Shown in pieces: positions 1 to 64,000 of a stretch of 64,000 bases of DNA. The stretch is taken from positions 1 to 64,000 of the forward strand of contig JAJDXK010000009.1 of NCBI GenBank assembly GCA_022823305.1, written 5' to 3'. Both the position numbers and the translations under genes were made by a program. Numbering within the stretch: position 1 is the stretch's first letter; every line of letters begins with the position of its first letter. The DNA comes from Alphaproteobacteria bacterium. Lineage in GTDB: Bacteria; Pseudomonadota; Alphaproteobacteria; UBA828. The notes under the pieces are model-generated. The model was not told the origin of the DNA. It worked only from the letters and a program-made list of their open reading frames with translations, and did no database searches.

Positions 1-1
1 C

Positions 2-1966
2 GGCGAGCAGCGCCGTCCGGCGGGTCCCTCGCGGCGAGACCAGCAGCCGCGCCGGCGCGGCGGCAAGATCTCGCTCTCCGAGGCTCTCGACGGCACCGTG
101 GGCGAGGAGCGCGGGCGCAGCCTCGCCTCGCTGCGGCGCCAGCGCGAGCGCGAGAAGCGCCTCGCCCAGCAGGCGCTCCGCGCCGACGAGCTCAAGCCGG
201 TGGTGCGCGATGTCGTGGTGCCCGAGGCGATCACCGTGCAGGAGCTCGCGAGCCGCATGGCCGTGCGCGGCGCTGAGGTGGTGAAGCGGCTGATGGAGAT
301 GGGCACGGTCGTGACCATCACCCAGTCGATCGACGCCGACACCGCGCAGCTCGTGGTCGAGGAGTTCGGCCACAAGGTCCGCCGCGTCAGCGAGGCCGAT
401 GTCGAGATCGGGCTCAAGGGCGAGGACGACAGCGCCGATGCGCTGATCACGCGCCCGCCGGTGGTCACGGTCATGGGCCACGTCGACCACGGCAAGACCT
501 CGCTGCTCGACGCCATCCGTTCCAGCGACGTCGTCTCCGGCGAGGCGGGCGGCATCACCCAGCACATCGGCGCCTACCAGGTAGAGACCGGGAAGGGCGC
601 CCGCATCACCTTCATCGACACGCCGGGCCACGCCGCCTTCACCGAGATGCGCGCGCGCGGCGCGAGCGTCACCGATATCGTCGTGCTCGTCGTCTCGGCC
701 GACGACGGCGTCATGCCCCAGACCGTCGAGGCCATCAATCACGCGCGCGCAGCCGAGGTGCCGATCCTGATCGCCATCAACAAGATCGACCGCCCCGACG
801 CCGACCCCGGCCGGGTGCGCCAGGACCTGCTGCAGCACGAGATCGTGACCGAGGAGATGGGCGGCGACGTGCTCGCGGTCGAGATTTCGGCGACCGAGAG
901 GCTCAACCTCGACAGGCTGGAGGAGGCGATCCTCCTGCAGGCGGAGCTCCTGGAGCTGTCCGCCAACCCCGACCGCGCGGCCGAAGGGGTGGTGATCGAG
1001 GCCAAGGTCGACCGCGGCCGCGGCGCGGTGGCCACGGTGCTGGTTCAGCGCGGCACGCTCCACGTCGGCGACATCGTCGTTGCCGGCGCCCAGTGGGGCC
1101 GGGTCCGCGCCATGTACGACGACCACGGCGCCGCCGCGAAGTCGGCGGGGCCGTCCGTGCCGGTGGAGGTCCTCGGGCTCAGCGGCGCGCCCCAGGCGGG
1201 CGACGAGGTGGTGGTGGTGGAGAACGAGCGCCGGGCGCGCGAGGTCTCCGAGTTCCGCCAGGCGCGCGCGCGGGAGAAGGAGGTCGCGCGCGGCGCACCC
1301 ATGAACCTGGAGCAGCTCTTCTCCGACATGCGCGAGCAGGAGGGCAAGAGCGAGCTTCCGCTGGTGGTCAAGGCCGATGTCCAGGGCTCGGTGGAGGCGC
1401 TGGTGGGCGCGCTCGACCGGCTCGGCACCGAGGAGGTGGCGGTGCGCGTGCTCCATGCCGGCGTCGGCGGCATTACCGAATCGGACGTGACCCTCGCGGC
1501 CGCGTCAGAGGCCGCCATCGTCGGCTTCAACGTGCGGGCCAACGCGCAGGCGCGCGAGCTCGCCGGGCGCAGCGGGACCGAGATTCGCTACCACGCCGTC
1601 ATCTACGACGTGGTCGACGAGGCGAGGGCCATGCTCGAGGGCATGCTGCGCCCCGAGGCGCGCGAGCGCATGCTGGGCAACGCCCAGATCCTCCAGGTCT
1701 TCAACGTGGGCCGCGTCGGCAAGGTCGCGGGCTGCCGCGTGACCGACGGCCTCGTCCGCCGCGGCGCGAAGGTGCGCCTGCTGCGCGACGACGTGGTCAT
1801 CCACGACGGCGCGCTGAAGACGCTCCGGCGCTTCAAGGACGACGTGCGCGAGGTCAAGGAAGGCTACGAATGCGGCATGTCGTTCGAGAACTACTCCGAT
1901 GTGCGCGAGGGCGACGTCGTCGAGTTCTATGAGATCGAGGAGGTCGCACGCACCCTCGAGGCGTAG
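2..1966 (+). CDS. infB: Translation initiation factor IF-2 (5' end outside window)
   Basis: IF-2 is the GTPase that brings fMet-tRNA to the 30S subunit and promotes subunit joining. The reading frame is open from base 2, so the gene begins upstream; 654 residues are visible. In order there is a basic linker, an IF2_N-like helical domain, and the G domain with P-loop GHVDHGKT, switch II DTPGH and base-recognition NKID, then beta-barrel domains II to IV with the C-terminal fMet-tRNA-binding region. It is followed after only 3 bases by rbfA, so the two are almost certainly one transcript. Expected upstream neighbours (nusA, rimP) lie outside the window. Identification is secure. Confidence 0.97.
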
Positions 1967-1969
1967 TGC

Positions 1970-2362
1970 GTGTCGGCCCCGCGCCCCATGAGGAAGGCAG
2001 GCGCTCCGCCGAGCCAGCGGCAGCGGCGGGTCGGCGAGCTCATCAGGGAAGCGCTGTCCGAATCGCTCGCCCGCGGCCACTTCCGCGACCCCGTGCTGAG
2101 CGCGGTGCGCTTCACCGTGACCGAGGTCGTGCCGGCGCCGGACCTGCGCTCCGCCAGGGTCTACGTGATGCCGCTCGGCGGCGAGCGCGAGGCCGAGGCG
2201 CTCGATGCGCTGAGGCGCGCCGCCGGCCACCTGCGGGGCGAGGTCAACCGCCGGGTCAGGCTCAAGTTCTCGCCGCAGCTCAGCTTCGAGATCGACCGCA
2301 GCTTCGAGCACGGGCAGCGCATCGACAGCCTGCTGGGCGCCGGCGAGCGCAGCGATGAGTGA
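1970..2362 (+). CDS. rbfA: 30S ribosome-binding factor A
   Basis: RbfA is a small KH-fold protein that binds the 30S subunit during late 16S rRNA 5'-end maturation. The 130-residue product has the usual family length, an N-terminal basic helix (QRQRRVGELIREAL) and the sheet region with VTEV and AGHLRGEVNRRVRLK. The GTG at 1970 is chosen because it keeps the expected length and sits 3 bases after the infB stop; an in-frame ATG lies at 1988. Its end overlaps truB by 8 bases, so translation is probably coupled. Confidence 0.93.
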   Translation: MSAPRPMRKAGAPPSQRQRRVGELIREALSESLARGHFRDPVLSAVRFTVTEVVPAPDLRSARVYVMPLGGEREAEALDALRRAAGHLRGEVNRRVRLKFSPQLSFEIDRSFEHGQRIDSLLGAGERSDE

Positions 2363-3239
2363 GTGCGGCACCCCCCACGGCTGGCTCGTGGTCGACAAGC
2401 CGCGCGGCATCACCTCGGCCCGCGTCGTCGCCCGCGTCAAGGCGCTCGCGGGCGGCGCCAAGGTGGGGCATGCCGGCACCCTCGACCCGATGGCGACAGG
2501 CGTGCTGCCGGTGGCGGTCGGCGAGGCCACCAAGACGGTCTCGTTCATGATGGACGCGCCCAAGCGCTATCGCTTCGGCGTGCGCTGGGGCGAGCAGCGT
2601 GACACCGACGATGCCGAGGGGCGCGTGATCGCGACCGGCGAGGCGCGCCCGGGCAAGGCAGAGCTGACGCGGCTTCTGCCCCGATTCATCGGCGATATCG
2701 AGCAGGTGCCGCCCGCGTACTCGGCCCTCAAGGTCGGCGGAGAGCGGGCCTACGCGCTCGCGCGCCGGGGCGAGCAGCCGGAGCTCGCGGCGCGCACCGT
2801 GCGCGTGAGCAGCCTGGTGCTGACCGAAGCGGACGCAGACGGTGCCGCCTTCGAGGTCGAGTGCGGCAAGGGCACCTACGTCCGCGCGCTGGCCCGCGAC
2901 ATCGCGGAGGCCTGTGGCACGGTCGGCCACGTGGACTGGCTGCACCGCGCCGCGGTCGGGCCCTTCACCGAGACCGACGCGAATCCACTGGATAAAGTGG
3001 ACGCGCTCGGGCATAGTCTGGCCCTCGCCGAAAGCCTGCTGCCGGTCGATGCAGTGCTGGCCGACATCCCGGCTCTGCTCCTGACCGCACGCGAGGCGGA
3101 TCGTCTGTGCCACGGTCAGGCTGTGCCCGCGCCCGGAGCGGCCCCCGGAAGGGTCCGCGCCATGGCCGGGTCTCGCCTCGTGGCGCTGGCCGAGATCGGC
3201 GCGGGCCGGGCCCGCCCGCTGCGGGTCTTCAACATGTGA
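2355..3239 (+). CDS. truB: tRNA pseudouridine(55) synthase
   Basis: TruB converts U55 of the T-loop of tRNAs to pseudouridine. The 294-residue protein carries the family signature [14 protein letters not shown], in which Asp44 is the catalytic aspartate. Further conserved segments are the [19 protein letters not shown] motif and the [10 protein letters not shown] motif. A degenerate C-terminal PUA-like tail follows. The ATG lies inside the end of rbfA, typical of this operon. rpsO follows 16 bases after the stop. Confidence 0.96.
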
Positions 3240-3255
3240 CATGCGGAGTAGCGAG

Positions 3256-3525
3256 ATGTCGATCAGCGCAGTGCGCAAGACCGAGCTGATATCGGAGTAT
3301 GCGACCAAGACCAACGACACCGGTTCGCCGGAGGTCCAGGTCGCCATCCTGACCGAGCGGATCAACAACCTGACCGAGCATTTCCGGGCCCACAAGAAGG
3401 ACCTCCATTCGCGGCAGGGCCTGCTCAAGATGGTGAGCCGCCGGCGTCGTCTGCTCGACTATCTCAAGCGCAACGATCAGGAGCGCTACGCCGCCGTCAT
3501 TCAACGGCTGGGCCTGAGGAAATAG
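3256..3525 (+). CDS. rpsO: 30S ribosomal protein S15
   Basis: S15 is a primary 16S rRNA-binding protein of the platform. The 89-residue product starts MSISAVRK and has the four-helix S15 sequence with [22 protein letters not shown] and [11 protein letters not shown]. The ATG at 3256 is preferred over one at 3241 because it gives the family's standard N-terminus and has GGAG eight bases upstream. rpsO-pnp is a classic pair in which PNPase degrades the message; in E. coli S15 also represses its own translation. Confidence 0.97.
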
Positions 3526-3677
3526 ACCCGGCAATCCGTGCGGGCCGCCGGCAAGCGGCGCGCGCATCACGATAGCGCAGCAGGAGGCACGGCATGGGGC
3601 CGTCGCCGCTTGGTGCTGCGCATGCGAAGGGGCGGGCCGAATGGGCGGCTCGCCACAGGGAAAGCGAAGGAAAGAGC

Positions 3678-5804
3678 ATGTTCGATATCACACGTCGCGA
3701 GGTCATGTGGGGCGGGCGCAAGCTCACCCTTGAGACGGGGCGCATCGCCCGCCAGGCGGATGGCGCCGTCCTCGCGAGCTACGGCGAAACCGCGGTGCTC
3801 TGCACCGTCGTCGGCCAGCGCAGCGCGCGGGAAGGCCAGGACTTCTTCCCGCTCACGGTCAACTACGAGGAGAAGGCATCCGCCGCCGGCAAGATCCCGG
3901 GCGGCTTCTTCAAGCGCGAAGGGCGCCCCAGCGAGAAGGAGACCCTGGTCTCCCGCCTTATCGACCGGCCGCTCCGGCCTCTCTTCGTCAAGTCCTTCCG
4001 CAACGAGACCCAGGTCATCTGCACCGTTCTCTCGCACGACCTCATCAACGATTCCGACATCGTCGCCATGATCGGCGCGTCCGCCGCGCTCACCATCTCG
4101 GGCCTGCCCTTCATGGGGCCGATCGGCGGCTGCCGGGTCGGCCTGGTGGACGGCGAGTACGTGCTGAACCCGACCTACGAGCAGCGCGCGGCCTCCGGCC
4201 TCGACCTGGTCATGGCCGGCACCACCGACGGCGTTCTCATGGTCGAGTCCGAGGCGTCCGAGCTCTCCGAGGAGCAGATGCTGGGCGCGGTGATGTTCGG
4301 CCACGAGGCGATCAAGCCGGTGATCGAGGCCATCGTCGGCCTCGCCGAGGCCTGCGCCAAGGACCCGTGGGAGCTTCCCGAGGAGGAGGTCGACTCGGGC
4401 CTGGTGGGGCGCATCCGCGCACATGCCGAGGCGCCGCTGCGCGACGCCTACGCCATCGCCGCCAAGACCGAGCGGCTGGAGAAGGTCGCCGCCGCCAAGG
4501 CGGGGACCGCGGCGCAGTTCGGCGACGAGGAAGGCGCCTCCGCCATCCTCGACGGCACGCTCGGCGCGCTCGAGAAGGACATCGTGCGCGGCCAGATCCT
4601 GGAGACCGGGGTGCGCATCGACGGGCGCGCGACCGCCGACGTGCGCACGATCCTGAGCGAGGTCGGCGTGCTGCCCCGCAGCCATGGCTCGGCGCTCTTC
4701 ACGCGCGGCGAGACCCAGGCGCTGGTCACCGCCACCCTCGGCACCGGCCAGGACGAGCAGATCATGGACATGCTCGAGGGCGAGTACCGCGAGCGCTTCA
4801 TGCTGCACTACAACTTCCCGCCCTACTCGGTGGGCGAGGCGCGCTTCCTGCGCGGCCCCGGCCGGCGCGAGATCGGCCACGGCAAGCTTGCCTGGCGGGC
4901 GGTGCATCCGCTCCTGCCCGAGGCGGAGGCCTTCCCCTACACCATCCGCGTGGTCTCGGAGATCACCGAGTCCAACGGCTCGTCGTCGATGGCGACGGTG
5001 TGCGGGGCCTCGCTCTCGCTGATGGATGCGGGCGTGCCGCTGGCCCGCCCGGTGGCCGGCATCGCCATGGGGCTGATCAAGGAGGAGGACCGCTTCGCCG
5101 TGCTCTCCGACATCCTCGGCGACGAGGACCACCTCGGCGACATGGACTTCAAGGTGGCCGGCACGGAGCAGGGGGTCACCTCGCTGCAGATGGACATCAA
5201 GATCACGTCCATCACCGAGGAGATCATGCGCACCGCGCTCGCCCAGGCGCGCGACGGGCGCCTGCACATCCTCGGCGAGATGTCGAAGGCGCTGGCGCAC
5301 GCGCGCGACAGCGTCAGCGACAACGCGCCCCGCATCACCACCTTCTCGATCCCCAAGGACCGCATCCGCGAGGTGATCGGCCCCGGCGGCATGGTGATTC
5401 GCGAGATCTGCGAGACCACCGGGACCAAGATCGACATCGAGGACGACGGCACCATCAAGGTCGCGGCCGTGGAGGGCGAGGCCGCCAAGGCGGCGATCGA
5501 CATGATCCGCGACATCGTCGCCGAGCCCGAGGTCGGCGTGATCTACGACGGCAAGGTGGTCAAGATCGTCGACTTCGGCGCCTTCGTGAACTTCATCGGC
5601 AAGCGCGACGGCCTGGTCCACATCAGCGAGATCGCGCCGCGCCGGATCAAGAGCGTCAGCGACGTGCTGAGCGAGGGCGATAACGTCAAAGTGAAGGTGC
5701 TGGGCATCGACGACCGGGGTAAGGTGAAGCTCAGCATGAAGGCCGTGAACCAGGAGAGCGGCGAGGATCTCACGGAGGCGGGCGAGACGGCGCAGGCCGG
5801 TTAG
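3678..5804 (+). CDS. pnp: Polyribonucleotide nucleotidyltransferase (PNPase)
   Basis: PNPase degrades RNA 3' to 5' by phosphorolysis and is a degradosome component. The 708-residue chain has two RNase PH-like domains separated by a helical linker, then a KH domain ([15 protein letters not shown]) and an S1 domain ([23 protein letters not shown]). The second core holds [10 protein letters not shown] and the segment around residues 455-470 expected for the phosphate and metal site. The ATG at 3678 has a purine-rich GGAAAGAG site upstream and gives the standard [10 protein letters not shown]-terminus; an ORF extension to 3594 looks spurious. A 150-base spacer separates it from rpsO. Confidence 0.97.
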
Positions 5805-5824
5805 CGCGGCCTCGGCGAGGCGCG
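5804..5824 (+). terminator. GC-rich hairpin after pnp (no T tract)
   Basis: A short inverted repeat (GCCTC-GGC-GAGGC with flanking GCGC) begins at the pnp stop codon. It has no T run, so it may stabilise the 3' end rather than terminate transcription. The remaining bases up to 5942 show no gene. Confidence 0.25.
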
Positions 5825-5942
5825 ACACCTTGCATTCGGCATTCCTGCCGCCCACATCGGGGTATGGCGGGGACGCCGGCCCTCCGCCGGGTCTCGCCGC
5901 GGCGGGCGGACCGAGCCGGACACGACGGCAGATGGACCGACA

Positions 5943-7340
5943 ATGAAGGCGTTGAACGCGATCATGTTGTCGGGACGCGAGGTCCTCCCCCTGATCGAGG
6001 GGGGAAAGGGCATCGGCGTGACCAACGGCCTCAGCTCGGGCGCGTGGGCGGCCTGCGGCGGCGTCGGCACCTTCTCCGGCGTCAACGCGGACTACTACGA
6101 CGAACGCGGCCGCGCCGTGCCGCAGGTCTACCGAGGCCGCACCCGCAGGGAGCGCCACGAGGAGCTGGTCGACTACGCCATCAGGGGCGGCATCGCCCAG
6201 GCGCGCATCGCCCACGACGTCTCGGGCGGCGCGGGCCGGCTCCACATGAACGTGCTGTGGGAGATGGCCGCCGCCGAGCGCATCCTGCACGGCGTCCTCG
6301 AGGCCACGCGCGGCCTCATCCACGGCGTGACCTGCGGCGCCGGGATGCCCTACCGGCTCGCCGAGGTATCCGCGCAGTACGAGGTCCACTACTACCCCAT
6401 CATCTCCTCGGCGCGGGCCTTCCGCGCGCTCTGGAAACGCGCCTACCATCGCTTCTCCGACTGGATGGGCGGCGTCGTCTACGAGGATCCCTGGCGCGCC
6501 GGCGGCCACAACGGGCTCTCCAACAGCGAAGATCCCGAGCGGCCCGAGCCCGCCTATCCACGGGTCGCCGCGTTGCGCAAGCAGATGAACGAGTGCGGCC
6601 TCGACGATGTGCCCATCGTGATGGCGGGGGGCGTATGGTATCTGCGCGACTGGGAGGACTGGCTCGACAATCCCGAGATCGGCCCCGTCGTCTTCCAGTT
6701 CGGTACCCGCCCGCTGGTGACCGAGGAAAGCCCCATCTCCGAAGCGTGGAAGCGCAAGCTGCTCACGATGAAGGAAGGGGACGTCAACCTAAACCGCTTC
6801 AGCCCGACCGGATTCTACTCGTCCGCCGTGCGCAACGCCTTCATCCACGAGCTTGCCGAGCGCGAGCAGCGCCAGGTCGCGTATACCGCCGAGCCCATCG
6901 GCGACCACGATCAGAAGTTCACGCCCGGCCCGCGCGGGCGCAGCTTCTACCTGACCAGGGGCGATCTGGCGCGGGCGCAGCAGTGGATGGACGAGGGCTT
7001 CACCTCGGTGCTGAAGACCCCCGACACCACGATCATCTTCGTCACCGACGAGAAGGCGCGCGAGATCAGGGCCGACCAGGCGGCCTGCATGGGCTGCCTC
7101 AGCGCCTGCCGCTTCAGCAACTGGGCCACCAACGCCGAGAACTCCACCGGCAAGAAGACCGATCCCCGCAGCTACTGCATCCAGAAGACGCTGCAGGAGA
7201 TCATCCACGGCGAGGACATCGAGAACCAGCTCATGTTCGCCGGCCACGCCGCCTTCCGCTTCGCCAGCGATCCCTTCTACTCGAACCGCTTCATTCCCTC
7301 CGTGCGCCAGCTCGTGGACCGCCTGCTCACCGGCGACTGA
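5943..7340 (+). CDS. Nitronate monooxygenase-like flavoprotein with C-terminal Cys cluster
   Basis: This 465-residue protein resembles the 2-nitropropane dioxygenase/NMO group of FMN TIM-barrel enzymes that oxidise alkyl nitronates. The N-terminal part has glycine-rich strands (GGKGIGVTNGLSSGAWAA) and a central VPIVMAGGVWYLRDW segment resembling the NMO phosphate-binding region. The chain is longer than a standard NMO of about 320-350 residues. The extra C-terminal part carries Cys382, Cys385, Cys389 and Cys412 (CMGCLSAC then SYC), spacing compatible with an iron-sulfur cluster. The true substrate is unknown; other FMN oxidoreductase roles are possible. It is transcribed away from pnp and converges on the BMP-transporter operon. 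Confidence 0.75.
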   Translation: MKALNAIMLSGREVLPLIEGGKGIGVTNGLSSGAWAACGGVGTFSGVNADYYDERGRAVPQVYRGRTRRERHEELVDYAIRGGIAQARIAHDVSGGAGRLHMNVLWEMAAAERILHGVLEATRGLIHGVTCGAGMPYRLAEVSAQYEVHYYPIISSARAFRALWKRAYHRFSDWMGGVVYEDPWRAGGHNGLSNSEDPERPEPAYPRVAALRKQMNECGLDDVPIVMAGGVWYLRDWEDWLDNPEIGPVVFQFGTRPLVTEESPISEAWKRKLLTMKEGDVNLNRFSPTGFYSSAVRNAFIHELAEREQRQVAYTAEPIGDHDQKFTPGPRGRSFYLTRGDLARAQQWMDEGFTSVLKTPDTTIIFVTDEKAREIRADQAACMGCLSACRFSNWATNAENSTGKKTDPRSYCIQKTLQEIIHGEDIENQLMFAGHAAFRFASDPFYSNRFIPSVRQLVDRLLTGD

Positions 7341-7366
7341 CCGCGCGCCGCCGCGAAAACTGAAAT

Positions 7367-7406
7367 TTGCAAAACGAACCCAATTCCTTATAAATCATTG
7401 ATTTTC
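7367..7406. repeat. Dispersed 40-bp AT-rich repeat, copy 1
   Basis: An AT-rich block lies in a GC-rich convergent gap and shares about 31 of 40 positions with copy 3 (16746-16785). The shared core begins TGCAAAACGAA and ends CATTGATT. It lies between the NMO stop (7340) and the end of the ABC permease gene (7477). Confidence 0.7.
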
Positions 7407-7476
7407 AACACGTTTCTAGGGATATCGCCGATCCCGGCCGGCGCTCGGCACACCGCATCTTGAACCTGCGCGCGCC

Positions 7477-8448
7477 TCAGCGTTCCTTCACGTAGGGGAC
7501 GCCGCTCGCCCTGGGCGGCACCGCCTTGCCCACGAATCCCGCCAGCAGCAGCACCGTCAGCAGGTAGGGCAGCGCCTGGATCGCCTGCACCGGGATGATT
7601 CCGACGCCGGGAATGTCGACCCCCTGGAGCCTGGCCTGCACCGCATCGGCGAAGGCGAAGAGGAAGCAGGCAAAGAGCGTCGGCACCGGGCGCCACTTGC
7701 CGAAGATGAGGGCCGCGAGCGCGAGGTAGCCCATGCCCGCGGTCATGTCGCGCACGAAGAGCGCGTTCTGCGCGATCGAGAGCGAGGTGCCGGCGACGCC
7801 GCAGAGGATGCCGCAGACGACCATGGCGCGGTAGCGCATGCCGGCGACCGAGATGCCGGCGGTGTCCACCGCCTCCGGCGCCTCGCCGACCGCGCGCAAG
7901 CGGAGCCCGAAGCGGGTCTTGTAGATGAACCACGCCGCCAGCGGCACCATGCCGAGCGCGAGATAGACGATCAGGTTGTGGCCGCTCACGATCTCCGAAT
8001 AGATCTGGGCGAGGAAGGGCACGTCGGCGAGGCGGTCGGCGAAGGGGAAGTGCAGCGGGCGGAAGCGGCCTGCGTCCGACACCATCGGCGTCTGCCCGCC
8101 CTGGCCGAACCAGGCGAGCGAGAGCACCGGCCCCAGCCCCGCCACCAGGATGTTGAGCGCCATGCCCGAGACCACCTGGTTGCCCTTGTGGGTGACGCAG
8201 GCGAAGGCGTGGATCATCGCGAGCGCGACCGAGGTGCCGATGCCGGCGAGCAGGCCGATCCAGGGCGAGCCGGTGACGTAGGCCGCGGCCGCGGCGCCGA
8301 AGGCCGCCCCCAGCATCTTGCCCTCGAGGCCGATGTCGACCACGCCGGAGCGCTCGGCGAACATGCCGGCGAAGGCGGCGAGGATCAGCGGAGTCGAGAC
8401 GCGCAGCGTCGCGTCGATCACCAGCACGATCCAGGTCACCGCTTCCAT
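7477..8448 (-). CDS. ABC transporter permease, BMP/nucleoside type (second subunit)
   Basis: This 323-residue inner-membrane permease belongs to the BPD_transp_2 family. Hydrophobic segments run throughout, and the cytoplasmic loop FGLRLRAVGEAPEAVDTAGIS is the usual ATPase-contact region. It is the smaller of two permeases encoded after the ATPase. The ATG at 8448 lies 2 bases past the stop of the first permease, so coupling is likely. It is the last gene of a four-gene operon running BMP binding protein, ATPase, permease, permease. In characterised relatives such systems import nucleosides or purines; here the substrate is inferred. Confidence 0.9.
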   Translation of the reverse strand: MEAVTWIVLVIDATLRVSTPLILAAFAGMFAERSGVVDIGLEGKMLGAAFGAAAAAYVTGSPWIGLLAGIGTSVALAMIHAFACVTHKGNQVVSGMALNILVAGLGPVLSLAWFGQGGQTPMVSDAGRFRPLHFPFADRLADVPFLAQIYSEIVSGHNLIVYLALGMVPLAAWFIYKTRFGLRLRAVGEAPEAVDTAGISVAGMRYRAMVVCGILCGVAGTSLSIAQNALFVRDMTAGMGYLALAALIFGKWRPVPTLFACFLFAFADAVQARLQGVDIPGVGIIPVQAIQALPYLLTVLLLAGFVGKAVPPRASGVPYVKER

Positions 8449-8450
8449 CG

Positions 8451-9572
8451 TCAGGCCGCTTCCGCCACCGCCCGCGCGCGGCGTGTGAAGAGCCGCTCGA
8501 TGCGGGCGCGGAACATGTGCTCCAGCGCGCCGGAGAAGAGGACCACCAGGCCCTGCAGCACCACCACCATGTCGCGCGTCACGTTGGGCATGTCGAAGGC
8601 CAGTTCCGAGCCGCCCTGGTAGAGGATGCCGAAGAGGAGGGCGGCGAGCAGGATGCCCACGGGGTGGTTGCGCCCCATCAGGGCGACGGCGATTCCGACG
8701 AAGCCGTAGCCCGCCGTGAACTCCAGCAGCAGGCGGTGGTGGACGCCGATGATCTCGTTGACGCCTACCAGGCCCGCGAGCCCGCCCGAGACCGCCATCG
8801 CCAGCATGATCGCGCGCGCCGGCGAGATGCCGCCGTAGACCGCGGCCGATTCGTTGAGGCCGACGGCGCGAATCTCGTAGCCCCAGCGCGTGCGCCAGAC
8901 GAAGAACCAGAAGAGGACGAGGCAGACCGCCGCCACCACGACGCTCAGGTTGAGCGAGGAGCGGCCGATGTCGACGCCGAAGCCGGCCAGCACGTCGTGG
9001 ACGAAGGGCAGCCACGCGCCTGCCTCGAAGGTGCGGCTCTCGGCCGCCTGCTGCCCCGGCTTGATGAAGACCTCCACCAGCAGGTAGGTCATCAGCGCCG
9101 CGGCGAGGAAGTTGAACATGATCGTGGTGATGACGATGTGGCTGCCGCGCCTGGCCTGAAGCCAGCCGGGGATGAAGGCCCAGAAGGCGCCGAAGGCCAT
9201 GGCAGCCGCGATGGCGAGCACGATCGCCACCGGCGCCGGCCAGTGGCCGAGGTAGAGCCCGATCAGGCCCGCGCCGAGCCCGCCGAGATAGGCCTGGCCC
9301 TCGCCGCCGATGTTGAAGAGCCCGCAGTGGAAGGCGATGGCGACGGCGAGCCCGGTGAAGACGAAATTGGTGGTGTAGTAGAGGGTGTAGCCGATCGCCT
9401 CCGGGTAGCCCACGGCGCCGAGCACGAGCAGCTTCAGCGCCTCGAAGGGGTTCTCGCCGATGGCGGCGATGATGATGCCGGCGATCAGCAACGCGAGCCC
9501 GAGGTTGATGAGCGGGACCAGCCCGTGCGTCACCCAGGCCGGCGCCTGGGTCGGCCCGCCGAAGCCGCTCAC
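8451..9572 (-). CDS. ABC transporter permease, BMP/nucleoside type (first subunit)
   Basis: This 373-residue membrane protein of the BPD_transp_2 family has the typical GLFNIGGEGQAYLGG motif and the coupling loop YEIRAVGLNESAAVYGGIS. Its start is read as GTG at 9572, overlapping the ATPase stop by four bases (GTGA). That arrangement indicates translational coupling with the upstream ATPase. It pairs with the 323-residue permease to form the membrane channel. Confidence 0.9.
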   Translation of the reverse strand: MSGFGGPTQAPAWVTHGLVPLINLGLALLIAGIIIAAIGENPFEALKLLVLGAVGYPEAIGYTLYYTTNFVFTGLAVAIAFHCGLFNIGGEGQAYLGGLGAGLIGLYLGHWPAPVAIVLAIAAAMAFGAFWAFIPGWLQARRGSHIVITTIMFNFLAAALMTYLLVEVFIKPGQQAAESRTFEAGAWLPFVHDVLAGFGVDIGRSSLNLSVVVAAVCLVLFWFFVWRTRWGYEIRAVGLNESAAVYGGISPARAIMLAMAVSGGLAGLVGVNEIIGVHHRLLLEFTAGYGFVGIAVALMGRNHPVGILLAALLFGILYQGGSELAFDMPNVTRDMVVVLQGLVVLFSGALEHMFRARIERLFTRRARAVAEAA

Positions 9573-11170
9573 GCCGGCCCGGCCTCCGCGCCGGCGACGC
9601 GCTCGCCCGCCATCATCAGCCCGAGGATGCGCTCGTCGGCCTGCGCCTGCGCCACCTCGCCGACGATGGCGCCGTCGAACATCACCAGGATGCGGTCGGA
9701 GAGCGACATGATCTCGTCGAGCTCGACCGAGACCAGCAGGATCGCCTTGCCCGCATCGCGCATCGCCACGAGCTGGCGGTGGATGAACTCGATGGCGCCG
9801 ATGTCGACGCCCCGCGTCGGCTGCCCCACCAGCAGCACGTCGGGCTCGCGGCCCATCTCGCGGCCGACCACGATCTTCTGCTGGTTGCCGCCGGAGAAGC
9901 TGGCCGTGCGCAACTGCGGCAGCGGCGGGCGCACGTCGAATTCCTCCATGGTGCGGCGGACGGCGCCGACCACCGCGCCCCGGCTCATCAGCATGCGCGG
10001 GTTGTACTGGCGCTCCCGGTGGTAGCCGAGGATGCCGCTCTCGGAGGCGTCGAAGGCGGTGACGAGCCCCATGCGCTGGCGGTCCTCCGGCACGTGGCCG
10101 AGGCCCGCGCGGCGCATGGCCCGTGCGGCTTCCGCGTGGCCGCCGGGGGCTGCGGGGGCGCCGGCGATCTCGACCGTGCCGCCCTCGCGCGCGAGCGTGC
10201 CGGCGAGCGCCTCCAGCAGCTCCGACTGGCCGTTGCCGGCGACGCCGGCGATGCCGACGATCTCGCCCGTGCGCACGCTGAAGCTCACGTCGCGCACGCG
10301 CAGCACGCCGGCCCGGTCGCGCACCGCGAGGTTCTCGACGCGCAGCAGGGCCTCGCCGGGCGCGGCCGCGCCCTTCTCGACGCGCAGCAGCACGCTGCGC
10401 CCCACCATCATGGCCGCGAGCTGCGCCCGGTCGGTCTCGGCGGTCCTCACGTGATCGACCACGCGGCCCGCGCGCATCACCGTGACGCGGTCGGTCAGCG
10501 CCATGATCTCGCGCAGCTTGTGGGTGATGAGGACGATGGTCCGCCCCTGGTCGCGCAGCGCGCGCAGGATGCGGAAGAGGTCGTCCACCTCCTGCGGTGT
10601 GAGCACGCCGGTGGGCTCGTCCAGGATCAGGATGTCGGCACCGCGGTAAAGCGCCTTCAGGATCTCGACGCGCTGCTGCAGGCCGACGGGCAGATCGCCG
10701 ACAATGGCGTCGGGGTCGACGTCGAGCCCGTACTCGCGCTCCAGCCGCTCCAGCTCCTGCCGCGCCTCGGCGAGGCTGCGGCGCAGCAGGTAGCCGCTCT
10801 CGACGCCGAGCACCACGTTCTCCAGCACGGTGAAGGTATCCACCAGCATGAAGTGCTGGTGGACCATGCCGATGCCGTGGGAGATGGCGTCCTCCGGCCC
10901 CCTGATCGCCACCGGCTTGCCGCCCACCCTGATCTCGCCGCCGTCGGCCTGGTAGTAGCCGTAGACGATGCTCATCAGCGTGGACTTGCCGGCGCCGTTC
11001 TCGCCGATGATGCCGTGGATGGTGCCGGCGTCCACCGCCACCGACACGTCGTCGTTGGCGTGCACCGTGCCGAACCACTTCTGGATGCCCGCGACCTCGA
11101 GCGCGGGCACGCCGGGGGCGCCCGAGGGGCCGCGCTCTTCCGCCGCCCCCCGGTTCTCCTCGCCCGCCAC
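9569..11170 (-). CDS. ABC transporter ATPase, duplicated-domain sugar/nucleoside type
   Basis: This 533-residue cytoplasmic protein has two nucleotide-binding domains. The first has Walker A GENGAGKST, signature LPVGLQQR and Walker B LILDEPT. The second has FSGGNQQK as signature but a degenerate Walker A (GVAGNGQS) and VLLVGQPT at Walker B. That asymmetry is normal for the RbsA/YufO-like family, where only one site is a canonical ATPase. It starts 43 bases after the BMP lipoprotein-like gene and overlaps the next permease. The role is to power import by the two downstream permeases. Confidence 0.93.
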   Translation of the reverse strand: MAGEENRGAAEERGPSGAPGVPALEVAGIQKWFGTVHANDDVSVAVDAGTIHGIIGENGAGKSTLMSIVYGYYQADGGEIRVGGKPVAIRGPEDAISHGIGMVHQHFMLVDTFTVLENVVLGVESGYLLRRSLAEARQELERLEREYGLDVDPDAIVGDLPVGLQQRVEILKALYRGADILILDEPTGVLTPQEVDDLFRILRALRDQGRTIVLITHKLREIMALTDRVTVMRAGRVVDHVRTAETDRAQLAAMMVGRSVLLRVEKGAAAPGEALLRVENLAVRDRAGVLRVRDVSFSVRTGEIVGIAGVAGNGQSELLEALAGTLAREGGTVEIAGAPAAPGGHAEAARAMRRAGLGHVPEDRQRMGLVTAFDASESGILGYHRERQYNPRMLMSRGAVVGAVRRTMEEFDVRPPLPQLRTASFSGGNQQKIVVGREMGREPDVLLVGQPTRGVDIGAIEFIHRQLVAMRDAGKAILLVSVELDEIMSLSDRILVMFDGAIVGEVAQAQADERILGLMMAGERVAGAEAGPA

Positions 11171-11213
11171 GGGGCCTGCACCTGGATGGAGGGCGGGCGC
11201 CCGCGCCCGCGCG

Positions 11214-12203
11214 CTACTGCGCCATGTAGTCGGTCACCGCGATCTGGCCGGCGATGATGTTCTGGCGCGCCTGCTCGATGGCCGCTTCCATCTCGGCCGG
11301 AACGAGGCTGCGGTTGTGCTCGTCCAGGGCCCAGCCGACCCCGTCCTCGGCCAGCCCGAGCACCTGAATGCCGCCCTGCCAGTTGCCCTCCCGCGCCGCC
11401 TCGAAGGACTCGTAGACCGCCACGTCGACGCGCTTGATCATCGAGGTCAGCATCGTGCCGGGGTGCAGGTAGTTCTGGTTGCTGTCGACGCCGATGGCGA
11501 GCTTGCCCGCGTCCTTGGCGGCCTGGTAGACGCCGATGCCGGTGCCGCCGGCGGCGGCGTAGACCACGTCCGCGCCCCGGTCGAACTGGCTGCGGGCGAG
11601 CTCGCCGCCCCTGGTCGGGTCGTTCCAGGCGGCCGGCGTCGTGCCGGTCATGTTCTGGAATATCTCGATGTCGGGATTGACGTGCTTCGCGCCCTCCACG
11701 TAGCCCAGCGCGAACTTGCGGATCAGCGGGATGTCCATGCCGCCGACGAAGCCGATCTTGCCGGTCTGCGATGCCATCGCCGCCGCCATGCCGACCAGGA
11801 ACGAGCCCTCGTGCTCCTTGAAGATCACGGACTGCACGTTGGGCAGGTCCACCACCATGTCGATCAGGGTGAACCTGGTCTCGGGGAACTCCTGCGCCAC
11901 CGTCTCGACCGCCGCGGCTTGCGCGAAGCCCATGGCCACCACGACCTGCGCGCCGCGCCGCGCCATGTTGCGCAGCGCCTGCTCGCGCATGGCCGGGTTG
12001 GTGACCTCGAACTCGCGGTACTCGATGCCGGTATCGGCCTTGAAGCGCTCGGCGCCGTTGTAGGCTGCCTCGTTGAAGGACTTGTCGAACTTGCCGCCCA
12101 TGTCGAAGACCACGGCGGGCGTGAAGTCCTCGGCCTGGAGCTGGGCCGTGCCGGCCGCGGCAATGCCGAGCGCCGCGAGCGCGGCGACGATAAATCGCCT
12201 CAT
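11214..12203 (-). CDS. BMP family periplasmic substrate-binding protein
   Basis: This 329-residue exported protein starts with a signal peptide (MRRFIVAALAALGIAAAG, cleavage near AEDF). There is no lipobox cysteine. The mature part matches the basic membrane protein (BMP/PnrA-like) fold, with VVFDMGGKFDKSFNEAAYNG, DMVVDLPNVQSV and IGFVGGMDIPLIRKF. Such proteins capture nucleosides or related compounds. The ATG at 12203 has AAGGGAG upstream. It is the first gene of the operon, and a promoter candidate lies at 12242-12271. Confidence 0.92.
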   Translation of the reverse strand: MRRFIVAALAALGIAAAGTAQLQAEDFTPAVVFDMGGKFDKSFNEAAYNGAERFKADTGIEYREFEVTNPAMREQALRNMARRGAQVVVAMGFAQAAAVETVAQEFPETRFTLIDMVVDLPNVQSVIFKEHEGSFLVGMAAAMASQTGKIGFVGGMDIPLIRKFALGYVEGAKHVNPDIEIFQNMTGTTPAAWNDPTRGGELARSQFDRGADVVYAAAGGTGIGVYQAAKDAGKLAIGVDSNQNYLHPGTMLTSMIKRVDVAVYESFEAAREGNWQGGIQVLGLAEDGVGWALDEHNRSLVPAEMEAAIEQARQNIIAGQIAVTDYMAQ

Positions 12204-12241
12204 GGATGATCTCCCTTGGGTTCGCGTTGTTGATTGCACGC

Positions 12242-12271
12242 AGCTTAGCCCGCCTTTCTCGCCAAGGTCAC
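12242..12271 (-). promoter_or_regulatory. Candidate sigma70-like promoter of the BMP operon
   Basis: On the minus strand GTGACC and TAAGCT are separated by 18 bases. The -10 hexamer is the same as in the livK promoter candidate at 48177-48205. It lies in the 83-base gap between the polA stop and the BMP start. Confidence 0.45.
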
Positions 12272-12286
12272 GGCCTGCGCCGCGCC

Positions 12287-15064
12287 TCAGTGCGCGTCGG
12301 CCCAGCTCGCGCCGGTGCCGATGTCGACGGTGAGCGGCACGTCGAGGTGCGCCGCACCCTCCATCACCCGGCTGACGACGGCGCCGGTCTCGTCGACCTC
12401 CGCCTCCGGCACCTCGAACACCAGCTCGTCGTGCACCTGGAGCAGCATGCGGGCGCCGAGCCCCTCGGCCTCCAGCGCGCCCTGCAAGGGGATCATCGCG
12501 CGCTTGATGATGTCGGCTGCGGTGCCCTGGATCGGCGCGTTGATCGCCGCACGCTCCGAGAAGGCGCGGCGCGCCGGGTTGCGGTCGTTGATCCCCGGCA
12601 GCCGGCACTTGCGGCCGAAGAGCGTGACGACCAAGCCGTCCGTATGCGCCGTCTTCTTGGTGCGCTCCATGTAGTCGCGAATACCGGGGTAGCGCTCGAA
12701 GTAGGCCTCGATGTAGCCCTTGGCCTCGGGCTGCGGCACGCCGATCTGGCGCGCGAGCCCGAAGGGGCTGATGCCGTAGATGATGCCGAAATTGATGGCC
12801 TTGGCCGAGCGGCGCACCATCGGATCCATGCCCTCCAGCGGCAGGCCGAAGACCTGGCTCGCGGTCAGCGCGTGAATGTCGATGCCGTCGCGGAAGGCGT
12901 TCTTGAGCGCGTCCACGCCGGCCACATGGGCGAGGATGCGCAGCTCGATCTGCGAATAGTCGGCGGAGAGCAGCACGTGGCCCGGCGCGGCGACGAAGGC
13001 GCGGCGGATGCGCCGGCCCTCCTCGGTGCGGATCGGGATGTTCTGCAGGTTGGGGTCGTTGGAAGACAGCCTGCCCGTGTTCGCGGCGGTCATGGTGAAG
13101 GTGGTGTGGACGCGCCGGGTCTGCGGGTCGATGTGGCCGATCAGCGCGTCGGTATAGGTGCTCTTGAGCTTGGTGAGCTGGCGCCAGTCGAGCACGCGGG
13201 CCGGCAGGTCGTGGCCCTGCGCCGCCAGCTCCTCGAGGATGTCGGCGCCGGTGCTGTAGGCGCCCGACTTGCCCTTGCGTCCGCTCGGGCTGGTCAGCCC
13301 CATCTCGTCGAAGAGAACCTCGCCGAGCTGCTTGGGCGAGCCGATGGTGAAGGGGTGGCCCGCGAGCGCGTGGATCTCTGCCTCCAGCGCCTCGATGCGG
13401 CCGGCGAAATCCTCGGAGAGCGCCACCAGCTCGCCCTGGTCGACCAGGATGCCGGCCGCCTCCATCCCGGCCAGCACCGCGATCAGCGGGCGCTCGAGGC
13501 GCTCGTGGACCGCGGTGAGGCGGTCCGTGACCAGGCGCGGCCGGAGGATGGCGTGGAGGCGGAGCGCGAGGTCGGCATGGGCCGCGGCGACATCGCGCAG
13601 CGCCTCCGGCGAGACCGCCTCGATCGCCACCTTGCTGCGCCCGCTGCCGAGCACGTCGGCGAGGGCCGGCGCCGCGCGGTCGAGATGGAGCCGCGTCAGG
13701 TCTTCCAGACCGTGGTTGTGCAGGCTGCCGTCGAGCACCCACGAGGCGAGCATCGGATCGTCCAGCGGGGCGAGGCTGCGGCCCTCGCGCGCCAGCAGGC
13801 GCTGGGTGCGCTTGATGTCGAGGCCGAGCTTGAGCACGCCGGGCTCGCTCAGCACCGGGTCCAGGACCGCCAGCGCCGCGGCGGGCGCGAGCTGCGGCAC
13901 CGCCTCTTCCGCCCCCATCAGGTCGGGGCCGGCATGGCCGAGCGGCACGTAGCAGGCGGCGCCCGGCGCGGTGGCGAGCGCGAGGCCGACGAGGCCCGCG
14001 CCCTCCGGCGCGCCCGCCGCGGTGAAGGGCTCGAGCGCGAGTGCGCCGCTCGCCCGCGCCTGCTCCACCCACGCGGCGAGTGCCTCCGCATCCGTGACGA
14101 GCGGGTACGAGTCGGGCAGGGGGGCCGTCTCCGCCGCCTCCACCTCCTCGTCCGCCGGCGCCGCCGCGCCGCCCGCGTCGGCGAGGCGGGCCGCGATGGA
14201 CCTGAAACCGTTCTCCTGGACGAAGGCGCGGAGCGCGCCGGGCTCCGGCTGGCGCCGGGCCAGCGCCTCCAGCGGCAGGGGCAAGGGCGCGTCGCGCCTG
14301 AGCGTCACCAGCTCGCGCGAGAGGCGCGCCATCTCCGCGTGCTCGATCAGGTTCTGGCGCCGCTTGGGCTGCTTGATCTCCTCGGCATGGGCCAGCAGGC
14401 GGTCGAGGTCGCCGTAGTCGTTGATGAGCTGCGCCGCCGTCTTGACACCGATGCCGGGAACGCCCGGCACGTTGTCGGTGCTGTCGCCGGCGAGCGCCTG
14501 CACGTCCACCACCCGCTCGGGCCCCACGCCGAAGCGCTCCACCACCTGCTCCGGGCCGATCTCGCGGTTCTTGAAGTAGTCGTACATGACCACCTGCTCG
14601 GCATCGACGAGCTGCATCAGGTCCTTGTCGGCGGAGACGATGGTCACCTGCGCGCCCTCTGCCTTGGCGGCCTCGGCGTAGGCCGCGATCAGGTCGTCGG
14701 CCTCGAAGCCGTCGAGCTCGACCGAGGCCACGTTGAAGGCGCCCGCGGCCTCGCGCACCAGCGGGAACTGCGGGATCAGCTCCTCCGGCGTCTCGCCCCG
14801 GTTCGCCTTGTAGGCCTCGAAGATCTCGTTGCGGAAGGTGATGCGCGCGGTGTCGAAGACCACCGCTACGTGGTCCGCGTCGGTCTCGCGCAGGATCTTC
14901 CAGAGCATGTTGGAGAAGCCGAGCACCGCGTTGACCGGCGTGCCGTCGGGGCGCGTGAGAGGCGGGAGCGCATGGAAGGCGCGGAAGACGAAGCCCGAGC
15001 CGTCGATCAGGTAGAGGTGGCGCAGCGCGCTCGCTGCGGCGGGGGCGGGGGCGTCGTGGCTCAC
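12287..15064 (-). CDS. polA: DNA polymerase I with degenerate 3'-5' exonuclease domain
   Basis: Pol I removes RNA primers and fills gaps. The 925-residue protein has an intact 5' nuclease domain (LYLIDGSGFVFRAFHALP, EADDLIA, SADKDL, GDSTDNVPG). The polymerase domain is also intact (SADYSQIELR, KAINFGIIYG, LLQVHDELVFE). The middle domain, about residues 318-510, aligns to the Klenow proofreading domain but has lost the catalytic residues: E. coli D355 and E357 correspond to Glu345 and Phe347, D424 to Thr420, Y497 to Val492 and D501 to His496. It should therefore lack proofreading. The GTG at 15064 gives a standard N-terminus, with GGAG 12 bases upstream. Confidence 0.95.
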   Translation of the reverse strand: MSHDAPAPAAASALRHLYLIDGSGFVFRAFHALPPLTRPDGTPVNAVLGFSNMLWKILRETDADHVAVVFDTARITFRNEIFEAYKANRGETPEELIPQFPLVREAAGAFNVASVELDGFEADDLIAAYAEAAKAEGAQVTIVSADKDLMQLVDAEQVVMYDYFKNREIGPEQVVERFGVGPERVVDVQALAGDSTDNVPGVPGIGVKTAAQLINDYGDLDRLLAHAEEIKQPKRRQNLIEHAEMARLSRELVTLRRDAPLPLPLEALARRQPEPGALRAFVQENGFRSIAARLADAGGAAAPADEEVEAAETAPLPDSYPLVTDAEALAAWVEQARASGALALEPFTAAGAPEGAGLVGLALATAPGAACYVPLGHAGPDLMGAEEAVPQLAPAAALAVLDPVLSEPGVLKLGLDIKRTQRLLAREGRSLAPLDDPMLASWVLDGSLHNHGLEDLTRLHLDRAAPALADVLGSGRSKVAIEAVSPEALRDVAAAHADLALRLHAILRPRLVTDRLTAVHERLERPLIAVLAGMEAAGILVDQGELVALSEDFAGRIEALEAEIHALAGHPFTIGSPKQLGEVLFDEMGLTSPSGRKGKSGAYSTGADILEELAAQGHDLPARVLDWRQLTKLKSTYTDALIGHIDPQTRRVHTTFTMTAANTGRLSSNDPNLQNIPIRTEEGRRIRRAFVAAPGHVLLSADYSQIELRILAHVAGVDALKNAFRDGIDIHALTASQVFGLPLEGMDPMVRRSAKAINFGIIYGISPFGLARQIGVPQPEAKGYIEAYFERYPGIRDYMERTKKTAHTDGLVVTLFGRKCRLPGINDRNPARRAFSERAAINAPIQGTAADIIKRAMIPLQGALEAEGLGARMLLQVHDELVFEVPEAEVDETGAVVSRVMEGAAHLDVPLTVDIGTGASWADAH

Positions 15065-15197
15065 GGTGGGCGCTCCGGCGTCAGGGCCTCGTCGGCAGGG
15101 CACTTGCTCTCGAAGGGGCGCGCCACTATGCCACGCGGGCCGGCGCCGGCACAGCGCACCCGGAGCCGGCCGATCGCCGCAAACCGCGAGACCGCCC

Positions 15198-16355
15198 GTG
15201 TCTCCTCCCAGCGCCTCCGTCGCCCACGCCGCACCGCGCATCTCCGCCTTCTACGCGGCCTACTTCCTGGTGGCCGGCGTGGCGCTGCCCTTCTGGCCGC
15301 TCTACCTGCAGGCGCGCGGCCTCTCGGTGACGGAGATCGGCCTGATGCTGGGGCTGACGCTGATGCTCCGCGCCGCCGCCGGGCCCTTCATCGGCCGCTT
15401 CGCCGACCGCCGCGACAGCACGCGGGGGCCGCTGGTGGCCTGCGCCTTCGCCGTGCTCGGGGTCGCCATCGCCTTCTACTGGACCTGGGGCTTCTGGCCG
15501 ATCTTCGTCGTCAGCACCGTCTTCACCCTGGCCTATGCCGGCGTGCTGCCGCTGGGGGAGACCATCGCGCTGCGCACCGTCTCGGCGGAATCGGGTTACG
15601 GCCGGGTCAGGCTCTGGGGCTCGGTCTCCTACCTGCTGGCGGCGGCGCTGGGCGGCGCGGTGCTGGAGCTCGCCGCGGTGCCCTCCGCCGAGGTCATCGT
15701 CTCGATGATCCTGGTCTGCATCGTGCTGATGATCGCGGGCTCCTTCGCCATGCCGGACAGGCGCGGCGGCGGCGCGGCGCCCGCGGCGCCGATCATGAGC
15801 CTGCTGGGGGAGCGGCGCTTCCGCCTCATGGTGCTCGCCACCACCGCGATTCACGGCGCGCACGCGGTGTTCTACGGCTTCTCCACCCTGCACTGGCTCG
15901 CCGCCGGGATCCCGGAGTGGGTGATCGGCCTGCTCTGGGCGGGCGGCGTGGTGGCGGAGGTGATCCTCTTCGCCTGGAACGCGCCGCTGCTGCGCCGCAT
16001 CGGGCCGGTCGGGCTGTTGGGCGCGGGCGCCGTGGCCGGCATCGTCCGCTGGGCAGTGCTGGCGCTGACGACGGAGGTGTGGCTCCTGGCGCTCGCCCAG
16101 TGCCTGCACGCGCTCACCTTCGGCGCCATGCACCTGGGTGCCATGGTGTTCATCGCCCGCACCGTGCCCGCCTCGTCGTCCAACACGGCGCAGGCGCTCT
16201 TCGCCGCCACCACCAACGGCCTCGGCCTCGGCGCAGGGCTGCTGATCGCGGGCGTACTCTACGCCGCGTGGGGCGCGGATGCCTACTGGGTGTGCGCTGC
16301 GGTCTCGGGCGCAGGTCTGGTCGCGGTGCTCGCCATGCGCCGCCCGCCCCCGTGA
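15198..16355 (+). CDS. MFS transporter, 3-phenylpropionate permease-like family
   Basis: This inner-membrane protein of about 385 residues has roughly twelve hydrophobic segments. The N-terminal stretch FYAAYFLVAGVALPFWPLYL and the loop GRFADRRD fit the MFS_1_like (HcaT-type) branch. Several unrelated compounds are moved by this branch, so the substrate is not assigned. The GTG at 15198 is taken as start because it places the first membrane segment 16 residues in; an upstream open stretch back to 15066 looks non-coding. It is divergent from polA with 133 bases between starts. Confidence 0.82.
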   Translation: MSPPSASVAHAAPRISAFYAAYFLVAGVALPFWPLYLQARGLSVTEIGLMLGLTLMLRAAAGPFIGRFADRRDSTRGPLVACAFAVLGVAIAFYWTWGFWPIFVVSTVFTLAYAGVLPLGETIALRTVSAESGYGRVRLWGSVSYLLAAALGGAVLELAAVPSAEVIVSMILVCIVLMIAGSFAMPDRRGGGAAPAAPIMSLLGERRFRLMVLATTAIHGAHAVFYGFSTLHWLAAGIPEWVIGLLWAGGVVAEVILFAWNAPLLRRIGPVGLLGAGAVAGIVRWAVLALTTEVWLLALAQCLHALTFGAMHLGAMVFIARTVPASSSNTAQALFAATTNGLGLGAGLLIAGVLYAAWGADAYWVCAAVSGAGLVAVLAMRRPPP

Positions 16356-16588
16356 CCATGGTGCGGTACCCCGCGCCGTGCGCCCCTGCCAGAGTCGCGC
16401 CATGCAGCGCGAGACGGAGCGGGCCGCGGCGGGCGATCACAGCATGAACGGGCGGTCGCCGCTGGCCCGGAATTCGCGCCGCGGCCACGATCCGCGCAGC
16501 GCATTTCGGCCGGGCGCGGCGAAGCGCCGCCGATGGCCGTGCGCACTGTCGCGCGATGAGGGGCCGCGTCTCGGCGAGAGAATCGAAA

Positions 16589-16628
16589 TATGCAAAACAA
16601 AGCCAATTTCGCATAGTCCATTGATTCG
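16589..16628. repeat. Dispersed 40-bp AT-rich repeat, copy 2
   Basis: It matches copy 3 at 32 of 40 positions by hand alignment. An imperfect dyad is visible: TGCAAAA near the left end can pair with TTTCGCA to its right with one mismatch. Confidence 0.75.
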
Positions 16629-16745
16629 ACGCGCTAATCCGCTAGGCGCGCCGGGCCCGCCCCGCGAGCGGGGCGCCACGCCGCAGCGACGCGGCTCAGG
16701 CCGCGACCGTGGCGGGAGGCCCGAGCGTCGGCGCAAGCACCGATA

Positions 16746-16785
16746 ATTGCAAAACGAAGCCAATTTCGCGTAACGCATTGATTTG
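16746..16785. repeat. Dispersed 40-bp AT-rich repeat, copy 3
   Basis: It lies 157 bases downstream of copy 2 in the same orientation. Core elements TGCAAAACGAAGCCAATT and CATTGATT are conserved. CGAA and TTCG flank a six-base loop and could form a small stem. Confidence 0.75.
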
Positions 16786-16872
16786 GCGTGGAAAATAGCC
16801 GGTATTCGCTCTCCCGCCGCCCGGGCTGGCCACGCCGGGCGATGCGGGCCGGGGCCGTGGACGGGTTCCGGG

Positions 16873-17061
16873 CTAGTGGCCGCTGCTGCCGGCGGCTGCG
16901 CTGGCCTTGAGCACGAAGCGCCGGTCGCAGTAGGGGCAGTCGATGACGCCCTCGCTCTCCAGGTTGAGAAACACGCGCGGGTGGCCCAGCGCGCCCCCGC
17001 CGCCGTTGCAGGCGACGACCGTCTCCGTGACCTCGATGATCTCGGGCGGGTCGATGCTCAC
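16873..17061 (-). CDS. zf-CHCC zinc-finger protein (NDUFS6-like)
   Basis: This 62-residue protein has the zf-CHCC pattern Cys18, His27, Cys42 and Cys45 (VACNGGGGALGHPRVF and DCPYC). Relatives include the mitochondrial complex I subunit NDUFS6 and small alphaproteobacterial zinc-finger proteins. A complex I link is inference from that homology. The GTG at 17061 is preceded by GAGGAG at good spacing. It is divergent from the MBL-fold gene. Length and composition suit the family. Confidence 0.88.
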   Translation of the reverse strand: MSIDPPEIIEVTETVVACNGGGGALGHPRVFLNLESEGVIDCPYCDRRFVLKASAAAGSSGH

Positions 17062-17121
17062 GAGCCGCTCCTCGCTCTCTCTCTCGCTCGGCCGCCGCCA
17101 TTTGACCCCGGCGGCGAGGCG

Positions 17122-18123
17122 ATGATACCCATTGCCCGCCGCCGTTCAACCGGGCGCCGCCGTCGGCTGCGCGGCCGCGCGGCGAGCCTGGAGGGCATTC
17201 CCCTGCATCCGACCCACGCCGGCCGCGCCAAGAGCGGCGATATTCCCTATGTGCGCGAGCTCGACTTCACCTACGGCGAGGCGGCGCAGGTCTCGCCGCT
17301 GATCCGCCGGGTCATCGCGCCCAACGCGAGCGTCTTCACCTTCCACGGCACCGGCACCTACATCGTCGGGCGCGGCCACGTGGCGATCATCGACGCCGGC
17401 CCCGACCTCGCGGGCCACGTCGATGCCCTGCTCGCCGCGGTGCGCGGCGAGACCGTGACCCACCTGATCGTGACCCATACGCACATCGACCACTCGCCCG
17501 CGACCCGCCACGTCAAGGCCGCGACCGGGGCCGAGAGCTACGGCTTCGGCCCGCACGGCGGCGGCGAGGGGCCGGCGGTGGAGGAGGGCGCGGACCGCGA
17601 CTTCATGCCCGACCACCGGCTCGACGACGGCGCGGTGATCGCAGGCGCAGGCTGGACGCTGGAGGCCGTGCACACTCCCGGCCACACCTCGAACCACCTC
17701 TGCTTCGCGCTCAGGGAGGAGGGGGCGCTCTTCTCCGGCGACCACGTGATGGGCTGGTCGACCACGGTGGTCTCGCCGCCGGACGGCGACATGGGCGCCT
17801 ACATGGTCTCGCTGGAGAAGCTCACGGCACGCGCGGAGGGCACCTACTGGCCCACGCACGGGCCGCCGATCCCCAGGCCCCGGCGCTTCGTCGGCAAGCT
17901 GCTCGGCCACCGGCGCCGCCGCGAATCCGAGGTCCTGGCCTGCGTCGCCGATGGCACGGAGACGATCCCGGAGCTGGTGGAAAAGCTCTACGTGGGCCTC
18001 GACCGCAGGCTCCACCCCGCGGCCGCGCGCACGGTGCTCGCCCACCTGATCCACCTGGTCGGGAGCGGCCGTGCCGCCTGCGACGGCACGCCGGCGGAGG
18101 ACTCGCGCTACCGCGCCACCTGA
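17122..18123 (+). CDS. MBL-fold metallo-hydrolase (LACTB2-like)
   Basis: This protein of about 333 residues belongs to the metallo-beta-lactamase superfamily. Metal-binding motifs are THTHIDHSPA (HxHxDH), HTPGHTSNH and SGDHVMG, followed by the C-terminal winged-helix-like tail typical of LACTB2/GloB-like hydrolases. The conserved fold begins around YVRELDF, so the arginine-rich first 40 residues may not be translated; a GTG at 17250 is an alternative start. The substrate could be a thioester or RNA end and is not assignable. It converges on the aldolase gene with 19 bases between stops. Confidence 0.85.
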   Translation: MIPIARRRSTGRRRRLRGRAASLEGIPLHPTHAGRAKSGDIPYVRELDFTYGEAAQVSPLIRRVIAPNASVFTFHGTGTYIVGRGHVAIIDAGPDLAGHVDALLAAVRGETVTHLIVTHTHIDHSPATRHVKAATGAESYGFGPHGGGEGPAVEEGADRDFMPDHRLDDGAVIAGAGWTLEAVHTPGHTSNHLCFALREEGALFSGDHVMGWSTTVVSPPDGDMGAYMVSLEKLTARAEGTYWPTHGPPIPRPRRFVGKLLGHRRRRESEVLACVADGTETIPELVEKLYVGLDRRLHPAAARTVLAHLIHLVGSGRAACDGTPAEDSRYRAT

Positions 18124-18142
18124 GCGGCGGGCAGAGAGGCGG

Positions 18143-18931
18143 CTAGCGGCGCCTCTTCGGCGGGTTGTCGCGGAACTCCCTGACCTGGGCGAGCGCCGCG
18201 CCCTGGAGCAGCTTCCCGTCCTGGCCCGAGACGACGAAGTCGTAGCCGCGCTCGAAGGTCCACTTCACCGACTTGCCGGGACGCGTGACCGTGGCCAGCA
18301 GCTTGCCGGTCGCCCGCATCCTGCGCTCGGCCTTCTGCAGCAGGCGGATCACCTTGGGCTCCTCCATGTCCAGCATGTGGCCGATGCTGGCGGAGACGTC
18401 GCTCGGGCCGAGGAAGAGCATGTCGACGCCGTCGACCGCCGCGATCTCCTCGATGTTGTCGATCGCCTCCTCGGTCTCGATCTGGCAGGCGACCAGCAGC
18501 TCGTCCGGCATCGCCGCGAGATAGTCCTTCGTGCGCATGCCCCAGCCGGAGCAGCGCGCGGCGTGGGGCGCCACCCCGCGCACGCCGCCCGTGGGATAGC
18601 GGCAGGCGGCGACCGCCGCTTCGGCCTCGGCGGCGTTCTGCACGTAGGGCACGACGATGCCCATCACGCCGATGTCGAGCGCGCGCTTGATGTAGACCAT
18701 GTCGTTCCACGGCACGCGCATCATCGGCGTCGGGCCGTAGGGAGCCGCCGCCTGCATCAGGCCGATGGCGTTGAGCAGGTCGCCGGGGCCGTGCTCGTGG
18801 TCCATGATGACCGCGTCGTAGCCGGCGCTGGCGACGATCTCGGCGGCGATGGGGCTGCCCATCGAGAGCCAGGCCCCGAGCGCGGGCTCGCCCGCGAGCA
18901 TCTTCCTCTTGCAGCGGTTCTCGACGGTCAT
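18143..18931 (-). CDS. HpcH/HpaI family aldolase
   Basis: This 262-residue class II pyruvate-type aldolase cleaves 4-hydroxy-2-oxoacids such as 4-hydroxy-2-oxoheptanedioate or sugar-derived 2-keto-3-deoxy acids to pyruvate and an aldehyde. The general base region MDHEHGP (His45), MMRVPWND with the conserved Arg, the metal ligand region CQIETEEAI and FLGPSDVSASIG are all present. No aromatic meta-cleavage genes are adjacent, so the precise substrate is uncertain. Between its start and the lon stop at 19099 lie 167 bases without a clear gene. Confidence 0.88.
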   Translation of the reverse strand: MTVENRCKRKMLAGEPALGAWLSMGSPIAAEIVASAGYDAVIMDHEHGPGDLLNAIGLMQAAAPYGPTPMMRVPWNDMVYIKRALDIGVMGIVVPYVQNAAEAEAAVAACRYPTGGVRGVAPHAARCSGWGMRTKDYLAAMPDELLVACQIETEEAIDNIEEIAAVDGVDMLFLGPSDVSASIGHMLDMEEPKVIRLLQKAERRMRATGKLLATVTRPGKSVKWTFERGYDFVVSGQDGKLLQGAALAQVREFRDNPPKRRR

Positions 18932-19098
18932 GCGCAGGCCTCCCGGTGGTGTGCGTTCGAGCGTGGCGGGATGCCCTCACGCCCGGGACAGGCGGGCGGC
19001 GGGCGCGGGCGGTTCTAGCACGACCCGTGCGGGCAGGCGAGGCGCCGCGCGCGCCCCGGCGCTACTCTCGATTCCGTGCGCCTCCGGCGCGACGGCCG

Positions 19099-21543
<2,445 letters not shown>

Positions 21544-21608
21544 TGTTCCCCGTGCGCTGTGCGCCTGCGCGTCTGAGCGGTGGCCGGTGCCGCCGCTCGC
21601 CCCCCAAT

Positions 21609-21637
21609 TAGGTAGGCATTACGGCACGGTCGGTCAA
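21609..21637 (-). promoter_or_regulatory. Candidate lon promoter
   Basis: On the minus strand TTGACC and TACCTA are separated by 17 bases, about 65 bases upstream of the lon start and inside the clpX-lon gap. This is a good sigma70-like match; no clear heat-shock consensus was seen. Confidence 0.55.
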
Positions 21638-21644
21638 CTGCCCG

Positions 21645-22913
<1,269 letters not shown>

Positions 22914-22998
22914 GTCCGCTCCGTGTCGCCGCGCGCCGTGACCGGTCTATTCCGTCCGCTCAGGGGCTCGCGACGCCCTTCTCCAGACAACCCGAACC

Positions 22999-23024
22999 GG
23001 CCGAGGTTGGCACTCGCCTCGGCC
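22999..23024. promoter_or_regulatory. Perfect inverted repeat in the clpP-clpX spacer
   Basis: GGCCGAGG and CCTCGGCC form a perfect 8-bp stem around a 10-base loop. No T tract follows on the minus strand, so it is more likely a processing or attenuating hairpin than a full terminator. Two direct copies of CCCAACAT follow at 23035-23042 and 23058-23065. Confidence 0.5.
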
Positions 23025-23137
23025 CCTGTCTAGGCCCAACATTCGGAGTCTTCCGGACCCAACATCTAGTGTCTTTTTGGCCGAATTCGGGCACCGAATG
23101 CACCATGCGGCAGAGGCCTCGCCGCGGTCCGCGGTCC

Positions 23138-23797
23138 CTATCCTCCCTTCTTGGCGCCGCTCTTGCCCTCCGAGTCGTCCGGCTCCCCCGGCCGCTGGGT
23201 CACCACATCGTCCACGAGGCCGAAATCCTTGGCCTCCTGCGGCGTCATGAACTTGTCGCGCTCCAGATTGTCCTCGATGACGTCGATCTCCTGGCCGGTG
23301 TGGGCGACGTAGATCTCGTTGAGGCGCTGGCGCAGCGAGAGGATTTCCTTGGCGTGAATCTCGATGTCGGTGGCCTGCCCCTGAAAGCCGCCCGAGGGCT
23401 GGTGCAGCATGATGCGCGCGTTGGGGAGGGCGAAGCGCTGGCCGCTGGCGCCCGCCGCCAGCAGCAGCGAGGCCATCGAGGCCGCCTGGCCGATGCAGAG
23501 CGTCGCCACGGCCGGCCGCACGTACTGCATCGTGTCGTAGATCGCGAGCCCCGAGGTCACGAGCCCGCCGGGGCTGTTGATGTAGACCGAGATGTCCTTG
23601 GTGGGGTTCTCCGATTCCAGGAACAGGAGCTGCGCCGTGATCAGGCTCGCGACCTCGTCGCCGATGCCGCCGGTGAGGAAGATGATCCGCTCCTTGAGCA
23701 GGCGCGAGTAGATGTCGTAGGCGCGCTCGCCCCTGTTGGTCTGCTCCACGACCATGGGCACGAGGGTGTTGGCGTAGGTCTCGACGATATCCGCCAT
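23138..23797 (-). CDS. clpP: ATP-dependent Clp protease proteolytic subunit ClpP
   Basis: ClpP is the self-compartmentalised serine protease that works with ClpX. The 219-residue chain carries the triad Ser107 (GQAASMAS), His132 (MLHQPSGG) and Asp181 (ERDKFM). The glycine-rich oxyanion segment YINSPGG is present. An acidic and glycine-rich tail of about 20 residues follows the core. It starts 25 bases after the tig stop. Confidence 0.98.
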
Positions 23798-23822
23798 GGC
23801 GCTCTCCCTTGCGGCGGGCGGG

Positions 23823-25274
23823 TCAGGCCGACTCGCCCTCGCCGGTGCTCTCGCTCTTGCCGGTGTCTTCGTCCGCGCCGGCCGTGGCCGCCTCGTCCGC
23901 GTCGGCGGTCGCGCGCGCGGCGGTCTGCGGCCTCTCGTCCTCCTCCGGATCGCTCAGGAGCGTCTCCGCATCGACCACCTCGTCGGACACGGTTGCGAGC
24001 TCGCTGAGGAAGGCGATCACCTTGTCCTCGAACACCGTCGGACGGAAGCGCTCGAGGGCCTCCGGGTTGGACTGCAAGTACTGGAACAGGCCCTGGGGAT
24101 TCGGATGCCCGCGGGCGCTGGCCATGGCGGCGCGGTAGAGATCGTCCTGCTCCACCGTGATGTCGTTGGCGGTGCCGATCTCCGCGATCAGCAGGCCGAG
24201 GCGCACGCGCCGCTCGGCAATCTGCCGGAACTCCTCGCGCGCTTCCTCCTCCGGCTGGTCGAGCGCCTCCGCGATGTCCACGTTGGCGTTCTTCGCGTCG
24301 TTCTCCACCTGCTGCCAGATGGCGTCGAACTCGCGCTCGACCATGCCCGGCGGCACGTCGAACTGGTGGCGTTCGTCCAGGGCATCGAGCATCGAGCGCT
24401 TGAGACGCGCCCCGGAGGCGTGCTCGTAGTGCTCCTCGATCTGCTGCCTGATCACGCCGCGCAGCTCGTCCACGTCCTTGGCGCCGCGCTGCTCGGCAAA
24501 GGCGTCGTCGACCGTCACGGGCTGCCGCTCCCGCACTTCCTTGACCGTGACCTTGAAGACGGTGTCGGCGAGCGAGGGGATTTCCGCCGGTGCGTCCGCC
24601 TCCGCGCCCGCCTCGGGCGGCTCGATCGTCACCGCGCGCTCCTCGCCCGCCTCGGCGCCGACGAGCTGCGAGGCGATCTCCGGCATGAGCGCGTCCTCGC
24701 CAAGCTCCATCGGCACGTCGGTGCCGCTGCGGTCGGGCGCCGGCTCGCCGCCGACCTCGACCGCGATGTCCACCAGGATCTGGTCCCCCTCCTGCGCCGG
24801 GCGCGGCTCTGCCACCGGCTCGAAGCGCTTGTCGGCCTCAGCGAGGCGGTTGAGCGCATCGTCCACCGCGTCGTCGCTCACCTCGGCCCGGAGCCGGGTG
24901 ACGGTGAGGTCGGAGAACTCGCCGAGCTCGATCGCCGGCAGGATCTCCATCCCCATGGTGAACTCGAGGTCCTTGCCCTCGTCGTAGGCGGTGATCTCGA
25001 TCTCCGGCTGCATGGCCGGGCGCAGCGCGCGCTCCTCCATGATCTCGCGCGAGCGGGTCTCGATGGTCTGCTGCAGCACCTCGCCCAGCACGCGCGGCTG
25101 ATAGTGGCGGCGCACGATCGAGAGCGGCACCTTGCCGCGCCGAAAGCCCTTCATGGTCACGGTCCTGCGCAACTCGTCGAGGCGCCCCTCGACGTCGGCC
25201 TCGAGATCGGCCGCCGGCACCGTCACCTTGAGCTCGCGTCTCAGCCCCTCCGCGAGGGTCTCCGTCACCTGCAT
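23823..25274 (-). CDS. tig: Trigger factor
   Basis: Trigger factor is the ribosome-associated chaperone and peptidyl-prolyl isomerase that meets nascent chains. The 483-residue protein has the ribosome-binding signature GFRRGKVP, a central FKBP-like domain ([15 protein letters not shown]) and a helical C-terminal domain. An acidic, Ala/Asp/Glu-rich tail of about 45 residues extends past the core, which is common in alphaproteobacteria. It is the first gene of the tig-clpP-clpX-lon block and lies 68 bases downstream of tRNA-Leu on the same strand. Confidence 0.96.
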
Positions 25275-25342
25275 GGTCTAGCGCTCATGTCGCACTCCGC
25301 AATCGCCGGCGGGCGCTCGATCGGGCGGGGGCGCACCGGCGC

Positions 25343-25427
25343 TGGTGCGGGCGAAGGGACTCGAACCCCTACGGCCTAGGCCACGTGGTCCTAAACCACG
25401 CGCGTCTACCAATTCCGCCACGCCCGC
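25343..25427 (-). tRNA. tRNA-Leu(UAG), CCA encoded
   Basis: On the minus strand a 7-bp acceptor stem GCGGGCG/CGCCCGC is followed by the D arm with GGTAGACGC. The anticodon stem CGTGG/CCACG closes the loop TTTAGGA, giving anticodon UAG. The long variable arm GGCC-TA-GGCC and a T arm with GGTTCGAGTCC fit a class II leucine tRNA. The discriminator is A and CCA is encoded. It reads CUN codons. Confidence 0.95.
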
Positions 25428-25486
25428 GCCCCCGGCGCCCCCTTCGCTGGTAAGCCGCCCCGGCGCCGGAGCGGCATGGGGCGCCC

Positions 25487-25515
25487 TATAGCACAGAAGG
25501 GAGGCCGCGGGCCAA
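25487..25515 (-). promoter_or_regulatory. Candidate tRNA-Leu promoter
   Basis: On the minus strand TTGGCC and GCTATA are separated by 17 bases, about 60 bases upstream of the tRNA 5' end. It could also serve tig. Confidence 0.4.
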
Positions 25516-25540
25516 GGCGCCATGGGATCGCGTTTCCGTC

Positions 25541-25569
25541 TTGAACGCCGGGCACGAGGCTGTTGATAT
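25541..25569 (+). promoter_or_regulatory. Candidate tRNA-Ser promoter
   Basis: TTGAAC and TGATAT are separated by exactly 17 bases. The -10 box ends 8 bases before the tRNA 5' end, so the primary transcript would have almost no 5' leader. Confidence 0.55.
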
Positions 25570-25577
25570 CGGTGTGC

Positions 25578-25667
25578 GGATGGGTGGCCGAGCGGTCGAA
25601 GGCACCGGTCTTGAAAACCGGCAGGGGCGCGAGCCCCTCGTGGGTTCGAATCCCACCCCATCCGCCA
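25578..25667 (+). tRNA. tRNA-Ser(UGA), CCA encoded
   Basis: The acceptor stem GGATGGG/CCCATCC, T8-G9, and the D arm GCCGAGCGGTCGAAGGC are followed by anticodon stem CCGGT/ACCGG around loop CTTGAAA, giving anticodon UGA. The long variable arm AGGGGC-GCGA-GCCCCT is serine type. The T arm is GTGGG-TTCGAAT-CCCAC, the discriminator G, and CCA is encoded. It reads UCN codons. Confidence 0.96.
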
Positions 25668-25857
25668 CCGTTCTCTATTAGATATTGAATATAAGGGATA
25701 TACGGTCGGCCGGGTCCACCGCCTCGACGCCCGCGCCCGCACTGCCGCCGCAGCTTGCTGCGCGCCCGGCCGCAGGAAGGGGGGGGGGTGGCTCGGTGGC
25801 GACCGGCGCCCCCCGATGTCTGCGGCCGCCACAGACTCCGGCGCCAATTTTCGGGCA

Positions 25858-25895
25858 GCTTCCAACGTTATGGAAGCCGCCCTCCGACGGGCGGC
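25858..25895. terminator. Two abutting hairpins downstream of the small lipoprotein gene
   Basis: GCTTCCA-ACGTTA-TGGAAGC (25858-25877) and GCCGCCC-TCCGAC-GGGCGGC (25876-25895) are both perfect 7-bp stems just past the minus-strand lipoprotein stop. There is no long T tract. Together they plausibly end or protect that transcript. Confidence 0.4.
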
Positions 25896-25905
25896 ATCCG
25901 CACTC

Positions 25906-26157
25906 CTAGGGGCCTGCCTCCCTTGCGTCAGAGCGGGTCGTCGCTGCCGCCCCTCCGACGAGCCGGTCAGCCCAGTCCTTGCGGAAGATGAGCCACATGC
26001 CTCCGGATCCGTACGGCCCGAGCTGCATCCAGTAGTGCATGTCTGGCCCGCTGGCCTCGGCAGGCGGCTCGGTCGGTGGCTCGGCCGGGGGTGTCCTGTC
26101 AGCGCACGCGGCCATCAGGAGTGCCAGGGCGAGGGCTCCTACCAATCGCATCGTCAT
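25906..26157 (-). CDS. Small putative lipoprotein
   Basis: This 83-residue protein has a short basic N-terminus, a hydrophobic core and a lipobox-like ALLMAAC, giving a predicted lipidated cysteine around residue 18. A proline/glutamate-rich linker (PPAEPPTEPPAEA) and a compact domain with MHYWMQLGPYGSGGMWLIF follow. No family is recognised. Its ATG overlaps the stop of an upstream reading frame as ATGA, indicating coupled translation. Two hairpins follow its stop. The function is unknown; outer-membrane or periplasmic anchoring is inferred from the signal. Confidence 0.6.
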   Translation of the reverse strand: MTMRLVGALALALLMAACADRTPPAEPPTEPPAEASGPDMHYWMQLGPYGSGGMWLIFRKDWADRLVGGAAATTRSDAREAGP

Positions 26158-26370
26158 CGGACGGTGTAGCTCGCTCGTATGCAGGCATGCGCGACCAGCG
26201 CCTCCACAGCCTCCTCTCGCCGCTCCGGGTCCAGGCTCTTCAAGTGCCGGGCCGTGTCCTCGAAGTGTTGGCGGAGAAGACGCTCCGCGAGCGCCTTGCC
26301 GGCGCTGGCGACGGCGCCGGCAAGCTGGTCCGGTGTCGTATCTCTTTCGATGGCCTCATTCGGTCTTCAC
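26154..26370 (-). pseudogene. Small gene with an apparent one-base frameshift, coupled to the lipoprotein gene
   Basis: A GTG at 26370 with GGAAG upstream opens a frame (VKTE) that stops after four codons. Ignoring one base (A on the plus strand at 26358) joins it to a protein-like frame of 67 more codons, with amphipathic helices such as DQLAGAVASAGKALAERLL and ERREEAVEALVAHA. That frame ends with TGA overlapping the lipoprotein ATG. The long frame has no good start of its own, which argues for a one-base insertion or a base-call error in a real 71-residue gene. No family is recognised. Confidence 0.4.
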
Positions 26371-26403
26371 GAGGCTTCCAGGGTCGCAGCACCGGCTCGG
26401 GCC

Positions 26404-26694
26404 TCATCCCGAACAGCCGGTGATCGTGAACGTCGCTGTCCCGCCGCCCCTTGGGGGAATCGCGCGGGGTCGCCCTGCAAGATTGCAGGAGGCAAGAGCG
26501 ACCCCGCGCTGCGGGCCGAGGAGGAACTCTTCGCGGCCCGCAACCCCACCCCCGTAATCGCGCTCCTCGCGCATGACCCGGTCGGCCCACCAGTGCGCCA
26601 TGCACACCATGGCGGCCGCGTCCTGCGCGCGCACGCCGTCGCCTTCGGTCGAGCGCGCGCCCATCATGACGGACAGGCGGGCGGGCCGATGCAT
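26404..26694 (-). CDS. Weak hypothetical ORF upstream of the disrupted gene
   Basis: A 96-residue frame from an ATG at 26694 (alternatively 26667) contains a protein-like middle segment (AAMVCMAHWWADRVMREERDYGG). The start and ribosome-binding site are not convincing. The stop lies 33 bases before the GTG of the next frame on the same strand, so the three small minus-strand frames could form one transcript. No homology is recognised. Confidence 0.3.
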   Translation of the reverse strand: MHRPARLSVMMGARSTEGDGVRAQDAAAMVCMAHWWADRVMREERDYGGGVAGREEFLLGPQRGVALASCNLAGRPRAIPPRGGGTATFTITGCSG

Positions 26695-27290
26695 TCGGAA
26701 GCGGCCCGCCCGCCGCCGACGGCGTCCGCGACGGTGTCGCCACGGGACAGGAGACGACGCGGGCGCCGAAGGATGGGACTCAATATTCCGCGCCCTCCCC
26801 GGCGTCATCACTCGCGGTCCGCCGTGCGCCGCTCATCGTGCCTGCCGTCACACCTGTGAGCCCGACTGCGCTGGCATCGAATCCGTGGGCAGAACCGGGC
26901 TCTCGCGCGTCTGCGGGCGGCGCAACGGGAGGCAGCGGAAATCGAAGCGGTGAGAAGGCGGCAAGAACCGGCGCATGTCCCGACCATCCGCTGCACGAGC
27001 GATTGCGCCGTTCGAGCCCTGACCCTTCGCGGCCTTCAACCCGCGATCATCCTCGAAGCCGTCGCCGCCGCTTCCACGCCATCGAAGCGGAGCGATCCCT
27101 GTCCCACTAAAGACTCTAGACGAGATGCTGTGAATATAGTGTGCTTTATCGTCGTACTTTTGTGCTCTTTGCGTTTGTTCTTGCCGTCGGAGCGCTATGC
27201 GCACCCGCATGGCGCCCGAATCTGGTTCCACACCGCCGGCCGGCGCGGCCTGGCGAGCCGGCTCCTGTCCAGGCTCGGAGAAGCAAGCCG

Positions 27291-29651
27291 ATGAACGGTA
27301 CCGACCAGACGCACTCCGAGCTCAAGGCGCTCAGGGAGCGACTCTCCTCGCTCAGCGCCGCCATCCTGCGCATCAACGCGAGCCTCGACCTCGCCACCGT
27401 TCTCCAGGAGGTCGTCGACACCGCCCGCGCGCTCACCACCGCGCGCTACGGCATCATCGCCACTGTCGACGAAGCCGGCGATGTGCGCGAGTTCGTCACC
27501 TCGGGCTTCACCGATGAAGAGCACCTGCAGATGGCGCAGTGGTCCGACGGGCCGCGGCTCTTCGAACACTTCCGCGACCTTCCGGGACCGCTGCGGCTCG
27601 CGGACCTCCCGGACTACGTCGGCAAGCTCGGCTTCTCCGTCGACCTCATGCGCTCGAGGACCTTTCAGGGGACGCCGATGCGCCACCGGGGCGTGCACGT
27701 CGGCAACTTCTTCCTTGCCGAAAAGGAGGGCGCGCCGGCGTTTACGGACGAGGACGAGGAGGTGCTCCTTCTTTTCGCTTCGCAGGCGGCAGCCGCGATC
27801 GCCAACGCGCGCACCCACCGCGACGAGCAACGCGCCAGGGCCGATCTCGAAGTCCTCATCGAGACCTCGCCGGTCGGCGTCGTGGTGTTCGATGTCCGAA
27901 CCGGCCTCCCGGTATCGCTCAACCGCGAGGCGCGACGCATCGTCGAAGGTCTGCGCACGGCGGGTCGCCCGGCGGAGGAGCTGCTGGAGGTGGCCTCCTT
28001 CCGCCGGGCCGACGGCCGCGAGGTTTCCTTGAGCGAGTTCCCCATCGCGCAACAGCTCGGCACCGGCGAGACGGTGCGCGCCGAGGAGGTCGTGCTCTCG
28101 GTGCCGGACGGGCGCAGCGTCCGGACGCTCATCAACGCCACGCCCATCCCTGCCGACGGCGGCGGCATTGGCTCGGTGGTGGTTACCATGCAGGACCTCG
28201 CGCCGCTCGAGGCACTCGAACGGCAGCGAGCGGAGTTCCTCGGCATGGTGAGCCACGAGCTGCGCGCACCCCTCGCCGCCATCAAGGGCTCGGCCGCGAC
28301 GCTGCTCGAGGACTCGGCTGACCTCGACGCTGCCGAGATGCACGAGTTCCACCGCATCATCCACGAACAGGCCGGGCACATGCGCGGCCTGATCGGTGCC
28401 CTGCTCGATGCGGGGCGCATCGAGGCGGGTACCCTTTCGGTCGCGCCGGAGCCGTCCAGGCTCGCCGCACTGGTGGACCGGGCCCGCAGCACGTTTCTCT
28501 CGGGCGGCGGCCGCCACACCGTTCAGATCGACCTGCCGCCGGACCTTCCGAGCGTGATGGCCGACCGCAAGCGCATCGTCCAGGTGCTGAGTAATCTGCT
28601 CTCGAACGCCGCGCGGCACAGTCCGGAATCCGCCCCGGTCCGCGTGGAGGCGGCGCGCGACGGATTGCATGTTGCAATCTCGGTTTGCGACCGGGGCCGG
28701 GGGATACCGCCCGAAATGCTGGGACAGCTCTTTCGCAGGCACGTCGCGCTCGCTGGGAACGTCGCCGAAGGCGGGACCGCGGCGACAGGGCTCGGACTTG
28801 CGATCTGCAAGGGGCTTGTGGAGGCGCACGGGGGCCGCATCCGGGCCGAGAGCGCGGGCCCGGGGCAAGGCGCGCAGTTCACCTTCACGCTCCCGGTGGC
28901 CGAGGGCGAGGACGCGGGCGCCAGCGCCCGGTCCTCTCCGGGCCGCACGCGTCCGCGCGGCACGGATCGGGAGAAGCCACGCGTCCTCGTCGTGGACGAC
29001 GACCCGCAGACGCTGCGCCACGTGCGAGACGCGCTCACCGGAGCCGGCTACACCGTGCTGGTCACAGCCGAGCCCGGCGAGATCGCCGGCATCATCCGCA
29101 GCGAGAAGCCCCAGATGGTCCTGCTCGACCTTATGCTGCCCGGCGCCGACGGCATCGAGCTGATGGCCAGGGTCCCGGAGCTCTCCGATCTGCCGGTCAT
29201 CTTCATATCGGGCTACGGCCGCGACGAGACCATCGCGTGCGCCTTCGAGGCCGGCGCCGTCGACTACGTCGTCAAGCCTTTCTCTCCGACGGAGCTCACC
29301 GCGCGCGTCGGAGCGGCGCTACGCAGCCGCACGGGCTCCGAGCCGTTCGTGCTTGGCGCCCTCGCCATCGACTACGAGCGGCGCCGGGTGAGCGTGGACG
29401 GGCGCACAGTCTCCCTCACCGCCACCGAGTACGAGCTGCTGCGCATCCTCTCCGTCAACGCCGGACGGGTGGTGACGTCGGAGTCGTTGCTGCGCCAGGT
29501 GTGGGGCAACCGTGACCCCAGCGACACCGAGCCGGTGCGGGCGTTCGTAAAGAAGCTTCGCGCCAAGCTCGGCGACGACGCGGCGAACCCCTCCTATATC
29601 GTCAACGAGCGCGGCGTCGGCTACCGCATGGCGAGTTTGGGGGAGGAATGA
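27291..29651 (+). CDS. Single-chain two-component protein: GAF-PAS-histidine kinase-receiver-OmpR-type winged helix
   Basis: The 786-residue soluble protein has a GAF domain (about 25-175), a PAS-like region (180-305), a HisKA dimerisation domain with phospho-acceptor His322 (VSHELRAP), and a HATPase domain (N box SNLLSNAARHS, DRGRGIPPE, GLGLAICKGLVEAHGG). A receiver follows with Asp613 in LLDLMLPG, acidic pair Asp569/570 and Lys662. The C-terminus is a Trans_reg_C winged helix (about 685-780; TATEYELLRIL, GVGYRM). So sensor, kinase, receiver and DNA-binding output are one polypeptide. The ATG at 27291 has GGAGAAG upstream. No membrane segment is present if this start is right. Targets and signal are unknown. 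Confidence 0.9.
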   Translation: MNGTDQTHSELKALRERLSSLSAAILRINASLDLATVLQEVVDTARALTTARYGIIATVDEAGDVREFVTSGFTDEEHLQMAQWSDGPRLFEHFRDLPGPLRLADLPDYVGKLGFSVDLMRSRTFQGTPMRHRGVHVGNFFLAEKEGAPAFTDEDEEVLLLFASQAAAAIANARTHRDEQRARADLEVLIETSPVGVVVFDVRTGLPVSLNREARRIVEGLRTAGRPAEELLEVASFRRADGREVSLSEFPIAQQLGTGETVRAEEVVLSVPDGRSVRTLINATPIPADGGGIGSVVVTMQDLAPLEALERQRAEFLGMVSHELRAPLAAIKGSAATLLEDSADLDAAEMHEFHRIIHEQAGHMRGLIGALLDAGRIEAGTLSVAPEPSRLAALVDRARSTFLSGGGRHTVQIDLPPDLPSVMADRKRIVQVLSNLLSNAARHSPESAPVRVEAARDGLHVAISVCDRGRGIPPEMLGQLFRRHVALAGNVAEGGTAATGLGLAICKGLVEAHGGRIRAESAGPGQGAQFTFTLPVAEGEDAGASARSSPGRTRPRGTDREKPRVLVVDDDPQTLRHVRDALTGAGYTVLVTAEPGEIAGIIRSEKPQMVLLDLMLPGADGIELMARVPELSDLPVIFISGYGRDETIACAFEAGAVDYVVKPFSPTELTARVGAALRSRTGSEPFVLGALAIDYERRRVSVDGRTVSLTATEYELLRILSVNAGRVVTSESLLRQVWGNRDPSDTEPVRAFVKKLRAKLGDDAANPSYIVNERGVGYRMASLGEE

Positions 29652-29941
29652 CGGCCTGCCCTCTGCGCTCCGCTGGAATTCGGCCTGGCCCGTGACCTCG
29701 ACTGGCAGGGCAACACGAACGACCGGGGCAGCGGCGGGCATCAACCGTCGGAGGCAAGCCTCGACACGCGGCAGCTCCTCCTCGCCGGGTTCCGTGACTT
29801 GCCGGAATGAAAGGTCGCCCCGGGCCGCCGGGCCCGGCCCCGTTTGGCGAGCCACCCTCGTATGCGCCGCGACGCTGGCTGTGGCGGTCCGCCCCTAGGT
29901 TAGTATGGACGCGGAGTCGTCATCTGCCTGGGGAATGGACG

Positions 29942-31198
29942 ATGATGGATGCGTTGGGGGCTGTCGCCAGTCTCGTCAAGCCGGCCGCCATGCAAGTGCT
30001 GCTCGCCTACGAGCGGCTCGAATCCGGCGTCGCCTACAATCCCGTCTCGGAGGAGGCCGCGAGAGACCCCTACGCGGTCTATCGCAGGATCAGGGACAGG
30101 GATCCCGTCCACCGCATGAGGCTGGTCGATGCCTGGGTGCTTGCCCGCTACGAGGACGCGGACGCGATGCTCCGCGACCACGCACGCTTCTCCAACGAGG
30201 ACCGCCGCTTCCACGATACCGGGCTGACCACCCTGCTGGACATCGACCCGCCGGACCACACGCGGCTGCGCTCCCTCGTTTCCCGAGCGTTCACGCCACG
30301 CTCGGTGAGGAACTGGCATGGGCGGGTGCAGGTGATCGCCGACCGGCTTCTGGACGCGGCCGCCGACCAGGATCGCTTCGACCTGATCGCTGCCCTCGGC
30401 TACCCCCTGCCGGTGACCGTGATCGCCGAGATGCTGGGGGTGCCGGCGGAGGACATGGACCGCTTCGAGGGCTGGTCCAACGACATCGCGCTCATCGTGG
30501 AGCCCATTCTCTCGCCCGCGCAGGTCGAGGGAGTGCGGCGTGCGACGGAAGAGTTGTTCGCCTATTTCGAGACCATCGTGGAGGCGCGGCGGCGCGAGCC
30601 CCGGGACGATATCGTCAGCGCCCTGCTGGCGGCCGAGGAGGAAGGCGACACGCTTTCCCGCGTGGAGCTTCTGTCCACCATGCTGCTGATCCTGGTGGCG
30701 GGCAACGAGACGACGCGCAACCTGATCGGCAACGGCATGCTGGCCCTGCTTCGTCATTCCGACCAGTTGCAGCGCCTGCGCGACGAGCCCGGCCTGCTGG
30801 AGCCGGCCGTCGACGAACTGCTGCGCTACGACAGCCCTGTCCAGCTCGACGGGCGCGTTCTCCGCGAAGACCTGGAGATGGGCGGCAAGCGCCTGCGGGC
30901 GGGCGAGAAGGTGATTGCCCTCCTCGGCGCGGCGAACCGGGACCCTGCCGCGTTCCAGCACCCCGACGCGCTGGACATCGGGCGCAAGGAGAAGAGCCAT
31001 CTTTCCTTCGGTCGGGGCATCCACTACTGCCTCGGCGCGTCGCTCGCGGTTCTGGAGGCGCGTATCGCGTTCCAGGGCCTGCTCGATCGTTTCGCGTCGA
31101 TCCGCCTGGCGGCCGAGCCCCGGTACCGCGACGGCATCGTCCTCCGCGGCGTAGAGAACCTGTGGATTGAGGTCGAGCCGCGCGTCCGCCCCGCCTGA
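29942..31198 (+). CDS. Cytochrome P450
   Basis: This soluble bacterial P450 of 418 residues has heme-ligand Cys363 in [14 protein letters not shown], an I-helix proton-relay motif AGNETTRN and an ExxR-type motif in DELLRYDSP. The signature [20 protein letters not shown] is typical of class I CYPs. It would hydroxylate an unknown substrate using electrons from a ferredoxin and reductase not found nearby. Two adjacent ATGs (29942, 29945) follow a GGGGAATGG site. The 290-base gap upstream shows no gene. It converges on the TMADH-like gene at 31390 across a 191-base gap with no supported gene. Confidence 0.93.
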
Positions 31199-31389
31199 AC
31201 CGGACACCAGGAGCCCTCAGAACCGGGATTTTCGCGTCGGGATGGCGGCGGCCTTCGGTGCGCCGATCGGACTCGTCGGATCCCACGCCTGATCGCCGAG
31301 CTCGACCGCGTTGAGCCGGGCCGGACGGAAGGCCGACGATGCTGAAGGACTCCGCCGGGTGTACTCCCCGGGACGGGGACAATTCCCGA

Positions 31390-33468
31390 TCAGGCCGAGG
31401 CGCGTTCCAGGCGGACCTCTTCCACCCTGTAGGGCACGTCGGCGATGGCGCCGGCGTCGAGCTCGCGGGCGAAGCGGTGACCTTCGTAGACCGCGTGCTG
31501 GATCGTCCCGGCGGCAACGCAGTCGCCGACGCGCGCGAGGGTCCTGATCCCGGCCGCCTCCAGCTTCTCCGGCGCGGCCGACAGCGCACGGTAGAGCGCG
31601 TCCTCCGGCAGCCGCGAGGTGGCGAGAACCAGCGACTGGTAGGAGAGGTGCCGCCGCGTCTCCTCGTGATAGACGTTGTAGATCTCGATGCTGTTGTCGC
31701 CGATGTGGGCGATGTTGTGGTCGGTGATGAGCTCGATCCCCATGGAGAGGACCCGGCTCATGATCTTCTCCATCTCGAGCGTGTACTCGGTCCAGCGCGA
31801 GAGCTCCATCAGCGGCGTGACGATGGTGACCTCGTGGCCGGCGGCGCGCAGCTTCTCGGCGATGACGCCGCCCATGTAGTAGTGGTCGTCGTCGAACACG
31901 ACGACGGGGCCCTCGAGCGCCGCGCCGCCCATCACGTCGTCGGGCGTGAAGACCTTCTTGCCCTCGCTGCCCGGGATCGCGTGGGCGTTGGTGTAGGCGA
32001 CGCCGTCGCCGCGCCAGCGGGAGCCGGTCGCGACGACCACCGTCTCGGCGCCGTAGTCGAGCACGTCCTGCGCCGAGAGGCGGGTGCCGGTGTGCACCTC
32101 CACGTTCTTCATCTTCGCGATCTGGCTCACGCGCCAGTCGCGCACGCGGCCCCACGAGGCGAGGCCGGGGAGCGCGCTCTCCCGCGCCACGCGGCCGCCG
32201 ACCTCGGGCTCCGCCTCGACCAGGTGGACCGTGTAGCCCCGCATCCCGAGCGCGCGGGCGCACTCCAGCCCCGCAGGGCCGGCGCCGACGACGAGCACGC
32301 CGTCGTCCGATCCCTTCGCCTCGATGGTCTCGGGGTGCCAGCCGCGCCGCCACTCCTCGCCCGCGGTCGGGTTCTGCGTACAGCGGAAGAGGCTGGACGT
32401 GTTCTCGGCCGCGACGCACATGTTGCAGCCGATGCACTCGCGGATGTCCTCGTTGCGGTCTTCCTCGATCTTCTTCGGCAGGAAGGGGTCGGCGATGGAG
32501 GGCCGCGCCGCGCCGATGAAGTCGGTGATGCCGCGGTTGATCTGCGAGATCATCGTGTCCGGCGAGGTGTAGCGCCCGACCGTGACCACCGGCCGGTCGG
32601 TCTTCTGCTTGACGAAGGCGACGTAGGGCTCCTGGTAGGCCTCGTCGGCGAAGCGCGAGGTGGCGGAATCCTCGGCCCAGTCGCTGATGTTCACGTCCCA
32701 GAGGTCGGGCAGGTCCGAGAACATCTCGACCACCGCCTGGCCTTCCTCCTGCCATCTGATGCCGTGTTCGCCGCGGTTCTCGTCGACGGCGAGCCGGAGC
32801 GCGACCGCCGCCTTGTCGCCCACCGCCTCCTTGGTGTCCTCCAGCAGCTCGCCGATCAGCCGCGCGCGGTTCTCGACGCTGCCGCCGTACTCGTCGGTGC
32901 GGTGATTGGTGTGGGGCGAGAGGAAGTGCTGCGGCAGGGCGATATCGTGGCCGGCATAGACGTAGACGATGTCATAGCCGACGTTGACCGCGCGCTTCGC
33001 CGCCTCGACCTGCCAGCGGCGGAACTCCTTGATGTCGGCCTTGTCCATCTCGCGGGCCATGATCGGGTCCCAGTTGTAATGGACCATGTTGGCGGAGGGG
33101 CCGAGGGGGAACTCCTTGGTCTTGCGGTTGGAGAAGCCGAGCCCGTTGTGGACCAGCTCCACGGCCGCGAGCACGCCGTACTCGTGCATGGTGTCGACCC
33201 AGCCGCGCAGCTGCTCGGCGTAGTAGTCGTTCCACAGCCGGCGCTCGCCATAGGGCGCGGCGCACGAGCTGGGATGGATGCTGCACTGCTCGGTGGAGAT
33301 GATGGCCCATCCGCCTTCGGCCTTCATGCGCCGGTGCGCGACGTCCCCGTGGTGCTCCGTGTATCCCATCGCGTTGCAATGGGGCACCTGATAGAAGCGG
33401 TTTTTCGCGATCTTCGGGCCGATCTTGATCGGCGTGAACAGGACGTCGTAACGGGGGTCGCGCGCCAT
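31390..33468 (-). CDS. TMADH/DMADH-family iron-sulfur flavoprotein, paralogue A
   Basis: This 692-residue protein has an FMN-binding TIM barrel, a [4Fe-4S] Cys cluster (CIGCNMC then RCTQNP) and a C-terminal ADP/NAD-binding half (VLVVGAGPAGLECA). Cys31 in FYQVPHC matches the cysteinyl-FMN residue of trimethylamine dehydrogenase. Gln61 replaces the TMADH aromatic-bowl Tyr60, as I recall for dimethylamine dehydrogenase. The Trp after the Fe-S cysteines is absent, while the catalytic Tyr/His (VYAGHD) are kept. It is predicted to oxidise a C-N bond and pass electrons to ETF. It follows the cupin and paralogue B in one direction. Confidence 0.88.
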   Translation of the reverse strand: MARDPRYDVLFTPIKIGPKIAKNRFYQVPHCNAMGYTEHHGDVAHRRMKAEGGWAIISTEQCSIHPSSCAAPYGERRLWNDYYAEQLRGWVDTMHEYGVLAAVELVHNGLGFSNRKTKEFPLGPSANMVHYNWDPIMAREMDKADIKEFRRWQVEAAKRAVNVGYDIVYVYAGHDIALPQHFLSPHTNHRTDEYGGSVENRARLIGELLEDTKEAVGDKAAVALRLAVDENRGEHGIRWQEEGQAVVEMFSDLPDLWDVNISDWAEDSATSRFADEAYQEPYVAFVKQKTDRPVVTVGRYTSPDTMISQINRGITDFIGAARPSIADPFLPKKIEEDRNEDIRECIGCNMCVAAENTSSLFRCTQNPTAGEEWRRGWHPETIEAKGSDDGVLVVGAGPAGLECARALGMRGYTVHLVEAEPEVGGRVARESALPGLASWGRVRDWRVSQIAKMKNVEVHTGTRLSAQDVLDYGAETVVVATGSRWRGDGVAYTNAHAIPGSEGKKVFTPDDVMGGAALEGPVVVFDDDHYYMGGVIAEKLRAAGHEVTIVTPLMELSRWTEYTLEMEKIMSRVLSMGIELITDHNIAHIGDNSIEIYNVYHEETRRHLSYQSLVLATSRLPEDALYRALSAAPEKLEAAGIRTLARVGDCVAAGTIQHAVYEGHRFARELDAGAIADVPYRVEEVRLERASA

Positions 33469-33608
33469 CGCTCATCTCCCTGCGGCCGACGGCGGACGAC
33501 GGGACCGCGAAGGCCCGTCGTCACGCACACCGTGTCGAGACGCCCGGCAGCGCGCGCCCGGCGCGGAGGTGCGCGGGGCGCTGCGCCGCCCGGGCGCGAA
33601 AGCCCTCC

Positions 33609-33989
33609 CTAGGCGGCCATCTCCTCCGCGTCGGGATCGTGGATGAAGAAGACCTTGCGGACGGTCTCCTCGATCACCCAGGTCACCTGCTCGCCCTTGT
33701 GCGTGTAGAAGATGTCGCCGGCCGTGTAGGTGTGGGTGGTGCCGTCCTGCTCGGTCACGTGAATCTTGCCTTGGAGCAGGGTGCAGATCTCGTCGCCGGG
33801 ATAGGTGTATTCGAACTTGCCCGGCGTGCACTGCCACACGCCCGCCATGGTCCGCGTGCCGAAGCCGCCCAGGTCGAAGCGCCCCTCGTGCACCGGGTCG
33901 CCCTCGAGCACCTTCACGAAGGGGAGCTCACCCAGCGGCGGCCAAGGCTCGAGGCCGCCTTCGTCCTTCAGTTGCGCGTAGTCGAGCAT
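33609..33989 (-). CDS. Small cupin-domain protein
   Basis: This 126-residue single-domain cupin has strands GDEICTLLQGKIHVTEQDG and YTAGDIFYTHKGEQVTWVIEE, resembling the Cupin_3/ureidoglycine-associated group. Classical metal-binding histidines are sparse. It may be an isomerase, a small-molecule sensor or a non-enzymatic binder. It sits between two TMADH-like genes on the same strand (121 and 140 bases from them), implying a role in the same pathway. Confidence 0.8.
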   Translation of the reverse strand: MLDYAQLKDEGGLEPWPPLGELPFVKVLEGDPVHEGRFDLGGFGTRTMAGVWQCTPGKFEYTYPGDEICTLLQGKIHVTEQDGTTHTYTAGDIFYTHKGEQVTWVIEETVRKVFFIHDPDAEEMAA

Positions 33990-34036
33990 ACTCTTTCTCC
34001 TCTCCTCTGCGGGTCTCGTTCCCTGTCAGTCCATCC

Positions 34037-34053
34037 GGCTCGTCGGTCGAGCC
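34037..34053. promoter_or_regulatory. Inverted repeat upstream of the cupin gene
   Basis: GGCTCG-TCGGT-CGAGCC is a perfect 6-bp dyad in the spacer between paralogue B and the cupin. It could be an operator or an RNA hairpin; sequence alone cannot decide. Confidence 0.3.
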
Positions 34054-34110
34054 ATCCTTCACATCTCAAACGCTTCTGCGGCGAGATACAAGAGTGTCCG
34101 CGGGCGGTCG

Positions 34111-36285
34111 TCAGGCCAGCTTGGGGAAGGTCTCGTGACCCCAGACCTGGCGCTCGCGTATCCACGGGCGCGGGTATTGCGGGTCGTCCGACTCGAACTC
34201 GCGGGCCAGACGATGGCCGTCGAAGATTGCGTTGGCGACGACGCGCGGCGCGTGGCAGTCGCCGATGCGGTAGACCGACTGGATGCCCTGCCCGGCCCAC
34301 TCCGCCTGGCGCGCCTTCACCTCCCGGAACACCCCGTCGTTGCTCAGCCGGGCCGTGCACAACACCACGCTGTCGCATTCGAGCTCGGTCGTCTCGGTGC
34401 CGGCGCGGCGCGAGTACTCGCCCTTCTTCGGCGTGAGCGTGCGCACGTAGCCGTCGCGATAGAGGTAGAAGATGCTGAGCTTGACGGCGTTGCCGATCTC
34501 CACCCTTTCCGCGTAGTGGAGCGTGTGCTGCTTGATGTCCTTCTCGTGCATCATGCGGCGGATATCGTGGATCTCCTCGGTATAGACGCAGTAGGGCGCC
34601 ACGTTGTCGAGGCTGGTGACGATGGTCACGTCCTTGCCCTGGTCGGCCAGCAGCTCCGCCATGCTGACGCCGGTGAAGTAGCCCTCGTAGTCGAGCACCA
34701 CCACGCGCTCGCCGGTCTCCTTGCCGGCCATGATCTGCTCGGGCGTGCAGATCTCGGGCAGCGCGGCATCGGCGCCCTCCAGCGGGGCCTGGGTGACGCC
34801 GCCGAGGCCGTCGGTCGACCAGCGCGCGCCGGTGGCAAAGACCACCTTGTCGGCGCCGTATTCCAGAACGGCGTCGGCGCTCATCTCGCCGACCCCGGTG
34901 TGGACCTCGACGTTGCGCAGCTTGTCGAGCTGACCCTGCCGGTAGCTGGTGACGCGGCCCCACTCGGAGAGGTGGGGGTAGCGCATGATGTCGCGCATGC
35001 AGCCGCCGATCTCGTCCGCCGCCTCGCGCAGGTGCACGTCGTAGCCGCGCTCGCCGAGCACGCGGGCGCACTCCATGCCGGCCGGGCCTGCGCCGACCAC
35101 GAGCACAGAGCAGGGGTCAGGTGCGGGCTCGAACTTCTCCGGGTGCCAGCCGCGCCGGTACTCCTCCATCGAGGTCGCGTTCTGCGTGCAGATCAGCGGC
35201 GTCGTCTGCCACCACTTGGAGAGGCACATGTTGCAGCCGATGCACTCGCGGATGTCGTCGGTGCGCCCTTCCTCGATCTTCTTCGGCAGGAAGGGGTCGG
35301 CGATGGAGGGGCGCGCCGCGCCGATCAGGTCGGCCTGGCCCGACTTGACGATCTGCACCATCTCGTCGGGGCTGGTGACGCGGCCGGCGCTCACCACGGG
35401 CACGCTGCATGCCTTCTTGGCCTCCCTGATCCAGGGCGCCATGTAGTTCGACGAGGTCGAGCGCGAGGGCGCGATTTCCAGGCCGAGCTCGGAGTAGCGG
35501 CCGACCTTCATGTCCCACACGTCGCAGAGGCCCTCCCGGTCGTGCAGCTCGATGAGGCGGATGCCCTCCTCCCACACCTCGAGGCCGTCCGGCCCGTCCA
35601 TGGTGTCGACCGAGTAGCGGTATCCCACGGCGCAGTCGTTGCCGATGGCCTTCTTGGTCGCCTCCGAGACCTCGAGCGCGAAGCGGGCGCGGTTCTCCAG
35701 CGAGCCGCCGTACTTGTCCGTCCTCTTGTTGTAGTAGGGCTGCAGGAACTGGTTCATGATCATCGAGTCCGAGAGCAGGTTCTCGACGATGTCGAAGCCG
35801 GCGTCGCGCGCGCGGATCGCGGCGTCGACGTGCATCTGGATCACGGCCTTGATGTCGTCCTCGTCCATCTCGGCGGTGCTCGCGAGCGGGATCGCCTCCG
35901 ACGGCGCCTGGGTGGGGACGCGGCTCACCGCTCGGGATTCGCCGGCCTGCGAATGCAGGCCCGCGTAGTAGAGCTCGACGCCCGCCAGCGCGCCGTGCGC
36001 GTGGATGCTGTCAGTCACGTGGCGCAGGCTGATGACGTCGCCCTCGTCCCACAGGCGCGCGGACCAGTGCGGCGCATCGTCCGATTCCGGGTGGATCGCG
36101 GTGTACTCGATGCACACCGTGCCCCAGCCGCCCTCGGCCTTCATGGCGCGGAACGCCGCCTGGGTGCCGGGGCGTTCGGAGCCCGCGCTGTTGCAATGCG
36201 GTGTCTGCCAGAACCTGTTCTTGGTCGTCTTGGGGCCGACCTTGACCGGCTCGAACAGGATGTCGTGCTCCGGATTGCGCGGCAT
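34111..36285 (-). CDS. TMADH-family iron-sulfur flavoprotein, paralogue B
   Basis: This 724-residue protein has the same architecture: FMN barrel with Cys31 (FWQTPHC), [4Fe-4S] cluster (CIGCNMC then ICTQNA) and nucleotide-binding half (VLVVGAGPAGMECA). Tyr61 and the Trp near the cluster (LSKWWQ) match the TMADH aromatic-bowl residues Tyr60 and Trp355. However, the position of the third bowl Trp is Leu, and the catalytic Tyr169/His172 pair is replaced in FDIVENLLSDSM. It is therefore closer to TMADH overall but with an altered reaction centre. It is divergent from the desaturase-like gene at 36488, with a 202-base shared upstream region. Confidence 0.88.
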   Translation of the reverse strand: MPRNPEHDILFEPVKVGPKTTKNRFWQTPHCNSAGSERPGTQAAFRAMKAEGGWGTVCIEYTAIHPESDDAPHWSARLWDEGDVISLRHVTDSIHAHGALAGVELYYAGLHSQAGESRAVSRVPTQAPSEAIPLASTAEMDEDDIKAVIQMHVDAAIRARDAGFDIVENLLSDSMIMNQFLQPYYNKRTDKYGGSLENRARFALEVSEATKKAIGNDCAVGYRYSVDTMDGPDGLEVWEEGIRLIELHDREGLCDVWDMKVGRYSELGLEIAPSRSTSSNYMAPWIREAKKACSVPVVSAGRVTSPDEMVQIVKSGQADLIGAARPSIADPFLPKKIEEGRTDDIRECIGCNMCLSKWWQTTPLICTQNATSMEEYRRGWHPEKFEPAPDPCSVLVVGAGPAGMECARVLGERGYDVHLREAADEIGGCMRDIMRYPHLSEWGRVTSYRQGQLDKLRNVEVHTGVGEMSADAVLEYGADKVVFATGARWSTDGLGGVTQAPLEGADAALPEICTPEQIMAGKETGERVVVLDYEGYFTGVSMAELLADQGKDVTIVTSLDNVAPYCVYTEEIHDIRRMMHEKDIKQHTLHYAERVEIGNAVKLSIFYLYRDGYVRTLTPKKGEYSRRAGTETTELECDSVVLCTARLSNDGVFREVKARQAEWAGQGIQSVYRIGDCHAPRVVANAIFDGHRLAREFESDDPQYPRPWIRERQVWGHETFPKLA

Positions 36286-36487
36286 TACTTCATCTCCCCG
36301 CTCACATCATTTGAGGCGAGCCACGCCTCTCTCGTTTCAACCGTTCGACATTCTCACGCAAACGCCCGTGCGATGGAAGACGCATCGGCGCCGCCGGCCG
36401 ATGCCAGGGCGTTCGCCCGCGCCCTTGCCCCGCGGCGTCCTGCGGTTGCACTCTGGGCGCGAGGGACGCGACGGAGAGGACGGTGCC

Positions 36488-38008
36488 ATGGCAGACGCTG
36501 ATTACGACGCGATCATCGTGGGTGCGGGCCACAACGGTCTAGTCGCCGCCTTCTACCTCGCGCGCGCCGGGCGCAAGGTGCTGCTCTGCGAGCGCCGACC
36601 CTTCGTCGGCGGCGCCTGCGCCACCGAGGAGTTCTTCGACGGCTACCGCATCTCGACCTGCTCCTACGTCATGTGGAAGCTGGAGCAGAAGGTGCGCGAC
36701 GACATGGGGCTCGACGCGCGCGGGCTCACCATGCACCTGATCGATCCGCCCGTGTTCTTCCCCTACGAGGACGGCTCGCACGCGTTCCTGCACTACGAGA
36801 TGGAGCCCACGCTCGAATCCATCGCCCGGCTGAATGCGCGCGATGCCGAGCGCTTTTCCGACTGGGTGGACCTCTGGGGCCGGGCGACCGGGCTGGTGCA
36901 GCCCTACATGCTGGAGGACCCGCCCACGCTCACCGACATCTGGGAGCGCGCCAGGGCGCAGGGCGACGAGGCCGTGCTGGAGCGCTTCCTGACCGGCTCG
37001 CTGATCGATCTCGCGGCCGACTACTTCGAGGACGAGCGCGTGCGCGCGATGATGCTCTACGTGCAGGACATGGCCGACCCCTACGCGCCCGGCAGCGCCT
37101 GGGCCGAGACCTTCTTCCAGTTCGGCGCCGCCGGCGGGCACGGCTTCTATGTGGTCGAGGGCGGCATGGGCTCGATCACGCAGTACATGGCCGAGGCGGT
37201 CGAGGAGCAGGGCGGCGAGATCCGCTGCGACGCCCCGGTCGCGCAGGTGCTGGTGGAGAAGGGCACCGCCACCGGCATCCGCCTCGCCTCGGGCGAGGAG
37301 ATCCGCGCGCACCTGGTGCTGTCCAACGCCGATCCCAAGCGCACCTACCGCACTCTCTTCGCGCCCGATGACCTGCCGGGAGACCTAGCCAAGCGCGTCG
37401 AGCGGCTCAAGACCGACACCGGCTACTTCAAGTTTCATTGCGTGATGGACGAGCCGCCGGACGTTTCCGGCTATCTCGACGGCTATGACGGCCCGCCCGT
37501 CTCCTACATCCTGATCGCGCCGAGCCTGGACCACTATGCCCGCGCAGGCGCCGAGATGCGTGCCGGTGAGCCCTGCAGCGAGCCGATCTGTCACCTGCAG
37601 GTGCCCACCTTCTACGACAAGACCTTGACCGAGAAGGACGGCCACATCTGCTCGATCTGGGGCCTCTACGCGCCGCCGCGGCTGGCGCGGGGGACCTGGG
37701 ACGAGCGGCGTGAGGAGGTGGGCGAGGGCGTGATCGACTGGGTGACCCGCTTCGTCCCCAACTTCCGCTCCGCCATCCGCGAATGGATGTTCATGAGCCC
37801 GTGGGACATCGAGCAGCGCACCGGGATCACCGACGGGGCGATCCGCCACCTCGACGTGGTGCCGAGCCAGTTCCTCGGCGGCCGGCCCGGCTACGACACC
37901 GAGATCCGCAACTTCTACCTCTGCGGCGGCGGCACGCATCCCGCGGGCGAGGTCACCGGCGCGCCCGGCCACAACGCCGCCCACCACATCCTGCGCTCCA
38001 ACGCCTGA
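36488..38008 (+). CDS. Phytoene desaturase-like FAD oxidoreductase (PYROXD2-like)
   Basis: This 506-residue flavoprotein begins with the Rossmann motif DYDAIIVGAGHNGLVAA and the FAD-binding segment CERRPFVGGAC. The C-terminal motif YLCGGGTHPAGEVTGAPGHN closes the FAD site as in carotenoid desaturases and amine oxidase-like proteins. No carotenoid genes are nearby, so carotenoid desaturation is unlikely; oxidation of an amine or lipid is more plausible in this setting. The ATG at 36488 has GAGAGGAC upstream. It starts a four-gene plus-strand run ending at 42440. Confidence 0.85.
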   Translation: MADADYDAIIVGAGHNGLVAAFYLARAGRKVLLCERRPFVGGACATEEFFDGYRISTCSYVMWKLEQKVRDDMGLDARGLTMHLIDPPVFFPYEDGSHAFLHYEMEPTLESIARLNARDAERFSDWVDLWGRATGLVQPYMLEDPPTLTDIWERARAQGDEAVLERFLTGSLIDLAADYFEDERVRAMMLYVQDMADPYAPGSAWAETFFQFGAAGGHGFYVVEGGMGSITQYMAEAVEEQGGEIRCDAPVAQVLVEKGTATGIRLASGEEIRAHLVLSNADPKRTYRTLFAPDDLPGDLAKRVERLKTDTGYFKFHCVMDEPPDVSGYLDGYDGPPVSYILIAPSLDHYARAGAEMRAGEPCSEPICHLQVPTFYDKTLTEKDGHICSIWGLYAPPRLARGTWDERREEVGEGVIDWVTRFVPNFRSAIREWMFMSPWDIEQRTGITDGAIRHLDVVPSQFLGGRPGYDTEIRNFYLCGGGTHPAGEVTGAPGHNAAHHILRSNA

Positions 38009-38084
38009 AGCCTCTGCCCCGCCTCGTGAACCCGCCGCGCCGCTGATACACTCGCGCCCGCCGGGCACGGAGGGGCTTCACGCG

Positions 38085-40532
38085 ATGGACCAGGCGTTTC
38101 CCGACCAGGCGCGCGTCGTCGTCATCGGCGGCGGGGCGATCGGCTGCGCGACCGCCTACCACCTGGCGAAGCACGGCGCCGAGGACGTCGTTCTGGTCGA
38201 GAAGGCCAAGCTCACCTCCGGCTCGACCTGGCACGCGGCAGGCGCCTTCGCGCAGTTCCGCACCGACCCCAACGCCGGCAGGCTCATGGCCTACGGCGCC
38301 GACCTCTACGCCTCGCTCGAGGCCGAGACCGGCCAGGCCACGGGCTGGCGCCAGACCGGCGGCATGCGCGTCGCGTCCAACCGCGACCGCCGCCGCGAGT
38401 ACGAACGGGCGATCACGACGGCCCGCTCCTTCGGCGTCGAAATGGAGCTGATATCGGCGCAGGAGGCGCAGGCGCTCTTTCCCTTCATGACCATCGACCG
38501 CGTGGACTGCGCGCTCTACATCCCGTCCGACGGTGCGCTCAGCCCGTCGGACACGTGCATGGCACTGGCCAGGGGGGCGCGCCAGTACGGCGCCCGGCTC
38601 TTCGAGGACACCGCTGTCACGGGCTTCGAGATCGAGCGCGGACGCGTCGCCGCAGTCAACACCGAGCGCGGCACCATCCGCTGTGAGGTCGCGGTGATCT
38701 GCTGCGGCATCTGGTCGCGCGAGATCGGGCGGCTCGCGGGCGTGAATGTCCCGATCCAGCCCTCGCACCACTGCTATTTCATCACCGAGCCGATCGAGGG
38801 CGTGAGCCGCGACATCCCGACCACGCGGGACCCCGACCTCTGGCACTACATCCGCGAGGAGGTGGGCGGCCTGCTCGTCGGCCAGTACGACCCCGATCCC
38901 ATCCCCTTCGTCGAGCCCATCCCCGCGGACCATGAGTTCAAGCTCATGCCGGAGAACCTCGACCACTTCATGCCCAGGCTCGAGGGGTTGCTCGACTGGA
39001 TACCGGTGCTCAAGACCGTCGGCATCAAGTCCTGGTTCAACGGCCTGGAGTCCTTCACCGAGGACCAGAACCCGGTGATGGGGGAGGCGCCGGAGGTGCA
39101 GGGCGTCTTCGTCAGCGCCGGCTTCAACGCCTACGGGCTTACCGGCTGCGGCGGCGCCGGCATGGCGCTCGGCGAGTGGATCCTGAACGGCGAGCCGCCC
39201 TACGACATCTGGAGCTTCGACATTCGCCGCTTCGGCGGCTACCACCGCGCCGACAGCCAGGTGCTGGCGCGCTCGCTGGAGGGCCAGGGCCACCACTACA
39301 CCATCGTCTGGCCGCGCGAGGAGATGAAGGCCGGCCGACCGCTCCGGCGCAGCGCGATCTACGACCGCCTGGCGGAGAGGCGCGCCTGCTTCGGCGCCAA
39401 GTTCGGCTGGGAGCGGCCCAACTGGTTCGCGCCCGAGGAGGTCGAGCCGGTGGAGATCGAGAGCTTCGGGCGCCCCAACTGGCACGCCCACGTCGCCCTG
39501 GAGCACGCCGCCTGCCGCGACACCGCGGCGCTCTTCGACCAGTCGTCCTTCGCCAAGTTCGCGCTGGTCGGGCGCGATGCCGAGGCCTGCCTGCAGCGCA
39601 TCTGCGCTGGCGACGTCGGCAAGCCGCCGGGGCGGATCACCTACACGCAGATGCTCAACCGTCACGGCGGCATTGAGTGCGACCTCACCGTCGCGCGGAT
39701 CGCCAAGGATTCGTTCTACATCGTGACCGGCACCGGCTTCGCCACCCACGACTTCGACCACATCGGCCGCAACATCGACCCGGATGCCCATGCCTCGCTG
39801 GTGGACATCACCTCGGCCTGCGGGACGCTCGCCCTGATGGGGCCGCGGTCGCGGGCCATCCTCGCCTCGGTGGCCGAAGGCGACGTGGGCGCGAAGGCCT
39901 TTCCCTTCGGCGCGGTGCGGGAGATCTACGTGGCGGGCGCGCCCGTCCGCGCCATGAGACTCACCTTCGTGGGCGAGCTCGGCTGGGAGCTGCACGTGCC
40001 GACCGAATACCTGGTCACGGTCTACGACGCGCTGAAGGAAGCCGGCGCCGCGCACGGCCTGCGCGACGCGGGCTACCGCGCCATCGACAGCCTGCGGCTG
40101 GAGAAGGGCTACCGCGTGTGGGCGGCGGACATCGGCCCCGACTTCAACCCGCTGGAGGCGGGCCTCGGCTTCGCGGTCGCCTTCGACAAGCCCACCCCCT
40201 TCATTGGCCAGGACGCCGTGCAGAGGCAGCGGGAGCGGCCGCTTACCCGCCGCCTCGCGACCTTCACCATCGACGACGACCCCGAGGTGCAGCTCTGGGG
40301 CCGCGAGACCATCATCCGAGACGGCGAGCGCGTCGGCTGGCTCGCGTCCGCCGGCTTCGGCCACACCGTCGGCCGCAGCATCGGCATGGGTTACGTACGG
40401 AACGCGGACGGCGTGAGCGACGACTACCTGCTGGGCGGCACGTATACCCTCGAGGTGGCGACCCGCGAGGTGCCGGCCGAGATCCACCTGCGCCCGCTCT
40501 ACGACCCCGCCGGCGACCGGGTGAAGGCGTGA
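38085..40532 (+). CDS. Dimethylglycine/sarcosine dehydrogenase-type flavoprotein with GcvT-like domain
   Basis: The 815-residue protein has an N-terminal DAO domain (VVVIGGGAIGCATAYHLAKHG) and a C-terminal aminomethyltransferase (GcvT/folate-binding) region from about residue 430. His50 in GSTWHAAG matches the histidine that carries covalent FAD in dimethylglycine dehydrogenase. The folate part shows LMGPRSR, FVGELGWELH and RLEKGYR. It is predicted to demethylate an N-methylglycine-type substrate, giving methylene-THF or formaldehyde. The next gene follows after 28 bases. Confidence 0.9.
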   Translation: MDQAFPDQARVVVIGGGAIGCATAYHLAKHGAEDVVLVEKAKLTSGSTWHAAGAFAQFRTDPNAGRLMAYGADLYASLEAETGQATGWRQTGGMRVASNRDRRREYERAITTARSFGVEMELISAQEAQALFPFMTIDRVDCALYIPSDGALSPSDTCMALARGARQYGARLFEDTAVTGFEIERGRVAAVNTERGTIRCEVAVICCGIWSREIGRLAGVNVPIQPSHHCYFITEPIEGVSRDIPTTRDPDLWHYIREEVGGLLVGQYDPDPIPFVEPIPADHEFKLMPENLDHFMPRLEGLLDWIPVLKTVGIKSWFNGLESFTEDQNPVMGEAPEVQGVFVSAGFNAYGLTGCGGAGMALGEWILNGEPPYDIWSFDIRRFGGYHRADSQVLARSLEGQGHHYTIVWPREEMKAGRPLRRSAIYDRLAERRACFGAKFGWERPNWFAPEEVEPVEIESFGRPNWHAHVALEHAACRDTAALFDQSSFAKFALVGRDAEACLQRICAGDVGKPPGRITYTQMLNRHGGIECDLTVARIAKDSFYIVTGTGFATHDFDHIGRNIDPDAHASLVDITSACGTLALMGPRSRAILASVAEGDVGAKAFPFGAVREIYVAGAPVRAMRLTFVGELGWELHVPTEYLVTVYDALKEAGAAHGLRDAGYRAIDSLRLEKGYRVWAADIGPDFNPLEAGLGFAVAFDKPTPFIGQDAVQRQRERPLTRRLATFTIDDDPEVQLWGRETIIRDGERVGWLASAGFGHTVGRSIGMGYVRNADGVSDDYLLGGTYTLEVATREVPAEIHLRPLYDPAGDRVKA

Positions 40533-40560
40533 ACACCATCGGCAACCGGGTGCACGATAC

Positions 40561-41532
40561 ATGAGCGACAAGCCCCTCTCCGATGACGAGGTCTATTCGC
40601 TGGTCGGCGGCTCGCGCGGCATGGAGGCGCGCAGCGGCGCCGCGATCGAGCGCGCCCGCGCACTCCCGATCTGGAACGGTCCGGTGGAGCCCGCGCTGCT
40701 GAGCGGGGGCCTCAGCAACATCAACCTGACCGCGGAGGATGCGGGCCGGCGCTACGTGATCCGCGTCGGCGAGGACGAGCCCTTCTTCGGCGTCTCCCGC
40801 GCGCACGAGCTTCAGGCCTTTCGCGCGGCCCATGCGGCGGGCGTCGCGCCCGAGGTGATCCATGCCGAGCCCGGCCTGCTGGTGATCCGCTTCATCGAGG
40901 GCCGCTCCCTGCTGCCGGCCGACATGCACGAGCCCCAGCGCCTGCTCAAGGCGGCCCGCCTCTTCCGCCAGCTCCACCGCGAGGCGCACAAACACCTGGA
41001 ATCGCCGGGCTTCATGTTCTGGCCCTTCCAGCACCACCGCTGGTACATCCGGCTGCTGCACGAGCGTTCCGACCGGCTCCACGAGCGCTGGCGCGCCATG
41101 CTGCCGGCGCTCGCGGCGGCGAACGAGGCGCTGGAGCGCGCCATCGGCCCGGCCACCGTCGTCTTCGGCCACAACGACCTCAACCCGCAGAACATCATGG
41201 ACGATGGCGAGCGGCTCTGGTTCGTGGACTGGGAGTTCGGCGGCTTCGTGGCGGACCTCTTCGACCTCGGCGTGCTGGCCATGAACATCGAGATCAGACC
41301 GGACGAGATCGACCCCTATCTCGAGGCCTACTTCGAGGCGCCGGCCACGGACGAACTGCGCTACCGCTTCGCCGCCGCGACCGTCACCGCCGCGCTGCGC
41401 GAGACCACCTGGAGCTTCGTCTCCGAGGTGATGGACAAGCCGATCGACTTCGACTTCCGCATCTACTCCACCATGAACGCGGAGCGCTACGAGCGCATGT
41501 ACGCGGAGTTCCGCAACACCTACGGCACCTGA
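40561..41532 (+). CDS. Choline kinase/aminoglycoside phosphotransferase-like kinase
   Basis: This 323-residue protein has the APH-fold catalytic motif GHNDLNPQNIM and the metal-binding FVDWEFGGF. The glycine-rich start LLSGGLSNINL is the ATP-binding loop. Among APH-fold kinases this pattern is closest to choline/ethanolamine kinases. It probably phosphorylates a small alcohol or amino-alcohol in the pathway rather than an antibiotic. It is embedded between the DMGDH-like gene and the hydrolase with 28 and 20 base spacers. Confidence 0.85.
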   Translation: MSDKPLSDDEVYSLVGGSRGMEARSGAAIERARALPIWNGPVEPALLSGGLSNINLTAEDAGRRYVIRVGEDEPFFGVSRAHELQAFRAAHAAGVAPEVIHAEPGLLVIRFIEGRSLLPADMHEPQRLLKAARLFRQLHREAHKHLESPGFMFWPFQHHRWYIRLLHERSDRLHERWRAMLPALAAANEALERAIGPATVVFGHNDLNPQNIMDDGERLWFVDWEFGGFVADLFDLGVLAMNIEIRPDEIDPYLEAYFEAPATDELRYRFAAATVTAALRETTWSFVSEVMDKPIDFDFRIYSTMNAERYERMYAEFRNTYGT

Positions 41533-41552
41533 GGCCAGCGGGGGAGCGAGCG

Positions 41553-42440
41553 ATGAGCGAAGAGAGAGCGCCCGACGAGACCTGCCGCGTCGCCGTGGAA
41601 GGCGGCGAGGTGGCGGTCTACAGCTTCGGCACCGGCGAGCGGGTCCTGCTCGTGCTCCACGGCGGCCCCGGCCTTCCCTGCGACTACGTGCGCGACAGCC
41701 ATTCGGTCTTGGCGGATCACGGCTGGCGCGTGGTGGCCTACGACCAGCTCGGCTGCGGCCGGTCCGACAAGCCGGCCGACACCTCGCTCTTCGACGTGGC
41801 CCGCTACGTGGATGAGGTCGAGGCGGTGCGCGCCGCTTTAGGTCTGGGCCGGGTGCACCTCCTCGGGCAGTCCTGGGGGACCTGGCTGGGGACCGACTAC
41901 TGCCTGAAGTACCAGGAGAACGTCGCCTCCTACGTGATCGCGAACGGCTCGGGCTGCGTGCCGCACACGGTGGCGGAGATGCGCCGCCTGCGCGCCGCGC
42001 TCGGGCCCGAGACGGTCGCCATGATGCAGCGCCACGAGGCGCAGGGGACCACCGATCACCCCGCCTACGAAGCCGCCATCACCATCCTCTACCGCCGCCA
42101 CCTGTGCCGGTGCGACGACTGGCCGGCGCCGCTGCAACGCTCGCTCGACGGCATCAACATGGATGTCTACGGCACCATGTGGGGGCCCAACGAGTTCTGC
42201 TGCGTCGGCACGCTCAAGGACTGGGACCGGCTGGAGGAGATGCGGCGCATCACCGTGCCCTGCCTGATCGTGAGCGGCCTCCACGACGAGCTGACGCCGG
42301 AAGGGGCCATGCTGATGCAGGAGATGCTGCCCAACGCGGAGAGCGTCGTCTTCCCCAACAGCTCCCACACGCCCTTCTTCGAGGAGCCCGAGGCCTACTT
42401 CGCGGCGCTGCGCGACTTCCTCGACCGCCAGCCCGGCTGA
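41553..42440 (+). CDS. Alpha/beta hydrolase, proline iminopeptidase-like
   Basis: This 295-residue hydrolase has oxyanion motif HGGPG at 36-40, nucleophile elbow GQSWG with Ser107, an acid in SGLHDE and a base in SSHTPFF. The S33 (proline iminopeptidase) branch fits best. The substrate may be an N-terminal proline peptide or an amide or ester produced in this pathway. It is the last gene of the plus-strand run and converges on the SDR with 13 bases between stops. Confidence 0.88.
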   Translation: MSEERAPDETCRVAVEGGEVAVYSFGTGERVLLVLHGGPGLPCDYVRDSHSVLADHGWRVVAYDQLGCGRSDKPADTSLFDVARYVDEVEAVRAALGLGRVHLLGQSWGTWLGTDYCLKYQENVASYVIANGSGCVPHTVAEMRRLRAALGPETVAMMQRHEAQGTTDHPAYEAAITILYRRHLCRCDDWPAPLQRSLDGINMDVYGTMWGPNEFCCVGTLKDWDRLEEMRRITVPCLIVSGLHDELTPEGAMLMQEMLPNAESVVFPNSSHTPFFEEPEAYFAALRDFLDRQPG

Positions 42441-42453
42441 CCGATCCCGTGCC

Positions 42454-43239
42454 TCAGTGCACGCTCAGGCCGGCGCAGACGTTGATCGCCTGGCCGGTCA
42501 CGTAGCGCCCGGGCTCGCCCGCGAGGTAGACCGCCATCTCGGCGATGGCGGTGGGCGGGATGATGGCGCTCAGCATGTTGGTGCGCATGCTCTCGTCGAA
42601 GACCTTCGCGTAGGGCTCGTCGAGATCGCGCGCCATGTCCTCGTGCAGCTCCACCGCCATCTTGGTGTCGATCCAGCCGGGGCAGATGGCGTTGACCCGG
42701 ATGTTGTGTTCGCCCACCTCGGCGGCGAGGCAGCGCACGAAGCCCACCAGGCCGTGCTTGGTGGCGTTGTAGGCGGTCCACTCCGCGTCCGCGGTCTTGG
42801 CGTTGGTCGACGCATTGAAGAGCTGCACGCCGCCCGCGCCCTGCTCTATCATCGTCGGCAGCGTGTGCTTGGAGATCAGGAAGGGCGCCTTCAGGTTGAC
42901 CCCCATGATCCAGTCCCACATGGACTCGTCCATGTCGACGACCTTCTTGTAGTCGGCGACGCCTGCGTTGTTCACCACCACGTCGATGCCGCCGAGCCTC
43001 TCGATGGCGGTCCTGCACATCGCCTCGATCGCCGCAGCCTCGGTCAGGTCGGCCGGCGCGGAGAAGGCCTTGCCGCCGGCGGCGGCGATCGCCTCCAGCG
43101 TCTCCGCCGCCCGCTCCTCGCTTCGCGCATGGACCGCCACGGTGGCGCCCTCCGCCGCGTAGGCCTCGGCGATCGCGCGGCCGATGCCGCTTGCCGCGCC
43201 CGTGACCAGCGTTCTCTTGCCCTCCAGACCCACTCTCAT
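42454..43239 (-). CDS. Short-chain dehydrogenase/reductase
   Basis: This 261-residue classical SDR has NAD(P)-binding TGAASGIG, the NNAG motif, and the catalytic set Ser144 and Tyr157-x3-Lys161 (YNATK). It would oxidise an alcohol or reduce a ketone; the substrate is unknown. It follows livF by 40 bases on the same strand, so it is probably the last gene of the liv-like operon and acts on the imported compound or its product. Confidence 0.88.
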   Translation of the reverse strand: MRVGLEGKRTLVTGAASGIGRAIAEAYAAEGATVAVHARSEERAAETLEAIAAAGGKAFSAPADLTEAAAIEAMCRTAIERLGGIDVVVNNAGVADYKKVVDMDESMWDWIMGVNLKAPFLISKHTLPTMIEQGAGGVQLFNASTNAKTADAEWTAYNATKHGLVGFVRCLAAEVGEHNIRVNAICPGWIDTKMAVELHEDMARDLDEPYAKVFDESMRTNMLSAIIPPTAIAEMAVYLAGEPGRYVTGQAINVCAGLSVH

Positions 43240-43279
43240 GGCTCTCTCCCCGAAGCTGTCGGCGTCGTGACCCCGTAGT

Positions 43280-43996
43280 CTAGGCGACGCCCAGGTAGGT
43301 GTGCTGAACCTTGTCGTTCTCGCGCAGCTCCGCCGCCGGGCCCTCGAGAACGATCCGCCCCGTCTCCATGACGAAGCCCTTCTGCGCCAGTGCGAGCGCG
43401 AGACGGGCGTTCTGCTCGACCAGCACGATGGTCCGCTTCTCCGTGTGCAGCGTGCGGATGATGCGGGCGATCTCGCGGCACATGATGGGCGAGAGCCCGA
43501 GCGAGGGTTCGTCCATCAGGATCACGTCGGGCCGCGACATGAGCGCGCGGCCCATGGCGAGCATCTGCTGCTCCCCGCCCGAGAGCGTGCCGGCGAGCTG
43601 ATTGGCGCGCTCCTGCAGGCGCGGGAAGCGCCGGAAGATGTCGTCGAAGTCGGCGCGGAGCGCGGCGGCGTCCTTGCGCAGGTAGGCGCCCATCTCCAGG
43701 TTCTCGCGCACCGTCATCATGGGGAAGACGCGACGCCCCTCCGGCACGTGGGCGATGCCGAGCCCGGCGATTCTCTCCGGCGAGGCGCCGTCGATGCGCT
43801 TGCCGCCGAGGCGGATTTCGCCGCCGCTCAGCCGCTCGAGGCCCGAGATCGCGCGCAGCGTCGTCGACTTGCCCGCACCGTTGGCGCCGATCAGGGTGAC
43901 GATCTCGCCCTCGCCCACGCCGATGGAGATGCCCTTCACGGCCTCGATCTTGCGGTAGCGGACCGAGATGTTGTCGAGCTCAAGCAGCAAATTCAT
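43280..43996 (-). CDS. livF: Branched-chain amino acid-type ABC ATPase (LivF-like)
   Basis: This 238-residue ATPase has Walker A GANGAGKST, signature LSGGEQQM and Walker B VILMDEPSLGLSP. The HVPEGRRVFPMMTVRENL segment is typical of LivF. Its start overlaps the LivG stop by 17 bases. The family moves branched-chain amino acids, amides, urea and other compounds, so the name denotes family only. Confidence 0.92.
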   Translation of the reverse strand: MNLLLELDNISVRYRKIEAVKGISIGVGEGEIVTLIGANGAGKSTTLRAISGLERLSGGEIRLGGKRIDGASPERIAGLGIAHVPEGRRVFPMMTVRENLEMGAYLRKDAAALRADFDDIFRRFPRLQERANQLAGTLSGGEQQMLAMGRALMSRPDVILMDEPSLGLSPIMCREIARIIRTLHTEKRTIVLVEQNARLALALAQKGFVMETGRIVLEGPAAELRENDKVQHTYLGVA

Positions 43997-44765
43997 CGTC
44001 CCCCAGGATGTCCTCGGAACCGAGATAGGCCTCGATCACGTCCGGGTTGGAAACGATCTCCGCCGGCACGCCCTCCGCCAGCTTCTTTCCGAAATTGAGG
44101 ACCGTGATGTATTCGCAGAGCCCCATCACGGTCTTCATGTCGTGCTCGACCAGCAGGATCGTGATGTTCCATTCGTCGCGCAGCCTGCGGATGATCCGGG
44201 TCATGCGCTCGGTCTCGGCCGGGTTCATTCCGGCCACGGGCTCGTCCAGCATGAGGATGCGGGGTTCGGTGGCGAGCGCCATGGCGACGCCGAGCGCGCG
44301 CTGGTGGCCGTGCGAGAGATTGGGCGCGAGCTCGTCCCTGAACTCGCCGAGGCCGATGAAGTCGAGGATCTCCAGCGCCCGCACCTCGTTGGCCCTCTCC
44401 ATGCCGCGCGCGGTGCCGACGATCGCGCCGAACAGGCTCTCTCTCGCGTGCAGGTGACGCGCGATCGACACGTTCTCCAGCACGGTGAAGTCGCTGAACA
44501 TCGCCGAGCGCTGAAAGGTGCGCACCCCGCCCTTGCCCGCAATGCGGCTGGGGCGCAGGCCGGTGAGCCTGTTGCCGTCGAGAAAGACGTCGCCCGAGGT
44601 CGGCCTGTAGGTGCCCGAGATGACGTTGAAGAGCGTGGTCTTGCCCGCCCCGTTGGGCCCGATGATGCCGCGGATCTCGCCCTCCTCGACCGTCATGTCG
44701 AGATCGGCGACGGCGAGCAGGCCGCCGAAGCGCTTGCTCACGTTCCTGACCTCGAGAAGCGACAC
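43980..44765 (-). CDS. livG: Branched-chain amino acid-type ABC ATPase (LivG-like)
   Basis: This 261-residue ATPase has Walker A GPNGAGKTT, signature LSHGHQR (a variant of LSYGQQ seen in the family) and Walker B ILMLDEPVAGM. The LivG-type C-terminal segment VIEAYLGSED is present. It lies 10 bases downstream of livM and overlaps livF. Confidence 0.92.
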   Translation of the reverse strand: MSLLEVRNVSKRFGGLLAVADLDMTVEEGEIRGIIGPNGAGKTTLFNVISGTYRPTSGDVFLDGNRLTGLRPSRIAGKGGVRTFQRSAMFSDFTVLENVSIARHLHARESLFGAIVGTARGMERANEVRALEILDFIGLGEFRDELAPNLSHGHQRALGVAMALATEPRILMLDEPVAGMNPAETERMTRIIRRLRDEWNITILLVEHDMKTVMGLCEYITVLNFGKKLAEGVPAEIVSNPDVIEAYLGSEDILGDDEFAA

Positions 44766-44775
44766 GTCTCCGCCC

Positions 44776-45828
44776 CTAGGTTCGCGACGCGAAGGTGGTG
44801 AGCCAGGTGCGCAGGCGCTCGAACTGCTGGCCCGGCGGCGTGCGCAGCGCGTTGCTCACCTTGGGGACCAGGCTCTCCAGCCCGCCCGGCAGGAAGATCA
44901 GGAAGAAGATCAACACGCCGCCGAACATCAGTGGCCGCCACTCGAGCAGCGGCCGGCTCCACTCGAAGGCGATGGTCACCACCACCAGCCCGATGATCGG
45001 CCCCCAGAAGGTGGCCGTGCCGCCGACCACCACCCAGATGATCAGGTAGATCATCGTGGTCAGGTCGAAGTTGCGCGGATCGATCGCGCCCATCCGGTAG
45101 GCCAGCAGGGCGCCCGCGATTCCGGCGAAGAAGGAGCCCGTGATGAAGGCGAGGCTGCGGTAGCGCGCCACGTCGATGCCGACGCACTCGGCCAGAAGGT
45201 CGTCGCTGTGGATCGACTTCCAGGCGTTGCCGATGCGCGAGCGGTCCAGCCTCCACATGATGAAGACGGCGGCCAGCATGACGATGAAGCAGGTGAAGTA
45301 GTAGGGCACCGGCGGCGACAGCCGGAGCCCCACGATCTCCGGCGAGGGGATGTTGATGATGCCGCGCGTGCCGCCGAAGGGGAACTGCACCTTCACCCAG
45401 ATCAGCCGCACCAGCTCGCCCATGGCGAAGGAGGCGATGAAGAAGCCGAAGCCCGCGGTGCGCAGCAGAGGCACGATGAAGGCGGCCCCCACGATCGCCG
45501 CGGTAATCCCGGCCATCGGCACGACGACGCCGAAGGGCAGGCCCGCGTGCTTGGCGATGAGCGCCGCGCCGTAGGAGCCCGCGCCCATCAGCACGACGTG
45601 GGCGAAGCTCCAGTCGCCGGTGGTGGTGATCAGGCGGTAGCTCGTCACCATGATGACGTTGATGAAGAAGACGATGGCGATCTCGCGGTGGTAGGGCTTC
45701 AGCTCGAAGCCCAGCACGCAGAGCGCGGCGAGCACCGCGGCGAGAACGAGCAGCGGCGCGAAGCGCCGCATCGCGATCCCGACGTCCAGGCCGGCGCTCG
45801 CCGGTTCGCTAGGCACGCTCACGGCCAA
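44776..45828 (-). CDS. livM: Branched-chain amino acid-type ABC permease (LivM-like)
   Basis: This 350-residue membrane protein of BPD_transp_2 type has the EAA-like coupling loop IHSDDLLAECVGIDVARYR. About nine hydrophobic segments are visible. The reading frame starts inside the end of livH (20-base overlap). A GTG six bases later is an alternative start. Confidence 0.92.
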   Translation of the reverse strand: MAVSVPSEPASAGLDVGIAMRRFAPLLVLAAVLAALCVLGFELKPYHREIAIVFFINVIMVTSYRLITTTGDWSFAHVVLMGAGSYGAALIAKHAGLPFGVVVPMAGITAAIVGAAFIVPLLRTAGFGFFIASFAMGELVRLIWVKVQFPFGGTRGIINIPSPEIVGLRLSPPVPYYFTCFIVMLAAVFIMWRLDRSRIGNAWKSIHSDDLLAECVGIDVARYRSLAFITGSFFAGIAGALLAYRMGAIDPRNFDLTTMIYLIIWVVVGGTATFWGPIIGLVVVTIAFEWSRPLLEWRPLMFGGVLIFFLIFLPGGLESLVPKVSNALRTPPGQQFERLRTWLTTFASRT

Positions 45829-46678
45829 GCAGCCCCTGTGGCCGGACGATCAGGGTGAGCGCCATGAAGCCGACGCCCACCATGGTCGCGATCAGGTTGT
45901 CGGTCACCGTGGTGACGAAGGTGTGGATGAAGCCGAGGATGACCGCCGCCAGGATCGCACCCTCGATGCTGGCCATCCCGCCCACGATGACGACCACGAA
46001 GGCGATCAGAATGACGCCGTGCCCCATGTAGGGCGTCACGGCATGGATCGGCGCCATCAGCGCGCCCGCAAGCCCGGCCGAGGCGCCGGCCAGTGCCATC
46101 GCCAGCATCGTCATGCGGTTGGTGCGGATGCCCTGGAGCGCGGCGATCTCCGGGTCCTGCGCGCAGGCCCTGAGCGCCTTTCCCAGCTTCACGCGGTAGA
46201 GGAAGTAGCGCAGCGCCAGCAGCATCGCGAAGGCGCAGGGAATCACGATCAGCCGTTGCCAGCCGATCGTGGCATCGCCCACGTTGGCGGCGCCCATGTA
46301 GGGTGTCGGGATGCTCTTGGCGATGCCGACACCCCAAATTTGCCCCGCGAGCACCTGCAGGACGAAGGCAAGCCCCGCGGTCGCCATGAATCCGGCGAGG
46401 ATGTTCTTCCGCGTCGGCCGGAAGATCAGGCGCTCCACCACCACCCCGAAGAGGGCGACGATCGGGATCGCGAGCACGACCGCGAGAGGAAAGGGCAGGC
46501 CGACGAGCGCGTAGAGCACGTAGACGCAGTAGGCGCCGACCATGAAGAACTCGCCGTGGGCGAAGTTCGCCATCTTCATGACGCCGAAGGCGAGCGCTAG
46601 GCCGACCGCGACCAGCGCGTAGATCGACGACGCCACCACGGAGTTCAGCAGCGTCTGGATCAGGGTGGCGGCGTCCAT
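45809..46678 (-). CDS. livH: Branched-chain amino acid-type ABC permease (LivH-like)
   Basis: This 289-residue permease begins with a membrane segment (SSIYALVAVGLALAFGVM) followed by ANFAHGEFFMVGAY, a LivH hallmark. The coupling loop ALRACAQDPEIAALQGI is present. It is separated from the binding-protein gene by a 124-base spacer containing two strong hairpins. Confidence 0.92.
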   Translation of the reverse strand: MDAATLIQTLLNSVVASSIYALVAVGLALAFGVMKMANFAHGEFFMVGAYCVYVLYALVGLPFPLAVVLAIPIVALFGVVVERLIFRPTRKNILAGFMATAGLAFVLQVLAGQIWGVGIAKSIPTPYMGAANVGDATIGWQRLIVIPCAFAMLLALRYFLYRVKLGKALRACAQDPEIAALQGIRTNRMTMLAMALAGASAGLAGALMAPIHAVTPYMGHGVILIAFVVVIVGGMASIEGAILAAVILGFIHTFVTTVTDNLIATMVGVGFMALTLIVRPQGLLGRERA

Positions 46679-46697
46679 GCGACCCGGTTCCCGGCAA

Positions 46698-46723
46698 CGG
46701 TCCCCGACGTCAGTCGGGGACCG
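46698..46723 (-). promoter_or_regulatory. Strong hairpin in the livK-livH spacer (proximal to livH)
   Basis: CGGTCCCCGAC and GTCGGGGACCG form a perfect 11-bp stem with loop GTCA. Only two T follow on the minus strand, so it is a likely partial terminator or 3'-end stabiliser for the abundant binding-protein message. Confidence 0.6.
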
Positions 46724-46757
46724 CTGGTCCGTGCACTGTCACCCAGTCAGGAAGGGC

Positions 46758-46792
46758 GGGGCGGGCGCTCGTCACGTGGTATTGCCCGCCCC
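46758..46792 (-). promoter_or_regulatory. Second hairpin just after the livK stop
   Basis: GGGGCGGGC and GCCCGCCCC form a perfect 9-bp stem with a 17-base loop, starting 11 bases past the binding-protein stop. With the 46698-46723 hairpin it makes a tandem structure in the operon spacer. Confidence 0.5.
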
Positions 46793-46802
46793 TTGCGCAT
46801 GC

Positions 46803-48113
46803 CTACTGGCGCTGATCCCACATCTGGCCACGCTCACGCACGTGGGCGATGATCGTGTCCTTGTGGGCGTCGAACCAGGGCTCGAAGCGCATCATCGAGA
46901 CGATGCGCTTGCACTGGCAATCCGGGTCGAAGACGTTGGTCGGGATCGGGTGCGACATCATGTTCTTGATGCCCCACATGTCCTGACCGCTGATGAGCGC
47001 GGGCCCCTCGATCGTCATGATCGCCTTCTCCGCGCGCACCGCCTCGAGCACGGCGTCGGGATCGAAGCTCCCGGCCTTCTGCACGCCGTGCAGGTAGACC
47101 TGCACGATCGGCATGTAGAGCCAGTCGATCCCGGTCATCGGCGCGTTCACGTCCTCCGGCGCACCGTCGCCGAAGCGCGCCTGCCAGTCATCGACGAAGC
47201 GGCTCTGCATCGAGGGGTTGCCCCACCAGGGGTCGTCCATGGTCGGATAGCTGTCGTAGCCGCCGACCTTCGCGGCCCACTCGACGGGCACCTTCTGCAG
47301 CACCGATTCCCATTCGATGTAGTTCGCGTTGATGGGGCCCTCGAAGCCCTGCAGGTAGAGCTGCTCCAGCACCAGCGGAATGAAGTCGGGCCAGGTGATG
47401 TTGAGCGCCACGGCGTCCGGCTTGGCCGCGAGCAGCGCGGTCACGACCGGCGCGAAGTCGGTGGTCTCGGGCGAGAAATGCTCGTCGTAGACGATCTCCC
47501 AGCCTGCCGCCTTGGCCGCGCCAACCTCCCAGGCCTGCCCGACGAAGGTGACCGCGTCCTCCTGCGCGATGACCCCGTAGGTCTTGAGCTCGGGATAGAC
47601 GTTCTTGATGTAGAGCGGGCGCATCATCTCGCCGCGCGGGAACGCGTCCTCGCCGGCCATCACGTAGGGGCGGTTGGGGTTGATGTCGGTGGACGCCAGC
47701 GGCGTGTAGAAGACGCCGTTGTCCATCAGGAAGGGAATCTGCGAATCGCCGGTCGTGCCGCCGACGCCCGTCACCAGCTTGACCTCGTTCTCGAAGACGA
47801 GCTGCTTCGCACCCTGGAGCGCCTTGCTCGGCACATATTCGTTGTCGAACTGGTGAATCTCGATCATGTGCCGCGTGTCGCCGACCAGAAGCCCGCCTTC
47901 CGAGTTGATCCAGTCGGCGAGGATCTTCAGCCCGGTGAGCCCGGGCAGACCCCAGCCCGCGACCGGGCCGGACAAGGGTGCGTTGAAGCCGATGCCGATG
48001 GGATCGCCGACATTCTCTTCCGCCTGCGCGGCAGGCAGTGCGCCGAAGGCGAGTGCGCCTGCGGCTGCGAGAATTCCGACCGAGCGAAGGGCCGATTTTC
48101 CTAACGACGTCAT
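46803..48113 (-). CDS. livK: Branched-chain amino acid-type ABC substrate-binding protein (LivK-like)
   Basis: This 436-residue exported protein has an N-terminal signal (SVGILAAAGALAFGALPAA, cleavage near AQAEE). The mature chain has the type I periplasmic-binding fold (IGIGFNAPLSGPVAGWGLPG, TGVGGTTGDSQ). It is larger than typical LivK proteins, and its C-terminal part has a CQCKR motif. Relatives bind amides, urea or aromatic compounds as well as amino acids, so the ligand is open. It is the first gene of the operon livK-H-M-G-F-SDR. Confidence 0.9.
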   Translation of the reverse strand: MTSLGKSALRSVGILAAAGALAFGALPAAQAEENVGDPIGIGFNAPLSGPVAGWGLPGLTGLKILADWINSEGGLLVGDTRHMIEIHQFDNEYVPSKALQGAKQLVFENEVKLVTGVGGTTGDSQIPFLMDNGVFYTPLASTDINPNRPYVMAGEDAFPRGEMMRPLYIKNVYPELKTYGVIAQEDAVTFVGQAWEVGAAKAAGWEIVYDEHFSPETTDFAPVVTALLAAKPDAVALNITWPDFIPLVLEQLYLQGFEGPINANYIEWESVLQKVPVEWAAKVGGYDSYPTMDDPWWGNPSMQSRFVDDWQARFGDGAPEDVNAPMTGIDWLYMPIVQVYLHGVQKAGSFDPDAVLEAVRAEKAIMTIEGPALISGQDMWGIKNMMSHPIPTNVFDPDCQCKRIVSMMRFEPWFDAHKDTIIAHVRERGQMWDQRQ

Positions 48114-48176
48114 GGTACCTCCCTTTCTCCTGTCCGGTTCTCTTGCTCTTGTCTTCTTGACCGGAACCTCGCGCGA

Positions 48177-48205
48177 AGCTTAGCCGTGGCCGGCAACCGG
48201 TTCAA
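48177..48205 (-). promoter_or_regulatory. Candidate promoter of the liv-like operon
   Basis: On the minus strand TTGAAC and TAAGCT are separated by exactly 17 bases, about 64 bases upstream of livK. This is a strong sigma70-like match. Confidence 0.6.
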
Positions 48206-48244
48206 GACGACCCCGCCTGCGGCGGCGGGCCCTGCGGGGTGCGC

Positions 48245-48273
48245 TTGCGGCGCATGACGCCCTCTTGTATCTA
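48245..48273 (+). promoter_or_regulatory. Candidate promoter of hyuA-hyuB
   Basis: TTGCGG and TATCTA are separated by exactly 17 bases, about 78 bases upstream of the hyuA start. It is divergent from the livK promoter, with 39 bases between the two -35 boxes. Confidence 0.55.
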
Positions 48274-48350
48274 GCGCACCGGCCAAGCGGGAGAGCCACG
48301 TTGACCCTGCTCCCCTTCACGCAACCGGGCGCGAGCGCGCACGGGCACCC

Positions 48351-50372
48351 ATGAGCGACCGCACGCGGGTCGGGGTCGAGGTCGGCGGCACCTTCACCGA
48401 CCTCGTCGCCTTCGAGGCGGGCGGGGTACGCATCACCAAGGTGCCGAGCACGCCGCAGGCGCCTCACCGGGGCGCGATCGCCGCGCTCGACGAGTCAGGT
48501 CTCGCGCTGGAGGCCGCCGACGATCTCGTGCACGGCTCGACCGTGGCCACCAACGCGGTGCTCGAGCGCAAGGGCGCGAAGGTGGCGTTCTTCGCCACCG
48601 AGGGCTTCCGCGACCTGCTCGCGCTGCAGCGGCAGAGCCGGCGTTCCATCTACGACATCCGCTACCGCAAGCCGGAGCCGGTGGTGCCGCGCCGCGACAC
48701 CTTCGACATCCCCGAGCGCACCGGCCCGCACGGCGAGGTGGTCACCCCCCTCGACGAGGCGGCGGCGCGGCATCGCGTGCGCCAGGCGTTGCAGGGTGGC
48801 GGCTACGAATCCGTCGCGATCTGCCTGCTCAACAGCTACGCCAACCCCGCCCACGAGCGCCGCATGGCGGAGATGATCGCCGAGCGCTTCCCCGGCACCG
48901 GTATCACCTGCTCGTGCGACGTGACCCGCGAGTTCCGCGAGTACGAGCGCGCCTCCACCACCACCCTCGCGGCCTACGTGCAGCCGGTCATCGACCGCTA
49001 CCTCGGCGCGTTCGAGCGCGCCCTCGGCGAGCGCGGCTTCGCGGGCCGCTTCAGCCTGATGCAGTCCAACGGCGGCAGGCTGCCGGCGAGCGGCATGGCC
49101 GGCAACGCCATCACCTCGCTCTACTCGGGCCCCGCGGCGGGCGTGATGGGGGCGATCCGGCAGGCGGGACGCTCCGGCTACAGCAACCTCATCACCTTCG
49201 ACATGGGGGGCACCAGCACCGACGTCTGCCTGGTGCAGGAGGGCACGCCGGTCCTCACCAGCGACGCCGAGATCGACGGGCTGCCCATTCGCGTTCCGGT
49301 GCTCGACATCGTGACGGTAGGCGCGGGCGGCGGCTCCATCGTGTGGCGCGACGACGGCGGCATGCTGCGGGTGGGCCCGCGCTCGGCCGGCGCCGAGCCC
49401 GGCCCCGCCTGCTACCGGCGCGGCGGCACCGATCCCACCATCACCGATGCGCACCTGGTGCGCGGCACGGTGCTCGCCGACACCTTCCTCGGCGGGCGCA
49501 TGGCGGTGGATCCCGCGCTCAGCCGGGACGCCTTTGGCGCGCTCGCGACGCACGCCGGCTGCAGCGTGGAGCGGGTCGCCGACGACGCGATCCGCGTCGC
49601 CGAGCACAACATCGTCCGCGCGATCCAGCTGGTCTCGACCGAGCGCGGCCGCGACCCGCGCGACTACGTATTGGTTCCCTTCGGCGGCGCGGGGCCGCTG
49701 CACGCCGCGCGTGTCGCCGAGGTGCTCGGCATCTCCAGCATCGTCATCCCGCCGGCCGCCGGCGTGCTCTCCGCCTTCGGCCTCGTCGCCTCGGACTTCG
49801 TGCGCTACGAGAGCCGCACGGTGCGCTTCGCCCTCGACGAGGCGGGCGCGGCGAAGCGCGTGCGCGAGCAGTTCGCGGCCATGCGCGCGGACGCGGAGGC
49901 CGCCTTCGCCGCGCTCGGGCTCACGCGCGGGCTCGTCTACACCCACACGCTCGAGATGCGCTACGTGGGCCAGGCCTTCGAGGTTGCCGTTCAGCTCGAC
50001 GCCGAAGAGATCGCCCGTCTCGACGCCGCTCACCTGCGCGAGCGCTTCAACGACGCGCACCACCGCATCTTCGAGTTCGACGATTCCCGCACCAACCGGC
50101 CGGAGATCGTCTCCTTCCGGCTCGGCATCGCCTCGCCGCCGCCGTCCGTCCCCGCCCTCGCCGGCACGGACGAGGCACCGCACGAGGCCCTGGTCACGCT
50201 CTTCGACGGCGGCGAGCGCGTAAGCGCCCGCCGGCTCAACCGCAGCGCCCTGCTCCAGGCAGGCACGGGCGAGGGGCCGTTGCTCATCGCCGACGACACG
50301 TCGACCGCCTACGTGCCACCGGGCTGGCGCGCGCGGGTGGACTCGCATCACAATGTCATCCTGACGCGCTGA
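48351..50372 (+). CDS. hyuA: Hydantoinase/oxoprolinase subunit A (N-methylhydantoinase-like)
   Basis: This 673-residue protein of the ATP-dependent hydantoinase A/oxoprolinase family opens with the actin-like ATP motif VGVEVGGTFTDLVAF. FDMGGTSTDVCLV and VPFGGAGPLHA complete the nucleotide site. Family members open hydantoins, N-methylhydantoin, 5-oxoproline or carboxylate acetone together with subunit B. The adjacent subunit B gene, the importer and the DMGDH-like enzyme favour a role on a cyclic ureide or amide. Acetone carboxylase is less likely because no gamma subunit is present. Confidence 0.9.
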   Translation: MSDRTRVGVEVGGTFTDLVAFEAGGVRITKVPSTPQAPHRGAIAALDESGLALEAADDLVHGSTVATNAVLERKGAKVAFFATEGFRDLLALQRQSRRSIYDIRYRKPEPVVPRRDTFDIPERTGPHGEVVTPLDEAAARHRVRQALQGGGYESVAICLLNSYANPAHERRMAEMIAERFPGTGITCSCDVTREFREYERASTTTLAAYVQPVIDRYLGAFERALGERGFAGRFSLMQSNGGRLPASGMAGNAITSLYSGPAAGVMGAIRQAGRSGYSNLITFDMGGTSTDVCLVQEGTPVLTSDAEIDGLPIRVPVLDIVTVGAGGGSIVWRDDGGMLRVGPRSAGAEPGPACYRRGGTDPTITDAHLVRGTVLADTFLGGRMAVDPALSRDAFGALATHAGCSVERVADDAIRVAEHNIVRAIQLVSTERGRDPRDYVLVPFGGAGPLHAARVAEVLGISSIVIPPAAGVLSAFGLVASDFVRYESRTVRFALDEAGAAKRVREQFAAMRADAEAAFAALGLTRGLVYTHTLEMRYVGQAFEVAVQLDAEEIARLDAAHLRERFNDAHHRIFEFDDSRTNRPEIVSFRLGIASPPPSVPALAGTDEAPHEALVTLFDGGERVSARRLNRSALLQAGTGEGPLLIADDTSTAYVPPGWRARVDSHHNVILTR

Positions 50373-50434
50373 GCCCGGGCCTGCGGTCGCCGGAGCCGGA
50401 AGACGGCGCGCGAACAGAGGCGAGGGCAGGGCCC

Positions 50435-52066
50435 ATGGCGCTCGACCAGGTCGACCAGGCGATCATCTCCCAGGCGCTGATCGCCGCGGCGAAGGAGATG
50501 GGGATCAAGCTCGTGCGCTCGGCCTACTCGCCGATCGTGCGCGAGGCAAACGACTGCTCCGCCGCGCTGCTCGACGTGCACGGCAACGTGGTGAGCCAGG
50601 CGGAGCTCATCCCCATGCAGCTCGGCCCCATCGGCACCACCTTCCGCCCCTGCGCCGAGCTCTATCCGCCGGAGACGCTCGAGCCCGGCGACTTCTACAT
50701 CAACAACCACCCCTACCACGGCGGCCAGCACGTCCCCGACATCTTCATCTTCACGCCCATCTTCTTCGGCGACCGGCTCGTGGGCTTCAGCTCCACCGTC
50801 GCCCATCACCTCGACCTCGGCGGCGGGGCGCCCGGCCTCAACATGGCGGCCGGCGACGTCTATCAGGAGGGCCTGATCTTTCCGCCGAGCCGCTACAACG
50901 TGAACCGCGACTGGAACGGCGGCCCCTTCGAGCGCCTGGTACGCGCGAACGTGCGCGTGCCGGAGAAGACTATCGGCGACTGCAACGCGCAGTTCGCGGC
51001 GAACGGGGTGGGCACGCGGCGCGTCGTCGAGCTCTGCGAGAAGTTCGGGGCGGACGCGGTCACACAGGCGATGGCGGGGCTGCTCGACTATGCCGAGCAG
51101 CGCATGCGCGCCGCGATCGCCGCAGCGCCCGACGGTGTCTACCACGGCGAGGACCAGCTCGACAGCGACGGGGTGGGCGATACGCCGCTGGTGGTGCGCG
51201 CGCGGGTGGAGATCGCGGGCGACACCGTCTCGGTCGACTACGAGGGCACCTGCGGCCAGGTCTCCACCAACGTGAACTGCCCCTTCGCCTCGACCATCGC
51301 GGCCGGGCTCAGTTGCGTGAAATCGGTGCTCACCAGCCCCGACATCCCCTTCAACGAAGGGGCAAAGCGGCCGATCGAGATCACCGCCCCCTACGGCTCG
51401 CTGCTCAATCCGCGCCCGCCGGCGCCGGTGCGCGCGCGCATGCTGTCCGCCTACCGCGCGTATAACGCGGTGATGAAGGCGCTGGCGCAGGCGGTGCCGG
51501 AGCAGGTGATGGCGGCCGGCTTCGACACCACCCACGCCACCTGCCTCTCCCACCTCGGCGAGGAGGGGTACGGCATCTACCTCGAGATCTTCGGCGGCGG
51601 CTACGGCGCGAGTGCGGTGGGCGACGGCTGCGACGCCGTGGACAGCCCGCTGTCGAACTGCTCGAACATCCCGATCGAGGCCATCGACATGGAGCACGAG
51701 TTCTTCCGGGTGGTCGAGTATGCGCTGGTGCCCGGCTCGGGCGGCGGCGGCGAATCCCGCGGCGGGCTCGGGCTCAGGCGCGTCTACGAGGTGCTGGCCG
51801 ACGATGTCGAGTACCAGTCCTACTCCGACCGCTTCGTGATCGCGCCGGAGGGGCTGTTCGAGGGCGAGGACGGCGGGGAGGCGTTCGTCAGCGTGCTGCG
51901 CGGCAACGAGAAGTTCACGCTCGGCTCGAAGACGAGCTTCCGGCTCGCGAAGGGCGACCGTCTGGTGATGAGCACCGGCGGCGGCGCGGGCTACGGCGAC
52001 CCCGGCCGGCGCTCGGCGGAGAGGCGCGCGCAGGACCGCGACGACGGCGCGCTCGCGGCGTCCTAG
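50435..52066 (+). CDS. hyuB: Hydantoinase subunit B
   Basis: This 543-residue partner of HyuA belongs to the Hydantoinase_B family. Recognisable parts are SAYSPIVREANDCSAALLD, GDFYINNHPYHGGQHVPD and the C-terminal glycine-rich PGSGGGGESRGG and STGGGAGYGDP. The ATG at 50435 lies 62 bases after hyuA, following AGGCGAGGGCAGG. The two subunits form a heteromer that hydrolyses a cyclic amide at the cost of ATP. The ABC permease gene starts 46 bases downstream. Confidence 0.92.
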   Translation: MALDQVDQAIISQALIAAAKEMGIKLVRSAYSPIVREANDCSAALLDVHGNVVSQAELIPMQLGPIGTTFRPCAELYPPETLEPGDFYINNHPYHGGQHVPDIFIFTPIFFGDRLVGFSSTVAHHLDLGGGAPGLNMAAGDVYQEGLIFPPSRYNVNRDWNGGPFERLVRANVRVPEKTIGDCNAQFAANGVGTRRVVELCEKFGADAVTQAMAGLLDYAEQRMRAAIAAAPDGVYHGEDQLDSDGVGDTPLVVRARVEIAGDTVSVDYEGTCGQVSTNVNCPFASTIAAGLSCVKSVLTSPDIPFNEGAKRPIEITAPYGSLLNPRPPAPVRARMLSAYRAYNAVMKALAQAVPEQVMAAGFDTTHATCLSHLGEEGYGIYLEIFGGGYGASAVGDGCDAVDSPLSNCSNIPIEAIDMEHEFFRVVEYALVPGSGGGGESRGGLGLRRVYEVLADDVEYQSYSDRFVIAPEGLFEGEDGGEAFVSVLRGNEKFTLGSKTSFRLAKGDRLVMSTGGGAGYGDPGRRSAERRAQDRDDGALAAS

Positions 52067-52112
52067 CGCTCGGCGGCTTGGCATCCCGGAGCGGAGGCGG
52101 GGGCATCATCAA

Positions 52113-53030
52113 TTGACCACACACGGGATGGTCCAGACCGGCTCCACGCGCACCTTCATGTGGTTCTGCATGGGCCCGGTCCTGCTGCTGCTGATCATCG
52201 TGGCGGTCGCGCCTGTCACCTTCGCCATCATCGACAGCCTGCGCGACCTCTCGCTGGCCATGCCGAGCAAGCGCGGCCAGTTCGTGGCGCTCGACAACTA
52301 CCGCGACCTGCTGGGCACGGACGGGAACTTCTACCGCTCGCTGGGGCATACGGCGATCTTCATGATGATCGCCGTGCCCATCGAGCTTGCGCTCGGGCTC
52401 CTCATCGCACTCTGGATCAACCGGGAGTTCGCGGGGCGTCGGCTGGTCCTCACCATCCTCATGATCCCGACCATGATCGCGCCGGTGGTGGTCGGCATGA
52501 TCTGGCGCTTCTTCCTGATGCCGAGCTTCGGCGTGATGACGGTCTACCTCAATCGCCTGGGGCTCTTCGAGGAGACCAGCGTCTTCTCCGGGCCGATCAC
52601 CGCCTTCGGCGCGCTCATCATCATCGACATCTGGGAATGGACGCCCTTCATCATGCTGATCATGCTGGCGGGGCTCTCCGCGCTGCCCCAGGCCCCCATC
52701 GAGGCGGCGACCATCGACGGGGCCTCGCGCTGGCAGATCTTCCGCCACGTCCAGCTGCCCATGCTGGGGCCGCTCATCGTCGTCGCTGTCATGCTTCGCG
52801 CCATCGACGCCAGCAAGGTGTTCGACACCATCTACGTGCTCACGGGCGGCGGGCCCGGCAACGCGACCGAGGTCATCTCGACCTTCGCCTACCGAACCAA
52901 CTTCATCCGCTGGGACCTAGGCTACGGGGCCGCGGTCTGTCTTGTGCTCGCCTTCGCCTCGCTGGTGGTGGCGGCGCTCTTCTTCAAGACGGTGAGCGGG
53001 AAGGCCAAGGCCGTGGACGAGACGCCATGA
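52113..53030 (+). CDS. Carbohydrate-type ABC permease, MalF/UgpA-like
   Basis: This membrane permease of about 305 residues has six main hydrophobic segments. The EAA coupling motif EAATIDGASRWQIFRHVQLP is typical of the MalF/UgpA group. The start is read as TTG at 52113, with an in-frame ATG at 52128 as alternative; the GGCGGGGG upstream favours the TTG. It overlaps the next permease by ATGA. It belongs to a transporter whose ATPase is on the opposite strand and whose likely binding protein is at 59467. Confidence 0.9.
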   Translation: MTTHGMVQTGSTRTFMWFCMGPVLLLLIIVAVAPVTFAIIDSLRDLSLAMPSKRGQFVALDNYRDLLGTDGNFYRSLGHTAIFMMIAVPIELALGLLIALWINREFAGRRLVLTILMIPTMIAPVVVGMIWRFFLMPSFGVMTVYLNRLGLFEETSVFSGPITAFGALIIIDIWEWTPFIMLIMLAGLSALPQAPIEAATIDGASRWQIFRHVQLPMLGPLIVVAVMLRAIDASKVFDTIYVLTGGGPGNATEVISTFAYRTNFIRWDLGYGAAVCLVLAFASLVVAALFFKTVSGKAKAVDETP

Positions 53031-53857
53031 ACCGGCGCAGCCTCATCACGCACAGGCTCGTCGGCTTCGCGGTGCCTCTGCTGCTGCTGCTGGCAGTGGC
53101 GCTGATCCCCTACATCTGGATCCTGCTCGCCAGCTTCAAGACGCGCGGCGAGCTGATCTCGCCAGAGCCGAAGTGGGTCTTCGATCCCACGACGATCAAC
53201 TACACCGAAATCATTTACAGGGGGTTCGACGGCTACCTGCTGAACTCCGTGATCATCGGCTTCTCGAGCACGGCGCTCACCGTCTTCGTAGGCACCCTCG
53301 CGGCCTACGGCTTCTCACGCTTCAAGATTCCGGCCGGCAACCACCTCTTCTTCTACATCCTGGCGACCCGGCTCGGCCCGCCGGTGGCCTACGCGCTGCC
53401 GATGTACCTGATCTTCCGGGAGCTCGGCCTCGTCAACACCTATGCCGGCGTGATCCTCGCGCACACCACCTTCAATCTTGTCCTGGTGGTCTGGATGATG
53501 CGCTCGTTTTTCGACGACGTGCCGCGCGAGGTCGAGGAGGCGGCCTATCTCGACGGCTGCGGGCACTTCCGGGTGCTGTGGACGATCACCATACCGATGA
53601 CCTACCCGGGCCTCGCCGCGGTCTCGATCTTCGTCCTGATCTTCTCCTGGAACGAGCTGCTCTTCGCCCTGATCCTCACGGGCGGCGACACGCGCCCGCT
53701 GACCGTCATGATCCCCTCGCTGGTCCTCCACACGGGGACGCAGTGGGGCCAGGTCGCCTCGGCCTCGATCATCCAGAGCATCCCCGTGCTCGTCTTCATC
53801 TTCTTCATCCAGAAGAAGCTGGTTCAGGGCCTCACCTTCGGCGCCGTCAAGGGTTAG
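53027..53857 (+). CDS. Carbohydrate-type ABC permease, MalG/UgpE-like
   Basis: This 276-residue permease has the EAA loop EEAAYLDGCGHFRVLWTITIP and six predicted membrane segments. The ATG overlaps the previous stop (ATGA), indicating coupled synthesis of the two channel subunits. Its stop overlaps the stop of the convergent ATPase gene, sharing TTAG. Confidence 0.9.
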   Translation: MNRRSLITHRLVGFAVPLLLLLAVALIPYIWILLASFKTRGELISPEPKWVFDPTTINYTEIIYRGFDGYLLNSVIIGFSSTALTVFVGTLAAYGFSRFKIPAGNHLFFYILATRLGPPVAYALPMYLIFRELGLVNTYAGVILAHTTFNLVLVVWMMRSFFDDVPREVEEAAYLDGCGHFRVLWTITIPMTYPGLAAVSIFVLIFSWNELLFALILTGGDTRPLTVMIPSLVLHTGTQWGQVASASIIQSIPVLVFIFFIQKKLVQGLTFGAVKG

Positions 53858-54933
53858 GCGCGGAGGCGCATTCCCGAGTCGGTGTCGAAGGCCATGATGT
53901 TGGCCGGCTCGGTCCAGAGGCTGATGTCGCTGCCGTGGTCGACGCCGTCGTTGCGGGGGAGCCGTGCGACGAGCGTGGGCCCTGCCGTCGACACCTCGAG
54001 GATGGTCTCCGCGCCGAGATGCTCCACCGCCTCGATGCGCCCGGCGAGCTCGACGGCGCTCGCGCTCGGCTGCAGGTCCAGGAACTCGGGCCGGATGCCG
54101 AGGGTGACGGCGTCCGTGCCGCCTGCCGGATGCGCGGCCGGGAGGGAGAGGTCGAGCCCGTCTGTGCGGAACGCGATGGCGCCGTCGCGCGCACCGGCCG
54201 CACCTTCGACGAGGTTCATGGCGGGGCTACCGATGAAGCCCGCGACGAAGGCATCGTCGGGGTCGTCGTAGACCTCCAGCGGCGTGCCGACCTGGCGAAT
54301 CTCGCCCTCGTGCATCACCACGATGCGGTCGCCCATGGTCATCGCCTCGATCTGGTCGTGGGTCACGTAGATCATGGTGGTGTCGAGGCGATGGTGCAGC
54401 TTGATGAGCTCGCCGCGCATGGCGACGCGGAGCTTGGCGTCGAGGTTCGACAGCGGCTCGTCGAAGAGGAACACGGCGGGGTCGCGCACGATCGCGCGGC
54501 CGAGCGCGACGCGCTGCTGCTGCCCGCCCGAGAGCGTCTTGGGCTTGCGCGGAAGCTCCTCGGTGAGCCCGAGGGTGGCCGCCACCTCGCGTACGCGGGC
54601 GTCGATCTCCTCGCGCGGGAGCTTCCTGATCTTGAGCGCGAAGCCCATGTTCTCCGCCACCGTCATGTGCGGGTAGAGCGCGTAGGACTGGAACACCATG
54701 GCCACGTTGCGGTCCTTGGCGTGGACCTGGGCCACGTCGGTGTCGCCGATGAAGATGCTGCCCGATGTCACCGTCTCCAGGCCCGCGATCATGCGGAGAC
54801 ACGTGGTCTTGCCGGAGCCGGAGGGGCCGACCAGGACGACGAACTCGCCGGAGCGGATGGCCAGGTCGACCGCATCCACCGCCACCACCGCGCCGAAGCG
54901 CTTGGTCAGGCCCTCGAGGCGCACGTCGGTCAT
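53854..54933 (-). CDS. ABC ATPase, MalK/UgpC family
   Basis: This 359-residue ATPase has Walker A GPSGSGKTT, signature LSGGQQQR, Walker B VFLFDEPLSNLDA and the H-loop YVTHDQIEAM. A C-terminal TOBE/OB domain (about 240-359; LGIRPEFLDL) is present. It energises the two permeases encoded on the opposite strand. Its ATG shares one base with the stop of a 52-residue membrane protein gene (TGATG), so translation of the two is coupled. Confidence 0.93.
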   Translation of the reverse strand: MTDVRLEGLTKRFGAVVAVDAVDLAIRSGEFVVLVGPSGSGKTTCLRMIAGLETVTSGSIFIGDTDVAQVHAKDRNVAMVFQSYALYPHMTVAENMGFALKIRKLPREEIDARVREVAATLGLTEELPRKPKTLSGGQQQRVALGRAIVRDPAVFLFDEPLSNLDAKLRVAMRGELIKLHHRLDTTMIYVTHDQIEAMTMGDRIVVMHEGEIRQVGTPLEVYDDPDDAFVAGFIGSPAMNLVEGAAGARDGAIAFRTDGLDLSLPAAHPAGGTDAVTLGIRPEFLDLQPSASAVELAGRIEAVEHLGAETILEVSTAGPTLVARLPRNDGVDHGSDISLWTEPANIMAFDTDSGMRLRA

Positions 54934-55091
54934 CAGATCACACCCAGGTAGACGAACTCGGCCGCGATGAAGAGGGCGACGCCCCAGAAGCGCACCTCGC
55001 CCGGCGTCAGCCACCGCTTGCGCGTGTTCCACACCCCGATCAGGAGAATGAACGGCACGCACACCGCGGCGACGAGGAAGTGCTCCAGCAT
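54933..55091 (-). CDS. 52-residue membrane protein coupled to the ABC ATPase
   Basis: This short protein (starts MLEHFLVAAVCVPFIL, ends EFVYLGVI) has two hydrophobic segments separated by a basic loop (NTRKRWLTPGE). The stop overlaps the ATPase start by one base. The positive loop suggests an N-out/C-out hairpin. No family is recognised with certainty; small membrane proteins also occur in some glycerol-type ABC transporter operons. It could be a transporter accessory subunit. Confidence 0.65.
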   Translation of the reverse strand: MLEHFLVAAVCVPFILLIGVWNTRKRWLTPGEVRFWGVALFIAAEFVYLGVI

Positions 55092-55094
55092 TGC

Positions 55095-55316
55095 CTACTC
55101 CCGCGCCGCACGCCCGGCCGGGCGAAGGCGGATCACGAAGGGCAGGCTCGCCAGCAGGGGAAAGACGAAAAGGCCGACGGGCACCACCACGAAGTACGAC
55201 ACCTCCGCCTCGATCATCGCGCCGCAGCCGACGGCGAGCAGCAGGCTGTAGAGGATCGCCCACAGGGAGGCGCGGAGGTTGGTTCGGTCGATCAAGCCGG
55301 AGGCCCCGGAAGCCAC
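55095..55316 (-). CDS. Small two-helix membrane protein
   Basis: This protein of about 73 residues has two membrane segments (LWAILYSLLLAVGCGA and FVVVPVGLFVFPLLASLPFV) and a basic end. The start is uncertain: GTG at 55316 lies just at the expected transcription start of the promoter at 55326-55354, and TTG at 55295 is an alternative. It ends 3 bases before the 52-residue gene, so the two form an operon with the ATPase. The function is unknown. Confidence 0.55.
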   Translation of the reverse strand: MASGASGLIDRTNLRASLWAILYSLLLAVGCGAMIEAEVSYFVVVPVGLFVFPLLASLPFVIRLRPAGRAARE

Positions 55317-55325
55317 GGTCGTCGC

Positions 55326-55354
55326 ATTCAATCGGCAGGCGCAAAACCCGTCAA
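55326..55354 (-). promoter_or_regulatory. Candidate promoter of the small membrane protein-ATPase operon
   Basis: On the minus strand TTGACG and TTGAAT are separated by exactly 17 bases. The region is divergent from the Rieske gene. On the other side two direct copies of TCGTTCGT occur at 55411-55418 and 55428-55435. Confidence 0.5.
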
Positions 55355-55500
55355 GCACGCCGGTGCGGCGGGGAAGGGGTCGGATCTGCCACCACCCGGG
55401 CCGCGCCGCGTCGTTCGTCTGGCGTGGTCGTTCGTGCTAGGTTTTTCAACGGAACCTCGGCCGCACGCGCCGCCGGTTTCCCGGCAGGGGGGAGGGGCCC

Positions 55501-56850
55501 ATGGAGGGAATGGAGCGCTACCTCAAGCTCGACGAGGGCCTCGTCAGCCGCCGCATCTTCTTCGACCCGGAGGTCTACCGGCTGGAGCTCGAGCGCATCT
55601 TCGCGCGCTGCTGGCTCTTCCTCGGCCACGAGTCGCACATCCCCGAGTCCGGCGACTACATGACGGCCTACATGGGCGAGGACCCGGTCATCGTCTGCCG
55701 CGGCGACGACGGAACAGTGCGCGCCTTCCTCAACTCATGCCGCCACCGCGGCATGAAGGTGTGCCGGGCCGACCGCGGCAACGCGCGCCAGTTCACCTGC
55801 AGCTTCCACGGCTGGACCTACGCCAATGACGGCCGGCTCAAGGGCGTGCCGCTGGAGCACGATGCCTACGGCGACCGCCTCGACCGCGACCGCTGGGGCC
55901 TGCTCGAGGTGCCCAAGCTCGCGCTCTACGGCGGCATGATCTTCGGCAACTGGGACTCGGGCGCAGACAGCCTCGACGACTTCCTGGGCGAGCTGCGCTG
56001 GTACCTGGACGTGATGATCGAGCGCCAGGTAGGCGGGCTCGAGTTCGTTCCCGGGTGCCAGCGCTATTCGCTGGACGCCAACTGGAAGATCGCGAGCGAG
56101 AACTTCACCGGCGACACCTACCATCTGCCCTATTCGCACGGGTCGATGTACAAGCTCGACATCCCGCAGATCAATCCGGCCAACCCGAGCTTCCGAGGCA
56201 GCGAGGACGCGTACTTCAACATCGGCCTCGACAACGGCCACGGCATGACCGGCGTGGTCTTCGGCGGCGAGCGCTACGACGTGGACCGCGCACTCGCGAA
56301 GAGCTACGGCCCCGAGGTGGTGGAGTACGTGGAGGAGTGCCAGCAGCGCCTGCTCAAGGCGTTGCCCCGGCACCAGGCCGGGGTCTACGCGCTCTCCTTC
56401 AGCAACATGTTCCCCAACCTCTCGTTCAACGACTTCAGCGCTCTCAGGCCGATCGGCTTCTACCTGTGGGTGCCCAAGGGACCGCAGCGGCTGGAGGCCT
56501 GGAACTGGTGCGCGCTCGACCGCGATGCGCCCAAGGTCATCAAGGAGCAGGCGCGCGTCGACTTCACGCGCATCCAGGCGGTCAGCGGCATCGCCGCGCA
56601 GGACGACACCGAGAACTTCGAGCAGGTGACCGAGGCCACACGCGGCGTGGTGGGCCAGCGGCTGGACTTCAACTACCAGATGAACGTCGGCCAGCCCCTG
56701 CTTCAGGGGCCGGAGGGCTGTCCCGGGCGCTTCGCCCCCTACATCTCGGAGACCAACCAGCTCAACTTCTACCAGCACTGGGCGGCGCTGCTCGATGCGC
56801 CCTGGTCGGGTCGGACGCATGGTCGACGCCGCGCTGCAGCACCGCGTTGA
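55501..56850 (+). CDS. Rieske non-heme iron oxygenase alpha subunit
   Basis: This 449-residue protein has the Rieske [2Fe-2S] ligands Cys80, His82, Cys100 and His103 (CRHRG then CSFHGW). The mononuclear-iron helix has NFTGDTYHLPYSH with His208 and His213. Length and the adjacent beta subunit gene place it with alpha-beta type ring-hydroxylating dioxygenases. Its C-terminal 10 residues overlap the beta gene by 32 bases in another frame. No reductase or ferredoxin gene is adjacent. The substrate is unknown; the setting suggests an N-heterocycle or N-methyl compound. Confidence 0.92.
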   Translation: MEGMERYLKLDEGLVSRRIFFDPEVYRLELERIFARCWLFLGHESHIPESGDYMTAYMGEDPVIVCRGDDGTVRAFLNSCRHRGMKVCRADRGNARQFTCSFHGWTYANDGRLKGVPLEHDAYGDRLDRDRWGLLEVPKLALYGGMIFGNWDSGADSLDDFLGELRWYLDVMIERQVGGLEFVPGCQRYSLDANWKIASENFTGDTYHLPYSHGSMYKLDIPQINPANPSFRGSEDAYFNIGLDNGHGMTGVVFGGERYDVDRALAKSYGPEVVEYVEECQQRLLKALPRHQAGVYALSFSNMFPNLSFNDFSALRPIGFYLWVPKGPQRLEAWNWCALDRDAPKVIKEQARVDFTRIQAVSGIAAQDDTENFEQVTEATRGVVGQRLDFNYQMNVGQPLLQGPEGCPGRFAPYISETNQLNFYQHWAALLDAPWSGRTHGRRRAAAPR

Positions 56851-57316
56851 GCAGTTTCTCTACCGCGAGGTGCGCCTGCTGAGCGAGCTGCGCTTCGAGG
56901 AGTGGCTCGACCTCTTCACCGACGATGCCCGCTACTGGATGCCGGCGCGCGAGACGGTCGGCGACCGGCCCGACGCCGTGGCCGCCGACGGCGAGATGGC
57001 CTTCTTCGACGACGACAAGCCCTTCCTCGCCGCGCGCATCGAGCGGCTGCGCTCCTCGCTGGCCCATGCCGAGCAGCCGCCCTCGCGCATGCGCTATTTC
57101 GTCTCCAACGTGGAGGTCGAGGAAGCCGGCGGCGAGGAGCTCGACGTGCGCTGCAACCTGCTGGTCCACCAGTCGCGCCTGGAGCGGACGGAGGTGCTCT
57201 ACGTCGGGCGCCGCGAGGACCGGCTGCGCCCCGAGGGCGAGTCCTGGCGCATCGCGCTGCGCAAGGTGATCCTCGACCAGACCCTGATCCCCCGGACCAT
57301 GTCCACGTTCTTTTGA
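56819..57316 (+). CDS. Rieske oxygenase beta subunit
   Basis: This 165-residue NTF2-fold protein (HRVEQFLYREVRLLSELRFEEWLDLF, RYFVSNVEVEE) matches the small subunit of aromatic-ring dioxygenases. The ATG at 56819 is preferred because the family begins near VDAALQHRVEQF; a frame extension to 56795 exists. It overlaps the alpha gene and is followed after 41 bases by the third TMADH-like gene. Confidence 0.9.
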   Translation: MVDAALQHRVEQFLYREVRLLSELRFEEWLDLFTDDARYWMPARETVGDRPDAVAADGEMAFFDDDKPFLAARIERLRSSLAHAEQPPSRMRYFVSNVEVEEAGGEELDVRCNLLVHQSRLERTEVLYVGRREDRLRPEGESWRIALRKVILDQTLIPRTMSTFF

Positions 57317-57357
57317 GCCCCGGCCCGCGCCGCCGCGGCGCCCCAGTGGAGGGACCC

Positions 57358-59424
57358 ATGACCCGCGACCCCCGTTTCGACGTCCTCTTCGAGCCCGTGC
57401 AGATCGGCCCCGTGACGGCGCGCAACCGCTTCTTCCAGGTGCCGCACTGCTGCGGCATGGGTCACCTGATGCCGCAGTCCGATGCCGCCATGCGCAGCAT
57501 GAAGGCCGAGGGCGGATGGGCCGTCGTGTGTACGGAGCAGTGTTCGTTCAGTCCTCTCGGCGAGGCCGCGCCCTATCCCGAAACCAAGCTGTGGGACCAG
57601 GACGACGTCATCCGCATGCGGCACTGGACCGATACGGTCAAGGCGCACGGCGCGCTGGCCGGCACCGAGCTCATCAACAACGGCTCCGCGCTCTCCAACC
57701 TCTACAGCCGGGAGATCCCGCTCGGGCCGTCGGCCTCGCCCGCGACCTACACCTACGACCCGGTTCAGGCGCGCGCCATGGATCTCGACGACATCCGCGA
57801 GTTCCGCCGCTCGCATCGCGACGCCGTCCTGCGGGCCGTGGATGCGGGCTTCGACCTGATCTATGTCTATTGCGCCCACGACATCGCCCTGCCGATGGAT
57901 TTTCTCTCACCGCGCCGCAACCGCCGGACGGACGCCTACGGCGGCAGCTTCGAGAACCGGGTGCGGCTCCTGCGCGAGGTGCTGGAGGACACGGTGGAGA
58001 CCGTGAACGGCAGCGTGGCGGTGGGCCTCAGGTTCGCGACCGACGAGCTGCTCGGCTCTGACGGCATCACCTGGGAGGACGAGGGCTGCAAGGTCATTGA
58101 GCTGCTGGCCGACCTGCCCGATCTCTGGGACGTCAACGTGAGCGACTGGATCCACGATTCCGCGAGCTCGCGCTTCACCTCGGAGGGCCATCAGGAGCCC
58201 TACATCGCCTTCGTCAAGGGCATGGTGAAGAAGCCGGTCGTCTGCGTGGGCCGCTATACCTCGCCGGAGACCATGCTCTCGCTGATCACGCGGGGGGTCG
58301 CCGACTTCGTCGGCTGTGCCCGGCCCTCCATCGCCGACCCCTTCATCCCCCGCAAGATCGAGGAGGGGCGTCTCGACGACATCCGCGAATGCATCGGCTG
58401 CAATATCTGCGTGACCGGGCAGCACCTGAAGACGCCGATGCGCTGCACCCAGAACCCCACTGTCGGCGAGGAGTGGCGCCGCGGCTGGCATCCCGAGGAG
58501 ATCGATCCCAGGGGCTCCGACTCCTCGGTGCTGGTGGTGGGAGCCGGGCCGGCCGGCCTGGAATGCGCGCTCGCGCTCGGGCGGCGCGGCTACCGCGTCG
58601 GGCTCGCCGAGGCCACGCGCGAGCTCGGCGGGCGGGTGAGCGACGAGTGCACGCTGCCGGGGCTTTCAGAGTGGGCGCGTGTGCGCGACTATCGCACTTA
58701 CCAGATCGAGAAGCTGCACGAGGTGGTTGAGGTCTTTCGCGAGAGCGAGATGACGGCCGAGACGGTGCTCGAAGCCGGCTACCGGCACGTGGCCATCGCC
58801 ACGGGCTCGCGCTGGCGCAAGGACGGTATCGGCCGCTGGCACACCGCGGCGCCGGTCCCGGGTAGCGATGCCCCGCACGTGCTCACGCCCAACGACATCT
58901 TCGCCGGCACCGTGCCGGCCTCGCCGGTGGTGGTGTTCGACGACGATCACTTCTACATGGGCGCCTCGCTCGTGGAGAAGCTCGCGGGAGACGGACTCGA
59001 AGTCATCCTCGTGACGCCCGCGGCGGTGGCCGCCGCCTGGGCCGAGGAGGCCCTGGAGCAGCACGGCATTCAGTCGAACCTCGTCAAAATCGGCGTGCGG
59101 ATCGTCACCGGCCACAACCTGACACGGATCGACGCAGGCGGGGTGCAGGTGGCGGGCGTCTACGGCGAGGGCGAGAGGTCCATCGAGTGCGCTTCCGTCG
59201 TGATGGTGACCTCGCGGCTGCCCAACGACGCGCTCTACTACGCGCTCAAGGACGCGCCCGATCGCCTCGCCGACGCCGGCATCCAGTCGGTGAGCCGGAT
59301 CGGCGATGCCGTCGGTCCCGGTCTGATCGCAGCTGCGGTGTGGAGCGGGCACCGCTTCGCCCGCGAGCTGGATGCGCCGCCGCCGGGCGACGTTCCCTTC
59401 AAGCGCGAGTTGGTGTTCGTGTGA
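57358..59424 (+). CDS. TMADH/DMADH-family iron-sulfur flavoprotein, paralogue C
   Basis: This 688-residue protein has the FMN barrel with Cys31 (FFQVPHC), [4Fe-4S] cysteines (CIGCNIC then RCTQNP) and the nucleotide-binding half (VLVVGAGPAGLECA). Like paralogue A it has Gln61 in place of the TMADH bowl tyrosine, keeps the catalytic Tyr/His (VYCAHD) and lacks the Trp after the cluster. It is much closer to A than to B. The ATG at 57358 has GGAGGGACC upstream. It sits between the Rieske pair and the binding protein gene, all on one strand. Confidence 0.88.
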   Translation: MTRDPRFDVLFEPVQIGPVTARNRFFQVPHCCGMGHLMPQSDAAMRSMKAEGGWAVVCTEQCSFSPLGEAAPYPETKLWDQDDVIRMRHWTDTVKAHGALAGTELINNGSALSNLYSREIPLGPSASPATYTYDPVQARAMDLDDIREFRRSHRDAVLRAVDAGFDLIYVYCAHDIALPMDFLSPRRNRRTDAYGGSFENRVRLLREVLEDTVETVNGSVAVGLRFATDELLGSDGITWEDEGCKVIELLADLPDLWDVNVSDWIHDSASSRFTSEGHQEPYIAFVKGMVKKPVVCVGRYTSPETMLSLITRGVADFVGCARPSIADPFIPRKIEEGRLDDIRECIGCNICVTGQHLKTPMRCTQNPTVGEEWRRGWHPEEIDPRGSDSSVLVVGAGPAGLECALALGRRGYRVGLAEATRELGGRVSDECTLPGLSEWARVRDYRTYQIEKLHEVVEVFRESEMTAETVLEAGYRHVAIATGSRWRKDGIGRWHTAAPVPGSDAPHVLTPNDIFAGTVPASPVVVFDDDHFYMGASLVEKLAGDGLEVILVTPAAVAAAWAEEALEQHGIQSNLVKIGVRIVTGHNLTRIDAGGVQVAGVYGEGERSIECASVVMVTSRLPNDALYYALKDAPDRLADAGIQSVSRIGDAVGPGLIAAAVWSGHRFARELDAPPPGDVPFKRELVFV

Positions 59425-59466
59425 TACGGTTCAACTGACTGGATACAGCAAAGGGAGGTCTCACCG

Positions 59467-60861
59467 ATGAACAGGCCAACGAGTCCAAGCCTGAAACCGC
59501 TGCTTCTGGCCGCCGCGTTCGTGGTTGGCACGAGCGGGGCGCTGGCGTCGACGGAGGCGTCGGCGTGGTCGCTGGAAGAAGCCGCCAAGCCCTACGCCGG
59601 CACCGAGGTGCGGGGGATCTGCGACGGCTACTCGCCCTGTCTCGCCTACACCGAGATGGCCAAGAAGTTCGAGGAGCTGACGGGGATCAAGGTGAACCTG
59701 GAGGTTGCGGACCTCGAGGCCGTCTGGCGCCAGGTGCTGGCCGACCAGCTCACCGGCGGGCAGTACTACGACATCTTTCCTGCCGCCAACAACCAGACGG
59801 TGGCCTTCGCCGCACCGGGCTTCACCAGCGATCTCAACCAGTTCATGAACGATCCCGCCCTGCGCGATCCCGCGGTCAAGCTGGAGGACCTCGTTCAGGC
59901 CCATTTCGAGATCTCGGGCCACTACAACGACGAGCTCGTCTCGGTGCCCTACCACTACCTGCCGCCCTATGCGGCCTACCGCACGAGCATCGCCAACGAC
60001 CCCACCGAGCAGGCCAACTTCGAGGCGGCCTACGGCTATGCCATGCCGCTCCCGCCGACGACCTGGGAGCAGTTCCGCGACCTCGCCGAGTTCTTCACCC
60101 GCGAGAAGGGCGAGACGCTGGCCGGCCAGACGCTCGAGTCCAACTTCTACGGCACGATCGCGGCGTTCAAGCGCCACCTCACCGTCTTCTACGATTTCGA
60201 GCGCATCCTGATCGCGATGGGCGGCGAGTACGTGGACGCGGATCTGAACGTCGCCATCGACCGCGACGACACCGCCGTCAAGGCGCTGCAGCTCATGCTC
60301 GACCTGCGCGCGTTCGCCCCGCCCGGCCATACCGAGGCGACGTGGGACACGGAATATTCCGAGATGTGCAGCGGCAACGTGTTCATGATCTTCACCTGGG
60401 GCGACACGACGCCCTATCTCGAGATCCCCGGCGACTGCCCGGCCTCTGCCGGCGACATGACCTACTTCCCCCATCCGGGGAACCACGTGACGGCGGCCTA
60501 CGGGCAGTCGTGGATGATCCCCAAGAGCGCGCAGAACAAGGAGGCCGCCTGGCTCTTCGTCCAGTGGCTGCTGACCAGGGAGGTCCAGACCGAGTGCCTG
60601 CCCCTCGGCTGCCTCGCCGTCCGCAGCGACGTGCTGGGGGACCCGCAGTGGAAGGACGAGTCCTGGGAGAACCGCCAGCGCGAGGCCATCCACATCTGGC
60701 TGGACGAGAACGGCCTGCTCTACGAGCTGCCCAACACGCCCAACTGGTTCGTGTGGCAGGACATCATCATCGAGGAGCTGAGCGCCGCCGGCGCCGACCA
60801 GAAGGATGCGGCGAGCGCCATCGCCGACATCGCGTCCCGCATGCGCGAAGCGGTCGAGTAG
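59467..60861 (+). CDS. Extracellular solute-binding protein (family 1, MalE-like)
   Basis: This 464-residue exported protein has a signal peptide (LLLAAAFVVGTSGALAS). The mature part has the family 1 fold (YTEMAKKFEELTGIKVNLE, TTWEQFRDLAEFF, WMIPKSAQNKEAAWLFVQWL). It is the probable binding protein of the importer at 52.1-54.9 kb, the only MalFG-type transporter here lacking one. The AAAGGGAGG site precedes the ATG. A good terminator follows. Confidence 0.9.
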   Translation: MNRPTSPSLKPLLLAAAFVVGTSGALASTEASAWSLEEAAKPYAGTEVRGICDGYSPCLAYTEMAKKFEELTGIKVNLEVADLEAVWRQVLADQLTGGQYYDIFPAANNQTVAFAAPGFTSDLNQFMNDPALRDPAVKLEDLVQAHFEISGHYNDELVSVPYHYLPPYAAYRTSIANDPTEQANFEAAYGYAMPLPPTTWEQFRDLAEFFTREKGETLAGQTLESNFYGTIAAFKRHLTVFYDFERILIAMGGEYVDADLNVAIDRDDTAVKALQLMLDLRAFAPPGHTEATWDTEYSEMCSGNVFMIFTWGDTTPYLEIPGDCPASAGDMTYFPHPGNHVTAAYGQSWMIPKSAQNKEAAWLFVQWLLTREVQTECLPLGCLAVRSDVLGDPQWKDESWENRQREAIHIWLDENGLLYELPNTPNWFVWQDIIIEELSAAGADQKDAASAIADIASRMREAVE

Positions 60862-60881
60862 CACTCAGCCGCCGCAAGGCA

Positions 60882-60915
60882 ACGGTCCCGCCTACCCGGC
60901 GGGGCCGTTTTCTTT
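60882..60915 (+). terminator. Rho-independent terminator after the solute-binding protein gene
   Basis: An 11-bp stem (ACGGTCCCGCC with GGCGGGGCCGT, one G-T pair) around a 5-base loop is followed directly by TTTCTTT. It probably ends the Rieske-TMADH-SBP transcript. Confidence 0.85.
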
Positions 60916-60940
60916 GGGCCGGCGCGCCGGAAGAGGCGGG

Positions 60941-61876
60941 TCAGTGCCGGCTCGCCTCGCCGAGAACCGCCGTCTTCATGATCGTGCTGTCGTCGACGTA
61001 CTCGCCGCCTTCGGAGACCGCCGGCATCACGTCGCGGTAGCGGTCCTCCAGCACGATGTGCGGGTCGTGCCCCTCGACCCAGCCCAGGAAGATGTCGTGC
61101 AGGTGATAGCCGATCAGGTGCTGCACGTCCTCGCGCAGGTTCTTGGCGACCGCCGGCGGGACGGCGAGGTACTGGTTCTCCTCCTGGCGCAGCCAGCCCA
61201 GGCTGTAGCCGGTGATCGCGCCGGTGCGCCACTCGTCCTCGGTATTGTTCTTGCCGCCGCCGTGATAGACCGAGCCGAGGTAGATCAGGCACGAGCCGCG
61301 CGGCATGACGGCGTAGGCCCGCTCGGCGTCGTCGTCCGGGTAGGTGTCGTCGTCCCACATGTGGCTGCCGAGAACCACGTTGGTGGCGCCGTTCTCGTAG
61401 GTGAAGTCGGTGAGCGACCACATCGTGTTGCAGAGGCACTGCGGCCCGGGGTGGCGGAAGGGCATCAGCGCATCGTCGCGGTGGATGATCTGCAGCCCCT
61501 GGCCGGGGCCGATCCGCACCGCCTGCGTCACGTGAAGCTGGTAGCGCTCGCAGCGCGGCAGCAGGATCTGGTCCATGACGCGGAGGATCTGCGGGCAGGT
61601 GGCGAGCTCCTCGCCGTAGGTCTTCGACTTCGCGACCAGCGAGCTCACCCGCTTCGTCCTGTCGCCCCAGAACTCCCCCTCGCCGTAGTAGGCACGGGAG
61701 AGGTAGGGCTCGAGCTCCGCGTTGACCCGGTCGATCACCTCGTCGTCGACGACCTGGCGGTAGACGACCGCGCCGTCCTCCTTGAGGATCGCCATCGCCT
61801 CGTCGGCGCTCGTGTCGCGGTCGATTGAACGCACGGTCTTCATCTCTGCCTCGCTCTGCTCGTGGCGGGCCGCCAC
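60941..61876 (-). CDS. Phytanoyl-CoA dioxygenase (PhyH)-family oxygenase
   Basis: This 311-residue Fe(II)/2-oxoglutarate-type enzyme has a metal triad His132, Asp134 (IIHRDD) and His205 (SVYHGGG), and an Arg following in WRTGA for 2-oxoglutarate. Bacterial PhyH proteins hydroxylate diverse small molecules, including N-methylated ones. A start at Met12 (61843) is an alternative to 61876. It lies 47 bases after ureD on the same strand. Confidence 0.87.
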   Translation of the reverse strand: MAARHEQSEAEMKTVRSIDRDTSADEAMAILKEDGAVVYRQVVDDEVIDRVNAELEPYLSRAYYGEGEFWGDRTKRVSSLVAKSKTYGEELATCPQILRVMDQILLPRCERYQLHVTQAVRIGPGQGLQIIHRDDALMPFRHPGPQCLCNTMWSLTDFTYENGATNVVLGSHMWDDDTYPDDDAERAYAVMPRGSCLIYLGSVYHGGGKNNTEDEWRTGAITGYSLGWLRQEENQYLAVPPAVAKNLREDVQHLIGYHLHDIFLGWVEGHDPHIVLEDRYRDVMPAVSEGGEYVDDSTIMKTAVLGEASRH

Positions 61877-61923
61877 CGGATGTCCGGCCCGGATATTAAT
61901 CGAGTGACGCTGGCAAGGCTACG

Positions 61924-62796
61924 CTAGCACTTGAGGATGGGTCGGGCCCGCTTGCCGGCGATGGCGGGCCGCAGCGCGCCCCACGCGGCGAACAGAGCTT
62001 CGTGCGCCTGCCAGGTCTCCGCGCTCAGGATGCGGACGATCACCAGCTCGCCGATGCGGGTGACGCCCGCCTCGGTGCCGTCGATCCCGGCGATGGCGTC
62101 GTGAACGTCGTCCTCGACGCCTGCAGGCAGGTCCGGCGCGTAGCCGAAGGCGGTCGCCATGTGCCGCCGGCCCTGCCACAGCCGCTCCAGCGCGGCGATG
62201 GTCTCAGGGTCGGTCGCGACGAGGCGGTCGAGGGCAAGCCTGCGGCCGCCGATGGTAATGCCGAACTCCGAGACCAGGTGGTGGAAGCGGAAGACCTCGC
62301 CGTCGCCGTAGTGTACCCGGCCGGCGGAGACCATGTCGGTGGCGAAGAGGCGCGACGACGGCGCCATCGCGATGCGGTTGACCCGGTGCACCCGGCTGCG
62401 GGCGAAGGGGATCGCCTCGTCCGGACAGAACTCAAGCAGCGCGTCGGCGCCAACGTGGAGGTCCGTGATCTCGCGCGAGACCGCGCCGTCGGGGCACTTG
62501 TAGAACTTGCTGGACGCGGTGGTGGTAAAGAGCGCGCGGGTGCCGGGCTCCAGCTCGGCATGGAAGTGCGCGACATCGCCCTCGACGAAGCCGCCGCCGC
62601 TGTTGACGATCAGCATGAAGGGCTCGTCGTCGTGGTCCTGGTAGTGATAGCCCTGCCACTGGAAGGGGATGCGCCAGCAAAGCGGGTCGATCTCCGTGCG
62701 CCCGAGCCGGCGCCGCGCGCGGACGTTCATCAGCGCGTACTTGCCGACGATCCACTCGGGATCAGGCGCTACCGGCGCGCTGCTCGGCTCCGCCAT
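61924..62796 (-). CDS. ureD: Urease accessory protein UreD
   Basis: UreD (UreH) is the scaffold for assembling the urease nickel site. The 290-residue protein shows the family segments [29 protein letters not shown] and [16 protein letters not shown]. Its start overlaps ureG by 35 bases. Structural genes ureABC are not in the window. Confidence 0.9.
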
Positions 62797-63412
62797 GGCC
62801 TTCCATCAGAAGAACGTCGCGCTCGATCCAGGCGATCACGTCGGCCAGACCCTCGCCGGCGCGCAGGTTGGTGAAGAGGAAGGGGCGGGGCCCGCGCATC
62901 TTCTTCGAATCGCGCTCCATCACGCCGAGGTCGGCGCCCACCATGGGCGCGAGGTCGATCTTGTTGATGACCAGCAGCGGCGACTTGGTGATGCCGGGGC
63001 CCCCCTTGCGCGGGATCTTGTCGCCCTCGGCCACGTCGATGACGTAGATGTAGCTGTCCACCAGCTCCGGGCTGAAGGTCGCCGCCAGGTTGTCGCCGCC
63101 GCTCTCGACGAAGACGATGTCGAGGTCGGGATGCAGCGCCGCCATCTCCTCGATGGCATGGGCGTTCATCGAGACGTCCTCGCGGATCGCGGTATGCGGG
63201 CAGCCGCCGGTCTCGACGCCGGCCACGCGCTCCGGCGCGATGGCGCCCGACTTGACGACGAACTCGGCGTCCTCCTTGGTGTAGATGTCGTTGGTGATGG
63301 CCGCCAGCGAATGGTGCCCGCCCATGTGGCGGCAGAGCGACACCAGCAGCGCCGTCTTGCCCGAGCCCACGGGCCCGCCGATGCCGATCCTGACCGGCTT
63401 GCGCATGCTCAC
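62762..63412 (-). CDS. ureG: Urease accessory GTPase UreG
   Basis: This 216-residue nickel-delivery GTPase has P-loop GPVGSGKT, the Cys-Pro-His metal motif ([11 protein letters not shown]), [15 protein letters not shown] and NKIDLAP. There is no long histidine-rich N-terminus. It is transcribed from ureF into ureD. Confidence 0.95.
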
Positions 63413-63442
63413 GATCTCCCCGGTTGTCCCGCTCTCACCGCA

Positions 63443-64000
63443 TTATGACATGCAGAGCCGCGTGTGCAGGCGCTCGTGCCGCATGCTGGCGATGTCGAGG
63501 CCGGCGGTGGCGCTGCCGAGCGCGTCCAGCTCCATGGCGCAGGCCTCGGCCGCGCCCCCGGTCAGCAGCGGCCAGGCCTCTCGCACGATGCGCTGGCTCT
63601 CGATCTGGCCGAGCGGGATCAGCCGCGCACCGACGCTGACGAGGTTGGAGAGGCCGGCGTGCAGGAAGGCGAGCACGGCATCGCCGACGCCGATCCCCTG
63701 CGCCTGTGCCGCGGCGCCGAAGACGACGGCCTGGTGGCCCTCGCAGCGCCCGTCCCGCATGGCCTCGGCCAGCGGCGCCAGGGTCTCGGCGCTGAACACG
63801 TCGCGGTGGGCGGCGAGGAGCGCGCGGCCGGTCTTGTACGAGGCCTCGCGCGATTCCCGGCTCAGCTTGAGCGCGCCGACGATGGCGTCGAGCGCCAGCA
63901 GCGCGTCGAGCTCCCCTGCGGTGGCGTGCCGATGCGCGTGTGCCGCCGCGGCCCCGTCGGTGGGTATGACGGCGTAGCGGAGCCAGTCGCGGCAGGCGCC
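63443..64000 (-). CDS. ureF: Urease accessory protein UreF (N-terminus outside window)
   Basis: The frame is open to the window end, so the gene starts beyond 64000; 185 codons are visible. Conserved parts include ELDALLALDAIVGALKLSRE, YKTGRALLA and LGQIESQRIV. UreF acts with UreD and UreG as the GTPase-gating chaperone for urease. The stop lies 30 bases before ureG. Confidence 0.9.
   Translation of the reverse strand, partial: GACRDWLRYAVIPTDGAAAAHAHRHATAGELDALLALDAIVGALKLSRESREASYKTGRALLAAHRDVFSAETLAPLAEAMRDGRCEGHQAVVFGAAAQAQGIGVGDAVLAFLHAGLSNLVSVGARLIPLGQIESQRIVREAWPLLTGGAAEACAMELDALGSATAGLDIASMRHERLHTRLCMS

Follow-up and report, generated by a model that had tools for sequence, protein, structure and literature searches.

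An island of three cysteinyl-FMN amine dehydrogenase-like paralogues with contrasting active sites in a marine alphaproteobacterial genus

Trimethylamine dehydrogenase (TMADH) is a textbook enzyme, and the way its family oxidises amines is taken to be set by its catalytic triad and aromatic bowl. Dimethylamine dehydrogenase of Hyphomicrobium X, DgcA and StcD are related to it. In TMADH of Methylophilus methylotrophus W3A1 (2tmd, 1djn) the triad consists of Tyr169, His172 and Asp267 and the bowl of Tyr60, Trp264 and Trp355; this numbering is used throughout the text. Both characterised histamine dehydrogenases, from Nocardioides simplex (3k30) and Rhizobium sp. (6de6), have Asp at the position of Trp355, and both carry Gln60 (PMC10180351). 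Saturation mutagenesis of the Rhizobium enzyme eliminated activity at the residues corresponding to TMADH positions 169, 174, 264, 267 and 355 (PMC10180351). A further relative is 6-hydroxypseudooxynicotine (6-HPON) amine oxidase (HisD 6l6j; Pno of Agrobacterium tumefaciens S33), of which Pno releases methylamine, and the methyl group is not removed (PMC5500553).

The locus described here belongs to an uncultured marine alphaproteobacterial genus. The window, meaning the whole stretch of 64,000 nucleotides that was analysed, holds three TMADH-like genes, A, B and C, within 28 kb (Table 1). All three, first predicted from the DNA alone and without their strands, are real and intact. Each protein aligns with TMADH and histamine dehydrogenase over its whole length of about 700 residues, comprising an OYE-type barrel and nucleotide-binding domains, and the cysteines for the cysteinyl-FMN (Cys30) and the [4Fe-4S] cluster (Cys345/348/351/364) are kept in A, B and C, as had been predicted. 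All three genes evolve under purifying selection (dN/dS analysis). In NCBIfam, no equivalog scores above its cut-off for A, B or C. The residues cited in the original prediction do correspond, by sequence alignment for all three proteins and by whole-fold superposition on TMADH for B, and in trees anchored by TMADH, the histamine dehydrogenases and 6-HPON amine oxidase the three genes do not group together under a single known activity. The genus in which all three genes co-occur is represented by metagenome assemblies alone.

Table 1. Features of the island, in window coordinates.
Feature	Position	Strand	Remark
A: cysteinyl-FMN/[4Fe-4S] amine dehydrogenase-like, histamine-dehydrogenase side	31390..33468	-	692 aa; Gln60 Glu355, triad intact
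EutQ-like cupin (Cupin_3)	33609..33989	-	between A and B
B: TMADH-side paralogue	34111..36285	-	724 aa
Codons B Leu267 to Glu270 (= TMADH Trp264 to Asp267)	35476..35487	-	position counted
Codons B Leu170 to Asp173 (= TMADH Tyr169 to His172)	35767..35778	-	position counted
FAD oxidoreductase, amine oxidase / CrtI superfamily	36497..38008	+	approximate start; conserved beside B
Dimethylglycine/sarcosine dehydrogenase-like protein (DAO + FAO_M + GCV_T + GCV_T_C)	38085..40532	+	folate-linked N-methyl oxidation
Choline/ethanolamine kinase-fold protein	40561..41532	+	
Alpha/beta hydrolase	41553..42440	+	
Short-chain dehydrogenase	42454..43239	-	
Liv-type ABC transporter (LivF, LivG, LivM, LivH, LivK-like)	43280..48113	-	
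Hydantoinase/oxoprolinase A and B pair	48351..52066	+	nearest NCBIfam caprolactamase, below cut-off
ABC transporter	52113..54990	both	two permeases on +, MalK/UgpC-type ATPase on -
Aromatic-ring-hydroxylating dioxygenase alpha subunit	55501..56850	+	
Ring-hydroxylating dioxygenase beta subunit (Ring_hydroxyl_B)	56795..57316	+	
C: amine dehydrogenase-like, histamine-dehydrogenase side	57358..59424	+	688 aa; Gln60 Gln355, triad intact
ABC-transporter solute-binding protein	59467..60861	+	conserved next to C
PhyH-type Fe/2-oxoglutarate dioxygenase	60941..61876	-	directly adjoins A in four relatives

A and C both combine Cys30, Gln60, Tyr169, His172, Trp264 and Asp267. They are about 50% identical to the histamine dehydrogenases, with which they have Gln60, the triad and Trp264 in common. 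In place of the Asp355 whose replacement abolishes activity in the Rhizobium enzyme (PMC10180351), A has Glu and C has Gln; of the five positions sensitive to mutagenesis, 174 and 355 are those at which A and C depart from histamine dehydrogenase. The original prediction had read Gln60, the missing cluster-adjacent Trp355 and the retained catalytic Tyr/His correctly. Its likening of A and C to dimethylamine dehydrogenase is not supported by these residues, as Gln60 and the loss of Trp355 are ordinary on the histamine-dehydrogenase side and bit scores are far higher against histamine dehydrogenases (A 716, C 745) than against TMADH (578 and 579). In the tree, A and C branch on the histamine-dehydrogenase side, yet outside the clade of the two characterised enzymes. 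On the same side stands 6-HPON amine oxidase (47-48% identity), which has the Tyr-His-Asp triad and Trp264 in common with A and C but differs from them in that 6l6j has Ala where the FMN-linking Cys would be, and Val as residue 355. Since both histamine dehydrogenase and 6-HPON amine oxidase cleave a larger C-N bond, N-demethylation is not to be assumed for A and C.

B has TMADH as its best PDB match by both sequence and fold, at about 50% identity. Its AlphaFold model (mean pLDDT 91.9, pTM 0.91) matches 2tmd in Foldseek with a TM-score of 0.96/0.95 and an rmsd of 1.8 A, and the whole fold, the cysteinyl-FMN Cys30, the four cluster cysteines, Tyr60, Trp355 and Arg222 are retained. In contrast, Tyr169, His172, Trp264 and Asp267 have given way to Leu, Asp, Leu and Glu; the entire triad is therefore altered, and the aromatic bowl is incomplete. 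Further changes are Tyr174 to Met, Tyr167 to Glu and, at position 442, Arg in place of the TMADH Tyr, which lies on the ETF side. Of the five sensitive positions of the Rhizobium enzyme, B departs from TMADH at 169, 174, 264 and 267. The original prediction had recognised the retained Tyr60 and Trp355 and the loss of Tyr169, His172 and the second Trp (264), and had overlooked Asp267Glu, Tyr174Met and Tyr167Glu; its view that two enzymes were retuned for substrate and one for reaction agrees with B looking altered at reaction-site residues and A and C at substrate-site residues.

The changed residues of B are identical in all six orthologues compared (82-91% identical to B) and nearly all are kept in a 73% relative. 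With the same letters fixed and dN/dS at 0.08-0.12 across the orthologues, a sign of strong purifying selection, chance and sequencing noise are excluded as sources of the changes. Compared with the canonical TMADH-type lineage, 26 of 28 fixed differences fall within residues 1-370, the catalytic half (Fisher p = 6e-4).

In the tree, B lies in a clade separate from 2tmd and the 74-82% identical plasmid homologues of 2tmd. It nests with a subfamily carrying Asp172, and the other early branches of the enclosing clade have the canonical TMADH pocket. B itself is a derived side branch within a TMADH-like line of descent. The 12-row clade holding B is supported at 98/96 with and 99/98 without the pocket columns. 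A single origin of Asp172 (89/88 with all columns) was rejected, as two changes are needed after removal of 62 pocket columns, and the claim is therefore limited to B plus a ten-row clade. The acidic Glu167/Asp172 pocket is common to B and an uncharacterised proteobacterial subfamily, and the wider Asp172 subfamily, with the same loss of His172, occurs in Alpha-, Beta- and Gammaproteobacteria, where HDR-type Fe-S and ETF genes adjoin it at 5 of 25 loci. Among open-licence papers, no paper on this subfamily was found.

It is very doubtful that B is non-catalytic, with a structural or regulatory role or in decay: all three triad residues are altered and one relative (G007) lacks B while keeping A and the rest of the cluster, but the retention of Cys30, the cluster ligands and Arg222, the fixation of the changed residues themselves under the low dN/dS, and the spread of the His172 loss through the wider subfamily with its Fe-S and ETF neighbours all argue against it. 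Rather, the replacement of catalytic residues with the cofactor-binding parts kept suggests an undescribed amine oxidation. In B, Glu167, Leu169, Asp172, Leu264 and Glu267 stand in place of the triad and part of the aromatic pocket of the TMADH-like lineage from which it descends. Its substrate is probably larger and carries a second cationic group, and its oxidation would proceed by direct hydride transfer that dispenses with Tyr-His-Asp. It is conceivable, although we hold it as somewhat less than probable, that B and its Glu167/Asp172 relatives form an undescribed subfamily that oxidises the C-N bond without this triad, its acidic pocket suited to a dicationic or hydroxylated substrate, and that the pairing of a cupin with Glu355 in A is a second undescribed module.

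A selected natural branch with all cofactor ligands but acidic and aliphatic replacements in the triad would reveal to what extent the chemistry relies on the triad. The genome of the window offers a ready comparison set of A, B, C, a canonical-pocket paralogue and a histamine-dehydrogenase-like paralogue. The former, on contig C127, keeps the TMADH pocket complete and lies beside GcvT; the latter, on contig C75, is closer to histamine dehydrogenase (57-58%).

Gene neighbourhoods give further clues. A folate aminomethyltransferase domain lies near 12 of 15 canonical-pocket genes, as against 2 of 25 in the Asp172 group, none of 41 in the Asp355 group on the histamine-dehydrogenase side and none of the four C loci. 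Of 13 Glu355-type family genes, 11 have an EutQ-like cupin no more than 5 kb away. Such rules, linking a folate acceptor to the TMADH pocket and a cupin to Glu355, offer a means of sorting the many family members that bear no label beyond 'FAD-dependent oxidoreductase' into demethylases and others. Because B adjoins a dimethylglycine-dehydrogenase-like gene, it may still be an N-demethylase.

For A, a known activity on a divergent branch, that of a DgcA-type dimethylglycine demethylase or of a proline-betaine StcD-type enzyme that demethylates N-methyl amino acids, is rather unlikely. The dimethylglycine-dehydrogenase-like and PhyH genes nearby speak for it, as does a Leisingera Glu355 enzyme that lies with its cupin in a choline-sulfatase/betaine-aldehyde dehydrogenase operon, but Glu355 would not be expected to favour a carboxylate-bearing substrate. 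Anchoring DgcA through neighbouring Rieske proteins was dropped, as none of nine scored above the model cut-off for glycine betaine monooxygenase. C's own Rieske neighbour was considered and rejected as a betaine or carnitine N-demethylating oxygenase; naphthalene, 3-phenylpropionate and biphenyl dioxygenases match it best (316 bits for ring dioxygenases, 79 for carnitine monooxygenase), and a beta subunit is present. It is important to point out that a neighbouring ring dioxygenase does not prove an aromatic substrate for C.

The original prediction, partly supported overall, had proposed an undescribed N-demethylation sequence. Spelled out as one pathway, A, B and C would in turn strip the methyl groups from one substrate, such as a betaine-type compound, until the primary amine is left. 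Their closeness, the partial conservation of the island in the genus, the folate-linked gene beside A and B and the 14 GCV_T matches in the genome are in keeping with this. It is nevertheless quite improbable: C adjoins both subunits of an aromatic dioxygenase and its loci lack the folate acceptor, A and C side with deaminating enzymes, and B and C are separable, B being absent from one relative that has A, and C from another that has both A and B.

From the observed fold, residues, phylogeny, selection and gene neighbourhood we infer, at a little short of an even chance, that the island serves the breakdown of methylated or quaternary amines, where A and B would share a substrate family and C would take an aromatic amine. 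The presumptive part comprises the substrates, the reaction and the electron acceptor. A, B and C would be 6-S-cysteinyl-FMN/[4Fe-4S]/ADP amine dehydrogenases that oxidise the C-N bond at the flavin and pass electrons on via the cluster; their probable acceptor is an electron-transfer flavoprotein. Within the window itself no ETF gene was found, and two ETF-alpha genes lie elsewhere in the genome. With their triad kept, A and C would oxidise as histamine dehydrogenase does, in a distal pocket altered from Asp355 to Glu or Gln. A, together with the cupin, may handle an amine upstream of the dimethylglycine-dehydrogenase-like enzyme, and C an aromatic amine within the ring-dioxygenase operon.

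Two further assignments were discarded: creatinine degradation by the hydantoinase pair, whose nearest models are caprolactamases and which was not seen in the relatives' loci, and a monoamine-oxidase type for the FAD oxidoreductase beside B, whose nearest solved structures are carotenoid desaturases. In a second genome the island was joined across a 28-bp contig overlap inside PhyH. The island is partly shared across the genus. Three such genes in one place, a premise of the original prediction, are not without parallel: a Roseovarius locus (L128) carries three family genes in tandem, and the host genome has eleven Oxidored_FMN genes.

The genes A, B and C, which encode members of the TMADH/histamine-dehydrogenase family, account for three of the eleven Oxidored_FMN genes counted in the window genome (3.8 Mb, 157 contigs); assemblies labelled 'Alphaproteobacteria bacterium', 'Rhodospirillaceae' and 'Rhodospirillales' are among the relatives of the same family, and some of these labels point to a marine habitat. 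Residues are numbered as in trimethylamine dehydrogenase (TMADH), on whose chain Cys30, Tyr60, Tyr169, His172, Arg222, Trp264, Asp267, Cys345/348/351/364, Trp355 and Tyr442 all fell on the expected letters. In alignment with TMADH, positions 30-60-169-172-264-267-355 read C-Q-Y-H-W-D-E in A, C-Q-Y-H-W-D-Q in C and C-Y-L-D-L-E-W in B, in which, moreover, Tyr167 is replaced by Glu and Tyr174 by Met. The residues named in the original prediction are all correct for the three proteins. The predicted structure of B (pLDDT 91.9) superposes on TMADH (2tmd) with a TM-score of 0.96, which supports the residue correspondence. Saturation mutagenesis of the Rhizobium histamine dehydrogenase has identified Tyr171, Phe176, Trp263, Asp265 and Asp354 as intolerant to change (PMC10180351); their TMADH equivalents are 169, 174, 264, 267 and 355. 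At four of these five positions (169, 174, 264 and 267) B departs from TMADH; in A and C the departures from histamine dehydrogenase are at 174, where both have Ile, and at 355. Another pocket variant, with Ala at the Tyr60 position, is found in TMADH-side paralogues at two compared loci (L046 and L083, the A60 group), whose neighbours are genes for a glutamine-synthetase-like protein, PhyH and aldehyde dehydrogenase.

Features of the window discussed in the text
Feature	Positions	Strand	Remarks
A	31390-33468	minus	intact gene
EutQ-like cupin	33609-33989		
B	34111-36285	minus	intact gene
Choline/ethanolamine-kinase-fold gene	40561-41532		nearest curated model GntI (guanitoxin-pathway kinase), 118 bits against a cut-off of 357
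Hydantoinase/oxoprolinase A and B pair	48351-52066		between Liv genes and C operon
C	57358-59424	plus	intact gene

The residue changes in B are not decay. Its orthologues in five other genomes (82-91% identical) have the same letters at all scored pocket positions, a 73% relative has a nearly identical pocket, and the dN/dS estimates are 0.08-0.12 (B), 0.09-0.17 (A) and 0.18-0.20 (C). Positions fixed differently in B orthologues than in the canonical-pocket lineage are concentrated in residues 1-370 (26 of 28; p = 6e-4 versus other conserved columns). The family tree separates a TMADH side, with B, from a histamine-dehydrogenase side, with A and C, at 100% support. B shares a 12-row clade with Asp172/Phe355 or Met355 enzymes (98/96; 99/98 without the pocket columns), nested in a 27-row clade. 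The remaining early branches of this larger clade, including a gene on contig C127 of the window genome, have the full TMADH pocket; the altered pocket of B is thus derived. The wider group with Asp172 has hosts such as Shinella, Tabrizicola, a Zoogloeaceae assembly and Glaciimonas.

A lies in a separate branch of Glu355 enzymes (99/91), and C with its genus orthologues forms another; both fall outside the clade of two histamine dehydrogenases and 6-HPON amine oxidase, with a deep branch order that the careful tree leaves open. A may be an enzyme of the DgcA type, a known N-demethylase.

Folate aminomethyltransferase domains take up the methyl group after demethylation. In counts uncorrected for genome relatedness, 12 of the 15 genes with a canonical TMADH pocket have such a domain at a distance of 7 kb or less, against 2 of the 25 Asp172-group genes, none of the 41 histamine-dehydrogenase-side genes with Asp355 and none of the 4 C orthologues; near B (3/6) and A (5/12) it is supplied by the dimethylglycine-dehydrogenase-like gene. 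Some Asp172-group loci contain genes for an HDR-type Fe-S protein, ETF, amino-acid permeases and aldehyde dehydrogenases. A EutQ-like cupin accompanies 11 of the 13 Glu355 genes, among them a Leisingera gene that stands apart from A in the tree and whose operon includes choline sulfatase and betaine-aldehyde dehydrogenase; cupin and Glu355 amine dehydrogenase possibly form an undescribed two-gene module.

Cofactor ligands, fold, the state of the Tyr169/His172/Asp267 triad, selection and neighbourhood are shown by the analysis. A and C would oxidise amines in the manner of histamine dehydrogenase, with a different distal group held by Glu (A) or Gln (C) at position 355; the substrate of C may be an aromatic amine, and that of A an amine with a link to choline or to methylated amines. 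In B, hydride transfer to the flavin would occur in a pocket with aromatics exchanged for three acids (Glu167, Asp172 and Glu267), which would make it a better fit for a second cationic group than for trimethylamine. The cluster probably relays the electrons to ETF. The notion of three retuned paralogues is partly supported: the real surprise lies in B and less in A and C, and a single N-demethylation series of three steps is not the preferred explanation.

The first block of the island runs A, cupin, B, followed by genes for a CrtI-like FAD protein, the dimethylglycine-dehydrogenase-like protein with its folate domain, a protein of the choline-kinase fold (probably a distant kinase that acts on an amino alcohol), a hydrolase, an SDR and a Liv-type transporter. 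The second comprises an ABC transporter, aromatic-ring dioxygenase alpha and beta subunits, C and a solute-binding protein, with PhyH and urease accessory genes beyond. Other genomes of the genus repeat the first block as far as the hydrolase gene (A-cupin-B, then the CrtI-like, dimethylglycine-dehydrogenase-like, kinase and hydrolase genes), but some members are lost locally, B in G007 and the CrtI-like gene in G006; the dioxygenase-C pairing recurs in G002, G005 and G007, and G006 lacks C. A 28-bp contig overlap inside PhyH joins the blocks in G002, in the order C, solute-binding protein, PhyH, A, cupin, B. The island is thus genuine within the genus, but with parts that come and go. The hydantoinase/oxoprolinase pair was not found in the relatives' loci.

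The GCV_T folate domain has fourteen matches across the single 3.8-Mb window genome, which suggests wide use of N-methyl compounds by the organism. The C127 paralogue with the full TMADH pocket (locus L044, 7185-9374) adjoins GcvT-type aminomethyltransferase and Liv transporter genes and is likely the organism's real trimethylamine dehydrogenase. A second case of three family genes together, here in tandem, is found in Roseovarius sp. TE539 (L128, 3716-10583).
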